From Candidatus Raymondbacteria bacterium RIFOXYA2_FULL_49_16 (GTDB lineage Bacteria; Fibrobacterota; OXYB2-FULL-49-7; XYB2-FULL-49-35): a stretch of DNA of 64,000 bases. Of this stretch, positions 1 to 64,000 are shown in pieces. The position numbers and the translations under genes are program-made. The notes below the pieces were generated by a model. It had not been told where the DNA came from. It searched no databases and was given only the letters and a program-made list of their open reading frames with translations. The stretch spans positions 53,723 through 117,722 of the forward strand of contig MFYT01000021.1 in NCBI GenBank assembly GCA_001789205.1, given 5' to 3'. Positions within the stretch are counted from its first letter, which is position 1; each line of letters begins with the position of its first letter.

Positions 1-1
1 G

Positions 2-151
2 GGGGGGGGGAAAGGCCTAGCAGTGGACGGTATGGATATTTTCTGGAATGGGCTGGATTCCAGAGGGAATACTGTGGCGCAGGGATACTACATGGCTAAA
101 ATATCCATTGGCAATAAAATATTTGCCAAGTCGTTTAATATCATAAAATAA
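2..151 (+). CDS. C-terminal sorting tail of an exported protein (5' truncated)
   Basis: Only the last 49 codons are present, and the reading frame runs in from the window edge. The peptide ends FAKSFNIIK and closely matches the last residues of the next gene (FAKSFNIVH), so it is the C-terminal sorting/anchoring domain of a paralogous exported protein. Such FlgD-like or Por-type tails direct secretion or surface display in Fibrobacterota and Bacteroidota. The window starts with ten G residues, which decode as GGG and may be a low-quality contig end. The nature of the passenger domain cannot be seen. Confidence 0.7.
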   Translation, partial: GGGKGLAVDGMDIFWNGLDSRGNTVAQGYYMAKISIGNKIFAKSFNIIK

Positions 152-196
152 AATTAGCTTTAAAAAAACTCAAATAATTGGCCGATAATTCACTAA

Positions 197-220
197 AATC
201 CCCGAATGGGGATTCCTTTT
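197..220 (+). terminator. Stem-loop terminator candidate
   Basis: A 7-bp perfect stem (AATCCCC / GGGGATT) with loop GAAT is followed by CCTTTTAG. It lies 45 bases after the stop at 151 and before the next gene at 343, which fits termination of the upstream gene. The T-tract is short, so this is only a moderate candidate. Confidence 0.45.
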
Positions 221-342
221 AGGGCGTTGATGATGGTTTATGTCCTTAAAAGATATTTATTAAAACATAAGTAATTCTCCATAATAAAAGATGCGAACTA
301 TCGGTTATTTATTGCTATATTAATATTAAAGGATGGTGTACT

Positions 343-2712
343 ATGACAAACAATAAAACCTGGGGCATAGCCAAGCCATTGATATTAATACTGTTACTGT
401 TTTGTTTCCAGGTTAACGCGGCAGTGAAAGTGATTTTCAGCGGCGAAGACCCTGAAAAGACCATTCCCGCTCAAATCGACCAAACTTACGTTGCAGCTCT
501 TTTATGGAACAATGACACTACCTATTTCACCGAAGGAAGCAAATCATTATACAAAACATTCCCCTATTCTACGTTAAAAGATGATTCGACTTCTGCTCTA
601 GCCCATTTCTTCTATCATAAATATTATCCCGATTGGTTGTCCCGGTCAAATGGGGGCTATTGGCTTGGTTTTAATGGGGCATATTATGACAGCCACAAAC
701 TATTCATAGCCGGAGGAAATGCTTTTGCCGGTGTTCTTGGCGCTGACTGGTCAGGGTATGATTATTTATGGATAGACGTGAGGACAAACGCCACTGATCT
801 GAAAATAAAAATACAATTGGAAGACCAGGAGATTGAGCCATTCGTAACAGCAGAGTACGCCATTCCTGATTCCGGGGCATGGTATACCTTGCAGTTTGAC
901 CTTAACGCAGCACTGAGCGCCAGGGGCTTGGACCTGCAACACCTGGCAAGTATTCAGATTACCTATACATCCCCGAATACGACCAGTTCCTTCTGGAGAA
1001 AAGTGTATGCGGACAACTTTCGTCTTGTTACCAGCGGCGAGAGCGCGCAATTTCCAATACTGCAGAGCCTGATGAATTTTGCCCTTCCGCCTCTTCCAGC
1101 AGCGGTGGCTCCGTATGTTCCTGACATTTCTCCTGACCTGACAACATTAACAGCGGTAGATACGGTCTATTACGAAGCCCCCTCAGTCTCAGATAGCATC
1201 AGCCTTGCTCCATGCGGGTTTATTAATGCTTTTGACAAGAACAACATTGCGATCGGATTCAGCCGTTTTTACAGTCAAATCAGCGCTCTGAAATGGGATA
1301 AATATACCGCCGGCGCACTGTTCACGCGCAATGGAGGACAGGCATGGGAAGGATCGCATGGTATTAACAGGCACGATACCTTGGCTGTTATCTGGCCCGA
1401 AAGCGGCATTGGAGCTGTATTAGAAAACCACGCGTCATTCATGCTGAGTTCTTATGGTTGCTGCGGACCATATGGAACCGGGCCACGGCAGTTTATTCAT
1501 AAATACAATTTCAAAGGGTCTGCCGGATGGGTACCCGATAAATTATTAACGTGCATAGACGCTGATATGCGGCATTGCGGGCCATTTGGTTCTTTTATCA
1601 GTCTTCCCTCCGGGAGATGGTGGGTCGCGCTTGGGAACAGGGCGCGGACCTGGGATACCGATATTTATCCGGACAAACGGTTCACGGTCAATGCCAAATA
1701 TTCAGACGACCAGGGTGCTTCATGGCACAGCTGGAGGGTCGCGCAGGGAAAAAGCTCTGAGATACCCGGTATTGGATACGGGAACACCGGGGGCCGCACC
1801 TATGCCCGGCCGATCATTGTGCCATTTAACAATCATGTGGCCGTATTATTCACCGGTATGCTCGCTTTCAAAGGCCTGTGGTGGACATATTTTGACGGAA
1901 GTACATGGAGCACGCCCGAACGGATCAATGCGAATGCTACAAATGGTGGCGGCGACCAATACTGCAATTATGCGATTGCCGCTGATAACGGCGATATTTT
2001 TGCCACCGCACAGGGCGTTCACGGGGTCATGCATTATGATAAAAGCGCAGGCACATGGACAAACGAACTGACGAGTGCTGATCAACTCGGCCTGCTGGCA
2101 AAAGTGGGCGAAGGCATTGCGCTGGTGACATATGGCGATGTTGTTCCCGATGGAGGGGCATCATGGGCGTGGCTTGATTACACTGGTGCGATAAACCTGT
2201 ACCGGTGGGACTGGAAGACAAACACATGGGGGAATGCCGAGGACCTGTCAGGCGGCGCAATACCCTTAAAGGCGTGCGGCAGGGTCCCTGATGTAAAAGT
2301 ATCCACGTATTGTCCCGCCAATATGCTGGTTGTGGGATGGAATACGACGGTAAATAAGATAAAAATCCTTAAGATACCTTATGATGGAGGCGAGCCCAGC
2401 ACTAAAGCGCAGGAATCAAACGTGCCTGGAACTGCAAACAACGCAATAAATATTAATGTCCGGATAACCAGTACTGGAAACATTGTTCCTTTTACATTGC
2501 CAACGGGAAACGGCATCAGTGCAAAAATAACCGTCCACGATATCCGTGGTAAAAAAATTGCCAATGCGTGGCAGGGTGTGTTAAAAAATGGCCTGGAAGT
2601 GAATTGGCGCGGGACCGGCACGCAGGGTGCCAGGATAGCCGCAGGTTGTTATGTCATTAAAGTTTCCACAAGCAATCGGATCTTTGCCAAATCCTTTAAT
2701 ATTGTACATTGA
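343..2712 (+). CDS. Exported Asp-box (sialidase-fold) protein with sorting tail
   Basis: 789 aa. A signal peptide (about residues 1-26, hydrophobic LILILLLFCFQVNA) starts the protein. Residues about 60-240 form a beta-rich, carbohydrate-binding-like region. Two Asp-box motifs are visible, FTRNGGQAW (327-335) and YSDDQGASW (453-461), typical of six-bladed propellers of the sialidase/BNR type. The last ~90 residues are a sorting domain ending FAKSFNIVH. The start has a ribosome site (AGGATGG) at a good distance. It is a paralogue of the next gene (shared IEDxEIEP segment near residue 160) and co-directional with a TonB-dependent receptor, so surface glycan binding or cleavage is plausible. Catalytic sialidase residues (Arg triad, Tyr/Glu) could not be assigned, so enzymatic activity is not claimed. 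Confidence 0.75.
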   Translation: MTNNKTWGIAKPLILILLLFCFQVNAAVKVIFSGEDPEKTIPAQIDQTYVAALLWNNDTTYFTEGSKSLYKTFPYSTLKDDSTSALAHFFYHKYYPDWLSRSNGGYWLGFNGAYYDSHKLFIAGGNAFAGVLGADWSGYDYLWIDVRTNATDLKIKIQLEDQEIEPFVTAEYAIPDSGAWYTLQFDLNAALSARGLDLQHLASIQITYTSPNTTSSFWRKVYADNFRLVTSGESAQFPILQSLMNFALPPLPAAVAPYVPDISPDLTTLTAVDTVYYEAPSVSDSISLAPCGFINAFDKNNIAIGFSRFYSQISALKWDKYTAGALFTRNGGQAWEGSHGINRHDTLAVIWPESGIGAVLENHASFMLSSYGCCGPYGTGPRQFIHKYNFKGSAGWVPDKLLTCIDADMRHCGPFGSFISLPSGRWWVALGNRARTWDTDIYPDKRFTVNAKYSDDQGASWHSWRVAQGKSSEIPGIGYGNTGGRTYARPIIVPFNNHVAVLFTGMLAFKGLWWTYFDGSTWSTPERINANATNGGGDQYCNYAIAADNGDIFATAQGVHGVMHYDKSAGTWTNELTSADQLGLLAKVGEGIALVTYGDVVPDGGASWAWLDYTGAINLYRWDWKTNTWGNAEDLSGGAIPLKACGRVPDVKVSTYCPANMLVVGWNTTVNKIKILKIPYDGGEPSTKAQESNVPGTANNAININVRITSTGNIVPFTLPTGNGISAKITVHDIRGKKIANAWQGVLKNGLEVNWRGTGTQGARIAAGCYVIKVSTSNRIFAKSFNIVH

Positions 2713-2734
2713 TTAATTATCCGCAGGAGTTCTT

Positions 2735-4720
2735 ATGAGAAATCCTTTTTCAATGATTTTCTTTTGTTTGGGAATTGTCATTTCATACGCCGTATGTCCG
2801 GCGTCAATCAACCCTGATGAAAAACTGCTTCTGGGCTTTGAGGACAATGAACTGGTAAAAATTGGCGTAAAAACGCAAAAAGGCGATACCGCTGTCTGGG
2901 CTATCCCCTCCTACGCGGTTTCTACCGACCCCTTTGAACGTCCCCGGATATGGAAAACCATACAAAAAAATATCCAGGGTAAACAATCTTTGGTATATAT
3001 TTTCAAACTGGCCGCTCCAGGACCAAAATCGGAATATTCGACAAAGGAATATCCTGATTATACCGATGAACGGGAGATGCGCCAGGCAAGCTGGGCATTA
3101 CCTATTTTTAAAAATGCGGAATATGGATGGGCAACGTCATTGTGGGACTCTCATTGGAATGGATACGATCTTTTTCGCGTGGATATATATGCAGACCATG
3201 ATGCTAAAATATGGACGGCCATTGAAGACCGGGAAATTGAACCGCCGGTGACCAGGGCTTTTATCATCAAGGCAGGAACATGGCAAACCCTTGAAATCGA
3301 CCTGAAAAAAGCCCGGAAATACAGAAACCTGGATCTGGACCAAATCATCAATGTTCATATTGGCGGCCATGCTGATGACACGGCTTATGTAATGCTCGAC
3401 AACATCCGGCTTGCGCAAGCGGGCGCGCCTTCCCATCTTCCTATTGTGACTGATACCAGCTCATACGAACCAGAAACGGTAAAAGACCGGTCATTATTTC
3501 AGGTTGTCCGTTTTTCCAGACCAATGCATAAAAAATTGAACGCCACTCCTGAACCAATGCGTGTGCGGATCAAAAATATGACCGCAATGATGTTATCACC
3601 GTGCGGATGGATAAATTATTATGATGATAATCGAATATTGCTGGTTTTTATAAACAATGAAAAGAAAAAAGGTTCTTATCCGACCCTCAACGCGGTCCAG
3701 ACACTTAACGGAGGAAAAACGTGGACTGGTTTTGGCGGCGATGAAGCTCCAACCGCCATTTCAGTCAGAAATTTGGATCATGGGACCAGCAGGGGGCAAC
3801 CTGTGGGCTTAGATGGGGCCAATATACTTATATCGAGCGGGTTTGGGTGCGCGGGATGGGGGACCATGTCCCCCCGGCAAAAGGCATATCGCATATTACC
3901 CAATGGCGAAAAAGGCTGGACATTAGACAAAAAGAAATATGTTTTTGACGGCGACATACGGCATTGCGGCAGCAACTCATCCGTCATACAACTGGAGGAC
4001 GGAAAATTGTGGGCCACATGGGGCCATTTCGGCCGCGAGCTTACTATGGGCGTGCACGCAAAATTCTCCGATGACCTTGGGATGCACTGGCAGAGCTTCC
4101 GCGCAGGAAAAACGCCGGAAATACCCGGATCTTTTGACGATAAACAGGCGATAAATTCATATTTTTACAAACAAACGCGCATTTTTAAATATAAAAACAG
4201 TGTTGGCGTTGTATGGCAAGACCGCGATGGTTTGCATGTTGAAGTTTTTAACGGTACTGAATGGCGTCCCATCCCCCTGCCCTATACTCATGTACAGATT
4301 AATTATCCTGAAACCGGTTTCAGGCCCCCATTGTCCGCAATATCGCTCAACGAACATATTTTTATTACCGCCACCAATTTGCGAGGGCTGCTGCATTGGG
4401 ATGGGACTGTCTGGCGCCATGAACTGGATTCAGCATGGGATGGAGGAATGCTGTCCCTATCGCAGAACACTGTAATGCTCATTACCCCAGCCCCTGGCCT
4501 AACCGAAATAGACAGGGAAAAATGGATACAATCAGATATTGTTTATTATATACGATCTCCCAGCGGATCTTGGTCTGAAAAACGTTCTCTTTCCAAAGGG
4601 CCGTCTGATATATTCATTTATTGGGGAATTTGGGGTATTTCGGTCCCTGTTGCCTGTACTGGAAAACCAGGAGAGGGAATCTTGATCTATGCCATTCCCA
4701 ATCCCTATTTTAAAGAATAA
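2735..4720 (+). CDS. Exported Asp-box protein, paralogue of the preceding gene, no sorting tail
   Basis: 661 aa, starting 22 bp after the preceding gene with a GCAGGAG ribosome site. An N-terminal hydrophobic segment (about residues 5-24) indicates export; the Cys in YAVCPAS is not a canonical lipobox. The middle carries the same IEDREIEPP segment and Asp-box motifs LNGGKTW (about 323-329) and FSDDLGMHW (about 444-452). It stops where the paralogue continues into its sorting domain, so it is probably periplasmic or bound by another route. The pair and the downstream receptor look like one operon. The function is not established; a surface or periplasmic glycan-binding role is a guess from fold and context. 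Confidence 0.7.
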   Translation: MRNPFSMIFFCLGIVISYAVCPASINPDEKLLLGFEDNELVKIGVKTQKGDTAVWAIPSYAVSTDPFERPRIWKTIQKNIQGKQSLVYIFKLAAPGPKSEYSTKEYPDYTDEREMRQASWALPIFKNAEYGWATSLWDSHWNGYDLFRVDIYADHDAKIWTAIEDREIEPPVTRAFIIKAGTWQTLEIDLKKARKYRNLDLDQIINVHIGGHADDTAYVMLDNIRLAQAGAPSHLPIVTDTSSYEPETVKDRSLFQVVRFSRPMHKKLNATPEPMRVRIKNMTAMMLSPCGWINYYDDNRILLVFINNEKKKGSYPTLNAVQTLNGGKTWTGFGGDEAPTAISVRNLDHGTSRGQPVGLDGANILISSGFGCAGWGTMSPRQKAYRILPNGEKGWTLDKKKYVFDGDIRHCGSNSSVIQLEDGKLWATWGHFGRELTMGVHAKFSDDLGMHWQSFRAGKTPEIPGSFDDKQAINSYFYKQTRIFKYKNSVGVVWQDRDGLHVEVFNGTEWRPIPLPYTHVQINYPETGFRPPLSAISLNEHIFITATNLRGLLHWDGTVWRHELDSAWDGGMLSLSQNTVMLITPAPGLTEIDREKWIQSDIVYYIRSPSGSWSEKRSLSKGPSDIFIYWGIWGISVPVACTGKPGEGILIYAIPNPYFKE

Positions 4721-4769
4721 TTCCGTAGGATGTATTAGAAATAAACCGCATGCAATAGAGGAAAAAACC

Positions 4770-6821
4770 ATGGAAAAAAGACGAATGAAATATACTTTAT
4801 TCATCCTAGGGATACTGATAATCAATATCCATGCGTCCGATAGTCCAGCCGTTGATTCGAGTGACTTTACAATTACTGTCTTCGGCAAGCGCCTGAGAGA
4901 TATTGTGTTGTATCCCCGTCTCGAATCGCCGGGTCTGACCGCCTCAACGTCCACAATCAGCGATACAATGATTGAGCGCCAAGGCGCCAAGGACCTTGTC
5001 CAGGCGCTCCAGTATGTCCCCGGCGCATTTATAGAAAACCGGGGTAAAAAGGTAAAACAATTCGTCTCTTTCCGCGGACAGAAATATCCCTATCCAACAT
5101 ACGCGGTCGAGGGCGCGTGGCAGAATGAGTTTCAAGAACTTCCTTATTTTTTCTCAAGCGGAGACATTGAGCGCATCGATATTACACGGTCCAGCGCTGC
5201 CCTATTATCAAGTCTTACGAGCCTGTCTGGAGTCGTGAACGTCACGTTAAAAAAATTTGACGCTCCGGCTACGCACTACGATGCGGAGTATGGCTCCTTT
5301 GAGACTTATTATGCCCATCTTTTGCATGGTGCAACAGTGCCGAGCAGCCTTGGGCCGGTTCGCTACAGCGCCGGAATCACGGCAGAGCATACGGACGGTC
5401 CCGAGAACGCAAATACGGCGCAAGACCTGATGAATCTGTATGGCTATACCGGTTTTAATCCTGTTAAAAATCTCAGTCTGGATTTCCGTCTCTTTCATAT
5501 ATACGGAAAGCGTGAGATGCAGAAATTTGAAAACCCTCCTGAAACCGATCTTTCCCAAGCAGTATCCGCAAATGCAGACCCTGCGATCGACCCGTTTCAT
5601 GCTACCTTTTTTAATCTCAAATCATTCTATGTATTCGGTCCTAAAGCCTCTCTGGAAGCCATTGGATATTATACAGACCGCAGCTCGACCTTTAAAGCAA
5701 CCAAATATTATACAAAAAAGGATTCTATAAAATATTATGATTCAAAAACAAAAAAGTGGGTCTTTCCCGACACGCTGACGGCCATGCTGCCGGAAACTGT
5801 CGACAAGGATTGGGAATGGGGCATCAATATCACCCAGGCAATTTCACTGTTCAACAACAATGTATTGCGCGTGGGAGGCCTGTACAACCACTGGACCGCA
5901 CCGAACGGAAAGCGCTATTATTCGGGCTATCGCTGTGAAAACCAGACCATCTCTTTTGTCGTTGTGGATGAGCACCATTTTGGCAAATGGAACCTGGATG
6001 CGGGTTTAAGAGGGGCGCGGACCTATAACGACGAATATGCGGTAGTCAAGGACGCCTACGACAACAGCCTTGAACCCAGTGCGCTGAAAACAGCAACCAG
6101 TATTAAGGACGCTTGGGACCCGTTTGCGGTAAATGGGAATTTCGGCGCCTCATATGATATATTGGATAATCTGGCTCTCCATGCCAACCTCGCTTTTGGG
6201 ACCATTGCACCACGCACCGGAACATTGGACACGTCCTATAACAAACCAGCAGCCGAGACCCGTATTAAGGTTGACGCTGGCGCCACCTTTCAAAACACCT
6301 TAGGGAAGGCCACACTCACAGGATTTTACACCTACCGGGAAAATGCATTACTTATGAGCAGCCATATGGATACGCTGCTCGATGGCCGCATCTATTCCCT
6401 TTATAGGAACAAAAACATAGACGTTAAAGGCCTTGAGGTAGATCTCCGGTCAATGGAATTCATTAATCTAGCGACATTTTTCGCCAATGGGATGTTTAAA
6501 AAGAGCCCGTATGATTCCCTTGAGAACACACCCGACCAGATTGTGACAACCGGCTTGACGCTGCAGCGGTCCAGATTCAGCGCCGATATGTTTGGTAAAT
6601 ATGTCGGTCCCTTTGAGAATAAAAGGTTTTCGCCGGATAAAGCGGTCCACCCGCTCGGTGATTTTCTTTCGCTGGATGTAACATTGGGCTGCCAGCTTAA
6701 CACAAGCACCCGTGTGTTCATGAGAATGGAGAATATAACGGACGAACGATATTCGACGGCCATCGGATACCCGGATTTTGGACGGAGAGTTGCTGTCGGT
6801 ATCTCTGGCCGCGTTCAGTAG
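4770..6821 (+). CDS. TonB-dependent outer-membrane receptor
   Basis: 683 aa from the chosen ATG at 4770, which has an AGAGG site 7 bases upstream and is followed by a signal peptide (LFILGILIINIHA). An earlier in-frame ATG at 4689 lies inside the preceding gene. Residues about 30-150 are a plug domain (SDTMIERQGAKDLVQALQ, then an FRG motif and an ERIDITRSSAALL stretch, all typical). The rest is a beta-barrel with many alternating aromatic strands. There is no carboxypeptidase-like N-terminal extension and no SusD partner, so it is not a standard SusC. It imports a ligand across the outer membrane with TonB energy. It sits between two Asp-box proteins and an FtsX/LolD-type ABC pair; the ligand is unknown. 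Confidence 0.88.
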   Translation: MEKRRMKYTLFILGILIINIHASDSPAVDSSDFTITVFGKRLRDIVLYPRLESPGLTASTSTISDTMIERQGAKDLVQALQYVPGAFIENRGKKVKQFVSFRGQKYPYPTYAVEGAWQNEFQELPYFFSSGDIERIDITRSSAALLSSLTSLSGVVNVTLKKFDAPATHYDAEYGSFETYYAHLLHGATVPSSLGPVRYSAGITAEHTDGPENANTAQDLMNLYGYTGFNPVKNLSLDFRLFHIYGKREMQKFENPPETDLSQAVSANADPAIDPFHATFFNLKSFYVFGPKASLEAIGYYTDRSSTFKATKYYTKKDSIKYYDSKTKKWVFPDTLTAMLPETVDKDWEWGINITQAISLFNNNVLRVGGLYNHWTAPNGKRYYSGYRCENQTISFVVVDEHHFGKWNLDAGLRGARTYNDEYAVVKDAYDNSLEPSALKTATSIKDAWDPFAVNGNFGASYDILDNLALHANLAFGTIAPRTGTLDTSYNKPAAETRIKVDAGATFQNTLGKATLTGFYTYRENALLMSSHMDTLLDGRIYSLYRNKNIDVKGLEVDLRSMEFINLATFFANGMFKKSPYDSLENTPDQIVTTGLTLQRSRFSADMFGKYVGPFENKRFSPDKAVHPLGDFLSLDVTLGCQLNTSTRVFMRMENITDERYSTAIGYPDFGRRVAVGISGRVQ

Positions 6822-6845
6822 CGTCCCGTATCACAAAGGAATATC

Positions 6846-7991
6846 ATGCGGTTAACGCTTGTTTTCCGGCAGGCCATGCATAAAGGGCTTGTGACCATAT
6901 TACTGTTTCTGGCGTTAACAGCGTCAGTCTCAGTATATGTTTACATCAGTAATACTTCGCGCTACACAAACCGCTCCATGCAACTTATTGTAAAAAGGCT
7001 GGGGCACAACCTTATTGTTTTACCTGACTCCGCCAACCCATTGGATGTTTATTGGTGCACGGACAGGCAGGCTGTTTTTTCAGAGGACATCGCCGTGAGG
7101 TTGGCGGATCACGATAAACTCGCTTCCCGCTACTTTGTTTCAGTGTTGCAGACCCGTTGTATCCTGAATGGAAAAGCATTCATTCTAACAGGCCTCGGCA
7201 TTGTCCAGCGTTCCGATGAGACCACTGAAAAAGGGAACATGATACGGGCTATGCCGCAAGGATGCGTTCGTTTGGGCGCCATGGCGGCGGAGCAACTCAA
7301 ACGGACGGCCGGAGATACGCTTCAAATCAATGGAAACTCGTATATTATTGAATCTATCCTGAAAGAAAATGGAGACGAAGACGATTATCGCATTTTCCTT
7401 CATCTTGGGACATTGCAAACCATGCTTGGGCAGGAAGGACGGATCAACTACATCCTTGCTTTTCTCTGCCAACACGGAAATAATGTTGAGAAAACCATTG
7501 ACCATGAGCGTGAAATGCTGAAAAAACTAGTCCCTGGCATGAAACTCATCACAAAAACCGGTCTTATACAAGGACGCGCCTTGGCCCGGCTTACCACGGA
7601 TCGGACACTATATTACCTTCTAGGCCTTATTTTCATTGTAACGATCATGATTATAATGATTTCCGGCACACAGGAAATAGCGGAGCGCAGAAAGGAAACG
7701 GGCATACTCACTGCCATGGGAGCCGGCTATGGGTATATTTTGTCTCTTTATTTCATTAAAATCGGCATAGTGGCGTTATTGGCTTCTGCCTCCGGATTTA
7801 TCATCGGTTCTTCCTTGGCCGTATATTGGACCTCGGGCTTTCTGGTCATAGAAACAATTGAAATCGCGTATCAATGGTCCGACCTCCCCCGAATCTGTCT
7901 GATTACACTGAGCACGGCGCTTGCGGCGGAAAGCATTCCCCTTATCAGCCTGATTCGTTCCGATCCTGGCCGCATATTAATGGAGGAATAG
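6846..7991 (+). CDS. FtsX/MacB-type ABC transporter permease
   Basis: 381 aa with one transmembrane helix near residues 15-34, a large periplasmic domain (about 40-250), and three C-terminal helices (about 256-276, 298-326, 345-370). This is the FtsX/MacB/LolC topology, in which the permease works by mechanotransmission and not by a classic import channel. The motif RRKETGILTAMGA before helix 3 is characteristic of the family. It starts 24 bp after the receptor gene and ends next to the GTG of its ATPase, so the two are co-translated. With a TonB-dependent receptor upstream, roles in export or periplasmic release of a receptor ligand are possible; substrate unknown. Confidence 0.85.
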   Translation: MRLTLVFRQAMHKGLVTILLFLALTASVSVYVYISNTSRYTNRSMQLIVKRLGHNLIVLPDSANPLDVYWCTDRQAVFSEDIAVRLADHDKLASRYFVSVLQTRCILNGKAFILTGLGIVQRSDETTEKGNMIRAMPQGCVRLGAMAAEQLKRTAGDTLQINGNSYIIESILKENGDEDDYRIFLHLGTLQTMLGQEGRINYILAFLCQHGNNVEKTIDHEREMLKKLVPGMKLITKTGLIQGRALARLTTDRTLYYLLGLIFIVTIMIIMISGTQEIAERRKETGILTAMGAGYGYILSLYFIKIGIVALLASASGFIIGSSLAVYWTSGFLVIETIEIAYQWSDLPRICLITLSTALAAESIPLISLIRSDPGRILMEE

Positions 7992-8657
7992 GTGAACGAA
8001 CTGTCCATAACGAAACTTTCGCGTTTTTATCGTAATAAAAATGTTGCCATTACCGCAATAGACAATCTCACTGGCAGTTTCAGGAGCGGAGAGATGACGG
8101 TCATCCACGGTTCAAGCGGCAGCGGTAAAAGCACCCTGCTTTTAATGCTGGGTGGAATGATGCGGCCGTCCTCAGGGTCCGTGCATTTCAATGGAAATGA
8201 TCTTTATAAAATGAAGGGGGCGGAAATACGCGCATTTAGAAACCGAACTGTAGGTTTTATTTTCCAGAAGTTTTACTTGTTACCGTATCTTTCCGTGCGG
8301 CAGAACTTGGCATTACCCCTTCATTTGGGACCGGGAGATTCTTTTTGCCCGGATCGTCTGAATGCTCTTTTAGAGCGTTTTCGTCTGACGCACCGGCTGG
8401 AACACCGCCCCGGCGAACTTAGCGTGGGCGAACAGCAGCGCGTCGCGCTGATTCGCGCGCTTATCAAAGACCCCGCAATCATTCTGGCCGATGAACCCAC
8501 AGGCAACCTCGATCCAGAGAATCTTGCTATTGTGGCCGAAGCATTGCATGAAGAGGCCCGAAAAGGGCGTATCGTCATTCTGGTAACCCACAATGCGCCG
8601 CTTTTTTCCATGGGTGACCATGCATTCCGGTTGGTTAATGGCCGATTTACCGCGTAG
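7992..8657 (+). CDS. ABC transporter ATPase, LolD/MacB class
   Basis: 221 aa with a GTG start immediately after the permease stop, preceded by GGAGG. Walker A is GSSGSGKS (about 40-47), the signature motif LSVGEQQR (about 142-149), Walker B with the switch region ILADEPTGNLD (about 162-172), and the His switch in VTHN. The length and the EPTGNLD sequence match the LolD/MacB subfamily that partners FtsX-type permeases. It powers the preceding permease. The gene converges on the minus-strand ATPase that ends at 8722. Confidence 0.92.
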   Translation: MNELSITKLSRFYRNKNVAITAIDNLTGSFRSGEMTVIHGSSGSGKSTLLLMLGGMMRPSSGSVHFNGNDLYKMKGAEIRAFRNRTVGFIFQKFYLLPYLSVRQNLALPLHLGPGDSFCPDRLNALLERFRLTHRLEHRPGELSVGEQQRVALIRALIKDPAIILADEPTGNLDPENLAIVAEALHEEARKGRIVILVTHNAPLFSMGDHAFRLVNGRFTA

Positions 8658-8721
8658 TTTCTATCGATCGTTAGCACTCCGAATTCATGGTTCACCATAG
8701 TGCAATTCAATGAATCATGAT

Positions 8722-9867
8722 TTATATCTGACGATAACGGCGAATGACCTCAGCCCAAGGCAGGACTTCGACGCCATGAACAATACGGGGAATGGTTCCA
8801 AAGGCGGAAGCGACAACAAGCGGCACATCTCTGAATTTTTCCCTGAAAGCCTTGACGGTTGAAACGGATATTTCTGCAGAGCCGGACTTACATTCAATCC
8901 CAAGCACCGGGCCTCTGCCTGTTGAGACGATCAAATCCACCTCATGATTGTTTTTGCGCCAAAATGAGAATTCATGCTGTTTGCCGGAATAATCGCGTAT
9001 ACGCCGCAATTCGCCTATAAACCAGGTCTCGAACAGAAAACCCCTGTCTTCCGGGGTGGGCGGATCCGCCAGCCTGTTTTGAATCGCGCACGCAACGCCG
9101 CAATCAAAAAAATAAAACTTTGAATGCGTTTTTAAACGTTCCTTTTTGCTCCAAGGCGGAAGAAGGAATCCGATAAGCGTGTCTTCCAGAATATGAAAAT
9201 ATTCTTTGACCGTGCTCGCCGCAACAGCGCTTTCACGAGCAATGTTGGAAAATTCGACCAGCCGCCCATTGTTTTGCGCGGCAACCGCAAGAAATCGTTG
9301 GAAGGCCCCGATATTTCGCGTGAGGGCCTCCTGTTGTATTTCCTCCTTAATATATGTTGTGATATAACTGCGCAAATGGGCCATGGCTAAATCCTGGTTT
9401 TCTTCATTCAGAAGCGAACAGATTTTAGGGATAGTACCGAATCTGATGGCATGTTCCAGATTGAACGTTGCCCCGATTTCAGCGCTTGTCAATGGATGAA
9501 GCCGCAAATCCAGCGCCCTTCCGCCCAGCATGTTCGCGCTGCCCCGTTTCAATTTGCGCGCACTTGATCCGGACAGAATAAATATATGCCCTTGCCTGTC
9601 GATGCCTCTTTGAACATAATCGAGCAGCGTGGGTACTTTCTGGATTTCATCGACCACAATCGTTGACCGTTCAGGAAGTGCTGCGATTTGTTCGCCAAAA
9701 AGGGCGGGGCTGGCATGGTATTGCATTTCCAGTTCCGGATCGAGAAGATCAAACGCTCGTGTAGCATTGACTGCACTCAACAATGTGGTTTTCCCCGTAA
9801 GCCTTGGGCCAAACACAAATGCGGAGCTCTGCAAACCGGTAATTTTTAATTCTCTTGTGAATAACAT
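8722..9867 (-). CDS. AAA+ ATPase with C-terminal DUF4143 domain
   Basis: 381 aa. Walker A is FGPRLTGKTT (about 19-28), Walker B STIVVDEIQKVP (about 68-79) and a sensor-like FILSGSSARKLKR follows. The C-terminal half has the DUF4143 pattern (TYIKEEIQQEAL, then FLFETWFIGEL and a nuclease-like EVDLIV...IECKSGS core with Asp, Glu and Lys in PD-(D/E)XK order). The family is common in anaerobes and archaea, has no established function and is often acquired horizontally. It is isolated between convergent and divergent neighbours. Its upstream region holds an array of ATAACA/TGTTAT half-sites, which suggests autoregulation. Confidence 0.85.
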   Translation of the reverse strand: MLFTRELKITGLQSSAFVFGPRLTGKTTLLSAVNATRAFDLLDPELEMQYHASPALFGEQIAALPERSTIVVDEIQKVPTLLDYVQRGIDRQGHIFILSGSSARKLKRGSANMLGGRALDLRLHPLTSAEIGATFNLEHAIRFGTIPKICSLLNEENQDLAMAHLRSYITTYIKEEIQQEALTRNIGAFQRFLAVAAQNNGRLVEFSNIARESAVAASTVKEYFHILEDTLIGFLLPPWSKKERLKTHSKFYFFDCGVACAIQNRLADPPTPEDRGFLFETWFIGELRRIRDYSGKQHEFSFWRKNNHEVDLIVSTGRGPVLGIECKSGSAEISVSTVKAFREKFRDVPLVVASAFGTIPRIVHGVEVLPWAEVIRRYRQI

Positions 9868-9909
9868 ATAGTTGTTATTTTATTGTTAAATATAACATAT
9901 TGTTGTTAT
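9861..9909. promoter_or_regulatory. Array of TGTTA(T)/ATAACA half-sites upstream of the DUF4143 ATPase
   Basis: Half-sites occur at 9861-9866 (ATAACA), 9873-9878 (TGTTAT), 9884-9888 (TGTTA), 9893-9897 (TAACA) and 9904-9909 (TGTTAT). 9884-9897 reads TGTTAAATATAACA, an inverted repeat. The array overlaps the start codon of the ATPase (9865-9867) and runs into its upstream region. This looks like an operator; the DNA-binding protein is not known. The remaining interval to 10081 is AT-rich and holds no supported gene. Confidence 0.5.
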
Positions 9910-10081
9910 TTTTGCAAATCAATATTTATCTCATTTTTTTTCAACGTATTACGTAATGTTTCAGATGAAATTCAAATTCTCGTAACTGACGATTTGTTCA
10001 CGTTACTTAAAACCCCCGCTTACCCAGGATTATATTATGATGGGGTCATCCTACAGAGGGCATTTAAACGAAAGAATTTAA

Positions 10082-10627
10082 TTGGTACGCCGATCTATCG
10101 AAGAACTGTATCAGCAATTCTCCAAACCTGTGTACCGGACCTGTCTCCGGTACACAGGCCAGCAGGCTGATGCCGAGGACCTGACCCATGATGTCTTTAT
10201 TAAAGTCCAATCAAACATCGACCGATTTCGCGGCCAATGCGACATCTTCACCTGGATATACCGGATCGCAGTCAATGAATGCCTTCACTTTCTCCGGCGG
10301 AAAAAACATAATGAACGGCTGGAAGACCTGCCCGAACACCGGCTTCTGGTGGAAGGCCCGGAAAAAAAGATCGATGCTCGCCTGGCTCTTGAAGAGATAT
10401 TTAAGCTCTTTGACGAACGGACCCGTGCCCTGGTCTTTATGGTTTACCTGGAGGGCATGACCCAGGAAGAGGCTGCGGACGCGCTCGAAATATCGCGCCG
10501 CGCAGCTGTAAAAAGGCTCACAGCCTTCAGAACGCGGATTGAAAAACATGGAAAGAAGGAACAATGGCTGACCATAATCGTCATCTTTCTTATCATCAGC
10601 TCGAAGCCGTTCTGTGCGGCCGCCTGA
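10082..10627 (+). CDS. ECF-type RNA polymerase sigma factor
   Basis: 181 aa. An in-frame TAA ends at 10081, so the TTG at 10082 is the first possible start codon; it has only a weak GA-rich ribosome site. Region 2 spans about residues 8-70 (DAEDLTHDVFIKV, FTWIYRIAVNECLHFLRR) and region 4 about 100-160 (ERTRALVFMVYLEGMTQEEA, then a recognition helix EISRRAAVKRL). The protein continues about 20 residues past the usual sigma end with a hydrophobic stretch (LTIIVIFLIISS) that overlaps the next gene by 64 bp. It would direct transcription of a regulon controlled by the anti-sigma factor encoded next. Confidence 0.9.
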   Translation: MVRRSIEELYQQFSKPVYRTCLRYTGQQADAEDLTHDVFIKVQSNIDRFRGQCDIFTWIYRIAVNECLHFLRRKKHNERLEDLPEHRLLVEGPEKKIDARLALEEIFKLFDERTRALVFMVYLEGMTQEEAADALEISRRAAVKRLTAFRTRIEKHGKKEQWLTIIVIFLIISSKPFCAAA

Positions 10628-11325
10628 ACCCCGTTGACCGGCTAGAGCTCAAAGCGCACCTGGACAACTGTCCGGAGTGTTCCGGATATCTTGAAAAGGC
10701 GCCGAACCTGTCCGCCCATTTCCACGCGAAATTTCCCACCTTCAGCTCGCTTCAGGAAAGCCGGCCTGGCCGGAAGAGCTTTAGTTTCGTTGAAAGGCTC
10801 CAGAATTGGATGGCGCCTTTTTACCGGCCCGCCCTTGCCATGTCCATGGTTCTTCTTGTCGCAGGCGCTGTTTTCTTCTGGAACCAGAACCAACCAGAAA
10901 AAATTGCGTATAAAGCCGGGTTGCCGGTATTCAGCTTATTTATTAACGGAAAAACCACAGCCACGGGAAACGCCGCGATTCCCTGCGCTTCCGGCGATAC
11001 CCTTCTTTTTACGCTTACTACGGACAAACCAGTTTACTATTATATATTATACAGAGACGACCATGGCAAACTTGACCTTTATTTTCCATTAATAACAGAT
11101 GCAGTTAAACCTTTTGGCACACCCCAGGGAGAAAAACTTCCCCATTCAGTCTTTCTTTCAAAAGGATGGAAATCAGAGGAGCTTTTTTGCCTCAGCGCAA
11201 CCTCTCCCCTGCCCGGCGACAGCGTAATTCCAATTGTTCAGGCTTTTCTGGAGAGCAGCCAAGTTGGAAAAAGATCCTTGGGCCTGCACGCACGCCGCTT
11301 CCTGCTCGAAAACAAGGCCCCATGA
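10564..11325 (+). CDS. Membrane anti-sigma factor with zinc finger and DUF4384-like domain
   Basis: 253 aa with a good AAGGAA ribosome site. Residues about 10-45 form an anti-sigma zinc finger (HLDNCPEC, the H-x3-C-x2-C pattern). One transmembrane helix lies near 88-107 (LAMSMVLLVAGAVFFW). The C-terminal part (about 118-245, TLTTDKPVYYYILYRDDHGKLDLYFP) resembles DUF4384, a domain often joined to caspase-like proteases. It probably holds the sigma factor at the inner membrane, with a periplasmic sensor domain. It overlaps the sigma gene by 64 bp and the protease gene by an ATGA, so all three are co-translated. Confidence 0.82.
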   Translation: MADHNRHLSYHQLEAVLCGRLNPVDRLELKAHLDNCPECSGYLEKAPNLSAHFHAKFPTFSSLQESRPGRKSFSFVERLQNWMAPFYRPALAMSMVLLVAGAVFFWNQNQPEKIAYKAGLPVFSLFINGKTTATGNAAIPCASGDTLLFTLTTDKPVYYYILYRDDHGKLDLYFPLITDAVKPFGTPQGEKLPHSVFLSKGWKSEELFCLSATSPLPGDSVIPIVQAFLESSQVGKRSLGLHARRFLLENKAP

Positions 11326-12830
11326 AGACGCTTTTATTTCTCCTGCTCATATGTTCTTCGCTTTTCGCTACAACGGATGAATTGCTGCTGGTCATTGGCA
11401 ATAATGTGGGTCTTTCTGATGAAATACCCCTGCGTTATGCAGACTCGGACGCGCGTCGCATGTATGAAACCCTGCTTGAACTGGGCAGCGTGGATAAAGA
11501 CCGGGGATATCTGCTCCTGAACAAAAACAAAAACACTATCCTTTATTCATTTCGTGATATGGCCGGCCGGGTAAAGGAATTGAAAAAGCAGGGGAGTATT
11601 GTTGAAATTCTGATTTATTATTCCGGCCATGGGGGCAATGACGCTTTTCATATCCAGGGCGAAGAATTGCCCATGGACACAGTCCGGAATTTTTTCAGCA
11701 CCATGGACGCGGACCTAAAAATCCTCATCGCAGATGCATGCTACAGCGGCGCGCTGTACACGGACAAAGGCGGCCGCGTTGGAAACGCCCATGACATAAA
11801 ATGGGACAATGAACTGCGCGTCAAAGGGTCCGTCATCCTGAGCTCCAGTTCAGCGGGTGAACTTTCCCAGGAATCCCAGGACCTCAAAGGCTCCCTTTTT
11901 ACCCATTATTTCATTTCCGGACTACGCGGCGCTGCGGATTTTGACAATGACCGCAAGGTCTCGCTCTGGGAGGGTTTTACCTACACCCAGCGCAACATTG
12001 CACGGCACAGCTTGAAATCCGGAAATACAGCGCAGACACCTGGCTTTGACTTCAATATCACAGGGACGGAAAATATCACGTTGACGTCTCTGGCTAACGG
12101 CAAGGCCTTTGCGGAAGTGACTATTTCAGCGGAAGATACCCTCATAACGATTGCTCTGCCAGCGGGGCAATATCTTATCCAGCATGCAGAATCCCGTGCA
12201 ATCTTCCTGGCACAGGCGGACCTGACCTGGGGAGGGACAAAAGAGATTAACCCTGCAATTCTCAAACCTTACCCCATTGACATTCTATCAGGAAAAGGGG
12301 GCGCGGGACTTCGGTACAAACCATTTAGCATTGCATGGAGCGGATGGATTATCAGGGATTTTTTGCTGCATAATGGCTTTTTTGCTTTAAACGAAGTCTC
12401 GTGCTCATTTGAAGGGTTCAATCTGGGTGGTTCGTTAAAAGCGGGCTATGGCAGGGACAAAATTTCCGGAACGTATATGAGTGTGGACCGCAATTTTATT
12501 TCCGTTGCCGGACAGATGCGATATTTCCAGCTCCGGCGAAGCCGCTGGATATGGTTTCATTCCGCATCGACCCGCGTTGTTGTTGTGCGGCAAGAGGCAA
12601 AACGGCCGGATGAAACAGCAATACGCACTGCGGGATACCCCGCCATTCCAGTACAATGGGGGCAAACAATGGGACTAGGAGTTGGAACAGGCGTGCAATT
12701 CAACTTGCCCTGGTCGCTCTTTTTCACTTCCGGTATCGAACCCACGCTGCTGGTGTCCCGGGATACTGCCGGGGAGTTCCTCTATGAAGGCCGCCTTCCT
12801 CTCCAACTCGAATTCGGCCTGAAATTTTAA
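11322..12830 (+). CDS. Exported caspase-like (C14) protease with barrel-like C-terminus
   Basis: 502 aa from the ATG at 11322, which overlaps the preceding stop (ATGA) and begins a signal peptide (LLFLLLICSSLFA). A longer frame to 11166 exists but would overlap the preceding gene by 160 bp and bury the signal peptide. The caspase p20 core covers about residues 20-240, with catalytic His103 in YYSGHGG and Cys140 in ADACYSGA. After a linker (about 250-320) the last ~180 residues alternate polar and hydrophobic positions and end in Phe (LEFGLKF), as in outer-membrane barrels. It may be a surface- or periplasm-facing protease tied to the outer membrane. Being co-encoded with sigma/anti-sigma genes suggests a stress or signalling circuit; the substrate is unknown. 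Confidence 0.82.
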   Translation: MKTLLFLLLICSSLFATTDELLLVIGNNVGLSDEIPLRYADSDARRMYETLLELGSVDKDRGYLLLNKNKNTILYSFRDMAGRVKELKKQGSIVEILIYYSGHGGNDAFHIQGEELPMDTVRNFFSTMDADLKILIADACYSGALYTDKGGRVGNAHDIKWDNELRVKGSVILSSSSAGELSQESQDLKGSLFTHYFISGLRGAADFDNDRKVSLWEGFTYTQRNIARHSLKSGNTAQTPGFDFNITGTENITLTSLANGKAFAEVTISAEDTLITIALPAGQYLIQHAESRAIFLAQADLTWGGTKEINPAILKPYPIDILSGKGGAGLRYKPFSIAWSGWIIRDFLLHNGFFALNEVSCSFEGFNLGGSLKAGYGRDKISGTYMSVDRNFISVAGQMRYFQLRRSRWIWFHSASTRVVVVRQEAKRPDETAIRTAGYPAIPVQWGQTMGLGVGTGVQFNLPWSLFFTSGIEPTLLVSRDTAGEFLYEGRLPLQLEFGLKF

Positions 12831-12847
12831 TACCGGGCCGCCGCTAA

Positions 12848-13741
12848 TTACTTGAGCAGAATCAACTCCCTGGAATATGTCATACCGTCCATTGTAACCC
12901 GGATAACATATGTGCCGGACGGATTAACAGAAGCGTTCCAGACAATACCTTCAAATAACCGGTAACCAGTTGTCGAGAGCCGATAAACCAGATGTCCTCG
13001 GACATCATATATGAAAATCGCGGCCTTTTGATTTCCAGTTTTCCACTGCCTATCAAGTAATATTTTAGTGCTTGGATTACATGGATTTGGCGAAACAATC
13101 AGAGAACCGCGTTTTTTGTCTGCATCAGGCGTGGAAGTCTCAATGGCAGTAAGTTCTTCTGGAGGAAGCAAAAAGGCCGCATCTAGCCCGCAGCCCCCTC
13201 TAACACCGTTGACCGACCATACGCCTCCCGCGGTATCTCCTGAATACCATGAATTATATGGCAGCACTCCCTTCTGCAGGGTCCAATATTGCCCGTCACC
13301 ATGTCCATACTCGCGCAATGCTGATTCAGCGTTTTGCCGGTCCACCACGGACATATCCGTGACGTGTTCGTTTGCCAGCCAGCCCAATTCTGCGCTGACC
13401 GCGGCCGCGAAATCAAACGCAAGGCTGTCCGTGGAGTCCACCACAATTGCCATTCTTGAATATAGTATGTTTGTTTGGAAAGAAATGGTAAAATGACCAA
13501 GGAATACCATGGCCCGATTCGGCGCATAATGGCTTCGATAGGAAATGCTCAGGCCAAATGAGTCCTCGCTTGAATAATAGTTCGTTCCCGCTATGCCCAA
13601 AGCGGTAATGACGGAATAATCAAGAATCTCGCCATTTGACCAGACAATACCAGCGGACCATTTGTCCGCAGGATTGAAACAGGCCATAACAGTGGCTGAA
13701 CAGGCCGCGAGCATGATCAGTGTTTGTTTCATGAAATTCAT
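12848..13741 (-). CDS. Exported protein of unknown function with sorting tail
   Basis: 297 aa. A signal peptide (LIMLAACSATVMA) is followed by about 190 residues with no recognised domain. From about residue 215 there is a typical sorting domain: VSPNPCNPSTKILLD, then IYDVRGHLVYRL, GIVWNASVNPSGTYVIRV and the end RELILLK. It is the third gene of a minus-strand operon behind a TIGR02147 regulator and a lipoprotein, 23 bp after the latter. The gene converges with the caspase gene, with 17 bp between stops and no clear terminator. Secreted or surface location is likely; role unknown. Confidence 0.75.
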   Translation of the reverse strand: MNFMKQTLIMLAACSATVMACFNPADKWSAGIVWSNGEILDYSVITALGIAGTNYYSSEDSFGLSISYRSHYAPNRAMVFLGHFTISFQTNILYSRMAIVVDSTDSLAFDFAAAVSAELGWLANEHVTDMSVVDRQNAESALREYGHGDGQYWTLQKGVLPYNSWYSGDTAGGVWSVNGVRGGCGLDAAFLLPPEELTAIETSTPDADKKRGSLIVSPNPCNPSTKILLDRQWKTGNQKAAIFIYDVRGHLVYRLSTTGYRLFEGIVWNASVNPSGTYVIRVTMDGMTYSRELILLK

Positions 13742-13764
13742 TTGTCGCTCCTTGAGTTAAAACA

Positions 13765-14421
13765 TTAGAATCGCAATTGAACGGTATCTTGAATAATAAT
13801 AATACCCGATGTATCCCTCCACAATCCCTGAATATCCACGTTTATCGGAAAATATAAGCTGTCAATATTATCATAGGGCGTTACGATCATGGAGTCCACG
13901 TGGACCTCTATCCGGTACTGTCCAAGCGCCATATCGTAGAGTAAGTAAGCCCCTGTGCTGTTCACTGTTCCATAATAAGGGGCGCCCCGGATAAAGACCC
14001 TGGCCAAAACCCTGACATCTGGCGATTGTTCTATATACCCCTTGGCTAAAACCGTGTTTTCCAGGGTATCGGAAACAAAGGTAGTATCGTTTGAATTGAT
14101 TGATATACCATGCAAAAAGGATTTCATGGAGGAATCATTGGACGTGAATTCCACGTTATAAAGACCTGGCTGAATGTTTACCAACGTAAACCGACCTAGT
14201 ATGTCCGTTATAGTGGAAAGTAACGCACCGGCTGTGTCTTCGATAGGATCATAATTTGCCGGAATTAATAGCACATAGGCGTTTTTCGCAGGGATAGTGT
14301 GTTGATAGATGCTCCCCATAAAAGCGTTGCCTGTCTTGGATCCGGTCCCTGCGGTATCCGGACCCTCCGGGGACGAGCAGGAGAGAAAAAACAGCATACT
14401 GAAAAATAAAAGGATTTTCAT
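13765..14421 (-). CDS. Lipoprotein with carboxypeptidase-regulatory-like repeats
   Basis: 218 aa. The N-terminus MKILLFFSMLFFLSCSS has a lipobox (LSC) with Cys15 as the lipid attachment site. The mature part contains two beta-sandwich-like segments (about 55-110, DILGRFTLVNIQPGLYNVEF, and about 140-180, STGAYLLYDMALGQYRIEV) of the kind found in carboxypeptidase-regulatory-like domains. The start overlaps the stop of the TIGR02147 gene (ATGA at 14421-14418), so the two are translationally coupled. Lipoproteins following TIGR02147 regulators are a recurring arrangement in Fibrobacter-type genomes (family knowledge). Function unknown. Confidence 0.8.
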   Translation of the reverse strand: MKILLFFSMLFFLSCSSPEGPDTAGTGSKTGNAFMGSIYQHTIPAKNAYVLLIPANYDPIEDTAGALLSTITDILGRFTLVNIQPGLYNVEFTSNDSSMKSFLHGISINSNDTTFVSDTLENTVLAKGYIEQSPDVRVLARVFIRGAPYYGTVNSTGAYLLYDMALGQYRIEVHVDSMIVTPYDNIDSLYFPINVDIQGLWRDTSGIIIIQDTVQLRF

Positions 14422-15254
14422 TGTACCTTTGCTCCGTGTGAATTCAATGGATAGAACTGGAAATTCAATTGATATACATGTTCGGTCTTTTCCATGTCCT
14501 TGGAAATCATGTCCAAGAGTTCGTCTTCAAAGGCCGCTATTCTTTCCTTTATTTCCTTGAATGATTTTTCCGAAATCCCCAGAGTCAAGCCGCTGATCTC
14601 ACGCCGCTCTCTTGAAACACTGTTCAGGGACTCGGCTGCCAGGCCGATCATCTGCCGATGAAAGTTGCGTATTGAAAGGGACGCGACCTCATTCCCCGTG
14701 GTAATGATGGGGTCGGCCTGTATCAGCTTACCGGACTTGCTGCGTTTGATAAAACCCAATTTCAAAAGCATGGCAACGGCTTTTTTTGCTTCACGAAGCG
14801 ATATTGATGGGTGCAATTGCCCGGCAATCCAGGCCGGGGATTCGTTGAAATAATCAATAGTAACAAGCTCCCGAATTGCGCTATAATACCATTTGCTGTA
14901 GAATTCATACTGGTTTTTTTCAACATGCCTGAACCGCTCCCCAGGGGTCAGCCTTATAAGCTCGCTGAAATACCGGTTCTTCGCCTTTTCGGCCTTGGCC
15001 TGGTTGAAGTTTACCAAGGTTCGAAAAAAGGCGCCCCGTTTTTGCGTGAGTCCCAGGGCCTCAATGAATTTGTCTATGCCATCCTGGGAAAGATTCCGTT
15101 GCCCATCAATGATGAATTTCAATACACTGGGAGAACCAAACCCAGCTTTCTTGGAGAAATAGCGGAAGGAGAAATATGAACTGGTCTCTTTTTTATAAAG
15201 ATAATAGTCTTTCAGGTATGCCCGGAAATCGGTGTATTCGAAAATGTCCTTCAT
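14418..15254 (-). CDS. TIGR02147-family transcriptional regulator
   Basis: 278 aa from ATG 15254, where the conserved start MKDIFEYTDFRAYLKDYY begins; the frame stays open 44 codons further upstream, but that part is AT-rich, unlike the family, and covers the operator candidate. The N-terminus (about 20-65, YFSKKAGFGSPSVLKFIIDG) is a helix-turn-helix-like region followed by a second winged-helix region (about 115-190, HPSISLREAKKAVAMLLKLG). The family was first defined from Fibrobacter succinogenes paralogues and is thought to act in gene regulation. It is the first gene of an operon with a lipoprotein and a sorted protein, and is divergent from the ABC importer at 15528. A palindrome lies 46-73 bp upstream of its start. 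Confidence 0.82.
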   Translation of the reverse strand: MKDIFEYTDFRAYLKDYYLYKKETSSYFSFRYFSKKAGFGSPSVLKFIIDGQRNLSQDGIDKFIEALGLTQKRGAFFRTLVNFNQAKAEKAKNRYFSELIRLTPGERFRHVEKNQYEFYSKWYYSAIRELVTIDYFNESPAWIAGQLHPSISLREAKKAVAMLLKLGFIKRSKSGKLIQADPIITTGNEVASLSIRNFHRQMIGLAAESLNSVSRERREISGLTLGISEKSFKEIKERIAAFEDELLDMISKDMEKTEHVYQLNFQFYPLNSHGAKVQ

Positions 15255-15299
15255 TTCACTAGTTAATATAACAAGATGAAAAGACTTTGTCAATATAAA

Positions 15300-15327
15300 T
15301 ACACTAAAAATGTACACTTTTAGTGTA
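15300..15327. promoter_or_regulatory. Palindromic operator candidate upstream of the TIGR02147 gene
   Basis: Two 10-bp arms (TACACTAAAA and TTTTAGTGTA) flank 8 bp that themselves contain TGTACA. This is close to a 28-bp dyad in the divergent intergenic region, nearer to the TIGR02147 start (15254) than to the ABC importer start (15528). It is a good candidate for autoregulation; no protein-DNA evidence is available. Confidence 0.55.
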
Positions 15328-15450
15328 CGCAATACATTGTATAAAAAGACAATAAAATATGTGAAATGCATAAAATATGAAAACACTCATTATCACCATA
15401 CGCAAACAAGGGTCCGCGTAGCAGTAAAAAATTATATTTATTTTTATCAC

Positions 15451-15508
15451 CTGTAGGGGCGCGTTTTTATTGCACTGTAGAGAGGGTTCCAAACCTGCCC
15501 CTACAGTG
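15451..15508. repeat. Nested inverted repeat in the leader of the ABC importer operon
   Basis: CTGTAGGGGC (15451-15460) is matched by its reverse complement GCCCCTACAG (15497-15506), and CACTGTAG (15473-15480) by CTACAGTG (15501-15508). The right arm can therefore pair with either left arm, giving two mutually exclusive hairpins 20-77 bases ahead of the ATG at 15528. It may be a remnant of a short repetitive element or a leader structure; nothing decides between them here. Confidence 0.4.
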
Positions 15509-15527
15509 TAAATAAAATGAGGGTATA

Positions 15528-16538
15528 ATGAGAGGTCTTTCCCGGACATATGTCCTGAAACGTACGGGCATGTTTTTTCTCACGGTCTGGATCGGCATGA
15601 CCGTAATCTTTTTCATCCCCCGTATGGCGCCAGGCGATCCCATAGCCGCAATGGTGAGCCGCCTTTCGGCCCAGGCAGGCCGCATCGAAAACGCTGACCA
15701 GATGATCAATGCCTGGCACGCCAAATTCGGTCTCGATGCCCCGCTCCCGGTCCAATACGGCCGCTTTCTTAAGAACATGTTCACGTTGAACCTCGGTTAC
15801 TCACTGGGCTATTTCCCAACAAAAGTTGAGGACATGATCAAACAGGCGCTGCCATGGACCCTTGGTCTGCTGGCAATGGCCACGCTTATGTCCTTTGTGC
15901 TCGGGAATATCATTGGCGCTCTGCTCGCCTGGCGCAGGTCTCCCCGCCTGCTCAAACTATTACTTCCGGTGACATTGACATTCACATCAATCCCGCCATT
16001 TATGATGGGCATTCTTTTATTGTATGTCTTTGCCTTTGGCTTAAATTTTCTGCCCTTTTCCGGCGGATTCGACCAATCTGTCATCCCAGGCCTAAACCTC
16101 GAATTCATTGGCAACGTGCTCCAGCACGGCATTCTGCCCGCCTCCTCAATCGTTGTGTGTACCATGGGTTTCTGGGCCTTGGGCATGCGCGGTATGATGA
16201 TAACAACAGGCGGAGAAGACTTTGTCATTCTTGCCGAGGCAAAAGGACTCTCGATGAGGCGCATCTTTTTTAACTACGAAATGCGCAATGCCATGCTGCC
16301 CCAGTTGACCGCGCTTACACTTTCGCTTGGCAGTATTGCCGGCGGTTCTGTCATCATCGAATACATCTTCACCTACCCGGGCATCGGATACCTGCTCTAT
16401 TCGGGCATTGTTAATAATGATTTTACTCTTATACAGGGCATTGTATTTGTGCTTATTTCGAGCGTGTCCTTCGCGGTCCTGCTCATAGACCTTCTATATC
16501 CGCTTATTGATCCGCGGATCAGCTATCAGGGAAAATGA
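15528..16538 (+). CDS. Peptide-type ABC transporter permease (DppB/OppB family)
   Basis: 336 aa with a GAGGG ribosome site. Six membrane segments are visible: helix 1 at about 12-32, then five between about 105 and 325. The binding-protein-dependent permease loop (EAKGLSMRRIFFNYEMRNAMLPQ) lies near 237-260. The N-terminal RTGMFFLTVWIGMTVIFFIPRMAPGDP is typical of DppB/OppB. It forms the inner-membrane channel with the next gene's product, with which it overlaps by ATGA. No substrate-binding protein gene is present in this operon, so specificity must come from a protein encoded elsewhere. Confidence 0.9.
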   Translation: MRGLSRTYVLKRTGMFFLTVWIGMTVIFFIPRMAPGDPIAAMVSRLSAQAGRIENADQMINAWHAKFGLDAPLPVQYGRFLKNMFTLNLGYSLGYFPTKVEDMIKQALPWTLGLLAMATLMSFVLGNIIGALLAWRRSPRLLKLLLPVTLTFTSIPPFMMGILLLYVFAFGLNFLPFSGGFDQSVIPGLNLEFIGNVLQHGILPASSIVVCTMGFWALGMRGMMITTGGEDFVILAEAKGLSMRRIFFNYEMRNAMLPQLTALTLSLGSIAGGSVIIEYIFTYPGIGYLLYSGIVNNDFTLIQGIVFVLISSVSFAVLLIDLLYPLIDPRISYQGK

Positions 16539-17458
16539 CCATGGAAGCAATCAGGAAAGACGATACACGATGGTTTAAAATCAGGAATTCCGCCTGGTTC
16601 AATCCAAAACTGGTTGCCGGAGCGGGTATTATGCTGCTCTTGGTCCTTACAGGTCTGATTGGTCCGCTCTTCTGGGACACACACCAGTCTCGTGTCGCTT
16701 CCGTACCCCTGAACCTGCCTCCTGCATGGGTCGCGGATCCTGGCCCTGATTTTCCCAAGGCCGATCCCCATCATCCTCTTGGTACCGAGAGTTCGGGCCG
16801 CGACATGCTCGCCCTGCTTATTGCCGCAATGCCCAATACGCTTAAAATCGGCCTCATCGCCGCATCCATCGGCATGTTCATTGGCATACTTCTCGGTTTT
16901 ACCGCGGGCTTTCTGGGCGGCTGGGTGGATAATATTATTCAGACAATTTCTGATTCAGTGATAACCATCCCTTCTCTCGCGGTATTAATCGTTATCTCAT
17001 CGTATGTAAGACAAATTGATATTACAAACATGGGTCTGCTCCTCGCGCTCTTTGCCTGGCCTGGTCCCACGCGCGTCATACGTTCACAGGTGCTGAGCAT
17101 GCGCGAGCGCGGGTATGTACGCATGGCGCGGCTCTCCTGTGTATCAACGCCCGCCATAATGTTCAAGGAACTCCTGCCCAACCTTTTACCGTATCTGGCA
17201 GCAAGTTTTACCGGCAGTGTTTCAGGCAACATCCTCGCCGCAACCGGCCTTGAGGCATTGGGTCTTGGCCCCTCGCGCATTCCAACGCTGGGTATGACCA
17301 TCTTCTACGCTATACGCGCATCAGCCATTATCCGCGGCATGTGGTGGTGGTGGGGCTTTCCCATACTCATGCTCATTCTGATCTTTGTGGCATTGTTTCT
17401 TATGACCATAGGCATGGACGAGGTGGCAAACCCAAGACTGCGGAAGGCAAAGGCATGA
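16535..17458 (+). CDS. Peptide-type ABC transporter permease (DppC/OppC family)
   Basis: 307 aa; the start overlaps the preceding stop (ATGA). An N-terminal helix (about 28-50, LVAGAGIMLLLVLTGLIGPLF) is followed by a periplasmic loop containing the conserved HPLGTESSGRDMLALLI segment and five further helices. The EAA-type loop (RMARLSCVSTPAIMFKELLPN) is near 190-211. It pairs with the DppB-like protein. The gene ends in an ATGA overlap with the first ATPase. Confidence 0.9.
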   Translation: MTMEAIRKDDTRWFKIRNSAWFNPKLVAGAGIMLLLVLTGLIGPLFWDTHQSRVASVPLNLPPAWVADPGPDFPKADPHHPLGTESSGRDMLALLIAAMPNTLKIGLIAASIGMFIGILLGFTAGFLGGWVDNIIQTISDSVITIPSLAVLIVISSYVRQIDITNMGLLLALFAWPGPTRVIRSQVLSMRERGYVRMARLSCVSTPAIMFKELLPNLLPYLAASFTGSVSGNILAATGLEALGLGPSRIPTLGMTIFYAIRASAIIRGMWWWWGFPILMLILIFVALFLMTIGMDEVANPRLRKAKA

Positions 17459-18429
17459 CCGCCGTATTAGACGTCCAGGACCTGCGCATCCATTACAGCA
17501 CGCCCTATGGCGATGTAAAGGCCTGCAACGGCGTCAGCTTTTTCCTGAACCGGAAGGAACTCCTGGGCCTGGTAGGCGAATCAGGCTGCGGAAAAACAAC
17601 CACTGCCATGGCCATTCTGCGCCTGGTGCAGCCGCCAGGCCGCATTGTGGGCGGCAAGGTCATACTCGATGGCATTGATGTACTTTCACTGTCAGAGAAT
17701 GAATTGCGAAAAATCCGGTGGCGCAAAATGGCCCTTATCCCGCAGGGCGCAATGAATTCGCTCAATCCCCTCATGCGCATAAAAGACCAGATCGCAGACG
17801 CCATTGAAACTCATGAAGGCCGGCAAAACAGCAAGGCGTTGAAGGAACGCATTCTTAAGGTGTTGACCTCAGTGGGCATGCCCGAACGTTCATACTCATT
17901 GTACCCGCATGAACTCTCCGGCGGCATGAAACAGCGCGTCTGCATTGCCATGGCCATTGCCCTGAACCCGCCCCTGATCGTTGCCGATGAACCTACCAGC
18001 GCCCTTGATGTAGTGGTTCAGCGGCTCATTGCCGAGACACTCAAGGACATACGGGACAGGCTGGGCACATCAATGATAATCATTGGCCACGACATGGGAC
18101 TCATGGCCCAGCTTGTTGACCGTATTGCGGTAATGTACGCGGGGAATATGGTTGAAATCGCGCCGGTGCGCGCCATTTACAAAGGACCCTTGCACCCCTA
18201 CACACAGATGCTGATTGATTCAATTCCTTCAATAAAAGAACGTAAAAAAATGAGGCTGAACGAGGGTATTACCCATGACCTGCGCAATCCGCCATCCGGC
18301 TGCATCTTCCATCCGCGCTGCCCAATGGCCATGGACGATTGCCGGACCGCTGCGCCCAGCCTGCACGAGATCCGGCCGAACCACTTTGTTGCGTGCCATC
18401 TGCATCATAAAGGCATGGGAGAAACCTGA
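17455..18429 (+). CDS. Peptide-type ABC transporter ATPase (DppD/OppD family)
   Basis: 324 aa from ATG 17455, which overlaps the permease stop; an upstream ATG at 17341 would add 38 residues inside the permease gene and is rejected. Walker A is GESGCGKTT (about 40-48), the signature is LSGGMKQR (about 155-162) and Walker B is LIVADEPTSALD. The C-terminal oligopeptide-transporter extension has four Cys (GCIFHPRCPMAMDDC and a later ACH), which in related ATPases bind a 4Fe-4S cluster. It energises the DppBC-like channel together with the next gene's product. Confidence 0.92.
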   Translation: MTAVLDVQDLRIHYSTPYGDVKACNGVSFFLNRKELLGLVGESGCGKTTTAMAILRLVQPPGRIVGGKVILDGIDVLSLSENELRKIRWRKMALIPQGAMNSLNPLMRIKDQIADAIETHEGRQNSKALKERILKVLTSVGMPERSYSLYPHELSGGMKQRVCIAMAIALNPPLIVADEPTSALDVVVQRLIAETLKDIRDRLGTSMIIIGHDMGLMAQLVDRIAVMYAGNMVEIAPVRAIYKGPLHPYTQMLIDSIPSIKERKKMRLNEGITHDLRNPPSGCIFHPRCPMAMDDCRTAAPSLHEIRPNHFVACHLHHKGMGET

Positions 18430-19280
18430 TGGCTTTACCCATTCTTGAGGCGATCAATGCCACCAAAGTCTATGGCAAAGGCTTCCGGAAGCCCGGTACA
18501 ACCGTATTAAAAGGCGTCAATCTTGCCGTGCCCGAAAAACCAGCGAAGATCATTGCCATTGCCGGTGAAAGCGGCAGCGGAAAAACCACGCTGGTGCAGT
18601 CTGTTCTTGGATTTATCAGGCTTTCATCAGGACAAATACTTTATCGCGGCAAGGACATTGCCGCTCTCTCGAAGCATGAGTATGTCGAATACCGGCGCAG
18701 GGTACAGGCTGTTTTCCAGGACCCGTATGAGGTATACAACCCCTTTTATCCGGTCAGGCGCATCTTTGATCTGGTTATAAAAAACTTTAAGCTGACCAAG
18801 GACAAAAAAGAAGCGCGCGAAATGATCGAGTCCGTGCTTAACGTGGTTGGTCTGCGCGGCAACGAGGTGCTTGAGAAATACCCGCACCAGCTCTCAGGCG
18901 GCCAGCGTCAGCGCATGATGATCGCCCGCGCCTACATGCTCAAGCCCGATGTCATTGTGGCTGATGAACCGGTCTCCATGGTCGACGCGTCCCTGCGCGC
19001 GGCCATTCTCAACGCCATGCAACGCCTGCGCGACGATCATGGCATCTCATTCCTGTATATCACACACGACCTTTCCACGGCCTACCAGATATGCGATGAT
19101 ATGTACGTGCTTTATCACGGCGAGGTCGTGGAAAAGGGCGCGGCCATCGATATCATTGAACGGCCAACACATCCCTATGTCAAGCAGCTCATCGCCTCCA
19201 TCCCCGTCCCCGATCCCGCCATATCATGGAACTCCGCGGCCGATCTTCAGGGGACCCGGGAAAACCAGCGTACTATTTAA
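18429..19280 (+). CDS. Peptide-type ABC transporter ATPase (DppF/OppF family)
   Basis: 283 aa; the start overlaps the preceding stop (TGATG). Walker A is GESGSGKTT (about 46-54), the signature LSGGQRQR (about 155-162) and Walker B VIVADEPVSMVD; the usual EPTSALD is altered to EPVSMVD. It is short for an OppF and lacks the Cys-rich C-terminal extension seen in its partner. Its stop codon (19278-19280) overlaps the stop of the convergent D-aminopeptidase gene (19277-19279), so the two genes share their last bases on opposite strands. Confidence 0.9.
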   Translation: MALPILEAINATKVYGKGFRKPGTTVLKGVNLAVPEKPAKIIAIAGESGSGKTTLVQSVLGFIRLSSGQILYRGKDIAALSKHEYVEYRRRVQAVFQDPYEVYNPFYPVRRIFDLVIKNFKLTKDKKEAREMIESVLNVVGLRGNEVLEKYPHQLSGGQRQRMMIARAYMLKPDVIVADEPVSMVDASLRAAILNAMQRLRDDHGISFLYITHDLSTAYQICDDMYVLYHGEVVEKGAAIDIIERPTHPYVKQLIASIPVPDPAISWNSAADLQGTRENQRTI

Positions 19281-20056
19281 TCGAGCATAAGAAGGGACGC
19301 TTCAGCGGTGGGACCGGTGACTTCAAAGGTCCTTCCGTCAACAACTTTGACATAGGGCCTCCCGGCGGGTATTTTTCCGCGGGAAACAAGTTCGAGCCTC
19401 ATAGTGACCGGATGTTTTACCTTATACGGTTTGATCTTTTTACAGCTTTTGACAGCCAGTGTCGCGTTTTCACGGATCAGCGTATGCGCTTTTTCCTTGG
19501 CAAGGAGAATCCCTCCATCCATAGCCAGACCCTTCTTCACTTGGGCCGTGATGACTCCTGGTATAAACCGCCGCGCTTCGCCGCAGGCCTTATCATCGCC
19601 GCTGACCAGAATGACTGGCACGTTTTTGTCGCCGGCAATGGCCGCATCAATGGCTATTTCACCGGACTTTTTGCCATTCATCCAGAAATTCTGCCATTCC
19701 TTTGAACTCATGGTGTGTTCGAGTATTGCCTTGGGTGTGCCCGCCATGGCATGGTAGCCAAGCAGGATCAGGCCATCGTAGTCCTGCAGACCAGGCATGC
19801 GTTCAACACCGGTTTCCCCCTGTACATAGTCAGCGCGAGGATCAAGGTCCTCCCAAATTAAATTGTGTCCATAATAGTGGGCGTCTCTTACCGTGACCTT
19901 TTTCGCCCCTCCGCGGAAACACCCTTCAATACAGGCATTCACGTCCCACGTCAGGTATTTCCGGCCGGCGTTAAAGGCGTCCTCGCCGGGACGCGCCTGG
20001 TCGGCCCTGCAGATACCGCTTATGCCTTCCATATCAACCATTATAAATATCTTCAT
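19277..20056 (-). CDS. M55-family D-aminopeptidase (DppA-like)
   Basis: 259 aa from ATG 20056, which is preceded by AAGGG and begins MKIFIMVDMEGISG, the conserved M55 start with metal ligands Asp8 and Glu10. Other conserved parts are VRDAHYYGHN, LLGYHAMAGT (His ligand) and ILVSGDDKAC. M55 enzymes form decameric zinc peptidases that release D-amino acids from the N-terminus of peptides such as cell-wall fragments. In Bacillus subtilis the homologue DppA is encoded with a dipeptide importer; here it is convergent with one, supporting a role in using imported D-amino-acid peptides. It is divergent from the GntR regulator at 20259. Confidence 0.9.
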   Translation of the reverse strand: MKIFIMVDMEGISGICRADQARPGEDAFNAGRKYLTWDVNACIEGCFRGGAKKVTVRDAHYYGHNLIWEDLDPRADYVQGETGVERMPGLQDYDGLILLGYHAMAGTPKAILEHTMSSKEWQNFWMNGKKSGEIAIDAAIAGDKNVPVILVSGDDKACGEARRFIPGVITAQVKKGLAMDGGILLAKEKAHTLIRENATLAVKSCKKIKPYKVKHPVTMRLELVSRGKIPAGRPYVKVVDGRTFEVTGPTAEASLLMLD

Positions 20057-20258
20057 ACGTTTTCCCTTTCCTGGGTTTATAGTGTTGTGCTTAGCAAAGC
20101 GAATACTATTTTCCTCTACTTTCTTAATGAAATATATTTTTCCCAGCTCATATACAGCAAGGAACATGAAGGCACTGCCAGAAAAATGGCTATAAAGACG
20201 GACAGCGCAAACGCATCATAATTGCCAAGCAGGGCGGGCTGAACATATATTTAATGCG

Positions 20259-21311
20259 ATGAAATATTTAGACATATATGCGAAAATAAAGGCGGACATC
20301 GTCTCGGGTACATTCAATCAAGAGGCCAAGCTGCCGCGTTTTGAAGACATGATGCGCCTATACGGATGCTCCTATAAAACATTACGAAATGCGATCAAGC
20401 TCCTGAAACGTGAGGGAATCGTGCACGGCATACCTTCGCAAGGGACCTTTATCAAGGACATAGGGAAATCGCATCTTTATTCAGCGTTCAGTAAAAAAGC
20501 GCCCATGCTGGCAATGCTTACCAGTCTGCCATTCGCCTATTCGCCGTACTACGCCGAGATGTACCGTACCCTGGTCAACAAAACCACGGCTGCCGGAGGA
20601 TACGCGTTTCTCATTCCATGCGGCGGCAAGCCGGTCATTGAAATCATCAGGGAAATCAACGCCCTGAACGTCAATTTTCTTGTCACGGTTGAATTCTATG
20701 ACAGTTCGCTGCGGCGCGACATGGAAGAATTGGGCATCCCTATTGTCCATATTGACATGCTTGATACTCAGTGCAATAAACCGGTCATAAATCCCAACAA
20801 CATGCAGGGGGGCGCGCTGGCGCTCAGGAAACTCCACATGCTGGGACATCGGAAAATACTATTTATCAACAATTATCTCCATTCGATACAAGATGAGGAC
20901 ACGGCCGGGACCTACCGTTGGATGGGAACGCTTGAAGAATCCAAGAAAGTGGAAACGCAAAGCCTGAGAAAAGAGGTGCTTCGCGGCCTTACGGACACGG
21001 AAAATTCTCCGGAAATAAGGAGCGTAGCCGGGAAATACGCCGATTACACTGGGATCATCTTCGGTACCGGGGTCTATTTCCAGGGGATGAAGCGGTTTTT
21101 CCACGAGAACCCGTTCATCAAAACCTTGGGCATGGATTTTGTGCTGTTTTCACTCAACAGGAACACTGAACACGTCAATGGCAAACCTGTGTACTTTTGC
21201 CGGTGGGACGGTGAAAAAACCGGAGAACTTGCCTTTGATACGCTCATCGACCACGGCACATGCAGGCCGCGGGTCCAGTTTTTACCGATGTATTTGGAAA
21301 AAAGTTTTTAA
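20259..21311 (+). CDS. GntR-type regulator with LacI-like ligand domain
   Basis: 350 aa. A GntR winged helix-turn-helix covers about residues 2-68 (KIKADIVSGTFNQEAKLPRFEDM, then GCSYKTLRNAIKLLKREG and GIPSQGTFI). The rest resembles the periplasmic-binding-protein fold of LacI/AraR-type sensors (GGALALRKLHMLGHRKILFI near 188-207). It is divergent from the D-aminopeptidase gene with 202 bp between them, so it may regulate that gene. It is more distant from the two other GntR/LacI-type regulators of this window than they are from each other. The ribosome site is weak. Confidence 0.8.
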   Translation: MKYLDIYAKIKADIVSGTFNQEAKLPRFEDMMRLYGCSYKTLRNAIKLLKREGIVHGIPSQGTFIKDIGKSHLYSAFSKKAPMLAMLTSLPFAYSPYYAEMYRTLVNKTTAAGGYAFLIPCGGKPVIEIIREINALNVNFLVTVEFYDSSLRRDMEELGIPIVHIDMLDTQCNKPVINPNNMQGGALALRKLHMLGHRKILFINNYLHSIQDEDTAGTYRWMGTLEESKKVETQSLRKEVLRGLTDTENSPEIRSVAGKYADYTGIIFGTGVYFQGMKRFFHENPFIKTLGMDFVLFSLNRNTEHVNGKPVYFCRWDGEKTGELAFDTLIDHGTCRPRVQFLPMYLEKSF

Positions 21312-21326
21312 CAAAATAGTAGGACG

Positions 21327-22511
21327 TCACAAACCGAGCTCGGTCCTGGCTTCAGCGAACATATTCACGGCAAAGTCAAGCTCCTCTTTTGTGTGGGCCG
21401 CCGAAACCTGGACGCGGATGCGCGCCTTTCCCTCGGGAACCACTGGATAGAAGAAACCAATGGCATATACCCCTTTATCCAAAAGGCGGGCGGACATTTT
21501 TTGGGCGGCAACGGCGTCGCCAAGCATGATAGGGACAATCGGATGTATTCCCGGAGTTATGCTAAAGCCGTTTTCAGCCATTTTTTTCCTGAAATAGAGC
21601 GTATTGTCCTCAAGGGTGTCCCGCAGTTTTGTCGATGAGGATATCATGTCCAACGCCTTTAGGGAGGCGCATACAATGGAAGGCGCCACTGTATTGGAAA
21701 AAAGATACGGCCTGGATCTTTGGCGCAACAGACGGACGATCTCTTGTCTGCCGCTTACGTATCCGCCAGAGGCTCCACCCAACGCCTTGCCGAGTGTCCC
21801 GGTGATTACGTCGATTTTTCCCAGCACATCGCACAGTTCATGCGTGCCTCTTCCGTTCTTTCCCAGAAACCCCACGGCATGCGAATCATCGACCATGACC
21901 AGGGCCTTATATTTCTCCGCAAGCCTGGTGATTTCCTGAAGGTGCGCAATAGCGCCGTCCATCGAGAAAACACCGTCGGTCGCGATCAAACGCCTCCGGC
22001 AACCCTGTGTTTCCTTGAGTTTTTCCTCAAGGTCTCCCATATTGGAGTTCGCATACCGCAATCGTTTTGCCTTGCAAAGCCGTATGCCATCAATGATGCT
22101 TGCGTGATTGAGTTCATCGCTGATCACCGCGTCTTCTTCAGACAGAATGGTCTCGAAAAGCCCCCCGTTTGCATCGAAACACGACGTATATAAAATCGTG
22201 TCTTCAGTGCCAAGGAACCGGGAAATTTTCTCTTCAAGCTTTTTATGTATCTCCTGGGTGCCGCAGATAAACCTGACCGACGAAAGCCCATACCCCCAGT
22301 TTTCCAGCCCCGCTTTTGCCGCGGCAATGATTTCCGGATGGTTGGCAAGGCCCAGATAATTATTCGCGCACATATTAAGGACCCTTTTGCCGTTCATTAC
22401 TTGGACATTCGCCTGCTGCGGACTGGTCAAGATCCTCTCTGTCTTCAATAGGCCGCGCGCCTCTATCTCTTGAAGTTCGGCATGTAGGGAAACCCTGGTC
22501 TGTTCATTCAT
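21327..22511 (-). CDS. kbl: 2-amino-3-ketobutyrate CoA ligase (glycine C-acetyltransferase)
   Basis: 394 aa from ATG 22511, with GGGTGG upstream; two GTG codons at 22520 and 22517 are alternative starts. It is a PLP enzyme of the alpha-oxoamine synthase family. Visible features are [10 protein letters not shown] near the N-terminus, [14 protein letters not shown], the [10 protein letters not shown] aspartate region and the PLP-lysine stretch [14 protein letters not shown]. It splits 2-amino-3-oxobutanoate with CoA into glycine and acetyl-CoA. It lies 14 bp after the threonine dehydrogenase gene, giving the two-step threonine degradation pathway. Confidence 0.95.
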
Positions 22512-22525
22512 AGACACCACCCGCG

Positions 22526-23563
22526 TTATTCAGTCCAATTAAGAATGACTTTACCCGACTTGCCGGAAGCCATTACTTCAAAACCTTCTTGGAAAGACTG
22601 ATACCTAAACCTGTGTGTGATGACCGGTGAAATATCGAGTCCTGACTGGATCATGCTGGTCATTTTATACCAGGTCTCGTACATTTCCCGTCCGTAAATG
22701 CCTTTGATTACCAGTCCATTGAAGACCACTGTGTCCCAATCAACGGCAGTGCCGGGCTTCTGTATGCCAAGGAGCGCGATTTTCCCTCCATGGCACATGG
22801 CGCCAACCATGGTCCTGAACGCATCCGGGTTTCCCGACATCTCAAGCCCTATATCAAAACCCTCCTTCATTCCCAGCTCTTTCATCACATCGTTGATAGG
22901 CTCTTTCGCACTATTGACCGTCCTTGTAGCCCCCATTCTGGCTGCGATTTCAAGCCTGTATGGATTGACATCCGTAATGACAATGTACCGCGCGCCCGCA
23001 TGTTTGGCAATGGCCGCTGCCATGATGCCAATAGGCCCGGCCCCGGTAATCAACACGTCTTCACCAAGCAAATCAAAGGACAACGCGGTATGCGTGGCAT
23101 TGCCTAAAGGGTCAAAGCACGATATCACATCCAAGGAAATATTCGGGTCGCAGTACCATACATTGGTTACCGGGATGCATAAATACTCGGCAAAAGCGCC
23201 GTGCCGGTTGACCCCGACGCCGCTGGTGTTCATGCAGAGATGCCGCCTTCCTGCAAGACAGTTCCTGCACCGTCCGCATACCAGATGTCCTTCACCGCTT
23301 ACAATGTCCCCTTTTTTAAAGTCGTGGACATTGCTGCCGACCTGTTCAATTGTCCCGACATATTCATGGCCAATGACCATTGGGACCGGTATGGTCTTTT
23401 GAGCCCACTCATCCCAATTATAGATATGAATATCTGTCCCGCATATAGCGGTCTTATGTATTTTTATCAACACATCGTTGCACCCGGTTTCGGGGATTGG
23501 CACGTCCTGGAGCCAAAGGCCTTTTTTCGCTTCCCGTTTAACAAGGGCTTTCATCTTTTTCAT
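22526..23563 (-). CDS. tdh: L-threonine 3-dehydrogenase
   Basis: 345 aa zinc alcohol-dehydrogenase family protein. The catalytic zinc motif [15 protein letters not shown] is distinctive for Tdh, GHEYVG follows, and the structural zinc site is [15 protein letters not shown]. The NAD-binding turn is [18 protein letters not shown]. It oxidises L-threonine to 2-amino-3-oxobutanoate, which the next gene's product cleaves. The operon order tdh-kbl is the common one. It starts 70 bp after the GH2-like gene on the same strand. Confidence 0.95.
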
Positions 23564-23633
23564 GTGATTTCCATAATCCTTTCTTTAAGCAGGCGCATTT
23601 CTTGACCGCTGGTGCGCGGAAAAATGATCGCTA

Positions 23634-26138
23634 TCAATCTTCTTTTCTCAACCAGGCCTCGGCCCCTTCCCAATACTTGGCCGACTCAAGCGATTCTTCG
23701 TCAAACTGCCAGTACTGGGTCATCATACGTTCTTTAATCCGCGGGCTCTTTCCTTTTTCTGATACATAGCGTTTCAGTTCATCAGAGGGCATGCGCGTCT
23801 TGGGCTTCCATGATTTTGAGGTGACGCACTGTACCAATGATTCAAACATGCCGCATGTTTCAGGAACAGTACCGTTAAGCCCGGTAAAGTTAAATGCGCA
23901 CATCATGAGCCTCCCCCTGCCAACCGCAAGGTCGAAAAGATAGGCGAACTTACGCATTGTCCAGCCGGGCATCAGCTCGCGCAGATTGAACTTCAGCGGG
24001 TCGTATCTGTCACGCGACGCTTTGTCATTTCCCTGTATAATGGGATCCACGGCTTCGGGAAAACCATCAAGGGACATTTTATCGCAATCTTCTATCAGGT
24101 GATAAAACTGGAAATCAATGAGACCGCTGTTTGGGAATCCGGCTATTGCCGGGTGCTTGCGTATGAAGCCTCCCAGGTTATGTCCCCTGTCCCAAATGAC
24201 GGGTTTAAACCTGTCCCATGTTGAAGGCATGTAAAACTTTTCGCGCTTTGCCGCGCGGTCCCGCGTTTCAGGCACCCGGTATAGCATCAGGACATCTCCG
24301 CCTTTTTCCAGATGGGAAAAAACATGCTCCGTGAATCTGTCGACAATCATGAGTTTTTGGGGCCGTGATAGATTACTATCAATAGCAAGCAGCGGATACC
24401 GGTGGGAAAGGGAAATGTCCCGTAGTGAAACCGTAGCTTTTTTAAGCGCAAGGGTTTCCGGACGGTTGGGGAAAACCCACAAATTCCAGGAATTGTCAGC
24501 CAGATTTTTGCCATCAGCGTTGAGGCTGATAACGAGTTCAAGCGACAAGGCGTTCCCACACTCGGGCAGCCGTACTTCAATGGTGCACAGTTTCCGTTTT
24601 CCCTTTTCAATATCGAGCTTTTCCAGAACGCCGGAAATCCGCACAGCCGCATTGCCGCATGATCGCAGCGTCCAGCTGATGTCCGCGGTTTTCGCAAGCC
24701 CGTCCGCCCAGGTGGAAAGCCACACAGGAACCCTTATTTTTTCCTTTTCAAAAAAAGTCCTGCGCGGAAGATCGGCGATAAGCACCGAATCACCATTCAA
24801 TCTCTGGTATTGGTCTTTGTCCACGCCGGTTTTAAAATCATCAAAACAATCGATCAGGCCGTTTTTATTCTCATACCGTTCAGTATCGGACAATTGGAGG
24901 AAATGGAACCCTGAGAGCACCGGACTTTTACGTATGCTTTCAAAGACCTGCTTGTGCCAGATAAACTGGAAATGATACGCTGATTTCAGCATCAGCGGAT
25001 AATCTTTCTCAAGGCCTTTTAATGCGCGCAGTTTCATTAATTCGCCGATCCACCATGGCTTTTCAACGGCCGCTGCGGAGAATTTCCGATCAAGCTCGTC
25101 AATATCAGGCAGGGCGGCGTAATGACCCACTTCGTGTCCCAGCACGGGAAACTTTACCCGTATCTCACGTTTTGTCGTGGCCCCGGGCTTTCCGGTCTCC
25201 ATGGGACGCTCCTGTATGGACCCGAATTCCGCCCAGTTTTCAGTAAGGTCGAACATGTCGGCGTGTTTGGCGAACGGAACAAAATACCCCATATGCTGTA
25301 CATCAAGATCGCTCTCGGTCCGGTCGAATTCGCCATAGGCGCAGGTGGCAAGGAAAAACCGGGTGGAATCAAGCGCGCGCAATTGCTGTTCGCGCTCTTT
25401 GACCTCCTTGTTGCGGCCTGGGGAATGGATCTCGTTTCCAAGGCAATAGACCATGAGTGAGGCATGGTTGCGGATGCGCTTGATGGTGTTTTCCCAATGG
25501 ACCGGATCGACAAGCGGCAATATCCCTTTTTTCAGGTCCATGTCCTCGAGGTGGCGTTCTTTCTGGTATTTACCGTAATATTTCCTGATTTCAACATGAA
25601 TAAGGAAACCCAGTTCATCCGCAGCCTCGAAACATTCCCGCGAAGGCACCTTGGAATGGAACCTCACGAAATTGAAGCCAAAGACCTTTGCCATCCTGAT
25701 GTTTTTTTCGAAATATTCACGTTCCGAAAGACCAAGCAGGTTGGGATGGTCGTGCGCTTCCCTGCCCCGGATAAAGCCCCTGATATAAAATGGTTCATTA
25801 TTCAAATAAATCCGCCGGTTCGCGATATGGAATTTGCGCATCCCGAATTTCTGTTCAACTTCAACCTTCTTATCATGTACCTGAAGCTCGAGGCGCAGAG
25901 AATAGAGAAACGGGTTGTTCGGCGTCCACGGAGTAACGTTTTCAATGGCGACTGTAAATCGCACAAGACCGTTCAGCTCCGGTATTTTTCCCGCCTGTAC
26001 GCGGACCCCGCGGGCCGTCACAGACCATGCGCCGTCAGCCAGCCCTGCTGGCGCTGAAAACGACACCACGGCCCTACTATTATCAAAATCCGGGACTATG
26101 AAAAGGTCGGGAACCGTATCCTCAAAGTTGTTTTTCAT
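23634..26138 (-). CDS. GH2-like glycoside hydrolase lacking the N-terminal jelly-roll domain
   Basis: 834 aa from ATG 26138, which has GGAGG 8 bases upstream; another ATG five codons earlier overlaps that site. The protein begins in the immunoglobulin-like domain of GH2 enzymes (about 10-110, TPWTPNNPFLYSLRLEL). It continues into the TIM barrel (RIYLNNEPFYIRGF, FGFNFVRFHSKVP) with acid/base Glu236 in CLGNEIHS and probable nucleophile Glu336 in GHEVGHY. The sugar-binding jelly roll that normally comes first is absent, and an in-frame stop lies just upstream. The C-terminal part (about 450-834) is not recognised. No signal peptide, so it probably acts in the cytoplasm. The substrate could be a beta-galactoside, glucuronide or related sugar. 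Confidence 0.8.
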   Translation of the reverse strand: MKNNFEDTVPDLFIVPDFDNSRAVVSFSAPAGLADGAWSVTARGVRVQAGKIPELNGLVRFTVAIENVTPWTPNNPFLYSLRLELQVHDKKVEVEQKFGMRKFHIANRRIYLNNEPFYIRGFIRGREAHDHPNLLGLSEREYFEKNIRMAKVFGFNFVRFHSKVPSRECFEAADELGFLIHVEIRKYYGKYQKERHLEDMDLKKGILPLVDPVHWENTIKRIRNHASLMVYCLGNEIHSPGRNKEVKEREQQLRALDSTRFFLATCAYGEFDRTESDLDVQHMGYFVPFAKHADMFDLTENWAEFGSIQERPMETGKPGATTKREIRVKFPVLGHEVGHYAALPDIDELDRKFSAAAVEKPWWIGELMKLRALKGLEKDYPLMLKSAYHFQFIWHKQVFESIRKSPVLSGFHFLQLSDTERYENKNGLIDCFDDFKTGVDKDQYQRLNGDSVLIADLPRRTFFEKEKIRVPVWLSTWADGLAKTADISWTLRSCGNAAVRISGVLEKLDIEKGKRKLCTIEVRLPECGNALSLELVISLNADGKNLADNSWNLWVFPNRPETLALKKATVSLRDISLSHRYPLLAIDSNLSRPQKLMIVDRFTEHVFSHLEKGGDVLMLYRVPETRDRAAKREKFYMPSTWDRFKPVIWDRGHNLGGFIRKHPAIAGFPNSGLIDFQFYHLIEDCDKMSLDGFPEAVDPIIQGNDKASRDRYDPLKFNLRELMPGWTMRKFAYLFDLAVGRGRLMMCAFNFTGLNGTVPETCGMFESLVQCVTSKSWKPKTRMPSDELKRYVSEKGKSPRIKERMMTQYWQFDEESLESAKYWEGAEAWLRKED

Positions 26139-26265
26139 TCTTGGCGCCTCCATAAAAAATTGTCTGGTGCATTAGAACAAAACTAATGACCACGTAATAA
26201 ATAATTTAAATACACTGGTTGAACAAAATAATCATCATTATTTTAGTAAAATAGGTCTAATAATG

Positions 26266-26279
26266 CCCCTATTCAGGGG
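26266..26279 (-). terminator. Small stem-loop after the beta-helix gene
   Basis: CCCCT (26266-26270) and AGGGG (26275-26279) form a 5-bp stem with loop ATTC, about 40 bp beyond the stop of the minus-strand gene ending at 26318. On the minus strand it is followed by CATTATTAG, a weak U-tract. Terminator function is possible but not strong. The rest of 26139-26317 is AT-rich with no further signal. Confidence 0.3.
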
Positions 26280-26317
26280 ATATAGGCATGCATACTCCTT
26301 GCCGGATTTCCAAACCC

Positions 26318-27886
26318 TTATTTTATCAAACACATCTTTTTACTTGAAACTCGTGTGCCCATAACCGCTGTTATTATGAAAAGGCCTGCAGGCAGGCGCG
26401 AACAATCCACAATTGCTGTTTCAGCCGCCGTCTCTGGAAAGACCATGACCAGCGAACCCTTCAAGTCATAAATTCTAATGGCAGCCTTGCCTGTTTTGCC
26501 GGTGAAATGTATCACAGCGTGCGCATTGAATGGATTTGGATGAATAGCAAAATCAAATATGGTCGATTGATATGCATGCGGGACCCTATGATTAATGGAA
26601 GAGTATCCACAACCATCTGCGCCGAATTCGTCCGCACCTATGTCCGGGTGCTCGTCCCGTAGGCAACCATCAATGTCTTCAGTGGCCTCAGGGAACACCA
26701 GGCCCGCATCCCGTACGGCTTCCGCTTGCGAAGTAAGATGAAGGTTTCCAGTAGATACGTCACTAAACCACGATACCGCGGTATTGTGTATATTATGCGA
26801 GGTGTCGGGAAAACCACCGCTATTGACGGATACGTTTCCCGTCATAATATTGTTTTTAATCTCAACGCTGGCGCTGTTCTCAAGGTATATGGCGTCAGTA
26901 TACGGCTGGCCTGAAATTCGGGAAGTATAAATAGTATTATTATAAATTTTTACCCGGTTTGCGTCGCATATTTCCATGGTCCTTCCCACGCCGGCTACAA
27001 CGAAATTATTGCGTATGATCCCGTCATTCACATGAAAGCTCGTGGCGTTCTGCGGATTGCCAAAGGCTATGCTCCGGTCGCAATTAACGATGATGTTGTT
27101 CTCTACAATGACATTGCTGCTATGGTTCCATATGAAAATGGCGGCACGGCCCCCTCCTGTGGTACCGCGAATGCTTTCAAAAACATTGTTCCTGAACACC
27201 CATGTTCCCAATCCCATGCAATCAATGGCTGCAATATAATCCCCATTCATGTAATAACCGGCCGGGTGCACTGTATCGCATGCAAAGTAGCAGTATTTTA
27301 CCTCTCCTTCAAAGGCCCGCTCAGTATCCAACGCGCCTCCTGAGACCTTGATTGCCCGTTCACCGATGTTATAAAAATGCACATTATAAATACATAGGTT
27401 GCGCTGTTCCCACGTAGGAGAGACACTAATACCGTTGAATCCAGCGTCCTCAAAGGTAACATGCGCAAGTGTAATTTTGGAACAATCCCTGAATCCAAAC
27501 AGATGCTTGCAGGAATCCTCATCGCGCGTATCAAACCCAATCCCCCGGAACCGCACATCCAGGGGGTTTCCCGTGAGACCGCGGATGACCACATTGACGG
27601 CCCCGGAATCAACAATAAGCGCGCTATTTACCGAGCTTGTTCGAATCTGATAGGTGCCAGGGCTGATATATAGTACATACTTTCTGTCTTTGAAATCTTG
27701 TATCCGGTGGAATTTTGAGTATAAATCGTCGACATCGCCGGCTTTTACCGTATCGCGCACCACATCTCCGGTCATTGTATCGGGGAATACGGGGATGCCC
27801 CAGAAAGGAGCAATGGCCGCGCCACCAAAGGTTACAAAAAGACCGGTAATCAGCACCGCGGATATCATTAAGAATTTATGTGTCAT
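26318..27886 (-). CDS. Exported right-handed beta-helix protein with sorting tail
   Basis: 522 aa. Signal peptide (FLMISAVLITGLFVTFGGAAIA), then about 340 residues with parallel beta-helix periodicity, seen in runs such as VIVENNIIVNC, GIIRNNFVVAG, VKIYNNTIYTS and VEIKNNIMTGN. An ADEFGADG element ends the helix. The sorting domain covers about 435-522 (IHPNPFNAHAVIHFTG, IYDLKGSLVMVF, end SKKMCLIK). Such proteins are pectate-lyase-like polysaccharide lyases or binding proteins; catalytic residues are not identifiable here. It starts 22 bp after its paralogue and shares its architecture. Confidence 0.8.
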   Translation of the reverse strand: MTHKFLMISAVLITGLFVTFGGAAIAPFWGIPVFPDTMTGDVVRDTVKAGDVDDLYSKFHRIQDFKDRKYVLYISPGTYQIRTSSVNSALIVDSGAVNVVIRGLTGNPLDVRFRGIGFDTRDEDSCKHLFGFRDCSKITLAHVTFEDAGFNGISVSPTWEQRNLCIYNVHFYNIGERAIKVSGGALDTERAFEGEVKYCYFACDTVHPAGYYMNGDYIAAIDCMGLGTWVFRNNVFESIRGTTGGGRAAIFIWNHSSNVIVENNIIVNCDRSIAFGNPQNATSFHVNDGIIRNNFVVAGVGRTMEICDANRVKIYNNTIYTSRISGQPYTDAIYLENSASVEIKNNIMTGNVSVNSGGFPDTSHNIHNTAVSWFSDVSTGNLHLTSQAEAVRDAGLVFPEATEDIDGCLRDEHPDIGADEFGADGCGYSSINHRVPHAYQSTIFDFAIHPNPFNAHAVIHFTGKTGKAAIRIYDLKGSLVMVFPETAAETAIVDCSRLPAGLFIITAVMGTRVSSKKMCLIK

Positions 27887-27907
27887 ATAAAAACCTCTTT
27901 CACGTAT

Positions 27908-29536
27908 CTATTTTAACAGTATTGCCCGTTTTATCAGCTTTTGGCTTCCAGCAGCCACCTTGGCAATGTACATTCCAGACGGAAGGCTATTCGCGTTCCA
28001 TACAATACCCTCGCCAAACCGCGAACCACTGGCCAAAAGCCGCTCCACGATATTTCCGGCAATGCCATAAATCACTAATTCGCATTTTTCCCAAGGGGCA
28101 ATGCCGCTGATCGTGACAATGGTATGCGGATTGAATGGGTTCGGCGTTATGTTCATATCCAAAAGACCTGTTTCTCCATGCCGCATCGTATGTGTTCCGG
28201 ACAGGGGAGCAAACTCATATGCTCCGGCAGAGGTTGATGCAGGCCGCAGCTTACCCAGTATGTCATCCAATACCTGTTCGAGACGGGCAACCGTATGGTT
28301 TTGCGACAGATTAAAATCATATGCGGCTGCATTGATGAACCAGCCGCTGTCCTGCGCCTGGATATTATTCAAAAAACTTGGGCAACTTGTGAGGCCACCG
28401 CTCAAATACAGGTTATTTTCGATGGGAAGACTGTTATGATAAGGAAGGACCACGACGCTGTCCTGCGCATCGAGCTCCAATGTTCCAAATGCGGCCGGTT
28501 CAGACTGCACAGGGTTCCATATGGTGTTATGGTAGGCGCCGCCTGTCCGGAGACTGTCGCCGAATTCAATTGCATAGTGATACAGATAGTTCGTGTCCGG
28601 ATCGTCGGAAACAATGACATTGTTCACAACCCACATGCTATCGCCGCCAAATCCCTCTATGGCAAGCCGTATGGGCTTGTTGTTGTTCACCAGCAGGTTT
28701 CTTTCCACGCGCACGTTAAAGGAGCTGTCCCACAGCAAAATGCCGCCCGAGTGGCCGAATAGCTTGGTCCGTTTTGAATTCCGTATGTTCAGAAAATAAT
28801 TGTCGCGAATAATCCAATTATTTCCCCGGTGGACATCAATACCCTGCGTTTCGTACACATTTTCCTCAAACAGTCCGTAGGCATATTCAAGCTTTGAACA
28901 TTCGAGGATCCCGTCCATGCTGCTGATGGGCTGTCCTCCGACTTTAATCATCTGACTGCCGCAATCACGAAGATATAGATTGTGGAAACGGATGTCTTTG
29001 GGATACCACCCTACTCTGCCATCCACCTTCAGCATTTTTCCGGGAAAATTGATCATGGACAGATCAGCCACGACAACATGTTCAACATTATAAAATTGGA
29101 AGGTCTGGTAAATTCCGCAACTGCTCGATCCGCCGTATTCCGTTGATTTCCAGAAATCCGAATCAATGGCAGGGTCTGCGCCAGCCAAAACCACGTCATC
29201 CCTGTTTCCTGTTTCCCCCCGAATGGTCAAGCAGGTCCGTGCGCCTGTCGTGCTGTTCGGCCCTATGGTCACCTGCCTGCAGCCTACGATGTATGGTTCC
29301 GGACTTGCCTTGATAATATAGGTCCTGTTGTCATATGATCCCACAACATTCAGAAAGGTTGCAAAGCTTATCGTATCTCCGTTGCCGTTATGAGAAACCC
29401 AGACAATTGTGTTGCCAGGGCAGCCGGGATGGCTCAAGACATTTTCCGTGTGCCATTGTGCGCAGTTACAGGTATCCGGTGGCCACACAACATCAGGATA
29501 AGATAAAGAAACCAGAAGGAATAAAAGAACTCCCAT
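27908..29536 (-). CDS. Exported right-handed beta-helix protein with sorting tail (paralogue)
   Basis: 542 aa with an AAGGGGG ribosome site. A short signal peptide (MGVLLFLLVSLSYP) is followed by a parallel beta-helix region (about 60-400: HVVVADLSMIN, NWIIRDNYFLNI, VRVERNLLVNN, MWVVNNVIVSD). It ends with an AGAYEF closing element and a sorting domain (about 455-542, NITPNPFNPHTIVTISG, IYGIAGNIVERL, end KLIKRAILLK). It is paralogous to the downstream gene and likely transcribed with it. Secreted polysaccharide lyase or glycan-binding roles are possible; no catalytic motif is claimed. Confidence 0.8.
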   Translation of the reverse strand: MGVLLFLLVSLSYPDVVWPPDTCNCAQWHTENVLSHPGCPGNTIVWVSHNGNGDTISFATFLNVVGSYDNRTYIIKASPEPYIVGCRQVTIGPNSTTGARTCLTIRGETGNRDDVVLAGADPAIDSDFWKSTEYGGSSSCGIYQTFQFYNVEHVVVADLSMINFPGKMLKVDGRVGWYPKDIRFHNLYLRDCGSQMIKVGGQPISSMDGILECSKLEYAYGLFEENVYETQGIDVHRGNNWIIRDNYFLNIRNSKRTKLFGHSGGILLWDSSFNVRVERNLLVNNNKPIRLAIEGFGGDSMWVVNNVIVSDDPDTNYLYHYAIEFGDSLRTGGAYHNTIWNPVQSEPAAFGTLELDAQDSVVVLPYHNSLPIENNLYLSGGLTSCPSFLNNIQAQDSGWFINAAAYDFNLSQNHTVARLEQVLDDILGKLRPASTSAGAYEFAPLSGTHTMRHGETGLLDMNITPNPFNPHTIVTISGIAPWEKCELVIYGIAGNIVERLLASGSRFGEGIVWNANSLPSGMYIAKVAAGSQKLIKRAILLK

Positions 29537-29838
29537 TTCAATCCCCCTTTGCTAAACCGCCAACTTCTGTCCTTCTCAAAACAATGCCAAAAACAACCAG
29601 ATTTTCCGTAATTTAAGATAGCCCCTTTGCTTTCTCGATTTCAAGTTTGATTTTTAACTTTGGGTGGCATTTTATAGATTTAGGTTCCTTTCCAAAAGCC
29701 GTGCCGCTATTTTTCGCAGGTCTTCAATTTTATTTGTTTATTCTTTTAACCCATTCTGAAGCGCTTAGTTTTGAGAACAGATTGTGATGGCCAATGTCCA
29801 TGCAAATGCCCAGAAATGGTCACCACGTAAGCAAATCA
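29537..29838. other. Intergenic region without recognised features
   Basis: About 300 bp between the small membrane protein and the beta-helix gene. It is AT-rich, with no RNA gene, no convincing hairpin and no open frame resembling a protein. The promoter for the beta-helix genes should lie in its left part, but no clear -10/-35 pair was identified. Confidence 0.5.
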
Positions 29839-30204
29839 TTAATTCCATTTGGATCCCTTCTTTGTTTCTTTATTGTGCCAAAATATCTTCCCATATCGCG
29901 CAATCAGCCATAAGACCATCGGCCAGAAAATGGTATTTCGAATATCATGTACACTTGCCCACCATCGCCAAAACCCCAGGCTTGTTACGTCGTCGTACAT
30001 ATCAACAATTTCCCCGAGAAGCGACAGAGCAATAACCGCAAGCAAAGGGAACCACGACCGCAATGGTTTGCGAAAGGCCATAGCGACCCCAAGAAATGCA
30101 ATCAGGCCAACATATATATGCAGTGCGTCTCTCGACAACCCAACCGTTGAGACAATCCAGAGTTTTATGGCTTGCGCTGTAGAGGCATGGAATGTATTAA
30201 CCAC
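29839..30204 (-). CDS. Small integral membrane protein
   Basis: 121 aa with a GTG start preceded by AAAAAGG. Three membrane segments are visible: LHIYVGLIAFLGVAMAF, WFPLLAVIALSLLGEIVDMY and NTIFWPMVLWLIARYG. The acidic GEIVDMYDD and WWASVHDIRNT segments between helices look conserved in a small-protein family present in many bacteria. It lies 11 bp after the GNAT gene and is probably co-transcribed with it. No function is known. Confidence 0.6.
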   Translation of the reverse strand: MVNTFHASTAQAIKLWIVSTVGLSRDALHIYVGLIAFLGVAMAFRKPLRSWFPLLAVIALSLLGEIVDMYDDVTSLGFWRWWASVHDIRNTIFWPMVLWLIARYGKIFWHNKETKKGSKWN

Positions 30205-30215
30205 GTGTCGCCTTT

Positions 30216-30665
30216 TTACAGTCCTTTCTTGGGAAGATTTTCATGCATTACTTTGCCCATGCTTATACATTCGTTTTTAGTATAGCCATTGGCAACATAA
30301 AACCCCAAAACCTTTTTATTGGCTTGAATCACCTGAAGATTGATTTTAACGCAACCCAGGCCCGCTAATGCCAATTCAGCATGTTTGAGCAATGCAGCGC
30401 CAACCCCCTGTTTCTGCATAACAGGCAATACCGCAAGCGAATAAATCCACCCTCTATGGCCGTCGTACCCAGCCATGACAGTACCGATGACCGTATCGCC
30501 CTGCAGCGCCACAAAGAACAGGCCATCGGCAACCTGGATCTTTTTATCGATCGCAATGCCCGGGGCATTGTAAGCAGTTGTATAGTTGAAAACATTCTGC
30601 CACAAGCAGATCACCTGATCCCTGTGTCTCAGATTATCGTAGGCGATTATATTGATTTGTTTCAT
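30216..30665 (-). CDS. GNAT-family N-acetyltransferase
   Basis: 149 aa from ATG 30665; an in-frame GTG two codons upstream is better spaced from AAGGA and is an equal alternative. The GNAT fold shows in FFVALQGDTVIGTVMAGYDG (beta 3-4), the acetyl-CoA loop VLPVMQKQGVGAALLKHAE (Q/R-x-x-G-x-G/A) and VLGFYVANGYTKNE near the end. It transfers an acetyl group to an amine of an unknown substrate. It resembles the YpeA-like subgroup. It forms a likely two-gene operon with the small membrane protein. Confidence 0.85.
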   Translation of the reverse strand: MKQINIIAYDNLRHRDQVICLWQNVFNYTTAYNAPGIAIDKKIQVADGLFFVALQGDTVIGTVMAGYDGHRGWIYSLAVLPVMQKQGVGAALLKHAELALAGLGCVKINLQVIQANKKVLGFYVANGYTKNECISMGKVMHENLPKKGL

Positions 30666-30743
30666 TTTCACTTGTAATCCTTTTTGCAATAGGTTAATAT
30701 AAATTTATCCAATACACGGAATTAAACAGGGAAAAGAGTGTGT

Positions 30744-30762
30744 TTATCGCCCGAGGCGATAA
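30744..30762. terminator. Perfect 8-bp hairpin between the GNAT and 4Fe-4S genes
   Basis: TTATCGCC and GGCGATAA form an 8-bp perfect stem with loop CGA. It lies 100 bp beyond the stop of the minus-strand gene ending at 30864. It may terminate the long minus-strand locus; no long U-tract follows on either strand. Confidence 0.45.
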
Positions 30763-30863
30763 TAGCTGCAACGGACGACAGAAATACGAAGAGTGGTTAT
30801 TGTAGCCATTTGACAGGAATAATATACATTAATTGGTGCTGGATGTCAAAACGAACTAAGCGT

Positions 30864-31583
30864 TTATCTCCATTTTGTCCCTGGTGCCTTTTTCCCCTTT
30901 GGGCACACTGCCGCGCAGATCCCGCACAGACTTACCTTTTCATTCATATGCTTCAGAGACAACTCCCTCGCTGTATCACGGCATTTAAAAGCATCATAGA
31001 AAAGGTCGCGGTCTGTCTGGATGTTCCACTCCCTGCCGTTTGCCGCCTGAGCCGGACATTTGGTAACACAAATGGTACAGTCCCCGCATTTGCAGGACTC
31101 AATGAACACACCTGTTTCAAATAGCTTCTCCTGCACAAGAATAGTCGCAAGCCTGACCCTGGGCCCAAATTTCTCTGTAACAAGCAGGGCGGTCTTGCCT
31201 ATCCAGCCAAGACCAGCACGCGTTGCAGCCATTTTATGCGAAAACGGCGTGCGCAGGTTTTCAAAATATGACGCATCGAGCTCTGAATCCTGCCAGGTCG
31301 GTTTTATGGGCTGGTTCTTAATATTCGCACGATCAAAGGATGCGGAGACAGAGTTAATTACTTGGCTTAATTCCGCGTTGATGGTGCGATAATGGTCCAG
31401 ATATGTCCTGTTGGGACCCTGTTTGATTGCATCGATAATGACATCATCGAGCTTACGGGCAAAAACCAACGCATACTGGTATTCCCGATAGGGCTCGGAA
31501 AGAAGACCTTCCACGTCCGCAAAACCCGTTGCATACAGGTCGGGAAAAGGAAGGGCTGATGCAATGAGTGATTGAATGTCCAT
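30864..31583 (-). CDS. 4Fe-4S double-cluster protein related to epoxyqueuosine reductase
   Basis: 239 aa. Two iron-sulfur motifs are visible: CKCGDCTICVTKCP (about 166-179) and CGICAAVCPKG near the C-terminus, with a further Cys in FKCRDTAREL. The segment AGLGWIGKTALLVTEKFGPRVRLATIL is characteristic of the QueG (epoxyqueuosine reductase) family. It is much shorter than QueG and lacks the HEAT-like C-terminal extension, so it may be a distinct reductase. It starts 14 bp after the sulfatase. It lacks a radical-SAM CxxxCxxC motif and so is not an anaerobic sulfatase-maturating enzyme. Confidence 0.78.
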   Translation of the reverse strand: MDIQSLIASALPFPDLYATGFADVEGLLSEPYREYQYALVFARKLDDVIIDAIKQGPNRTYLDHYRTINAELSQVINSVSASFDRANIKNQPIKPTWQDSELDASYFENLRTPFSHKMAATRAGLGWIGKTALLVTEKFGPRVRLATILVQEKLFETGVFIESCKCGDCTICVTKCPAQAANGREWNIQTDRDLFYDAFKCRDTARELSLKHMNEKVSLCGICAAVCPKGKKAPGTKWR

Positions 31584-31597
31584 GGATAAAACCAGGC

Positions 31598-33112
31598 CTA
31601 TAAATTTCTCGGCAATCTGAGGTCCTTGCCCCGTACTGGCTCGGTCATTTCTATTCCCGTGTCATAATCAAGCTGCCGGGGTTCGTATTCCTCGTTCTCC
31701 CGCTGACGGGTCATACCAGTATATTCCCAGGTGGGTTTGGATGCGTCAGTACGCCACGGTCGGCGTTCCCAGTAATATCCCCGAAATGGATCACGGGTAT
31801 CATTCATCCATTTCAGGAGCCGGTCGTGGAGCCGATTGCGTTCGGCAATGCATCCAGGCGCAAGAATAAGGTTCTTCATCTCATGCGGGTCATTTTCAAT
31901 ATCGTAGAGTTCATCGCTTGTCAGCAGGTTGACCACCAGTTTGTATTTGCCGTCAAAGGTCGCGCGTATGGGTTGGAAACCACCATAGCCGTCGTGGTCA
32001 GTCTCGTACCTGCCATATTCCATGAATATTGCATCGTTCACGCGTACCTTTGGATCGGCAAATGCAGCAAGGGCTGATACGCCGTCAAATGCCTTGGACA
32101 CAGGCAAACCAGCGGCAGCCATGATTGTTGGCGCAAGATCAATGTGTGAAAAAGGCTGGGACGTGGCTGCGCTGCCTGGGGTGACACCGGGCCAGGAGAC
32201 AATAAAGGGAATACGCGTGACCTCGTCGTACATGGCAGGCCCTTTGTTTGTTATATGGTGCGCGCCAAAGGCATCGCCGTGATCGCTGGTGTAAATGACC
32301 AGGGCGTCGGGCGTATGAGTCCAGATGGCATTGAGCACGCGTCCAATCTCACTGTCAACAAAGGAATTGCTGTTCAGATGGCCATCCTGCACAAAGGTCT
32401 TGGGATTCTTTTCTCCAAGCCGCTTGCCCGCCCATATACGATGATGCTCGGGTTTGTCAGCAAGGGAATCAGCGACATTCTCTGTTGCGGGAAAGGTATA
32501 ATCGTCGTACATATGGTTGTACGGCTCAGGACACAGAAAAGGCTGGTGGGGTTCGTCGTACGATACGGTGAGAATAAAATCTTCTTTTCTGTGCTTTTCG
32601 AGAAAATCAATTGCCCGGTTGGATACGCGATGGCCAAAGGTAAATTCAGCGGTCATTCCCGGCTCGTGCGAGGTTTCGTAAATGCGGGACTTCACCCTTT
32701 CAGCCGGCGTAAGCTCTTCGATGTAGTTACGCATGTCGTACCAATAGACAGGGTCCCAGCCGTCGGGACATTTTCCAAGCCCGAAATAGTCGCTGCCATC
32801 AAGGTGCCATTTACCAATGTACGCGGTATGAAACCCATGGTCTTTCAAACGGCGGCCAATAGTTTGCACATTGTCGCCCAATCCTTGGTTGTTGGCCCAT
32901 ACACCATTAAAGTGCGGCCAGGTGCCCGTGAAAATGGCTGAGCGCGCAGGACCGCATACGGGCTGGCAGGTATAGGCGCGGTCAAAACGCACACCCTTTG
33001 CGGCCAGCGTATCGAGAGAGGGTGTCTTCATGTCCGGATTGCCATAGCATCCCACCATGTCCCATCGCTGGGTGTCAGTCATGATCAGGACAATACGGTT
33101 GGCTTTTTTCAT
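31598..33112 (-). CDS. Type I sulfatase (Cys-type), cytoplasmic
   Basis: 504 aa from ATG 33112, which has GGAGAAACC upstream; the frame extends 31 codons further but without family similarity. The sulfatase signature C-G-P-A-R begins at Cys53 (PVCGPARSAIFTG), which must be converted to formylglycine. A metal-binding Asp13 lies in IMTDTQRWD, and the second metal site is VIYTSDHGDAFGAH. No signal peptide is present, so it probably desulfates an imported substrate. It hydrolyses sulfate esters, typically on sugars. It lies in the long minus-strand locus with deacetylase, transporter and isomerase. No maturase gene (FGE or anSME) is in the window. Confidence 0.9.
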   Translation of the reverse strand: MKKANRIVLIMTDTQRWDMVGCYGNPDMKTPSLDTLAAKGVRFDRAYTCQPVCGPARSAIFTGTWPHFNGVWANNQGLGDNVQTIGRRLKDHGFHTAYIGKWHLDGSDYFGLGKCPDGWDPVYWYDMRNYIEELTPAERVKSRIYETSHEPGMTAEFTFGHRVSNRAIDFLEKHRKEDFILTVSYDEPHQPFLCPEPYNHMYDDYTFPATENVADSLADKPEHHRIWAGKRLGEKNPKTFVQDGHLNSNSFVDSEIGRVLNAIWTHTPDALVIYTSDHGDAFGAHHITNKGPAMYDEVTRIPFIVSWPGVTPGSAATSQPFSHIDLAPTIMAAAGLPVSKAFDGVSALAAFADPKVRVNDAIFMEYGRYETDHDGYGGFQPIRATFDGKYKLVVNLLTSDELYDIENDPHEMKNLILAPGCIAERNRLHDRLLKWMNDTRDPFRGYYWERRPWRTDASKPTWEYTGMTRQRENEEYEPRQLDYDTGIEMTEPVRGKDLRLPRNL

Positions 33113-33222
33113 GGTTTCTCCAGGTTGAGTAACAGATGCAGGAATAAAATACGTTTTTGAAAGAAACCGTTTAAATGGAAAACCGTGTGCTGGCGGCTGT
33201 TGCATTAACGCGGATAGTCTTA

Positions 33223-33388
33223 GAGCCTGTTTGAAAAGTCCTTCCTAGCGTCGCCCGGCTGCGAACGGCCGTCTGCTGCGTTGCGCTCCCTCACCGTATC
33301 GCAGAAAGGATACGCTTCGGTCGCGCGCCTTGCATCCGTCCATTCTCGCACGGGCTTTGGCCGACGGCCGGACTTCTCAAACAGGCTC
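33223..33388. mobile_element. 166-bp inverted-repeat element (MITE-like) with TTA target duplication
   Basis: The ends AGAGCCTGTTTGAAAAGTCC (33222-33241) and GGACTTCTCAAACAGGCTCT (33370-33389) are reverse complements with one mismatch. TTA occurs directly outside GAGCC on the left (33220-33222) and directly outside GGCTC on the right (33389-33391), consistent with a 3-bp target-site duplication. No gene fits inside. The interior is GC-rich compared with its flanks. The right TTA is also the stop codon (TAA) of the esterase gene on the minus strand, so the element sits exactly at that gene's end. It is probably mobilised in trans by a transposase not present here. Confidence 0.7.
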
Positions 33389-35599
33389 TTATCGTGTTCC
33401 CGAACGGTCCAGGATATCACCGGCACGTATGCGCTTCTCAAACCAGTCGGCCATGTCCTGATCTTGTGCGCCAGCTTTAATCTTCAAATTCCCATTTTTG
33501 TCCAATTGGTTATATACCTGCCGAGACCATCCAAACGCCGTCTCCAAGTCTTTTTGCCTCAGCGGTGTCCGTTCGTTTGAACCGCCGGCTTTACTGTATA
33601 TATTGAACCATGCGTCCCCGCCGCCAATATAAACGGCACAGGGAAACGACAACCCGGGCATCATGGTCAGGTCAGCGTATTTACCAACCCCGTATGCCCA
33701 TGTGGCCTGGTGCCACTGTTCTGTTCTGGGCCGTCCATAGGCCATGTGCCTGAAATTCCTGTGGCCCGTGGGCTTGTGCATCCAGGAATAGAGCTGTTGC
33801 TTTGTCCCTGCCATTGAAACGCGGTCGTCCATCATGGCCGTGATAAGCGCGGCCATGCCGCCGATGTCCTCGCCAACAACGCCGATCTTCGCGGTATCGC
33901 ACCAGTAAGGTACCAGGTGCAGATAATCAACCAAACGTTTGATATCGTAATACATGAGCCCCAGCGTGGGCGCGCCAAACGCCCGGACCCACTGGTTGCT
34001 GACAAAATCAGGGGCAATGAACTGGCCAGCCTTTGATGCATGGTTTATGCGGTTATCGCCCGTGCCCCTGAACGTGGCGCTGACCACGGCATATCCTTTG
34101 GTCTCAAGCGCTTTTTTCATTCCCTGAAGGCCCTGGCTGCCTTCGGGTGATACCAGTATAAAAACAGGCACACGGATCCCGTTTTCCCGGGGAACATTGG
34201 AAACCGTAAAATCAAGTGTACAACTTGAGTCAATACGGATTGCGTTTGCCGTAGGATCAAAAGTGACGGCCTTTGAGGGCAGACCCCTGAAGGCATCGGC
34301 TGCAATGCCTGCACGCGTACGGGTGAGAAGCGTGTCCAGGGCGTTACGGGTCATTGGGGGTGATATGCCGGAAAGCCACATGCGCCCAAGTCTGTATTGC
34401 AGCCAGGCCGCGTTGTTCTCATACGGATCAGCAAGCCACCCAAACGCCCCTTCATGGACCAATGCCCGGCCGCTGATATCGCCGATATCTTCCGGCTCCT
34501 TGTCAATTGGCGTCGCGCAGCCTGTCGGAGCTCCGTCATTCCCTTTAAAGTGCACATTGAAAAATTTCAGGGCAATGACCTGTTTGGCCTGGTCATAATT
34601 GTGCTTTCCAATGTTCGCGAACCTGCAATGGGTCTTTGCCTTTCCAGCTCCGTACAGGTCCCAGATTGGAGCTATTCTGGAATCCCAGTCCCGCGCATCC
34701 ATTGCTTCCCTGTATCCAAAGGGTTCAATGGCCTCGGCAATCATGCAGTATGGCCTAGGCGCATTCATGGCCATGTACTGCCATTGGTCGCCATACAATC
34801 CAACAAAGGGAAGTATATCGCATGCAGGCATGGGCCGTTCCCGGATAATGCTCATGCCCTGCATGGAACCGCACACGGGAACGCTGGCTTTGATGCGCGT
34901 GTCAATGGCGCTGAACCAGAACGTCGCTGTGCCGCCGCCCGAGCACCCAGTGGCGCCTATCTTTGATGTGTCTATGTCTGGTCTTCTATAGAGATAATCA
35001 ACCCCCCGCATAAGACTGCGCAGCTGCATCTGCGCCACGCCAAAGCCGAATGGCTCGCACAACTGGCCATAGTGGCCGTCGTGATTTCCCGGATGACAGT
35101 CGCATTCCGTGGAATACCCCATGTCGAAAAAAAGAACAACATACCCCTCTTTTACCATTGCGCGGGCCGCCCATGATTCCGTCTCTGTGGGCGAGTTTTT
35201 TCCCTGGGTCTCGTGGCCGGAATGAAAAATTATAGCGGAAAACGTGGGGCCGCCCAAGGCTGGCAGATAGAGAAGGGCGGTCGCGAAATATCCCGCGACA
35301 ATGGGAATCGCAACTGGCCGGACAGAATACGTCCCGTGATCAACAACCGCTCCCTCGCGGACACCGGACAATGGATCTGATTTTTCAAGAGAAAGTGCGC
35401 TTGCCATGCCAGACCGTATCTGGTCCTGAATGGAATCCCATGCAGCGCTTGTGGCAGGCGTTTTGTCCGCGTGCGGCGGCAGCTGACAACCTGCCCATGC
35501 GCTGTACCAGTTGTTGAATGATGCGCACGACCCGGATTTTGCGTATATAGCAGGGCAGACCGCGATTAAAAATACAAAAAAATGACCCACGGATTTCAT
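33389..35599 (-). CDS. Exported two-module alpha/beta-hydrolase, without sorting tail
   Basis: 736 aa from ATG 35599, which overlaps the stop of the upstream deacetylase gene (ATGA); an ATG two codons earlier is an alternative. The signal peptide is FFVFLIAVCPAIYA. Module 1 (about 70-370) has a Ser nucleophile elbow GCSGGG (Ser220) and resembles acetyl-xylan-esterase-type hydrolases. Module 2 (about 455-715) has the strand-turn-helix KIGVVGEDIGGMAALI, with Asp578 where Ser is usual. Two paralogues here (45452-47878 and 49109-51532) have the same layout and continue into a sorting tail after AGDI-NR; this one ends at AGDILDRSGTR, at the edge of an inserted element. The likely substrate is an acylated polysaccharide. 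Confidence 0.8.
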   Translation of the reverse strand: MKSVGHFFVFLIAVCPAIYAKSGSCASFNNWYSAWAGCQLPPHADKTPATSAAWDSIQDQIRSGMASALSLEKSDPLSGVREGAVVDHGTYSVRPVAIPIVAGYFATALLYLPALGGPTFSAIIFHSGHETQGKNSPTETESWAARAMVKEGYVVLFFDMGYSTECDCHPGNHDGHYGQLCEPFGFGVAQMQLRSLMRGVDYLYRRPDIDTSKIGATGCSGGGTATFWFSAIDTRIKASVPVCGSMQGMSIIRERPMPACDILPFVGLYGDQWQYMAMNAPRPYCMIAEAIEPFGYREAMDARDWDSRIAPIWDLYGAGKAKTHCRFANIGKHNYDQAKQVIALKFFNVHFKGNDGAPTGCATPIDKEPEDIGDISGRALVHEGAFGWLADPYENNAAWLQYRLGRMWLSGISPPMTRNALDTLLTRTRAGIAADAFRGLPSKAVTFDPTANAIRIDSSCTLDFTVSNVPRENGIRVPVFILVSPEGSQGLQGMKKALETKGYAVVSATFRGTGDNRINHASKAGQFIAPDFVSNQWVRAFGAPTLGLMYYDIKRLVDYLHLVPYWCDTAKIGVVGEDIGGMAALITAMMDDRVSMAGTKQQLYSWMHKPTGHRNFRHMAYGRPRTEQWHQATWAYGVGKYADLTMMPGLSFPCAVYIGGGDAWFNIYSKAGGSNERTPLRQKDLETAFGWSRQVYNQLDKNGNLKIKAGAQDQDMADWFEKRIRAGDILDRSGTR

Positions 35600-36282
35600 A
35601 CGCATAAGGTTTTCGATAAAAATCCTGACTGTATGGCCAGGGGAAGATCGGTTTTAAAGGCTTCAACATACTGGCATCGGGTGTTTCGCGCCCTCAAAGC
35701 ATTTCTTTCAATGACCTTGTCTACGCGTGTTTCATCAGGGTTTTGGGATTTGTGGGCCCTGATAAGCACCTTTTTCTTATCGATGACGCTTGTGATATCA
35801 ACAAGGAGGTCTGGCTCGAATTGTCCCATTTGCGCAGCGTCATTCTCGCCCATGTACAGTTCAACGTCCTTGGAAATACCGGAAAGGTGGATCGCCTTGG
35901 CCGCGATAGCATAGGCCGCCACATGGTCCGGATGCTTGTTTATTGGCCAAAGGGTGAAAACCGCAACAGGACCCAACCGCCGTAATGCGGCCGCAACAAT
36001 GGCGCACACATCTTGGTGCGCAAAAAGTTCGCCATCTATTTCGCCCAGAAATGTCAGATGCGCGTTCAACTTTTTACATGCCGCCATCTCTTCCTTTTCA
36101 CGGATGGCCGCAGCTTCATCATGCGTTTTCCCTTTGATTCCCCGTTCCCCTTTGGTCGCGCATAAAACATGAATTTCATGGGTTTTCCCCAGCAAACACG
36201 CTGTTCCGCCCATTGCATGGGCGACATCGTCCGGATGGGCAACGATAAAGACAACCGTGCCGCGTTTCTTTGCCTTTTTCAT
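35596..36282 (-). CDS. PIG-L/LmbE-family deacetylase
   Basis: 228 aa from ATG 36282, which has GGGAGG upstream; the frame extends 41 codons further into the SSS gene's end and is rejected. The zinc motif AHPDD (His16, Asp18, Asp19) and the downstream HPDH are present, together with CATKGERG and EIDGEL, all typical of the family. PIG-L enzymes remove the acetyl group from N-acetylglucosamine-type residues. No signal peptide, so a cytoplasmic substrate is likely. It lies 44 bp after the symporter gene and is translationally coupled to the esterase gene downstream. Confidence 0.88.
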   Translation of the reverse strand: MKKAKKRGTVVFIVAHPDDVAHAMGGTACLLGKTHEIHVLCATKGERGIKGKTHDEAAAIREKEEMAACKKLNAHLTFLGEIDGELFAHQDVCAIVAAALRRLGPVAVFTLWPINKHPDHVAAYAIAAKAIHLSGISKDVELYMGENDAAQMGQFEPDLLVDITSVIDKKKVLIRAHKSQNPDETRVDKVIERNALRARNTRCQYVEAFKTDLPLAIQSGFLSKTLCV

Positions 36283-36326
36283 AAATGCGCATCCTCCCGC
36301 TTTGATACCATAGTCTAGTTTTCTAT

Positions 36327-38480
36327 TCAGGCTCCTATCCGCACCATGGCGAATGCCAGAAATATAATAATAATCACTCCGGCAACTCCCGCCAGGAATC
36401 CCCACACATCGACCTTGTCGATCCTGCCAAATTCGAGGTTTGTACCCGGGAACATCTTGGCCTTCTCCAATATTTCAGGACTTTCAGCGGCCAGCGCCAC
36501 GTTGCGTGTGTCTTCTTCCTTGTCCGGCGATACAGGCGTCCGTAGCTTGGCATAGAACTGGTTCAGGACACGGTTGTCCTGCTTTTGCGTCACCAGGCAC
36601 ATGACGAACAGCAATAACAACGGAAGAACCATGCGGATGAACAACCGCACACTCTCGAGTTCCTGCGGCCGCAGCGCGTCGAGCCGCACCCCTGCCTTAT
36701 ACAACAGGAACAGGTCAAAATAAAAGAGCCCCTTTCCTGTCAACTTTTCTGTTTCGCGGTCCTTTTTCAGGCCTTGGGAGAAAAACAGGGCAGTGCCCCC
36801 TGATTTGAACGTTTTTTCAATCGTGTTGCCCACGCTGATTGCCGCGGGCCTCTCTCCCACTGCCCTGCCTTCTGTGTTGAGAAAATCCCACTCGGAAATC
36901 TGTCGCGCCCGGATATTGACATCCGCCTCTTTGGCGGCCATTGCAACGACTTCCACCTTTTCCCGTGTGGCCTGGGTGCAGGCAATGCGCACACCAGGGA
37001 CAATGACGGGTATGCACAGAGGCAGGACAAAAAACAGGATGGTTGCAACAAGCACTGTGGCCATTGTACCGATCCTATTGGCCTTTCTCCAGAACATGCC
37101 CAGCCAAAATGGCGCGGCAAACACAATGGGTAATTCCCAACTGAGTTTGAGTTGGTCAAACACATCGTTATACGCGACGGCTATAAGCGTTCCGCCCGCC
37201 ACTACAAGCCCGCCCACGATCCTTCCTGCCGTGACATAGTGGCCATCGTGACGGTCTGGGACAAGCGGCCGGTACATATTGTTGACAAATAGCGCTGAGG
37301 CGGAGATCATGTACGCCTGAGCCGAGGACATAAGCGCGGCAAGCAGGGATGCGATCATAAACCCCACGAGGCCCAGACCCAGGCCTCCCAAAAGCTCATG
37401 GGTCGCATAGCCCCATACCAGGTCCGGGTCTGATATTTCGCGCGCAAAAAGCGCAAGAATAACCAGTCCGGTCATGCCCCAAAAGAGCGTGACAACCCGT
37501 TTTATAAAATTTCCAGCCAGCCCGCCTATTCGGGCCGAGAGTTCATTCTTGGCCGATCCGCTCATGGTCATGCGTTGCGGCTGCACCACAATGCCATACA
37601 GGTTCAGGAGGCTGATAGCAACTACATAATACCAGGTGAACTCGCTTGCCAGGGGCGACCCCAGCAGACTGAAATAAAAATCATTGACCTTGGCGTGCAA
37701 ACCCTCGAATCCGCCCAACCGGTACAGTCCAAAGGGCAGCATAATGACCGAGAGCAGTATTATGAATATGCCTTGCACCACGTCAGCGTAAAACGACGCC
37801 ACCAAGCCGCCCGCAACAGCGCAGGCAATAATGACCACAGCGACAGTTATGATGGTTATTTTTGGGTTGAGGTGCGAAAAATTGGCATTTGGTTTCAAAG
37901 CTTCCAATTCCTTCAACCGTTCTTTTTGCCCGCTGTTCAGCGACTGATAATCAGCGGCCTGGAGCGCCTTGAGCTCGTAGAACATGCCCTGCTCCGCGAC
38001 CATTGCCGGGGTCATGTCTGATTTGTCAATGGGAGTGAGGGCGATCAGCGTTTTATTCAGGGCCGTGAAACCAATAGAAATGTATGCCATGAAAAAAATG
38101 ATGCCGAAGATCGCATAAAAACCCGCCAGGGATTTGCTCTGAAAACGCTCCTCCCAGAAATCGGCAAGGGTCAGCATGCGCATGCGCCTGTACCAGGGAT
38201 AAATGATCCAGTTGAACGGAGTGGTAAAAAGCCAGTTTAGGACTGTCCAGATACCAGAAATGCCGTCACGAAAGGTGTTGCGCGCAGTGCCAATTGGCGA
38301 ATCCGCTGATGTGCCTGTTCCGAATACCGCAAAAATCTGAACAAAAGAACCGAATCGCCGCGAGCCAAGGTAATAATCAACCTGGGTCTTGACACGTTTC
38401 ATTGACCAGTAGCCGATGTAGAAAATGAGCGCAAAGTAGCCCAGAATAACAATGATATCCAGAATAGAAAGCCCAAACAT
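36327..38480 (-). CDS. Sodium:solute symporter (SSS family)
   Basis: 717 aa with an AAAGGA ribosome site. At least twelve membrane segments, starting LDIIVILGYFALIFYIGYWS. Family features are VDYYLGSRRFG, FGTGTSADSPIGTA, GGLVASFYADVVQGIFIIL (a sodium-site helix) and SLLAALMSSAQAYMISASALF. A polar insertion (about 150-195) and a long loop (about 495-590) make it longer than the usual 500-550. It imports a sugar, sugar acid or similar solute with sodium. It stands between a SIS-type isomerase and a deacetylase, so it is the probable importer of the product made by the exported esterases. Confidence 0.88.
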   Translation of the reverse strand: MFGLSILDIIVILGYFALIFYIGYWSMKRVKTQVDYYLGSRRFGSFVQIFAVFGTGTSADSPIGTARNTFRDGISGIWTVLNWLFTTPFNWIIYPWYRRMRMLTLADFWEERFQSKSLAGFYAIFGIIFFMAYISIGFTALNKTLIALTPIDKSDMTPAMVAEQGMFYELKALQAADYQSLNSGQKERLKELEALKPNANFSHLNPKITIITVAVVIIACAVAGGLVASFYADVVQGIFIILLSVIMLPFGLYRLGGFEGLHAKVNDFYFSLLGSPLASEFTWYYVVAISLLNLYGIVVQPQRMTMSGSAKNELSARIGGLAGNFIKRVVTLFWGMTGLVILALFAREISDPDLVWGYATHELLGGLGLGLVGFMIASLLAALMSSAQAYMISASALFVNNMYRPLVPDRHDGHYVTAGRIVGGLVVAGGTLIAVAYNDVFDQLKLSWELPIVFAAPFWLGMFWRKANRIGTMATVLVATILFFVLPLCIPVIVPGVRIACTQATREKVEVVAMAAKEADVNIRARQISEWDFLNTEGRAVGERPAAISVGNTIEKTFKSGGTALFFSQGLKKDRETEKLTGKGLFYFDLFLLYKAGVRLDALRPQELESVRLFIRMVLPLLLLFVMCLVTQKQDNRVLNQFYAKLRTPVSPDKEEDTRNVALAAESPEILEKAKMFPGTNLEFGRIDKVDVWGFLAGVAGVIIIIFLAFAMVRIGA

Positions 38481-38512
38481 GGTTTATCCTTTCGTGGCGG
38501 TGAGGGAAATGT

Positions 38513-39268
38513 TCAGGACACCGGATACAGATGGTGAATCCGGTGACGATACGCTTCGATAAATGAACTGTTATGCTCGTCTCCGCCGGGAACATTGTTA
38601 CTCAGCCAGATGTCGGGATTTTTACCGCGGTCAGCCAATATTTGGACTGCGGTGGAAGTGATGCAATTCAGGGTAAAACAGGTTGCAATGGTGGCCGTAG
38701 GCGTGACCTTCTCTTTGATGCCTTTTATTTTCAGAACAGCGTCGAGCACAGGCACGTGGTTGTCAACAGCAACGTGCGCAAGGTCATTGATATTCTTTTT
38801 GCTGGGATGGCGCCATTTGAAACTCAGGGGAACCGCTTTGGCAAAGGCATGGGAGTTCACGGTAATAAGTTTTACCCCGCGCTTCCGGCCCTCAAGCGCC
38901 ACATCGACGGATGCGGGATTTAAGCCATAGAAATTGACAACAATGAGAGGATCGCCTTTTTTTACTTCATAAAAATTCAGTATGAAAGAACCTGTACCGC
39001 TCAGCCGCGCCATTGTGGGGTGTGAATAGATGACGTTCATTCCCGGGGGGAAAATAGGGTTGATGGGTATCAACCCGCCGGCCCGGTAGAAGATTTCCAT
39101 TGCCGCGATTGAAGAGTGTCCGCCTGCGCCGAATATATGCACAAGGCGGTCGTCAATGATGGCGTCCGCGATGATTTCCGCAGCAGCATGGATCTGCGCG
39201 CGTTCTTTCCGTGTGATGGCGGAAAGTATGCTCTGGATGACTGAAAAATACTTTTTCGAGATGTCCAT
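38513..39268 (-). CDS. SIS-domain sugar-phosphate isomerase-like protein
   Basis: 251 aa with an AAAGGG ribosome site. The SIS fold is visible in DDRLVHIFGAGGHSSIAAMEIFYRAGG (about 40-66), with phosphosugar-binding GHSS, and in LIVVNFYGLNPASVDVALEGRKRGVKLITVNS (about 108-139). It resembles the UPF0309/sugar isomerase group and has no signal peptide. Such proteins bind or isomerise phosphosugars, often amino sugars. It sits 22 bp after an esterase gene and 32 bp before the symporter, inside the long operon. Confidence 0.8.
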   Translation of the reverse strand: MDISKKYFSVIQSILSAITRKERAQIHAAAEIIADAIIDDRLVHIFGAGGHSSIAAMEIFYRAGGLIPINPIFPPGMNVIYSHPTMARLSGTGSFILNFYEVKKGDPLIVVNFYGLNPASVDVALEGRKRGVKLITVNSHAFAKAVPLSFKWRHPSKKNINDLAHVAVDNHVPVLDAVLKIKGIKEKVTPTATIATCFTLNCITSTAVQILADRGKNPDIWLSNNVPGGDEHNSSFIEAYRHRIHHLYPVS

Positions 39269-39290
39269 GGGTGGCCCTTTCGTGAATGTT

Positions 39291-41594
39291 TTATTTTAAT
39301 AGAAAGACTTGTTTTGTTACAGCCATGCCTTTGGAAACAGCCTTTACAAAAAAGATACCGGATGAGAATCTGGTTGCATTCCAGACAACCCCTGTCGAGA
39401 GTTGAAAGCCGCGCACAATGAATGAGTCCACCAGGTGCCCGTTAATATCGTATATGCAAATTCGATACAGGCTTTGCGCACCAGCGCCGGAAAGCGTTAT
39501 CTTCGTTGCTGGATTAAATGGGTTTGGCGAGATTGATAGTGCAACATCACTGTTTTCTGGCGCCGCCCTGTGTGCCGCCGACGGCCCGTCCTTGTATCTG
39601 AATTCAAGCCAGCTGCCCGTGGAGGTCAGCGGGAACGAGGTATAGGTGACATGCCCGTATTCATCGACTGTCACGTCCTTTGATGCATAGGTTGTTGCAA
39701 AATCTTTTGACAGGCTTTTTGCCTCAAACGTGGCTGTTGGCATGGGCCTGAAATGCTGGGCGCGGCGCGGGGTAATATCCGCGGTCTGGTTGCCGCCGGG
39801 GATGGAACCATTGGGAATGGCCTGCGATTTGACCCATGCCCTGAACACGTCTGTTGAGTCGATGATACGGTTGACAGCATCAAGCGTGTTCAATGAACAT
39901 GCCCACGTAACGCCGAAATTTTCCAGCGCCTGGCCCACGCCAAGGCTCGCGAAATCATACCTGTAGGCCAACTGACTGAAAGGGACCACATTGCTGGATA
40001 AATTTGATATGCCAAGCACAGCTTCGTTTCTTTTCAGTTTATAAGGATCGGGGAATGCGACTCCGCCATTGTAAAAACTGTTGATTGCACCATGTCCGGC
40101 CACCGCTACCCGGTATCCCCATGCCCGTTTGCTCGCGTTTAGGCTGTCGGCCCAACCAGGAATGTGATGGGGAGACGCGCAGCTGGGATCCTGGTTGCCA
40201 TGACCGATAAACATCATGGGCCATTCTTCAGCCGCCCGCAGCGGAGTCGTGGCCTGTTTTTTCTGGTTTTGCCACCACCAGATGGGCATGCCATTGAACT
40301 TGAAAAGATGACTTTGGCATGCAGGGTCTTTATACATGAAGGATAAATTTGCTTCTTTTGATCCCCATTTCCAACTTGCATTGACGTCCCACTGGGCAAA
40401 TGAAACTGATGGTATTCCCCATTGACTTGCCCAGTATGCCGCACTGTCATTTAAATTTGCAGTATTGTATGTTTCCCAGTCAACAAAAGCGTCAGAAGCA
40501 TATCCGGAAGCAAAAAAATCATAATAACGGCTAAGCAGTTGTACCGTACCAGTTCCCCCCATTGAACCGCCGGTCAGGTAAATCCTGTTAGTGTCAACAT
40601 TAAAATCCGGATGCCGGGCAAAAGCCTTCATTGAATTTATCAGATACTCTTCCTGGTAAAAAACCATGGTATCATTGTCGCCTGCCACAGGGCCTGATCC
40701 GTTCGGGTGCGCCTGGTAATCGTAATGCTTACACCAGCCAGTATACCAATCCCTGTATCCGTTCATGAATACCTGATCTATCGTTGATCCCCGTGCAGTG
40801 TTGAAGATCAGGCCAGGGCCGCTGTATCCGGTCAATGCGAATGTTATTGGATGCGCCGATGTCCCGCTACGTCCCAGCACATAGGAATCCCCCCACATGA
40901 CCGACAGGGTGTTCCAGATGTTCCCGCCGCCTGTTGTCGGATTCATTGAGTACAGGTTAAATCCGTTGTCGTCGTAAAAATAAGCGTACAGACGGCACTG
41001 ATGTTTTCCAGCACTCCATTCTCCCTGATAAATACAGATAATTCCAGGGGGCGCGATGGCCTCAGAGGAAACCGCGACGCTGTTTCCGGCATTTATGGAT
41101 TTATCCTCGGTCCCGCCGGTAATTGCCGTAACAACATAATTGCCATTGCCTTCTTCCCGAATGCGATGCACATACAGGCCGGTCCCTGCTGGAAGTTCAT
41201 CTCCCTTTCCAGCGTGATCAATGCCATGTTCCACTATACAGTCTGTTATGACATATCTCGATATATTAACCGGTATCTTAAGCCCATATGGTTCATCAGG
41301 GCCAAATGTGCTAATACCGCGGTAATAAAGATCACCGCTATTTACCCCGAACACAGAACCCAGGGCGCCGCTGTTCTGTGAAGCGCTGCCAATATAATAC
41401 GCACTGTTCAAATCAGCTGTAGAAAGGGCTGAACCTGTTTTCCGATAAACCCGGTATTCAGCTGCTCCTGAAACTTCAGTCCAGGTGATGAACGTCTGGC
41501 CTTCCCGGTAAAACGCCGTGACATTGGTTGGCGTGCTGGGATAAACATTTGACACAATAAAAACTATAAAGATGATCTTCAGCAGATGTTTCAC
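39291..41594 (-). CDS. Exported FnIII-like/alpha-beta-hydrolase protein with sorting tail
   Basis: 767 aa with a GTG start and AAGGGGG upstream. Signal peptide (LLKIIFIVFIVSNVYPS), then a fibronectin-III-like domain (about 22-110: NVTAFYREGQTFITWTEV, EYRVYRKTG). The catalytic module (about 180-640) has the nucleophile elbow LTGGSMGGTG (about 345-354), as in feruloyl/PHB-depolymerase-type esterases, with a possible His in VAGHGAIN. The sorting domain covers about 680-767 (ISPNPFNPATKITLSG, end KQVFLLK). It is nearly the same length as its paralogue at 43129-45432 and, over a stretch before the tail, almost identical at DNA level. Confidence 0.82.
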   Translation of the reverse strand: MKHLLKIIFIVFIVSNVYPSTPTNVTAFYREGQTFITWTEVSGAAEYRVYRKTGSALSTADLNSAYYIGSASQNSGALGSVFGVNSGDLYYRGISTFGPDEPYGLKIPVNISRYVITDCIVEHGIDHAGKGDELPAGTGLYVHRIREEGNGNYVVTAITGGTEDKSINAGNSVAVSSEAIAPPGIICIYQGEWSAGKHQCRLYAYFYDDNGFNLYSMNPTTGGGNIWNTLSVMWGDSYVLGRSGTSAHPITFALTGYSGPGLIFNTARGSTIDQVFMNGYRDWYTGWCKHYDYQAHPNGSGPVAGDNDTMVFYQEEYLINSMKAFARHPDFNVDTNRIYLTGGSMGGTGTVQLLSRYYDFFASGYASDAFVDWETYNTANLNDSAAYWASQWGIPSVSFAQWDVNASWKWGSKEANLSFMYKDPACQSHLFKFNGMPIWWWQNQKKQATTPLRAAEEWPMMFIGHGNQDPSCASPHHIPGWADSLNASKRAWGYRVAVAGHGAINSFYNGGVAFPDPYKLKRNEAVLGISNLSSNVVPFSQLAYRYDFASLGVGQALENFGVTWACSLNTLDAVNRIIDSTDVFRAWVKSQAIPNGSIPGGNQTADITPRRAQHFRPMPTATFEAKSLSKDFATTYASKDVTVDEYGHVTYTSFPLTSTGSWLEFRYKDGPSAAHRAAPENSDVALSISPNPFNPATKITLSGAGAQSLYRICIYDINGHLVDSFIVRGFQLSTGVVWNATRFSSGIFFVKAVSKGMAVTKQVFLLK
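39601..39760. repeat. High-identity tract shared with 43444-43604
   Basis: About 160 bp inside the two paralogous esterase genes match with only four substitutions by eye. The flanking parts of the same genes differ at roughly one base in five. The tract encodes the segment just before the sorting tail (ATFEAKSLSKDFATTYASKD in one copy). This suggests recent gene conversion between tandem paralogues. Confidence 0.6.
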
Positions 41595-41615
41595 GAAGCC
41601 CCCTTTTTATTCTAT

Positions 41616-43118
41616 TTACCTCATCAGGATAGCTTTAGATACTATTTTCTTGCTGCCCGCTTTTAACCTAATACAATATATCCCGCCCGGCAAATCCTTC
41701 GCATTCCAGAGAACGCCCGTTGCGAGTTCTGAATTCCGTAATGAAATTTCGCATACGCGCTGTCCATTCGTAGAATAAATCACCATTTCAGCTTTTTCAG
41801 AACCTGGAACATCAGGCCCAAAGCTCCCGAAAATTTTCGTGATCGGGTTAAACGGGTTTGGATACGCATGTATAAAGGCGGCGTTTGCATGCATACCCGT
41901 TGTTTCGGTCCGATTTATGTCTGGCACGGTAATTTGATAAACATGGATATGGGGCTCTTCCTTTTGCTGGTCCGCAATATAGAGCCTCCCTGTCTCAGGA
42001 TCATATCCAGCTCCGGCCATTAACGCGCTGCCGTCGGAACACATTTCATCCATCGTCCACATTGCATAGGGATGCATTTCCCAGCATTGCTTGGCGCCAC
42101 TTTTCACCTGAAGCAGATCATTGGCGTCATATGCCCATACCCGGTGGACATAGGGATACGCATGGCTCCCTTTGCCTCCGCTCACAGGATCATAGCATAC
42201 AATGTCCGGGGGGTGGTCATAACAGAATTCTCCTATGCCATGGGAACCAATGAAAAGTACGCTCCGGCTTCCCGGTGGAAACGCAATACCGCAAAAGTTT
42301 GACATCCAGTTGAAGAGTTCGCAGGTATCGCCTAACTGACAATCCTCCAACTTGTGCTCATTCGGATAAAAAAGCAGAGTGGTCCCTGGTATGGTGTCTT
42401 TTGCCCCCACATCGTCCGGATCAAAAACTGTGGCTGCCGGACCGGCTGAACTGCAGGAAAGGATTGAGAGGGCTTTACCGCCGGAAAGCGCCGGACCGCC
42501 CATAAGCGGTCGCCATTCCGGGGGTATTGTTGTCATAAACCCGGCCACTGACCTCGGATTTGCCACTGCATCCATCGCGAAAAACCCCTGAAAATCATTG
42601 CTATCAGAAAGATTAAAGCCCGATACGCCATGAGAATTGACCTGCGCGCAAGCGCCATCGTAAAAGCTTGCACCGGTAACAATAAGTCGTCCGTTATAGG
42701 GCAGCATCCCATATAGCCGCGGCATATAAGCTAAATCCGTTTGAATATGTCCCTCAGTTACGTCGGCAAATGGCTGCAATACTGTGGCCCGGTTCATACT
42801 GCTATAGACGTTACTTTGCACCAGCAGGCTGTCTGCCGGCACTTCAATCTGAGCCACATGCCCCGGATTCCAATTATGGCCTTCCATAAAAAGCGTGTGT
42901 TTGCCGGTTGAAGGGTCTTTGTAATGGGTTACAGCAGCACCGCTGTAGCCAAAACGCGAAGTCCCGATAGTGGCCGTTGACATGGAAAAGGCACCGATGT
43001 AAGTGACGTCGGATTTTTGGATAAGCGGCTCTTCCTGCGGGCTAATACCCATGGCAAGCATTGGCATCATGGATATCAATAGAGACGTTCCGGAAACGAG
43101 GCTGGCGACGATCTTCAT
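41616..43118 (-). CDS. Exported propeller-like protein of unknown function with sorting tail
   Basis: 500 aa with a GGGAGG ribosome site. Signal peptide (IVASLVSGTSLLISMMPMLA) followed by about 380 residues without a recognised family. Repeated aromatic/Gly-rich strands (TYIGAFSM, GKHTLFMEGHNWNPGHVAQIEV, YNGRLIVTGASFYDG, GRLYIADQQ) suggest a beta-propeller. The sorting domain is about 420-500 (AYPNPFNPITKIFG, end SKAILMR). It lies between the two FnIII/esterase paralogues with gaps of 10 and 21 bp, so it is part of the operon. It may bind the same substrate; no catalytic motif is identified. Confidence 0.7.
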   Translation of the reverse strand: MKIVASLVSGTSLLISMMPMLAMGISPQEEPLIQKSDVTYIGAFSMSTATIGTSRFGYSGAAVTHYKDPSTGKHTLFMEGHNWNPGHVAQIEVPADSLLVQSNVYSSMNRATVLQPFADVTEGHIQTDLAYMPRLYGMLPYNGRLIVTGASFYDGACAQVNSHGVSGFNLSDSNDFQGFFAMDAVANPRSVAGFMTTIPPEWRPLMGGPALSGGKALSILSCSSAGPAATVFDPDDVGAKDTIPGTTLLFYPNEHKLEDCQLGDTCELFNWMSNFCGIAFPPGSRSVLFIGSHGIGEFCYDHPPDIVCYDPVSGGKGSHAYPYVHRVWAYDANDLLQVKSGAKQCWEMHPYAMWTMDEMCSDGSALMAGAGYDPETGRLYIADQQKEEPHIHVYQITVPDINRTETTGMHANAAFIHAYPNPFNPITKIFGSFGPDVPGSEKAEMVIYSTNGQRVCEISLRNSELATGVLWNAKDLPGGIYCIRLKAGSKKIVSKAILMR

Positions 43119-43128
43119 TGTGCCCTCC

Positions 43129-45432
43129 CTATTTTAACAGAACGGCCTTTGCAATCATTTGTTCACTTCCGGCTTTATAACGAACAATATAAGTACCTGA
43201 CGGGCAATGGGAAGCGTCCCAGGTAATGCCGGAAGCAAGAAGCAAAGAGTTAGCAGCAAGCTTCTGAACCAATTTCCCGTGAATGTCAAATATTTGTATT
43301 TCAATATTTTTACTCTTTAATTCCCGCCCCTTGATTCTGATTATTGTTTCCGGATTAAACGGGTTTGGTGATATTTCCATGGACATTCCGTTACCGCGTT
43401 CTCCAGCGTTTACCGCAGATGTTGTCGGGCCTGATTTGTACCTGAATTCAAGCCAGCTGCCCGTGGACGTCAGCGGGAACGAGGTATAGGTGACATGCCC
43501 GTATTCATCGACAGTCACGTCCTTTGATGCATAGGTTGTTGCAAAATCTTTTGACAGGCTTTTTGCCTCGAACATGGCTGTTGGCATGGGCCTGAAATGC
43601 TGGGTACGACGCGGTGTAATGTCCGCTGTTTGGTTGCCGCCAGGTATGGAACCGGTCGTTATTGCCTGCGACTTGACCCACACCCTGAAGACTTCAGCGG
43701 AATCAACGATACTATTTATTCCATCAAGCGTGTTTAACGAGCATGCCCATGTAATGCCGAAATTTATTAACGCATGACCTACGCCCAGACTAGCAAGGTC
43801 GTACCGGAAAGCCAATCCGTCAAAAGAAACCGCGTTATTTGAAAGATTTGAAACTCCCAGTACAGCTTCATTCTTTTTCAGCTTCAGATAATCAGGGAAC
43901 GCCATTCCTCCGTTATAATAAGCTACTCCCGAATGGCCGGCAGTCATTATACGGCACGCCCATGCCCGTTTTGACACATTTTGCGAATCTACCCAGCCTG
44001 GGATCATGCAGGGCGAAGCCGCGCTCGGGTCCTGTGTCCCGTTAATCGAGAATATCATGGGCCATTCTTCGGTCATGCGTAAAGGATTGGTCATCTGCCG
44101 TTTTTGGTTCTGCCATTGCCAGATGTTTGTTCCATTATATTTAGATAAATGGGACTGGCTATAGGGGTCTTTGTATTCAATGGGCTGTGCGGCTGCTTTT
44201 GAGCCCCATTTCCAACTAGCATGCTCGTCCCACGTTGCAAAAGAAACTGAAGGCAAGCCCCATTGCGCTGCCCAATATGCGGCACTGTCGTTGAGATTGG
44301 CCGTATTGTAGTTTTCCCAGTCGGTAAAAACAGCATCGCCATATCCTGATGCGAAAAAATCATAGTATCGGGTCATTAATGCGACTGCTGCGCCGCCCAT
44401 GGAACCGCCAACAATATACACCCGGTTTGTGTCTATATTGAAATCAGGATGCCGGGTCAAAGCCCTCATTGAATTTATGAGATACTCTTCCGTATAAAAA
44501 ACCATGGTGTCGTTGTCACCTGCCACAGGGCCGGATCCGTTCGGATGCGTCTGGTAATCGTAATGTTTGCTCCAGCCAGTAAACCAGTCCCTATATGTGT
44601 TCATCCATACTTCATCAACAGTCGAATTCCGGGATTTATTGTAAATAAAACCTTTGCCGGGGGATCCATTCATCTTAAAAGTTATTGGATGCGTCGATGT
44701 CCCATTACGACCCAGCACATAGGAGTCTCCCCACATTATCGATAAAGTGTTCCAAATGTTTCCACCGCCCGTCACTGGATCCATTGAGTATAAATTAAAT
44801 CCCTTGTCATCATAAAAATATGCGTACAGACGGCACTGATGTTTTCCAGTGCTCCATTCCCCCTGATAGATGCAGATAATCCCGGGGGGCGCTGCGGCCT
44901 CTGTAGAAACCATTACGATATTACCGGCATTTATGGATTTGTCCTCAGTCCCGCCGGCAATTGCCGTAACAACATAATTACCGTTCCCTTCTTCACGAAT
45001 ACGATGTACATAAAGACCTGTACCTGTTGGGAGTTCATCTCCCTTTCCAGCGTGATTAACGCCATGTTCTGCGATACAGTCTGTTATGACATACCTCGAT
45101 ATATTGACCGGTATCTTAAGTCCATAAGGGTCATCCGGACCAAATCCGGCAATACCTTCGTAATAAAGATCGCCGCTTGCCACTCCAAAAACAGAACCCA
45201 GGGCGCCGCTATTCTGAAGAGCTTTGCCAATATAATAGGTACTGGTAAGATCAGCGGTAGTAAGGGCGGAACCAATTTTCCGGTAAACCCGGTATTCCGT
45301 GGCCCCTGCAACTTCGGTCCAAGTAATAAAGGTCTGTCCTTCACGGTAAAACGCCGTGACATTGGTTGGCGTGCTGGGATAAGCATTTGACACAACAAGG
45401 ACCACAAAGAACAATTTCAGCAGATGCTTCAC
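43129..45432 (-). CDS. Exported FnIII-like/alpha-beta-hydrolase protein with sorting tail (paralogue)
   Basis: 767 aa with a GTG start preceded by an AAGGGGGGG run. The domain order is the same as in the paralogue at 39291-41594: signal peptide, FnIII-like domain (about 22-110), alpha/beta-hydrolase with elbow VGGSMGGAAV (about 345-354), sorting domain (about 680-767, ISPNPFNPETIIRIKG, end AKAVLLK). The sorting tail differs clearly from that of the paralogue, whereas the segment before it is almost identical, so tails and passengers seem to evolve separately. A secreted esterase acting on an acylated polymer is likely; the exact substrate is unknown. Confidence 0.82.
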   Translation of the reverse strand: MKHLLKLFFVVLVVSNAYPSTPTNVTAFYREGQTFITWTEVAGATEYRVYRKIGSALTTADLTSTYYIGKALQNSGALGSVFGVASGDLYYEGIAGFGPDDPYGLKIPVNISRYVITDCIAEHGVNHAGKGDELPTGTGLYVHRIREEGNGNYVVTAIAGGTEDKSINAGNIVMVSTEAAAPPGIICIYQGEWSTGKHQCRLYAYFYDDKGFNLYSMDPVTGGGNIWNTLSIMWGDSYVLGRNGTSTHPITFKMNGSPGKGFIYNKSRNSTVDEVWMNTYRDWFTGWSKHYDYQTHPNGSGPVAGDNDTMVFYTEEYLINSMRALTRHPDFNIDTNRVYIVGGSMGGAAVALMTRYYDFFASGYGDAVFTDWENYNTANLNDSAAYWAAQWGLPSVSFATWDEHASWKWGSKAAAQPIEYKDPYSQSHLSKYNGTNIWQWQNQKRQMTNPLRMTEEWPMIFSINGTQDPSAASPCMIPGWVDSQNVSKRAWACRIMTAGHSGVAYYNGGMAFPDYLKLKKNEAVLGVSNLSNNAVSFDGLAFRYDLASLGVGHALINFGITWACSLNTLDGINSIVDSAEVFRVWVKSQAITTGSIPGGNQTADITPRRTQHFRPMPTAMFEAKSLSKDFATTYASKDVTVDEYGHVTYTSFPLTSTGSWLEFRYKSGPTTSAVNAGERGNGMSMEISPNPFNPETIIRIKGRELKSKNIEIQIFDIHGKLVQKLAANSLLLASGITWDASHCPSGTYIVRYKAGSEQMIAKAVLLK

Positions 45433-45451
45433 AAGCCCCCCCTTTTTTAAT

Positions 45452-47878
45452 TTACCTCATTAGAATTGCTTTAGACACTGTTTCCCTGCCTCCTGCTTTT
45501 AAACGGACAATATAGGTCCCTGACGAGCAGTGGGAAGCATCCCAATTAACTGAATTACTAATTTCGAATTTCGAATTACGAATTTGAGATGATAAATCAG
45601 CGACTAATTTCCCTCTGATATTGAATATTTTCAGTTCCGGATTCGTAATTCGTAATTTGCAATTCGTAATTATTATTGTTGTTGCCGGATTAAAAGGATT
45701 GGGGGACACAGAAAGCGCCATTTCCTCTTTTTCCCCAGGTATCTGTACATTGGAACCTGGACGCATAGTCCGGTTAATAATATCTCCCGCATTGATCCTG
45801 GCCTCGAACCAGTCTGCCATTTCCTGGTCTGTGGACCCTGCTTTTATCTGGATATTCTGGGGTTTGCCCAGGTTCATAAACGCATCAGCCGACCATTTAT
45901 AAGCATTTGAAAGGTCAGTCTGGTTCAATGGCGTGCGGGCGTTATTGCCATCGCCCGTCACATAAATATTATACCAGTCATCGCCTCCATTCACATATGC
46001 CGCGCATGGATATGCCAGGCCAGCCATCATGGTAATGTCCGCGTACTTGCCAACACCATAGGGCCAGCTTGCTTCATGCCATGATGCGTCATCGGGCTTG
46101 GAATAAACAGGATGGACAAAAAGCCTGTGCGAGGTAGGTTCGTGCATCCAGGAAAAAAGCTGCTTTTTTGTGCCGACCATATCGATCCTGTCGTCCATCA
46201 TTGCCGTTATCAAAGCGGTTATGCCGCCGATGTCTTCACCCACAACGCCTATTTTCGTGGTGTCGCACCAAGGGACCGTGTGCAGATAATCGAGTACGCG
46301 TTTGACATCATAATACATAAGGCCCAGCGTGGGAACACCGAAAATCCTGACCCAAAAGTCGCTGATCAGATCCGGGGTCAATAACGACGGCGTTGGGCGA
46401 TTGTCCTTAACCCTGTTGTTTCCAGTGCCTCTGAATGTGGCTGCAACTACCGCATAACCCTTGCCTGCGAGGATGCCCCGCAATACAGAAAGCCCGGTAT
46501 CGCCTTCTGGTGAAATCATTATGAACGTAGGTTTCCGGGCGCCGTTTCCATTGGTTGTTGAAAGGGTAAGTGAAAAGCTCGGGTCCACTTGAATCGTGGA
46601 ACCAGAAGGGTTAAGCGGCACATCGATTTTGCTTAGTCCGCGGAAAGCATCGCTCATTATGTGCTGTCTGACATTTCCTACACGGTTGTCCAAATCCTGT
46701 TGCGCCACAGGAGGATTTATGCTGTCCAGCCACATCTTGCCCAGGTTATATTGAAGCCATGCCGCGTTGTTTTCGTACGGATTAGTGAGCCATCCTGATG
46801 AGCTGGTATAGGCCAGTACCGGTTGCGCCGGATCCTCATGGGCATATCCGAGCGGATTGCCTTCCGCTCCCTTAAAATGCATATTAAAAAATTTCGCCGC
46901 CATGATCGATTTGTTCATATTATAATTATGATTTCCCTCAGTCGCGTATATGCAATCAGCGGCCCGGTTGCCATATAGGTCCCATACCGGGAATATGCTT
47001 CTATTCCAGACTGCGGGAAATAACGGGCCTTCATTTATCATGTATAACGCCCGGGGGGCTGTTATGTTAAAAAACTGTAAATGCTCTCCATAGTACCCCA
47101 CAAACGGGGGAATATGGCAGACGGGCCTGAATGTGGTAATGATAAAAGTCGTATCAACCGCCGTAGGACACACGGGAACGCTCACTTTGACCCTGTTGTC
47201 AATAGCACCGAAATAAAGGGTGACCGAACCCCCTGTGGAAGAGCCGGTAGCGCCTATTTTCGACGTATCAACGTCGTTCCTGCTGAAAAGGTAATCAATG
47301 CCCCGCATGCAGCTTACTATCTGCATCTGCGCAACACCAAAGCCGAAAGGTTCGCAAATTTGACCATAGTGGCTGTCGTGGGGCGGGACTCCTGTAAATT
47401 CTACGCTATATCCCATGTCAAACATAAGGACAATATACCCATCGTTTGCGAGCGTCCGGCACGCGCCGGTCATGTCCTGGGTTGAATGCTTGCCCCCGAG
47501 CCAGTGGCCTGAAAAATGGATGACAGCGGGAAATTTGGGCCCTCCTGTTTTGGGAAGGTAGAACGCGGCTGTTGCAAGATGCCCTGCAACAATTGGAATT
47601 CCAACCGAACGCGCCGTGTATGTCCCATGGTCTGTAACTACTCCTTCGCGCACACCCGATAATGGGTCAAGTTTGTCCAGGCTCAACGTACTTTGCATGC
47701 CATTACGAATTAATGTCTGTATGGAATCCCATTGAGCGCTGCTCGTGGGCATTATCCTGGCATAATCAGGCTGCTGGTTTCTTGCCCAGCTTGGATACCA
47801 ATCGTTGAACGCGCAGAAGGCGGGGGCTATGTTTACAACTATTATAAACGACCAGAACGCTTTTAAAATAACCATCAT
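45452..47878 (-). CDS. Exported two-module alpha/beta-hydrolase with sorting tail
   Basis: 808 aa. The chosen ATG at 47878 overlaps the stop of the regulator gene (ATGA) and follows AAGGGGG closely; the ATG at 47875 is an alternative. Signal peptide (FWSFIIVVNIAPAFC), module 1 with elbow GSSTGG, module 2 with GEDIGG (Asp in the nucleophile position), then a sorting tail (about 720-808). The tail contains an in-frame low-complexity repeat that encodes NCKLRITNPELKI and later IRNSKFEISNS, unlike tails of other genes. It is translationally coupled to the GntR/LacI-type regulator, which suggests the regulator senses a product of this locus. Confidence 0.8.
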   Translation of the reverse strand: MMVILKAFWSFIIVVNIAPAFCAFNDWYPSWARNQQPDYARIMPTSSAQWDSIQTLIRNGMQSTLSLDKLDPLSGVREGVVTDHGTYTARSVGIPIVAGHLATAAFYLPKTGGPKFPAVIHFSGHWLGGKHSTQDMTGACRTLANDGYIVLMFDMGYSVEFTGVPPHDSHYGQICEPFGFGVAQMQIVSCMRGIDYLFSRNDVDTSKIGATGSSTGGSVTLYFGAIDNRVKVSVPVCPTAVDTTFIITTFRPVCHIPPFVGYYGEHLQFFNITAPRALYMINEGPLFPAVWNRSIFPVWDLYGNRAADCIYATEGNHNYNMNKSIMAAKFFNMHFKGAEGNPLGYAHEDPAQPVLAYTSSSGWLTNPYENNAAWLQYNLGKMWLDSINPPVAQQDLDNRVGNVRQHIMSDAFRGLSKIDVPLNPSGSTIQVDPSFSLTLSTTNGNGARKPTFIMISPEGDTGLSVLRGILAGKGYAVVAATFRGTGNNRVKDNRPTPSLLTPDLISDFWVRIFGVPTLGLMYYDVKRVLDYLHTVPWCDTTKIGVVGEDIGGITALITAMMDDRIDMVGTKKQLFSWMHEPTSHRLFVHPVYSKPDDASWHEASWPYGVGKYADITMMAGLAYPCAAYVNGGDDWYNIYVTGDGNNARTPLNQTDLSNAYKWSADAFMNLGKPQNIQIKAGSTDQEMADWFEARINAGDIINRTMRPGSNVQIPGEKEEMALSVSPNPFNPATTIIITNCKLRITNPELKIFNIRGKLVADLSSQIRNSKFEISNSVNWDASHCSSGTYIVRLKAGGRETVSKAILMR
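45551..45671. repeat. In-frame AATTCGTAATTCG-type repeat within a sorting tail
   Basis: Two clusters of the same short repeat (45551-45585 and 45639-45671) are in inverted orientation. Each is built from GAATTACGAATT-like units. Both lie inside the esterase gene and are read in frame. This simple repeat also occurs in non-coding DNA of other bacteria, from general knowledge. The stretch between the clusters encodes the normal IFNIRGKLVADL segment of the tail. Confidence 0.65.
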
Positions 47879-48960
47879 ACCCCCTTGCAAGACTGTCTTT
47901 CAATAAGCCGAAACGGAGCAAACCGTGTCTGCGGCAATGACCGTTGCCCGTTCCGCAGCATTCCATAAAGCAGATCGAGCGCGCTTTCGGCAAGCGCTTC
48001 CCTGTCTATGCCGATTGTCGTAAGAGGAGGATTTGATATTCTGCCGCCGTCAAAATCGCCTATCCCAATAATGCTCACGTCGCCCGGAACTTTCAGGCCT
48101 TTTTCAACACAGGCATTCAACGCACCCAGCGCAAGCCTGTCATTGGCAGCGACAATCGCTGTAGGCCGGATAGTGTCGATGATTGTATGCGCAACCGTAT
48201 ACCCATCCACGAGCGCATCTTTTTCACATCGCAAAACAAGGTTTTCATTATATTCAATGCCAGCATCAGTGATCGCTTTCATATACCCATAATGAATATT
48301 TAAAAACCTCTGATGCGATGGTCCGTTTATCAGAACGATTTTCCGGTGGCCAAGTTTGATCAGGTATTCCGTAGCGCAGCGGCCATATCCAATGCTGTCT
48401 ACAAGCACCCTGTTGAACTCGTTTTCTATTGGGTCAGGATACAGGAGATATCCGGAAACAACAACAGAAATATGCGCCTGCTTGAGAGATTTAAGGATTT
48501 CCGCGGTCAGCAGGCCGCTTATGACAATGCCATCTGGTGAATGCTTGTCCCTGATGGATACAAGGAGATTGTCTATGTCTTTTTCCGAATTTATTGTGAA
48601 AAACATCATTTTATCGCCGCGATCTTTTGTCTTACTTTCGAGTTCCAGCAGCATTTTAGAATGATGTTCGTCAAAAATCTCCCTGTTTGCCAGCACAAAA
48701 CCTATTGTTTTCTGCTTTGGCCCTATTGCATCAAGCGGCTCCTTGCCGATAAACGTCCCTCGCGGACCGAGTTTGAAGATTTTTTCTTCCTTTTCAAGGA
48801 TATCCAGGGATTTTCGGATGGTCATACGGTTAAGGCTATATTCCCGCGCCAGTTCTCTTTCAGATGGAAGCCTATTGTTCGCAAACTGGGATGAAGTAAT
48901 TCGTTGTTTCAGGTCTTCCGCAACTTTCTGGTATGTGTATTGTTCTGTTTCAAAAGGCAT
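47875..48960 (-). CDS. GntR-type regulator with LacI-like ligand domain
   Basis: 361 aa from ATG 48960 (AAAAGGAAAAC upstream); the frame stays open 53 codons further but covers the operator array. The winged helix-turn-helix spans about residues 8-75 (LPSERELAREYSLNRMTIRKSL, GPRGTFIG). The LacI/GalR-like sensor follows (KTIGFVLANRE, SPDGIVISGLL, LGHRKIVLINGPSHQ, PTAIVAANDRLALG, SIIGIGDFDGG). It is a close paralogue of the regulator at 56369-57496. Four TATACCA boxes lie upstream, consistent with autoregulation. It is coupled to the esterase gene downstream by ATGA. Confidence 0.88.
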   Translation of the reverse strand: MPFETEQYTYQKVAEDLKQRITSSQFANNRLPSERELAREYSLNRMTIRKSLDILEKEEKIFKLGPRGTFIGKEPLDAIGPKQKTIGFVLANREIFDEHHSKMLLELESKTKDRGDKMMFFTINSEKDIDNLLVSIRDKHSPDGIVISGLLTAEILKSLKQAHISVVVSGYLLYPDPIENEFNRVLVDSIGYGRCATEYLIKLGHRKIVLINGPSHQRFLNIHYGYMKAITDAGIEYNENLVLRCEKDALVDGYTVAHTIIDTIRPTAIVAANDRLALGALNACVEKGLKVPGDVSIIGIGDFDGGRISNPPLTTIGIDREALAESALDLLYGMLRNGQRSLPQTRFAPFRLIERQSCKGV

Positions 48961-48980
48961 GATGTTTTCCTTTTCTATGA

Positions 48981-49023
48981 TATACCACTTTAATATGGTA
49001 TAGTCTATACCATAAATATACCA
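48981..49023. promoter_or_regulatory. Four TATACCA boxes upstream of the GntR/LacI-type regulator
   Basis: TATACCA occurs at 48981-48987, 49006-49012 and 49017-49023, and its reverse complement TGGTATA at 48996-49002. The middle pair forms a perfect dyad GGTATAGTCTATACC. The array begins 21 bp upstream of the regulator start, where a repressor would block transcription. Related boxes recur at 51578-51584, 51685-51691 and 55037-55043. Confidence 0.65.
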
Positions 49024-49108
49024 CTGTTGATCAAATTTGTCAATACTTTTTTTTAAAAAGATTATCAGTCGGTGTTGACCGAAAAATGGCCGAAACGAAG
49101 AATCAATT

Positions 49109-51532
49109 TTATCTGACAAGCATGGCTTTTTTAGCCATTGTGTTTTTTCCGAACCTCACTGTTATAAAATAAATACCGCTTGGCAGGGCAGAGGCATCCC
49201 AAATATAACCAGAAGTCAGAATACAGAAGTCAGAAGATATTTTGTCAATTAATTTTCCATAGACACTGTATATTTTTATTTCTGGTTTTTCGCCTGGCTT
49301 AAGGCCGCTGACTGTTATCCTTGTTGTCGGGTTAAATGGGTTTGGCGAAACCTCAAGCGAGGTCCATTTTTCTATTTGTTTTTCCCGTATGGAAGAGATT
49401 GGCCTGGTTGTACGGTTCTCAATGTCCCCGGCATTTATGCGTGCTTCAAACCAGTCCGCCATCTCCTGGTCAGTCGCCCCTGCTTTAATTCTCATGTTCT
49501 GGTTTTTCCCCAGATTATTAAACACATCAGTCGACCATTTATATGCAGAGTCGAGATCGTTCTGGTTCAACGAAGTCCTGTCATTCCTGGCACCATCGTA
49601 GGTGCCGTAAATATTGAACCATACGTCGCCGCCGCCAATATAAGAAGCGCACGGATATGCCAGACCCGGCATCATTGTCAGGTCCGCGTATTTGCCAATA
49701 CCATATGGCCATGATGCCTGGTGCCATTCAGCGGTTTTCGGCGTTGCATACAACATATGGCCATATACCCGATGGGTTGTTGGTTTATGCATCCATGAGT
49801 ACAACTGTCCTTTTGTGCCAACCATATCAACGCGATCGTCCATCATGGCGGTTATCAGGGCGGCCATGCCTCCTATATCCTCTCCCGCTATACCTATCTT
49901 TGCCGTGTCGCACCATGTTTGCGTATGCAGGTAATCAAGAACCCGTTTAATGTCATAATACATCAACGCAAGCGTGGACCCGCCAAAGATCCGTATTCCC
50001 AAATTGCTGATGTAATCAACCATGTCGGCATAAGAAGTACTTTCCGTGTATCGGTTGTCTCCGGTTCCCCTGAACGTGGCTGTTACCACTGCATATCCCT
50101 TGCCTGCCAAAGCCGCCCGCAGGCCGGAAAGCCCTGTGGCGCCCTCCGGTGATATGACAATAAATACGGGTTTTACGCTCCCGCTTCCATTCGTAATTGA
50201 AAGGTCCAGGGAAAATGCAGGGTCCACATGAATTGTTGCGCCGCTCGCATTAAGACTCACGTCATTCTTTGGAAGCGCCCTGAAAGCATCTGCCATAATG
50301 TTCGTCCGCACAGTATCGATCCTATGTTCCAGTTCAGCCTGATTCAATGGAGGAGCGATCCCGCCCAGCCACATTTGGGAAAGGGTGTACATGACCCATG
50401 CGGCATTGTTTTTATACGACTCGTTGCCCGTAAGCCAACCGCTTCCATTAAAAGGGTCCAGAAGATAATCCGCGGGAGGATTTGCGCTTGAATTTCCCAC
50501 CGGCGAACCTTGGTTTCCAAAGAAATTGAGGTTGAAAAACTGGGCGGCCAAGACTTGTTTCGCTTCATCATAATCGTGCTGCCCTATTTGCATCCATTTG
50601 CAGCTTGTTGATGCATTGCCATAGGTATCCCACACGGGTTTGACATATGTGTCCCATTCTGCGGGGTTTGGATTGGAAGCGTTCTCCTGCAGCATAAAAA
50701 AGGCCCTGGGTGCGGCCATGGCGGTAAATTGCCATTGCTGGGCATAAAAACCCGGGAAAGGCAGAACATCACATATTGGGTACGTGAGTTTTTGGCCGAA
50801 AAACATCTGGTTCATTGAGGAACATAAAGGGATGCTGGCTTTGACCCTGTCATCAACAGCGCCAAACCAATAAGTTGCCGTACCGCCCCCTGAAGATCCT
50901 GTTGCACCAATCCTGGTGGTATCAACATCATTTCTGGTGAATAAATAATCTACTGTGCGCATTAAGCTTCTCAGCTGCATCTGTGCCACCCCAAAACCGA
51001 ACACTTCACATAATTGACCATAGTGCCTGTCATGATTGGGCGACATGGTACCGAACTCTGTTGAGAATCCCATGTCAAGATGTATGATAATATAGCCTTC
51101 GTTTACCATTGTTTTATTTATTCCGGTCATGTAGTACTGATCATTTTTGCCATTGGTCCAATGACCGGAATGGTTGATAATTGCCGGGAACCGCGGTCCT
51201 CCTGTTTTAGGCACATACAGTATCGCTGTTGTATAATAACCGCCCACAACCGGGATTGCGATAGCTTGGGTGGTATATGCGCCTTTATCTACCGATGTCT
51301 TTACAATAACATCTGAAAACGGGTCAAACTTTTCCAAGGATAATGTGCTTTTTAAACCATCTCTCATCTTTTGCTGCAATAAATTCCATTCTGCTGAGTC
51401 AGCGGGAATGGTCGCTGCATAGGTCGGCAACTGGTTTGCGGCCCAATTGTTAAACCAGTCGTTGAAGGCTGCAAATGTAGCGCCAGAAAAAATTGCCAAA
51501 ACAATGCCTGCTGCAGATAAAGTTGTACGCAT
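49109..51532 (-). CDS. Exported two-module alpha/beta-hydrolase with sorting tail
   Basis: 807 aa with a strong AAGGAGGAG ribosome site. Signal peptide (LSAAGIVLAIFSGATFA|AFNDW). Module 1 has elbow GSSGGG, and module 2 GIAGEDIGGMAAL, again with Asp in place of Ser. The sorting tail is about 722-807 (VSPNPFNPTTRITVSG, end KKAMLVR), and its variable loop (about 772-780, SDFCILTSG) is encoded by an imperfect TTCTGACTTCTG repeat. It is separated from the regulator by the operator region and divergent from etfB, so it may form its own unit. Probable secreted esterase or related hydrolase for an acylated polymer. Confidence 0.82.
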   Translation of the reverse strand: MRTTLSAAGIVLAIFSGATFAAFNDWFNNWAANQLPTYAATIPADSAEWNLLQQKMRDGLKSTLSLEKFDPFSDVIVKTSVDKGAYTTQAIAIPVVGGYYTTAILYVPKTGGPRFPAIINHSGHWTNGKNDQYYMTGINKTMVNEGYIIIHLDMGFSTEFGTMSPNHDRHYGQLCEVFGFGVAQMQLRSLMRTVDYLFTRNDVDTTRIGATGSSGGGTATYWFGAVDDRVKASIPLCSSMNQMFFGQKLTYPICDVLPFPGFYAQQWQFTAMAAPRAFFMLQENASNPNPAEWDTYVKPVWDTYGNASTSCKWMQIGQHDYDEAKQVLAAQFFNLNFFGNQGSPVGNSSANPPADYLLDPFNGSGWLTGNESYKNNAAWVMYTLSQMWLGGIAPPLNQAELEHRIDTVRTNIMADAFRALPKNDVSLNASGATIHVDPAFSLDLSITNGSGSVKPVFIVISPEGATGLSGLRAALAGKGYAVVTATFRGTGDNRYTESTSYADMVDYISNLGIRIFGGSTLALMYYDIKRVLDYLHTQTWCDTAKIGIAGEDIGGMAALITAMMDDRVDMVGTKGQLYSWMHKPTTHRVYGHMLYATPKTAEWHQASWPYGIGKYADLTMMPGLAYPCASYIGGGDVWFNIYGTYDGARNDRTSLNQNDLDSAYKWSTDVFNNLGKNQNMRIKAGATDQEMADWFEARINAGDIENRTTRPISSIREKQIEKWTSLEVSPNPFNPTTRITVSGLKPGEKPEIKIYSVYGKLIDKISSDFCILTSGYIWDASALPSGIYFITVRFGKNTMAKKAMLVR
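49210..49236. repeat. In-frame CAGAAGTCAGAA-type repeat within a sorting tail
   Basis: CAGAAGTCAGAAT is followed by ACAGAAGTCAGAAG, an imperfect direct repeat of about 13 bases. It lies at the position of the sorting-tail loop just before the W-D-A-S motif, homologous to the loop altered by a different repeat in the paralogue at 45452-47878. Confidence 0.6.
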
Positions 51533-51577
51533 TTACCGCTCCTCCTTTTCATCGTTCTTTTTCATAGCACATCTACA

Positions 51578-51691
51578 TATACCATAATATACCTTTTTTC
51601 CATTTATCTGTCAATACTTTTCGCTATCTTAGCTGTTAAAAATATTTATTGATTATTCTTATTTAATTTGTTATATTAATAACATATACCA
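51578..51691. promoter_or_regulatory. TATACCA boxes in the divergent region between the esterase and etfB
   Basis: TATACCA occurs at 51578-51584 and 51685-51691, with near matches TATACCT (51588-51594) and TATTCCA (51695-51701). The region separates the esterase start (51532) from etfB (51716), and the second pair sits just ahead of the etfB start. The boxes match those before the GntR/LacI-type regulator, so both operons may be under its control. No clear ribosome site precedes the etfB ATG. Confidence 0.5.
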
Positions 51692-51715
51692 TTGTATTCC
51701 ATTTGATAATTTCGT

Positions 51716-52525
51716 ATGAGAATAGTAGTACCAATAAAACAGGTTCCCGAGACCAGCGCAGTGAAGATGGACGAGGCCACTGGTACAATGATCCGGGACG
51801 GGGTCGAGGCAATCATCAACCCGCTGGATCTCTATGCAATCGAGATTGCAATCCAGCTTCGCGAAATCCACGGCGGTGAAGTGGTGGCAATCTCCATGGG
51901 ACCTCCAAAAGCCTCCATTGCCCTGCGCGAAGCCATTGCCATGGGCTGCGACTCGGCAATTCTGATCAGCGACAAGGCCTTTGCTGGCAGCGACACCTGG
52001 GCTACCAGCAACGTTTTGGCAGCAGCCATCCGGCGAATCACCATTGAAAACGGTCCTATTGACCTGATCGTCTGCGGGGAACGCGCCACCGACGGGGATA
52101 CCGGACAGGTAGGCCCGGGCATAGCGTCCTTCCTGGACCTTCCCGTAGCCAGCTATGTATGCAAAATAAATGAAATCACCAACGGCCTTTGCTGCGTTCA
52201 TCGCATGGTGGAGGATGGCTATGAGGTACTGCAGATCCAGTTGCCGACTGTAATGACCGTGGTTAAAGAGGTGGCCAGTCCCCGTTTGCCAACGCTGCGC
52301 GGAAAGCAGAAGGCCAAAAAAGTTGACCTGACTATTTGGGACGTAAAAAACCTGGCTTTAGAAGGCAGCAAGCTTGGTATTAACGGCTCACCGACCCGTG
52401 TAGTCAAGATATTCCGTCCCAGCGTGGCCCGCAACTGTAAAAAATTCATTGCCTTGGACGATAATGCCATCCAGGCTGCAGCAGACAGGGTGGTCGGGTA
52501 CCTGCAGGAAAAAAAATTGATTTGA
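51716..52525 (+). CDS. etfB: Electron transfer flavoprotein, beta subunit
   Basis: 269 aa. N-terminal MRIVVPIKQVPETSAVKMD and INPLDLYAIEIAIQL, then VVAISMGPPKASIALREAIAMGCD, CGERATDGDTGQVGPGIA and LPTVMTVVKEVASPRLPTLRGKQKAKK are all characteristic of EtfB. It forms a heterodimer with EtfA and carries an AMP or FAD depending on the type. Linked to EtfA and a D-lactate/glycolate-dehydrogenase-type protein in the order of the Acetobacterium woodii lctBCD genes, it may belong to a flavin-based electron-bifurcating complex. The first gene of its operon. Confidence 0.93.
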   Translation: MRIVVPIKQVPETSAVKMDEATGTMIRDGVEAIINPLDLYAIEIAIQLREIHGGEVVAISMGPPKASIALREAIAMGCDSAILISDKAFAGSDTWATSNVLAAAIRRITIENGPIDLIVCGERATDGDTGQVGPGIASFLDLPVASYVCKINEITNGLCCVHRMVEDGYEVLQIQLPTVMTVVKEVASPRLPTLRGKQKAKKVDLTIWDVKNLALEGSKLGINGSPTRVVKIFRPSVARNCKKFIALDDNAIQAAADRVVGYLQEKKLI

Positions 52526-52549
52526 TCGGTTCTTGCTATGGAGAAAGCG

Positions 52550-53551
52550 ATGGACTACAAAGGCATCTGGATATTGGCTGAACAATCTGCTGGAAGAGTA
52601 CAGGTGATCAGCCACGAGCTGCTTACGCGCGGAAGAGACCTGGCCGGAAAGCGTCAAACCGAACTTACCGCGGTTATATTTGGAAACAACATCAACAACA
52701 ACGACCTGCAGGAGCTTATCGAGCGCGGGGCTGACCGTGTGCTGGCCATGGAAGCGTTTGCCCTTGAACATTTTCTCATTGAACCCTACGCCGCTTGCAT
52801 GCTGCACCTCATCACCCAATATCGCCCGGAGATAATCATCGCCGGAGCGACATCCACAGGCAGAACTCTAATGCCCTATGTGGCGATAAAGGCAACCGCC
52901 GGTTTGACAGCTGACTGCACTGTGCTGGATATTGAGGAAGGCACCGGCAACCTGTTGCAGACGCGTCCTGCAATCGGCGGCAATATCCTGGCGACCATAA
53001 AAACGCCTAAGTGCCGACCGCAAATGGCGACTGTCCGGCCCCAATCAACCCAGCCAGCCCCGCGGCAGGCTGGCCGCAAAGGCACGGTTGAACGGCTTCA
53101 GGCCCCCTCGCACCTGCTTGTGAGCCGTATGCAACGCATAAATTTCGTGAAAAACCAGGAAGAGCATGGTTTGGCCCATGCCAATGCCATTGTGTCGGTC
53201 GGACGAGGCATAAAAAAAGGTGAGAACCTCAAGATCATCCACCCGCTTATAAAGGCCCTGGGGGCCGCTTTAGGGGCCTCACGCGAAGTTATCGACCGCG
53301 GCTGGTTAAGCTATTCACACCAGGTCGGGCTTTCCGGCAAGACAGTCAACCCCAAACTTTACGTGGCAGTGGGCATCAGCGGATCCATTCAGCACCTGGC
53401 CGGGATGCAGACCAGCGAGAATATCATAGCGATCAATAGCGATCCGGATGCACAAATCTTCCGGGTGGCCGATATCGGTGTCGCAGGAAATCTTTTTGAC
53501 ATTGTTCCGGTGTTGGCGGAAAAGATCCGGCAAGCGAGGATGATTTCATGA
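52550..53551 (+). CDS. etfA: Electron transfer flavoprotein, alpha subunit
   Basis: 333 aa from ATG 52550, which has GGAGAAAG upstream; the ATG at 52538 lacks such a site. The N-terminal part (AEQSAGRVQVISHELLTRGRDLAG) and the C-terminal FAD domain (GRGIKKGENL, LSGKTVNPKLYVAVGISGSIQH, AINSDPDAQIFRVADIGVAGN) are typical. The N-terminal ferredoxin-like extension known in some lactate-dehydrogenase-associated EtfA proteins is missing. It partners EtfB and passes electrons from the dehydrogenase. It overlaps the next gene by ATGA. Confidence 0.93.
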   Translation: MDYKGIWILAEQSAGRVQVISHELLTRGRDLAGKRQTELTAVIFGNNINNNDLQELIERGADRVLAMEAFALEHFLIEPYAACMLHLITQYRPEIIIAGATSTGRTLMPYVAIKATAGLTADCTVLDIEEGTGNLLQTRPAIGGNILATIKTPKCRPQMATVRPQSTQPAPRQAGRKGTVERLQAPSHLLVSRMQRINFVKNQEEHGLAHANAIVSVGRGIKKGENLKIIHPLIKALGAALGASREVIDRGWLSYSHQVGLSGKTVNPKLYVAVGISGSIQHLAGMQTSENIIAINSDPDAQIFRVADIGVAGNLFDIVPVLAEKIRQARMIS

Positions 53552-55005
53552 AAACCAAAGGTTCTATAAAAAAAAGACGCCTGCGTTACAATCACATGAC
53601 CCCGAAGCTTGCCGCAGAATTATGTAAAATATCCGGCGAAAAATACGTTATCTACGATGACAAGGAAAAACTCGAGCCATATTCACACGACGAGGTGGCA
53701 GAAACGCAATACGCCCATATGCCCGAAGCGCTGGTGCGGCCCGGATCAACAACGGAAGTATCTTCCATAATAAAATGGGCCAATAGGCGCAAAGTCCCGG
53801 TTACACCCCGGGGAGCAGGCAGCGGGCTCTCCGGCGGCGCAGTACCCATCCACGGCGGCGTGGTCATGCATATGGACCGTATGAACAAGGTGGTCGAATA
53901 CGACCGCATAAACATGACCATCACTGTTGAACCGGGCATGGTAACAAATGATATCAATGACCTGATCAAAGGTGACGGACTGTTCTACGCAGGCTATCCC
54001 ATGAGCCTGGAAACCTGCTATATTGGCGGAAACGTGGCAGAAAACGCCGGTGGCGGCAAAGCCGTCAAGTATGGTGTTACCGCCCGCTACGTCATTGGCC
54101 TGGAAATCGTCACGCCAACCGGCGACATTATTACCCTAGGTGGTAAGCTGGTGAAAGATGTCACCGGATATAATGTCATCCAGCTTATGGTGGGTTCGGA
54201 AGGCACGCTCGGGGTTTTCACCAAAATAACCCTCAGGCTCATGCCTCTTCCCAAGGCCAATGTTGACCTCCTCTGCCTGTTCAAAACGCCTGACGAGGCC
54301 ATAGCGGTCGTGCCCAAAATCATGACCGCTGGAGGAATCATTCCCACTGCCATTGAGTTCATGGATAAAACTTCTGTGCAGACAACCTGTCAATACCTAA
54401 ATGAATCCATTCCGTACCAACAGGCCGGGGCAATGCTCCTGATTACCGTGGACGGGCCCAATGCCGCCCAGGTGGAGCAGGAATATGAAGCCATTGGCGA
54501 GCTGTGCATGAAAAATGGAGCCATTGAAGTGTATGTGGCAGATAATTTCACCACCAGCCAGAGAATCTGGAATGTACGGAAAAACATCGCTGAAGCTTTC
54601 AAGGTAATTTCGCCCCACCAGAGTCTTGAGGACATTGTCGTGCCCATTGCGTCGATTCCGGAGATGGTCCGCGAACTCCAGGTATTGTCAAAAAAGTACG
54701 GCGTAAGTATTCCATGCTATGGGCATGCTGGCGATGGAAACCTGCACGCCACGCCGGTTATGAATCCCGCATGGACGCTGAAGCGCTGGAATGATACGCT
54801 GCCCAATATTCTCATCGATCTTTACACAATCACCTCCCGCCTGGGCGGCACGATCTCCGGCGAGCACGGCATCGGGCACAAGCGAAAGAAATACATGCCC
54901 CTCGTGGTCTCAAAGGAATACCTCGGGATGTTGCGTTCAATCAAGAAAGCACTTGACCCCAACAGCATCCTCAATCCCGGTAAGATTTTCAACACACTAG
55001 CGTAG
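53548..55005 (+). CDS. FAD-linked D-lactate/glycolate dehydrogenase-type oxidase (GlcD family)
   Basis: 485 aa; the start overlaps the etfA stop. The FAD-binding PCMH domain is visible (VTPRGAGSGLSGGAVP, GNVAENAGGGKAVKYGVTARYV, GGKLVKDVTGYNV, MVGSEGTLGV) and the C-terminal oxidase domain has CYGHAGDGNLHA, GGTISGEHGIGHKRKKY and LDPNSILNPGKIF. It oxidises a 2-hydroxyacid, most likely D-lactate or glycolate. Coupling to EtfAB suggests electron transfer to NAD, perhaps by bifurcation or confurcation as in Acetobacterium. The exact acid is not decided by sequence. Confidence 0.9.
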   Translation: MKTKGSIKKRRLRYNHMTPKLAAELCKISGEKYVIYDDKEKLEPYSHDEVAETQYAHMPEALVRPGSTTEVSSIIKWANRRKVPVTPRGAGSGLSGGAVPIHGGVVMHMDRMNKVVEYDRINMTITVEPGMVTNDINDLIKGDGLFYAGYPMSLETCYIGGNVAENAGGGKAVKYGVTARYVIGLEIVTPTGDIITLGGKLVKDVTGYNVIQLMVGSEGTLGVFTKITLRLMPLPKANVDLLCLFKTPDEAIAVVPKIMTAGGIIPTAIEFMDKTSVQTTCQYLNESIPYQQAGAMLLITVDGPNAAQVEQEYEAIGELCMKNGAIEVYVADNFTTSQRIWNVRKNIAEAFKVISPHQSLEDIVVPIASIPEMVRELQVLSKKYGVSIPCYGHAGDGNLHATPVMNPAWTLKRWNDTLPNILIDLYTITSRLGGTISGEHGIGHKRKKYMPLVVSKEYLGMLRSIKKALDPNSILNPGKIFNTLA

Positions 55006-55067
55006 ATTTAAATTGATTATATTTAAAAAAGGTTCGTATACCATCATACTCCAAAGGAGCAGGACCT

Positions 55068-56321
55068 ATGGAAAAAAAAATGTCTCTCAGTAGTGTCAAA
55101 ATTAAACAATCCTCATATCAGACCACTACATTAGATATAGTAAAAATCATTCTTGACGATACTTCATTTAATATCAATGCCTTAACCGCTATTCAAGCCA
55201 GTCAGGACGGTGACCTTTTTATTGGCGCCACAAACCATCAAAGTGAAGATCCAGTACTTTTGCGAGTCGATCTGAAAGAAAACACTGTTTCAGACACAGG
55301 TCTGCGGTTCCCTCCCAAAGGGCCAAAAGGCTCGCGGCAATATTCAATAGGCGATAAAATCCATTCTGCCCTTGTATGGGGGACTGGAAAATGGGAAGGA
55401 TGGCTTCTTGCCGGCCATGGTTCGCATATCTGGTGGGACGACGGCGGTTGGATTTTTGATAACCGATTTTTTGATGGCGGCCATATATACGCCTTTCATC
55501 CTGGCACAGGAGAATGTATTGATCTGGGTCTACCGGTCTTTAACAATACAGTGCATGGTCTTTCCGGAAACGAGACCATGCTTGCAGGCTATTCCCTGCC
55601 AGACAATCACCTATTTATTTATGACATTGCCAAAGGAACGCACAGAGATCTTGGCCGCATAAGCGCCTACTGCTGCCATAATCTCATCTGTCGGCAAAAC
55701 AAGGTCTTTGGCGTCTATCGTAAGGCCCTGGGCGAGCAGCGGGGAGATATGGTGCTTGCCGCGGACAAGGCCGCATTCCTTTTTGTGTACCATCATGACA
55801 CCGGCCTTATGGAACGGACAGATATATTGATAAGTGAACTTGAAACCAACATCCGCTTCAACTCAGGAATAGACTCTTGGATATCGATGGACAATTGGGT
55901 CTATGGCGGCAGGGTGAATGGCAGTCTCTTCCGGTTCGATCCTGATACGCGTCTTGTTGAAGAATTGGGATATCCTGTTGCCCCGATAAAAGGAACAATG
56001 ACAACAGAACAGGTCCGAAAACTTGGCGGAAAAGGATGTGCTGGAATTAATGGAAACGAGAGGGTCACTGGCATGACCGCGCTGGACAAGGACCTTATTG
56101 CCGGCGTGGCAGGTTTTCCTTGCATGCACGTGTTCACTTTCGACGCTCGCGTTGTATCCATGGTCGATTATGGCCCGGTGAATGATACGGACAGCATGTG
56201 TTATTTTCACTCCGTATGCCTGGCGCGAATGCCGGATGGCCGGCGTGGCCTTGCATGCATTGAAACCGACAGTATGCGTCCAGTCCTGTACTTGTGTTTT
56301 CCGCGCACTAGGAGCTTTTAA
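55068..56321 (+). CDS. Cytoplasmic propeller-like protein of unknown function
   Basis: 417 aa with an AAAGGAGC ribosome site and no signal peptide. Repeated short strands with Gly/aromatic turns (DGDLFIGATNH, GWLLAGHGSHIWW, GHIYAFHPGTGECIDLG, NHLFIYDIAKGTHRDLG, GSLFRFDPDTRLVEELG) suggest a beta-propeller of six or seven blades. I do not recognise a family. It lies 62 bp after the dehydrogenase and 47 bp before the regulator in one transcription direction, and a TATACCA box is at 55037-55043. A role in sensing or transforming the locus substrate is possible only by context. Confidence 0.7.
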   Translation: MEKKMSLSSVKIKQSSYQTTTLDIVKIILDDTSFNINALTAIQASQDGDLFIGATNHQSEDPVLLRVDLKENTVSDTGLRFPPKGPKGSRQYSIGDKIHSALVWGTGKWEGWLLAGHGSHIWWDDGGWIFDNRFFDGGHIYAFHPGTGECIDLGLPVFNNTVHGLSGNETMLAGYSLPDNHLFIYDIAKGTHRDLGRISAYCCHNLICRQNKVFGVYRKALGEQRGDMVLAADKAAFLFVYHHDTGLMERTDILISELETNIRFNSGIDSWISMDNWVYGGRVNGSLFRFDPDTRLVEELGYPVAPIKGTMTTEQVRKLGGKGCAGINGNERVTGMTALDKDLIAGVAGFPCMHVFTFDARVVSMVDYGPVNDTDSMCYFHSVCLARMPDGRRGLACIETDSMRPVLYLCFPRTRSF

Positions 56322-56368
56322 TAATAATATCAATAACCATAAACCCGGTATTTTAGGAGAAACATCCC

Positions 56369-57496
56369 ATGGCATATACCTCTCCGCTTATCTACATCAC
56401 GGTCGCCGATGATTTGCGAAAAAAGATTGAGTCCAGCTATTTTCCCGGCGATAAACTCCCGCCGGAACGGGAGCTTGCCCGGGAATACAACATCAACCGG
56501 CTTACGCTCCGCAATGCGCTGAAGGTCCTTGAAAAAGAAAAACGGATATACAAAGTTAGGCCAAAGGGAACCTTCATCGGGAAAGAACCGGAAGATGTAA
56601 AGCGCACGCTGCAAAAAACAATCGGCTTCCTGCTCGTGAATAGAAACAGCCTCGATGAATTCCATTCCAAAACGCTCGTTGAACTTGAACACTTTGGCCA
56701 GGAACGCGCGGTAAATATCATGTTTCTCACCGTTAATTCGGAAAAAGATGTCCAATCCGTTGTGGCGCCGCTGATTGGAAAAGGAGTACTGGACGGCATC
56801 ATTGTCAGCGGCCTGCTCAATCCGGCTGTTCTGAAACTGCTGAAAAGGCTTGGAATACCCACTGTAGCCCTCGGGTATCTTATGTATCCCGATCCCATTG
56901 AACAGGAGTTCAACAGAGTGGTGGTGGACAGTGTTGGCTATGGACACGAAGCCACTACATATCTGCTTGGTCTGGGACATCGGGACATTGCCCTTCTTAA
57001 TGGTCCCTCGTACCAGTGGTTTTTTAATATCACCCAGGGATACATGCGGGCGCTCACCGAGGCGGGCGTGCAATACCGGGAGGAACGCGTCCGCAAATGC
57101 GAGAAAGACACTATGATGCATGGATACACTGCGGCCAAAGCGCTAGTATCGTCGAATTGTCCCACGGCCATTTTCGCGGCCAATGACAGGCTTGCAGAGG
57201 GCGCCATGCATGCGGCGTTTGACCAAGGCCTGAAGATACCCGGTGATATTAGTATTATCGGCGTAGGCGATTACGAAACCGCCGCCTTGACAAATCCGCC
57301 GCTCACAACCATCAGTATTGACCGGAAAACCCTTTCCGAAAACGTCCTTGAGCTGCTCTTTGGCATGATGCAAAACAAACAGCGGCCGCCTCAAACGCGG
57401 TTCGCTCCGTTCCGTATTCTTGAAAGGGAAACCTGCGGAAAAATCAATTCCGGAGAACGAGAAGTTCGTGCGCCAACAGCCAGGCTTTCAGTTTGA
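56369..57496 (+). CDS. GntR-type regulator with LacI-like ligand domain (paralogue)
   Basis: 375 aa with a TAGGAGAAAC ribosome site. The winged helix-turn-helix spans about 10-75 (LPPERELAREYNINRLTLRNAL, RPKGTFIGKEP), and the LacI-like sensor domain has KTIGFLLVNRNS, LDGIIVSGLLN, LMYPDPIEQEFNRVVVDSVGYG, LGHRDIALLNGPSYQ and SIIGVGDYETAA. It is a close paralogue of the regulator at 47875-48960 (recognition helix NRLTLRNAL against NRMTIRKSL). It ends with a short extra C-terminal tail. It is the last gene of the ETF operon and may regulate it or read the same signal as its paralogue. Confidence 0.88.
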   Translation: MAYTSPLIYITVADDLRKKIESSYFPGDKLPPERELAREYNINRLTLRNALKVLEKEKRIYKVRPKGTFIGKEPEDVKRTLQKTIGFLLVNRNSLDEFHSKTLVELEHFGQERAVNIMFLTVNSEKDVQSVVAPLIGKGVLDGIIVSGLLNPAVLKLLKRLGIPTVALGYLMYPDPIEQEFNRVVVDSVGYGHEATTYLLGLGHRDIALLNGPSYQWFFNITQGYMRALTEAGVQYREERVRKCEKDTMMHGYTAAKALVSSNCPTAIFAANDRLAEGAMHAAFDQGLKIPGDISIIGVGDYETAALTNPPLTTISIDRKTLSENVLELLFGMMQNKQRPPQTRFAPFRILERETCGKINSGEREVRAPTARLSV

Positions 57497-57523
57497 AACG
57501 CAACCATCCTTGGAAGTCAAATC

Positions 57524-58513
57524 TCAGCGCAGATCAACAATAGCGCCTGTTTCCGCGCTTGTGCGCAGTTTCAGACACACTTCCGAAACATAAAATGATT
57601 CCCCGGTTGAAAGAAGCAGACCGCTCTTTTTTTCCCTGACCGTGTCCATTATTTCGCGGAACACATTGCGCTCAGGACCAATTTCAAGGTCAACAGGGCC
57701 TGCTGTGTCGGTGATAAGCGTGGCCGTGTTGTCTTTTACCTCCACAACACCTTTTGATCCAATGATCCTGATGCGGTCATCACCGTGTGTGGGCGCCTCA
57801 ACAGGCCGGCAAAAATCAAGGTTGATGGTGGCAGGTATGCTGCCTTCAAGCGCCAGCACTGCGGTTGCCGCGGATTCCATTTCCCCATGGTCCCTGTTGC
57901 CAATCCTGGTCTGCGATGCATATCCGGAGATGAATCTTTTTCCCGTGTACCAGTGGATCCAGTCTATGGCATGGGTCCCTATCCAGGGAATAATGCCCCC
58001 GTATGTCTCCTGTTTGCGGTAAAATGCAGGACGATTGCCGATCTTGTATGATTTCTGGGCCGTTGCTTGGACAATCTCTCCCACAACGCCTGAATCAATG
58101 GCCTGTTTTGCCGCAATAACAGCTGGCCCGTATCGAAGCTCCTGCATTGCCAAAAGCAATACCTTGGGATTTTCCTGTGCAGCCTTTCTCAAGTCATTTA
58201 AATCGTCGAGTGTGGTTGCCATTGGTTTTTCAGTATAAGTATGTATCCCTCTTCGCACTGTATTGGCCGCGATTTTTCCATTCAGGTAAAAATGGGAATT
58301 TACGACAACGATATCGGGCTTTTCTTTTTCGAGCATTGCGGTATAACAGTCATAGAGCGTGGTTCTACCCAGATGCGGGTGATTGACAAGATTTTCCATC
58401 TCCTCGCCGGGCGCTCCGGGCGCCACGCCGATAACAGAAGCGTCTGGATCGGCCTGCACAGCCTTGAGTGTGCTCCAGTAATGGCCCGAAGCGCCGATAA
58501 TACAGATTTTCAT
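57524..58513 (-). CDS. Gfo/Idh/MocA-family oxidoreductase
   Basis: 329 aa. The Rossmann fold starts MKICIIGASGHYWSTLKA; the family signature TYTEKPMATT (about 93-102) contains the EKP catalytic lysine. Further conserved parts are YGGIIPWIGTHAIDWIHWYTG (about 170-190) with the catalytic-site His, and a C-terminal substrate-binding sheet. Such enzymes oxidise or reduce sugars or inositols with NAD(P). It converges on the regulator gene with 27 bp between stops. The substrate is unknown. Confidence 0.87.
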   Translation of the reverse strand: MKICIIGASGHYWSTLKAVQADPDASVIGVAPGAPGEEMENLVNHPHLGRTTLYDCYTAMLEKEKPDIVVVNSHFYLNGKIAANTVRRGIHTYTEKPMATTLDDLNDLRKAAQENPKVLLLAMQELRYGPAVIAAKQAIDSGVVGEIVQATAQKSYKIGNRPAFYRKQETYGGIIPWIGTHAIDWIHWYTGKRFISGYASQTRIGNRDHGEMESAATAVLALEGSIPATINLDFCRPVEAPTHGDDRIRIIGSKGVVEVKDNTATLITDTAGPVDLEIGPERNVFREIMDTVREKKSGLLLSTGESFYVSEVCLKLRTSAETGAIVDLR

Positions 58514-58547
58514 TGAAGCAAATATAACTATTTTTCAGCGATCAACA

Positions 58548-58568
58548 AAGCCCGTTGGGCATTTTTTT
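58548..58568 (+). terminator. Hairpin with T-tract between the oxidoreductase and the small-gene pair
   Basis: GCCC (58550-58553) and GGGC (58557-58560) form a GC-rich stem with loop GTT, followed by seven T residues (58562-58568). In the plus direction this has the form of an intrinsic terminator and would shield the small-gene pair starting at 58628 from read-through. Confidence 0.45.
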
Positions 58569-58627
58569 CTCTTGTGTTAGCGGCCTGGATGGGTTATTTT
58601 CTTGACTAGGAGGGCGATTCTAAAGCT

Positions 58628-58930
58628 ATGCGTACCCATCAGGAAATCAACGAACGAAGCAGGGCCCTGGCCGCTGCTGTTGTCCAGCGGATCGACATGG
58701 ACGCTGACCGGGCGGGCCTGGAACATGCCCGGACCGTTTGCCGCCGTTGGCTGGAATCGCATAGTGAAGGATGCGTCAGAGAATGGTGCTCGATTCTCCA
58801 GAATCCTTGGGCCAAAATACGGTCTATCCTTCTGGACCAATCAGAAGAGGGAAACCGCCTGCGGCAAAACTCACCTTTCTGCGGCATTCTTACCCCGCGT
58901 GAACGGTGGGAAATCTACCGGAGGTTTTAA
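58628..58930 (+). CDS. Small protein paired with a DUF6036 gene (possible antitoxin-like partner)
   Basis: 100 aa. Helical, Arg- and Glu-rich, with a conserved end SPFCGILTPRERWEIYRRF; AGGAGGG lies about 15 bases upstream of the ATG. Proteins with this end are found directly before DUF6036 genes in many genomes, from general recollection. The next gene starts one base after its stop, so the two are co-translated. Function is unproven; a toxin-antitoxin or similar two-gene module is one possibility. Confidence 0.65.
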   Translation: MRTHQEINERSRALAAAVVQRIDMDADRAGLEHARTVCRRWLESHSEGCVREWCSILQNPWAKIRSILLDQSEEGNRLRQNSPFCGILTPRERWEIYRRF

Positions 58931-58931
58931 A

Positions 58932-59447
58932 ATGAAGCGTCTTGAACTCGAGCATCTCATCAGGGCCGCAGGCGCTATCGCCGGTTCAGATCAGATCGTT
59001 GTACTGGGCAGCCAGGCCATTCTGGGGTCATGGATTTCCGCGCCAGCGCAGCTGCTGGTGTCACAGGAAGCGGACGTCTTTCCCCTGGACAATCCAGAAA
59101 AAGCGGATCTCATCGACGGCAGCATAGGTGAAATGTCTCCCTTTCACGAGCAATTCGGGTACTATGCCCACGGTGTTGGTCCTGAAACCGCCACGCTCCC
59201 TCCAGGATGGCATGACCGGCTTGTGCGTGTACGCACGGAAAATACCCGGGGAGTCACCGGTTTGTGCCTGCATCCCTTGGATCTTGCCATCAGCAAATTG
59301 GCTGCCGGAAGACCCAAAGACATGGATTTTGTGAAGGTGCTTATAGAACAAAAGATTGTGGCGTTGCCGCAGCTGCACCCTTTGATTAGTTCGCTTGATC
59401 CTCAGGTTTCTCAACTGATATCAGACAGGATGAAGGCAATCGCATAG
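58932..59447 (+). CDS. DUF6036-type nucleotidyltransferase-like protein
   Basis: 171 aa from ATG 58932, preceded by GGAGG at 58919-58923; the frame is open to 58602 but that part overlaps the small upstream gene. The pattern VVLGSQAILGSW, then QEADVFPLDNPEKADLIDG, FHEQFGYYAHGVGPETATLPPGW and CLHPLDLAISKLAAGRPKDMDFVKVL is typical of DUF6036, which has a minimal nucleotidyltransferase fold (GS, and ExD-like EAD). It is paired with the 100-aa gene. It might act as the toxin or modifier of a two-gene module; not proven. Confidence 0.75.
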   Translation: MKRLELEHLIRAAGAIAGSDQIVVLGSQAILGSWISAPAQLLVSQEADVFPLDNPEKADLIDGSIGEMSPFHEQFGYYAHGVGPETATLPPGWHDRLVRVRTENTRGVTGLCLHPLDLAISKLAAGRPKDMDFVKVLIEQKIVALPQLHPLISSLDPQVSQLISDRMKAIA

Positions 59448-59468
59448 GCCTGCGTTTAATACTTATCG

Positions 59469-60734
59469 TCAGAAAGTAATTACCCGATTCTCTTGCCGCG
59501 CCTTTTCAGCGGCAAAGACCATGAGATGTGATTCCAGGGTTTCCCTGGGACCAGACAGGATTTTGCTTGGGTCGTGGAGCGCCACAGCTTTGGTAAACGC
59601 CTCCATAAGCCCATAGTCGCCCCCTGCATGACCTACTGTGGCCATGGGAGACTGTGGCACCGGAGGAAGTGGAACAGTTTTCCACTTCTGGTCCCGGAAA
59701 CAATACACTCTGATCTGTTCTTCGTTTGCTTCCATCTCCCCCATGGTCCCAAAGAGCCTGGTCCTTCTGCCGCCCAGACCCGTGAACGCGGTCATGGTAA
59801 ACGCGGCTGTCTTTCCGCCTTTGAATTCCATGTTCACTACCTGATGGTCAACCACGTTATTATCGCATTCATAGACACAACGGCCATAGGGACCTGTGCG
59901 AAGCGCCGCAATGACATTTTTCTTTGTAGGTTCCTTGCCCGCCAACATTCTATCAAGCGGCCAGCTGGTATCGCCCTTTTGTATCCGGTCCCTGTAATAC
60001 AACCGCACTGCCGAATAGGGGCACTGCGGTTCATAGGCGCAATCAAGGCATCTTATTGCCCTTCCCGCCTGTTGCGGTTTCCCGCTCTTTTTGAAATGAG
60101 TAAGGTTGCCGAATGAGGAGATCGACGTGCACGGCGCATCCATCATGTAACGGATCCAATCCAGATCGTGGCACGATTTTGCCAATAACATGGGTGACGA
60201 TTCAGCCTCATTGCGCCAATTGCCGCGCACAAAGGAATGTGCCTGGTGCCAAAACCCCACAGGTTCCAAGTGCTGCATGCTGATCAGGTCGCCGATAAGA
60301 CCCTGGCGAATTGCTGTTTTGATAGCCTGTGTATACCTGGTATAACGTAAAACATGACACACACCAAACAGTATCTTATGCTTCAATACCGCCGCGACAA
60401 TACCACGACAGCTCTTCTCTGTTGGCGCCATGGGTTTTTCGAGCAGCAGCGCGTATTTCTTTTGGGCAAATGCTTTGGCAGGCGCTTCGTGCATGCTGTC
60501 CTGCGTGGCCACAATGACTGCGTCAGCGAATTTTGGCCGCTTAGCCATCTCTTTCCAATCCAGAAAAATATTTTTCGCTGGAATGGCATATTGTTTTGCC
60601 ATGTGTTGTCTGGCCAGGGGATTTGGGTCTGCCACACCAACCACCCTGGCTCTATCAGGATGATGATGGCAATACTCCGCGTAAAATTGGCCTCGGCCGC
60701 CTGTGCCAGCGATAATGTAGGTAACCGGTTTCAT
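59469..60734 (-). CDS. Gfo/Idh/MocA-family oxidoreductase with Cys-rich segment
   Basis: 421 aa from ATG 60734 (AAGGA upstream); an ATG three codons earlier overlaps that site. The Rossmann motif is IAGTGGRGQFYAEY, and the catalytic EKP motif is in YALLLEKPMAPTEKS. A Cys-rich segment (RCLDCAYEPQCPYSA, about 226-240, and YGRCVYEC, about 283-290) is not usual in the family core and could bind zinc or an iron-sulfur centre. It is divergent from the AraC regulator, with a palindrome between them. The substrate is probably a sugar; not determined. Confidence 0.85.
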   Translation of the reverse strand: MKPVTYIIAGTGGRGQFYAEYCHHHPDRARVVGVADPNPLARQHMAKQYAIPAKNIFLDWKEMAKRPKFADAVIVATQDSMHEAPAKAFAQKKYALLLEKPMAPTEKSCRGIVAAVLKHKILFGVCHVLRYTRYTQAIKTAIRQGLIGDLISMQHLEPVGFWHQAHSFVRGNWRNEAESSPMLLAKSCHDLDWIRYMMDAPCTSISSFGNLTHFKKSGKPQQAGRAIRCLDCAYEPQCPYSAVRLYYRDRIQKGDTSWPLDRMLAGKEPTKKNVIAALRTGPYGRCVYECDNNVVDHQVVNMEFKGGKTAAFTMTAFTGLGGRRTRLFGTMGEMEANEEQIRVYCFRDQKWKTVPLPPVPQSPMATVGHAGGDYGLMEAFTKAVALHDPSKILSGPRETLESHLMVFAAEKARQENRVITF

Positions 60735-60762
60735 GTGCAGCATCCTTTGTTAATGTTGCTAA

Positions 60763-60787
60763 TAATATAATGAAATCTATTATATTA
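60763..60787. promoter_or_regulatory. Palindrome between the divergent oxidoreductase and AraC genes
   Basis: TAATATAAT (60763-60771) and ATTATATTA (60779-60787) are perfect 9-bp inverted arms with a 7-bp spacer. It ends 14 bases before the AraC ATG and begins 28 bases upstream of the oxidoreductase start. It may be an operator or overlapping promoters. Confidence 0.45.
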
Positions 60788-60800
60788 AGAAATATCCAAA

Positions 60801-61691
60801 ATGGCTAAATATTTAATAAATCCGGCTATACCCGATATTGGCTGTCTGCGTAAGTTTGGACTGCCTGAAGATTACTTTAAAGGTACCGCACCCCAACCCT
60901 TTACCCTGCCATCCAATGTACTGGTCTGGCTTCGCGAAAACGAAGAACCAAGCGGACTCGACGCCTGCCACTACCGGTATCTCCTCTGCTTTAATTTTCT
61001 GACCCAGGGAAACGCGGTGGTCGATCAATGCGTCTACTCGTTTGATCCATACCAGGGCATGCTCATTTTTCCCTTTCAGTTCCATCATTTCAGGTCTCCA
61101 AGCCAGAAAAACCGGCAATGGATATTGATCACCTTTGAAATGAACGAGACGCCGTTCTTTGACCAGTGTAAAAACCGGATCTTTTCAGCGGATAAGAATA
61201 TGCTGTTACTTTTACGCAACTTGATCGACGCTTATACTGATGAGAAAGTTGCCAAAGCCAGCCAGAACCGTGTCCCCCTGCTTTTAGGACTGCTCCTGAA
61301 TGAAATCGCCCTAGGTTTTCAAAAATCGTCCCCGCGGCAACGTACAAATAAAACAGCCTTTGCTCCAAAACTTGCACTCACTGTTCATAAATATATTTAC
61401 GCGCACCTGGGTGAAGGCCTCGGCATCAAGACAATCGCCAGGGAATTTGGCATGTCAGAAAGCAGACTGCGGACCAAGTATCGAGAGGAACTGGGAATAA
61501 GCCTGGGAAAAACCCTGCAGACCATTCGATTTGGCCGCGCGCAGGAATTAATGACCGCGCCCGGGAAATCAATCTCTGAAATCGCCTCTGCGTGCGGATA
61601 TCAGTCGCTCTATGCGTTCAGCCTGGCGTTTAAAAAACGGTATGGCGTGCCGCCCCGCCAGTTCAGGCAAAGGATTGTTTCTGCTGGATAA
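60801..61691 (+). CDS. AraC-family transcriptional regulator
   Basis: 296 aa. The N-terminal half has a cupin-like sensor (about 30-125: RYLLCFNFLTQGNAVV, YQGMLIFPFQFHHF). The C-terminal AraC DNA-binding domain (about 195-293) has two helix-turn-helix motifs (IKTIAREFGMSESRLRTKYREELG; SISEIASACGYQSLYAFSLAFKKRYGVPPRQFRQ). It is divergent from the Gfo/Idh/MocA gene, which it probably regulates. The last 80 bases of its coding sequence are duplicated at 63336-63413. No ribosome site is obvious. Confidence 0.9.
   Translation: MAKYLINPAIPDIGCLRKFGLPEDYFKGTAPQPFTLPSNVLVWLRENEEPSGLDACHYRYLLCFNFLTQGNAVVDQCVYSFDPYQGMLIFPFQFHHFRSPSQKNRQWILITFEMNETPFFDQCKNRIFSADKNMLLLLRNLIDAYTDEKVAKASQNRVPLLLGLLLNEIALGFQKSSPRQRTNKTAFAPKLALTVHKYIYAHLGEGLGIKTIAREFGMSESRLRTKYREELGISLGKTLQTIRFGRAQELMTAPGKSISEIASACGYQSLYAFSLAFKKRYGVPPRQFRQRIVSAG
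61595..61672 (+). repeat. Direct repeat, copy 1, within the AraC gene 3' end
   Basis: This 78-bp stretch matches 63336-63413 with about five substitutions (roughly 94 percent). It encodes the second recognition helix of AraC. The two copies bracket the AAA+/DUF234 ATPase gene. Confidence 0.75.
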
Positions 61692-61784
61692 AAGTTAAAA
61701 CACAGTTTTTGTTCGTAACCATTGCTTTTTAAACACTTGACCGGAAAATCAAAATGCTTATCAGTATCAGTTTATCAGGTAATC

Positions 61785-63197
61785 CTATGAAAAAAGCTCT
61801 TCCATCGTGACATGATGATGGAAAAATCCGCTTTCCTTGAGTGACCGATCCGGGCCGTACAGACTTATGAGCACTCGTTCAATGGTGTGACCCCTTGGCA
61901 GTTTCAGAAGCCCGCATTTCCTCTCAACTTCCGGAATAACCTTGGTCCCAATCGGATCCTTTGAATGCTTGATTTCACATACCGTAACCACTCTGTCCGC
62001 ACGCCGGTAGAGAAGATCTATCTGGAAACCGGAATCTCCCCTTTCAAAATAAGGGGAAACTGTCAGAACCTCATCCTGAAAACCCAATATCCTGGCAATT
62101 TTATCGGATTGTTTCAGGCAGAACCGCTCAAAGGCAAACCCCAGCCAGGATTGAAAACCTGGAGCGCAAAGGGTTTCAAATTTTTTCTGCGAATTGCTTT
62201 CGTGTATGGTCCTGATACAGGGGGACATGAATTTAAAATAAAAACACAAATATTCGTCAAAAAGCCGGTACTTCCTGAATTTAGTGTTGCTTGACCGGTC
62301 GAAAGGGACAAAAGAGCGGATAAACTCTGAGGTTTCGAGATTTTTCAGATACGACATTAGTCCGCCGCCGCTCGAAATTTTTATCTTTCGACCGAGTTCC
62401 ACGGCTGAGAATAATCCAGCCTGGAGCGTTTCCACGATATGCCGGTATACGGCGGTTTCCCGAAACTGGCTGTAAAAAATCCGATCCATTTCCTGGACCA
62501 TACCGCCCTGGGGTGTAAAACAAAGGCGATTAATGTTCTGATTGAATGACTTGTTCAGATCTATTTCTTCTAGATATTTCGGGACAGAGCCGAACACCAG
62601 AAGGTAGCGCAGAATCTCTTCCTGATCTCTTTTTCCTTGGAAGAATTTTTTTGCCTCTTCGGGTGCCAGGCCTTGTAACAGCAGTTCCAAGGTGATTCTT
62701 CCATATAACGCCTTGGAGGCAATTACCTTTTTTACCATAAATGAAGCAATGGACCCGCACAGAATCAGCATGACATTCTTGTCTTTCCAGCGGGTATCCC
62801 AATAATATTTAATGAGGCTGATCAGTGATGCACGCCCGCTGGCCATCCACTGTATTTCATCCAAAAAAAGAACAAGTTTTCCACCCCGTGTCGGGGCATT
62901 CACCACTTTTTCGGTGAGATACTGAAACACCTGTTCCCACGAGCTGAAAAGCATGTTTTTCAGGAAAGAATCGCTGGTTTGCTCCTGAAGTTGTTGTTTG
63001 AAATGGGCTATCTGCCGTGGCATCCGCTGACCTTCGATGGCTTCGAAGTGGCAATAGGCCGGTTTTTTCTTTGAAAATTCCCCGATGAGGCTGCTTTTGC
63101 CAATCCGGCGTCTCCCGTAAATTACGATCAGCTCGCTTTTCGTGGAATCGTATTTTTGGTTAAGCAGGTCGAGTTCGTGTTTTCGTCCGAAAAACAT
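61785..63197 (-). CDS. AAA+ ATPase with C-terminal DUF234 domain
   Basis: 470 aa from ATG 63197 with AAAGGAG upstream; the frame extends 8 codons further from a TTG. Walker A is YGRRRIGKSSL (about 27-37), Walker B LVLFLDEIQWM and a LILCGS sensor follows. The middle has the winged-helix region (FSAVELGRKIKISSGGGLMSYLKNLE). The C-terminal DUF234 nuclease-like domain shows FQIDLLYRRADRVVTVCEIKHSK with Asp, Glu and Lys in PD-(D/E)XK order. It is analogous in architecture to the DUF4143 ATPase at 8722-9867 but from a different family. It is flanked by direct repeats from the AraC gene, which suggests insertion. Four ATCCGCAAA half-sites lie upstream. Confidence 0.85.
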   Translation of the reverse strand: MFFGRKHELDLLNQKYDSTKSELIVIYGRRRIGKSSLIGEFSKKKPAYCHFEAIEGQRMPRQIAHFKQQLQEQTSDSFLKNMLFSSWEQVFQYLTEKVVNAPTRGGKLVLFLDEIQWMASGRASLISLIKYYWDTRWKDKNVMLILCGSIASFMVKKVIASKALYGRITLELLLQGLAPEEAKKFFQGKRDQEEILRYLLVFGSVPKYLEEIDLNKSFNQNINRLCFTPQGGMVQEMDRIFYSQFRETAVYRHIVETLQAGLFSAVELGRKIKISSGGGLMSYLKNLETSEFIRSFVPFDRSSNTKFRKYRLFDEYLCFYFKFMSPCIRTIHESNSQKKFETLCAPGFQSWLGFAFERFCLKQSDKIARILGFQDEVLTVSPYFERGDSGFQIDLLYRRADRVVTVCEIKHSKDPIGTKVIPEVERKCGLLKLPRGHTIERVLISLYGPDRSLKESGFFHHHVTMEELFS

Positions 63198-63212
63198 AGA
63201 CACTCCTTTCAC

Positions 63213-63308
63213 AATCCGCAAACAATGTTAAAATAAATATATTTGCGGATAATGGCAAATAAAAATCAATAATCCGCAAACAATACATAATGTACAATCT
63301 TTGCGGAT
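63213..63308. promoter_or_regulatory. Four alternating ATCCGCAAA half-sites upstream of the DUF234 ATPase
   Basis: ATCCGCAAA occurs at 63213-63221 and 63272-63280, and its reverse complement TTTGCGGAT at 63242-63250 and 63300-63308. Spacings between starts are 29, 30 and 28 bp, near three helical turns. The first copy is 16 bp from the ATPase start. An operator for an autoregulatory protein is the likely reading. The remaining sequence to 63554 holds the AraC fragment and no other gene. Confidence 0.6.
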
Positions 63309-63335
63309 TCGGACAAATATCAATATGTTCAAAAA

Positions 63336-63413
63336 CGGTTATCAATCGCTCTATGCGTTCAGTCTGGCGTTTAAAAAACGGTATGGCGTGCCGCCCCGCC
63401 AGTTCAGACAAAG
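63336..63413 (+). pseudogene. AraC-family gene fragment (duplicate of the 3' end at 61595-61672)
   Basis: A 78-bp piece encoding GYQSLYAFSLAFKKRYGVPP, the second DNA-binding helix and following loop of AraC proteins. There is no start, sensor or first helix-turn-helix upstream. About five substitutions separate it from the intact copy, so it is not a very recent duplication. It marks the far boundary of the ATPase cassette. Confidence 0.75.
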
Positions 63414-63554
63414 AAGTCGCGACAGTACACCGTTGAAACCTTTTTTTCCGACATAGAGGATTGTACACACTTTTTCTACATGTGACAGGTTTTGTCACAT
63501 CTCATCGTTATATTAATACGCGTACATTTCGTGAAATTTAACTGAAAGCGCGCG

Positions 63555-64000
63555 GTGCCATGTGATGTAATTCAGACCGTCCAGAAAGTTTATCGCCCGC
63601 GCGAACCTGATAATTCCCCTTTCTTCAAAGTCATAACCAGCCATTTTGAGGCATTTGAAAGGCTGTATCCGGAGAGGTTCCAGGGAAAATACGGCTTCTG
63701 GCGTCCGGTCATACGTTCGTCCCTCGATAAATTCCTGAAATGCGGGGACCTGAAAGAAGGCTTTGCCCGCATCCGCTGTCCTGATTGCGGCGAGGAATTC
63801 TTCGTAGCCTATTCCTGCCGCCAGAGGTCTTGCTGTCCCTCCTGCGACCAGAAAGGGCCCTTTTGCTGGGAATCTGACTTGTGGACGAGGTCATTGCCCA
63901 AATCCCCCACAGGCACCATACCCAAGCGTTTCCGTGGCTATTTCAGATATAAATCGGAAACTATTGATTGCAGTGTAAGAATAGAGGCCAATGACCATGA
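63555..64000 (+). pseudogene. IS91-type transposase, decayed and cut by the window end
   Basis: From a GTG at 63555 the frame reads VYRPREPDNSPFF, then YGFWRPVIRSSLDKFLKCGD and a zinc-binding stretch CPDCGEEFFVAYSCRQRSCC followed by PSCDQK, characteristic of the N-terminus of IS91/IS801-family (Y2 rolling-circle) transposases. After CPSCDQK the expected RALLLGIRLVDEVIAQIPHRH is found in another frame with an in-frame stop (TGA for Arg). The first frame then resumes with IPKRFRGYFRY, and the expected NRKLL after it is again shifted. Several indels therefore make it inactive. The element's ends are not visible. Confidence 0.82.

Follow-up and report, generated by a model that had tools for sequence, protein, structure and literature searches.

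In PULs of the SusC/SusD type in Bacteroidota, a regulator, surface enzymes, an importer and a sulfatase are encoded in one block. The same combination is found in the locus described here, which lies in a 64,000-nucleotide stretch of a 5.43-Mb genome (112 contigs); this whole stretch is called the window, and positions refer to it unless a contig is named. Unlike those PULs, the locus has neither SusC/SusD nor a glycoside hydrolase in the block, carries an SSS symporter in place of the TonB-linked pair and is associated with T9SS secretion. Further similarity exists to alphaproteobacterial clusters (Martelella, Nitratireductor plasmids), in which an SIS protein of the same GGHS subgroup (39-40% identity) is accompanied by a dedicated LacI regulator and an importer. 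Those clusters differ in encoding an ABC importer, NagB-like and NagA-like enzymes and an AGE epimerase, in lacking esterases, PIG-L and sulfatase, and in retaining the catalytic Glu of the SIS protein.

Our tentative interpretation is that the locus forms a catabolic operon, inducible by its substrate and controlled by its own autoregulated GntR-LacI repressor, and that this substrate is an N-acetylated saccharide or small glycoconjugate decorated with esters; this is a possible reading, somewhat short of a probable one. If it is right, a T9SS bacterium that does not belong to the Bacteroidota makes use of decorated sugars with neither SusCD nor a local depolymerase.

Gene order and candidate operators

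The proteins were assigned to families with Pfam and NCBIfam models. In agreement with the original prediction, the ORF listing places twelve minus-strand genes at 30864-51532, among them exported esterases of two architectures (three EstA and two EstB, all with hydrophobic N-termini), an SSS transporter, a PIG-L protein and a sulfatase (matches to the SSF, PIG-L and sulfatase families). As had also been proposed, family models revealed no SusC/SusD pair among the twelve proteins, which sets the locus apart from a SusCD-type PUL; the genome encodes a T9SS instead. The predicted absence of a glycoside hydrolase was correct for the twelve proteins within 30864-51532. On the same strand, 1-7 kb downstream, lie genes for a GH2-family protein (23634-26153) and for tailed proteins resembling beta-helices (26318-29536). 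Neither a kinase nor a depolymerase is present in the operon, and no Rfam RNA family was matched in 29000-53000. The GntR-LacI regulator had gone unnamed in the earlier description of the locus. In the order of transcription, the features are as follows.

51578-51616, minus strand: candidate promoter/operator element upstream of EstA1, TATTGACA-N-GGTATA-N3-GGTATA (one of three occurrences in the genome)
49109-51532, minus strand: EstA1, exported two-domain alpha/beta-hydrolase esterase with T9SS tail; GSSGG in domain 1, GEDIGG in domain 2 (from sequence)
48995-49045, minus strand: candidate promoter/operator element upstream of the regulator (pattern match), with perfect palindrome ATGGTATAGACTATACCAT
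47875-48960, minus strand: GntR-LacI hybrid transcription regulator (likely ATG at 48960; ORF open to 49119)
45452-47890, minus strand: EstA2, architecture as EstA1, with T9SS tail (TTG start at 47890; ATG possible at 47878)
43129-45432, minus strand: EstB1, exported S9/PHB-depolymerase-like esterase with T9SS tail
41616-43118, minus strand: exported tailed protein without assigned fold (the "propeller" of the original prediction), repeated genomic partner of EstB-type esterases
39291-41594, minus strand: EstB2, second EstB esterase, 72% identical to EstB1, with T9SS tail
38513-39268, minus strand: SIS protein of the PRK02947/UPF0309 (NagS-like) family, from a clade without NagS Glu94
36327-38480, minus strand: SSS-type sodium:solute symporter
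35596-36282, minus strand: PIG-L/LmbE-type N-deacetylase, cytoplasmic, with HPDD and HPDH (likely ATG at 36282; ORF open to 36405)
33389-35605, minus strand: EstA3, architecture as EstA1, without T9SS tail; its end coincides exactly with the repeat element
33222-33389, no strand: repeat (MITE-like) element with 20-bp inverted ends
31598-33112, minus strand: S1-type sulfatase without signal peptide, CGPAR formylglycine motif (likely ATG at 33112; ORF open to 33205)
30864-31583, minus strand: QueG-like double [4Fe-4S] protein, 14 bp past the sulfatase

The nine genes from the regulator through EstA3 are spaced as in an operon, since the gaps between them measure -10 to +44 bp when likely ATG starts are used. 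The upstream regions of EstA1, the regulator and a second regulator copy on contig C36 have the sequence AAAGTATTGACA...GGTATA...GGTATA in common. Written as TATTGACA-N(12-20)-GGTATA-N(2-12)-GGTATA, the pattern occurs exactly three times in the genome: (i) before EstA1; (ii) before the regulator; (iii) before a decayed duplicate of regulator and EstA on contig C36. The reversed pattern, used as a control, does not occur in the genome. The perfect palindrome ATGGTATAGACTATACCAT overlaps the regulator promoter, with 0.01 occurrences expected by chance in the 64-kb window. In the duplicate on contig C36, the regulator carries a deletion in its interior (67% across the aligned portion), and the EstA2-like gene that follows is split and lacks most of domain 1. 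General scans for sigma-70 promoters and terminators performed no better than on shuffled sequence, and therefore only the specific repeated pattern was used.

In the simplest reading, these elements are candidate operators by which the regulator would control both its own gene and EstA1; repression, and its relief by an inducer, would fit this arrangement. The supported conclusion from sequence is that a shared, nearly private promoter/operator pattern ties EstA1 to the operon. Its restriction to three genomic sites, with none for the control, together with the tight spacing, supports one inducible unit, and a pattern so nearly unique makes the regulon directly testable.

The main rival to a single operon, which we regard as unlikely, is that two unrelated adjacent units with different substrates share one transcript. 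One would de-esterify at the surface (regulator, EstA/EstB and tailed protein), the other would be a separately acquired SIS/SSS/PIG-L unit for import and amino-sugar use, and the sulfatase/Fe-S pair would form a third unit behind the repeat element that sets it apart. The tight spacing argues against such a division, as do the lack of any further match to the promoter pattern between EstB2 and SIS and the position of EstA3 after PIG-L, by which esterase and cytoplasmic genes interleave.

Secretion signals and EstA esterases

Proteins were regarded as T9SS cargo if they carried a C-terminal sorting domain (PF18962/TIGR04183) and the genome encoded the translocon. Sorting tails scored above the Pfam cut-off in EstA1, EstA2, EstB1 and the tailed protein and above the NCBIfam cut-off in EstB2; EstA3, unlike the other exported proteins of the locus, has none. 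The SprA translocon is encoded in the genome (TIGR04189, 588.6 bits, cut-off 200), and Por-type sorting tails occur genome-wide: of about 150 matches scored by the EstA model, nearly all fall on the tail. EstA1, EstA2, EstB and the tailed protein are thus typical T9SS cargo. Hydrophobic N-termini were found in all five esterases and the tailed protein and were absent from the sulfatase, PIG-L and SIS, and a symporter stands between the two groups of proteins. Judged by these signals, the predicted split into exported and cytoplasmic enzymes holds, because tails and SprA place the former outside and PIG-L, SIS and sulfatase have no signal peptides.

The three EstA proteins share 54-57% identity with one another. 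Domain 1 matches models of the AXE1/DLH/GCE_fung type; among solved structures it is closest to the pectin methylesterase BT1017 (PDB 6goc; profile E 6.5e-13), a member of CAZy family CE19. Unlike BT1017, EstA continues into a further hydrolase-like domain, whose nucleophile elbow bears Asp, and carries a T9SS tail in place of DUF3826. The catalytic residues of BT1017 include Ser282 and His388 (PMC7939467). These align with the invariant Ser214 and His319 of EstA, and the Asp of the CE19/BT1017-type triad (S282, D352 and H388, in GxSxGG context) falls in a gap next to the invariant Glu283. With a pectin methylesterase as the nearest characterised relative, acyl removal outside the cell, as originally proposed, becomes one option only.

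The resemblance to BT1017 also bears on a quite improbable alternative, in which the target is a plant cell wall uronic-acid ester (methyl-esterified or lignin-linked) and only a minor side product is left to PIG-L, SIS and sulfatase. The top Pfam models above cut-off include fungal glucuronyl esterase, DUF4838/GH67N-type proteins adjoin several Lentisphaeria SIS genes, and beta-helix proteins and GH2 are encoded downstream, all of which would suit such a substrate. However, the level of similarity is too low for esterase specificity to be read, and the nucleophile motif does not fit: CE15 glucuronoyl esterases have GCSRxG, whereas EstA1-3 have GSSGG, GSSTG or GCSGG. Assignment of EstA to CE15 was rejected on this motif; the GCE_fung match is partial.

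Domain 2 has GEDIGG, with Asp in the nucleophile position, in all copies. Epoxide hydrolases use an Asp nucleophile, and domain 2 may act in this manner or be non-catalytic; the latter is favoured because no clear partner His follows. The predicted structure model of EstA was too poor for use (pLDDT 39.6).

SIS protein and proposed cytoplasmic steps

The SIS protein predicted among the cytoplasmic enzymes belongs to the SIS_2/PRK02947 family (NCBIfam NF002805, 220.8 bits, cut-off 135); the isomerase role assigned to it found no support, and with Glu94 of NagS absent it is no ordinary isomerase. In a 50-row tree it is sister to 20 other members of its clade (100/99). The nearest solved SIS relative, at about 34% identity over 233 residues, is NagS (SCO4393), a GlcNAc-6-phosphate dehydratase (PDB 9eol/9f7o/9f7v). 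Replacement of H53, R64, E94 or D179 by Ala inactivates NagS, the phosphate-contacting S54, S119 and S121 are dispensable for activity, and homologues sharing about 30% identity are reported to be devoid of NagS activity (PMC12680351). At the position of Glu94, Ala is found in 20 of the 21 clade members, the locus protein included, and Gly in the remaining one, and all 21 have a four-residue deletion at this site; outside the clade Glu94 is kept in 80 of 80 homologues. His53, Arg64, Asp179 and Asn228 are conserved throughout the clade and the other homologues. A NagS function of the locus protein was rejected, since the essential Glu94 is replaced by Ala, although the other three essential residues are kept. 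The loss of Glu94 alongside retention of His53, Arg64, Asp179 and Asn228 suggests that the clade is probably functional and that its reaction has changed. SIS enzymes without the catalytic Glu of NagS thus pose a testable question.

SIS relatives outside the clade lie in amino-sugar clusters, next to nagE/nagA/nagB or NagA/NagB-like genes; this context suggests amino sugars, in keeping with the neighbouring PIG-L gene. The product of the latter is a predicted N-deacetylase of the PIG-L/LmbE family (PF02585, 85.6 bits, cut-off 28.2) with intact HPDD and HPDH metal motifs. Classical amino-sugar catabolism, in which a kinase is encoded elsewhere and SIS acts on a sugar phosphate, is decidedly unlikely. 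Phosphosugars are the usual ligands of SIS domains, and Bacillota SIS relatives adjoin PTS, nagA and nagB genes; yet the SSS symporter imports an unphosphorylated solute, the operon holds no kinase, and two of the three phosphate-contacting serines of NagS, Ser119 and Ser121, are Asn and Tyr across the whole clade, although both are dispensable in NagS (PMC12680351). An improbable view is that the SIS clade acts on an unphosphorylated amino sugar supplied by PIG-L and converts it by a new reaction; combined with SSS import this would constitute kinase-free amino-sugar catabolism, with the T9SS esterases and the undescribed tailed family exposing the substrate.

In the single-operon reading that we prefer, an effector sugar would free the regulator from the GGTATA-containing operators ahead of EstA1 and the regulator. 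EstA and EstB, with the tailed protein as partner, would be secreted by the T9SS and cleave off ester groups on the surface of the cell, and the freed small sugar derivative would enter by sodium-coupled import through the SSS symporter. Inside, PIG-L would take off the N-acetyl group, SIS would rearrange the amino sugar by a reaction other than the dehydration catalysed by NagS, and the sulfatase would remove sulfate where present. The substrate and the order of these steps are what we infer from the predicted functions and localisation.

The sulfatase (PF00884, 187.6 bits) carries the S1 formylglycine motif C-x-P-x-R in the form CGPAR, at residue 84 when counted along the open ORF. Desulfation inside the cell, as originally proposed, is compatible with this intact motif and with the lack of a signal peptide, but not secured by gene order: a 276-bp gap containing the repeat element separates the sulfatase from EstA3, and operon membership of the sulfatase and the QueG-like gene is therefore unproven, the sulfatase being the least certain member. 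Three more partial copies of the repeat element (33222-33389) are present in the genome. EstA3, which ends at the edge of the element, lacks the tail that its paralogues carry.

Distribution of the locus genes and pairing of EstB with the tailed family

Co-occurrence was searched in related groups and among pattern matches. Within this scope the same gene set did not recur, contrary to what a genomic survey had been expected to reveal: among 61 genomes sampled from the phylum SIS was confined to this one, a close SSS match occurred in 1 of 168 (none in the other 167), and full-length EstA in this genome only among the 168; the phylum sample includes one genome of the same order and is dominated by one genus with 3-4 Mb genomes, a kinship that points to Fibrobacterota. 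In an EstA alignment scan of 84,980 species genomes, confined to two 7-residue patterns, the 69 pattern matches included no relative.

SIS proteins at 54-64% identity were present in 19 of 198 Lentisphaeria genomes, every other match there reaching at most 39%, and one of 393 Spirochaetota genomes had a match at E 1e-70 or better. Neighbours of clade SIS genes encode AraC/IclR regulators, FAD oxidoreductase, Amidohydro_2 and DUF4838/GH67N proteins. In the neighbourhoods read, including those of the Lentisphaeria and the one spirochaete with SIS kin at 54-64%, no PIG-L, SSS, sulfatase, EstA or EstB homologue lay beside these relatives. The relatives with 62-64% identity had no locus partners nearby and no SSS in their genomes. 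Joint acquisition of SSS and SIS from Lentisphaeria found no support, as genomes G169 and G170 had no SSS match at 1e-20. A conserved 12-gene system was rejected on the neighbourhoods of the relatives covered. The lack of recurrence, of a kinase and of a depolymerase, and the 276-bp gap before the sulfatase, count against the operon reading, and the occurrence of the SIS clade elsewhere without such esterases is in line with two separate units.

A firmer association than the 12-gene set is that between EstB and the tailed family. The fold predicted for the locus member, a propeller, found no support: no Pfam or PDB match was obtained even with a six-member profile, and the structure model was too poor for use (pLDDT 32.4). 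About 12 copies of the family are present in the genome stretches read, 8 of which adjoin an EstB-type gene and one more of which lies within 2 kb of one (9 of 12). Other contigs, 714 kb in all, contain 7 EstB-type genes; at that density, chance would place such a gene within 3 kb of about 0.7 of the 12 copies. Owing to duplication, a P value for the pairing is indicative only. A copy beside EstB is also found in a second genus (genome G163, L199). The family recurs with EstB but without SIS or PIG-L homologues at contigs C112, C45 and C9, as the two-unit alternative would have it. On contig C23, the EstB/tailed-family cluster includes an SSS homologue (31-33% identity), an FAD_oxidored protein and, by sequence reading, an IclR-type regulator; this repeated EstB/SSS arrangement speaks against two units and, with the 9 of 12 pairings, counts for the operon. 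A secreted family without a Pfam model that travels with esterases is itself open to direct testing. In some of these clusters, SASA or GDSL esterases are added.

EstA copies and a decayed duplicate

The motif GEDIGG is found in domain 2 of every copy of the exported two-domain esterase EstA (49109-51532, 45452-47890 and 33389-35605), the decayed copy included; it places an Asp at the nucleophile elbow of this domain. The decayed copy lies on another contig of the same genome:

L035 2785-5266 (contig C36), decayed duplicate of the regulator and EstA2

Its regulator gene carries an internal deletion, and its EstA gene is split and has lost most of domain 1; the promoter/operator is intact. EstA3 (33389-35605) lacks the C-terminal T9SS sorting domain (tail) present in its paralogues, and its end coincides exactly with the edge of a repeat element of which three partial copies (78-88% identity) occur elsewhere:

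33222-33389, MITE-like element with inverted ends of 20 bp

Genes at the end of the esterase locus and downstream of it, and related clusters

30864-31583, minus strand, short QueG-like double [4Fe-4S] protein, directly behind the sulfatase gene
23634-29536, minus strand (as the locus), downstream: a protein of the GH2 family, together with two right-handed beta-helix-like proteins that carry tails

The QueG-like protein scores 64 bits, below the cut-off of 200. The GH2 and beta-helix-like genes, accompanied by those for an alcohol dehydrogenase and an aminotransferase, are possibly the depolymerising neighbour of the locus.

Several esterase-rich clusters of the same genome (L179, L180, L034, L197, L198, L209) contain EstB-type esterases, some of them SASA or GDSL esterases as well, with the Pfam-less tailed family as a repeated companion.

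Other genes in the window

Elsewhere, a caspase-domain (Peptidase_C14) protein (11166-12830) adjoins a zinc-finger anti-sigma-like gene, dipeptide-type ABC transporter genes are followed by an M55 D-aminopeptidase (15528-20167), and a divergent electron-transfer flavoprotein pair occurs with an FAD-linked oxidase (51716-55005).
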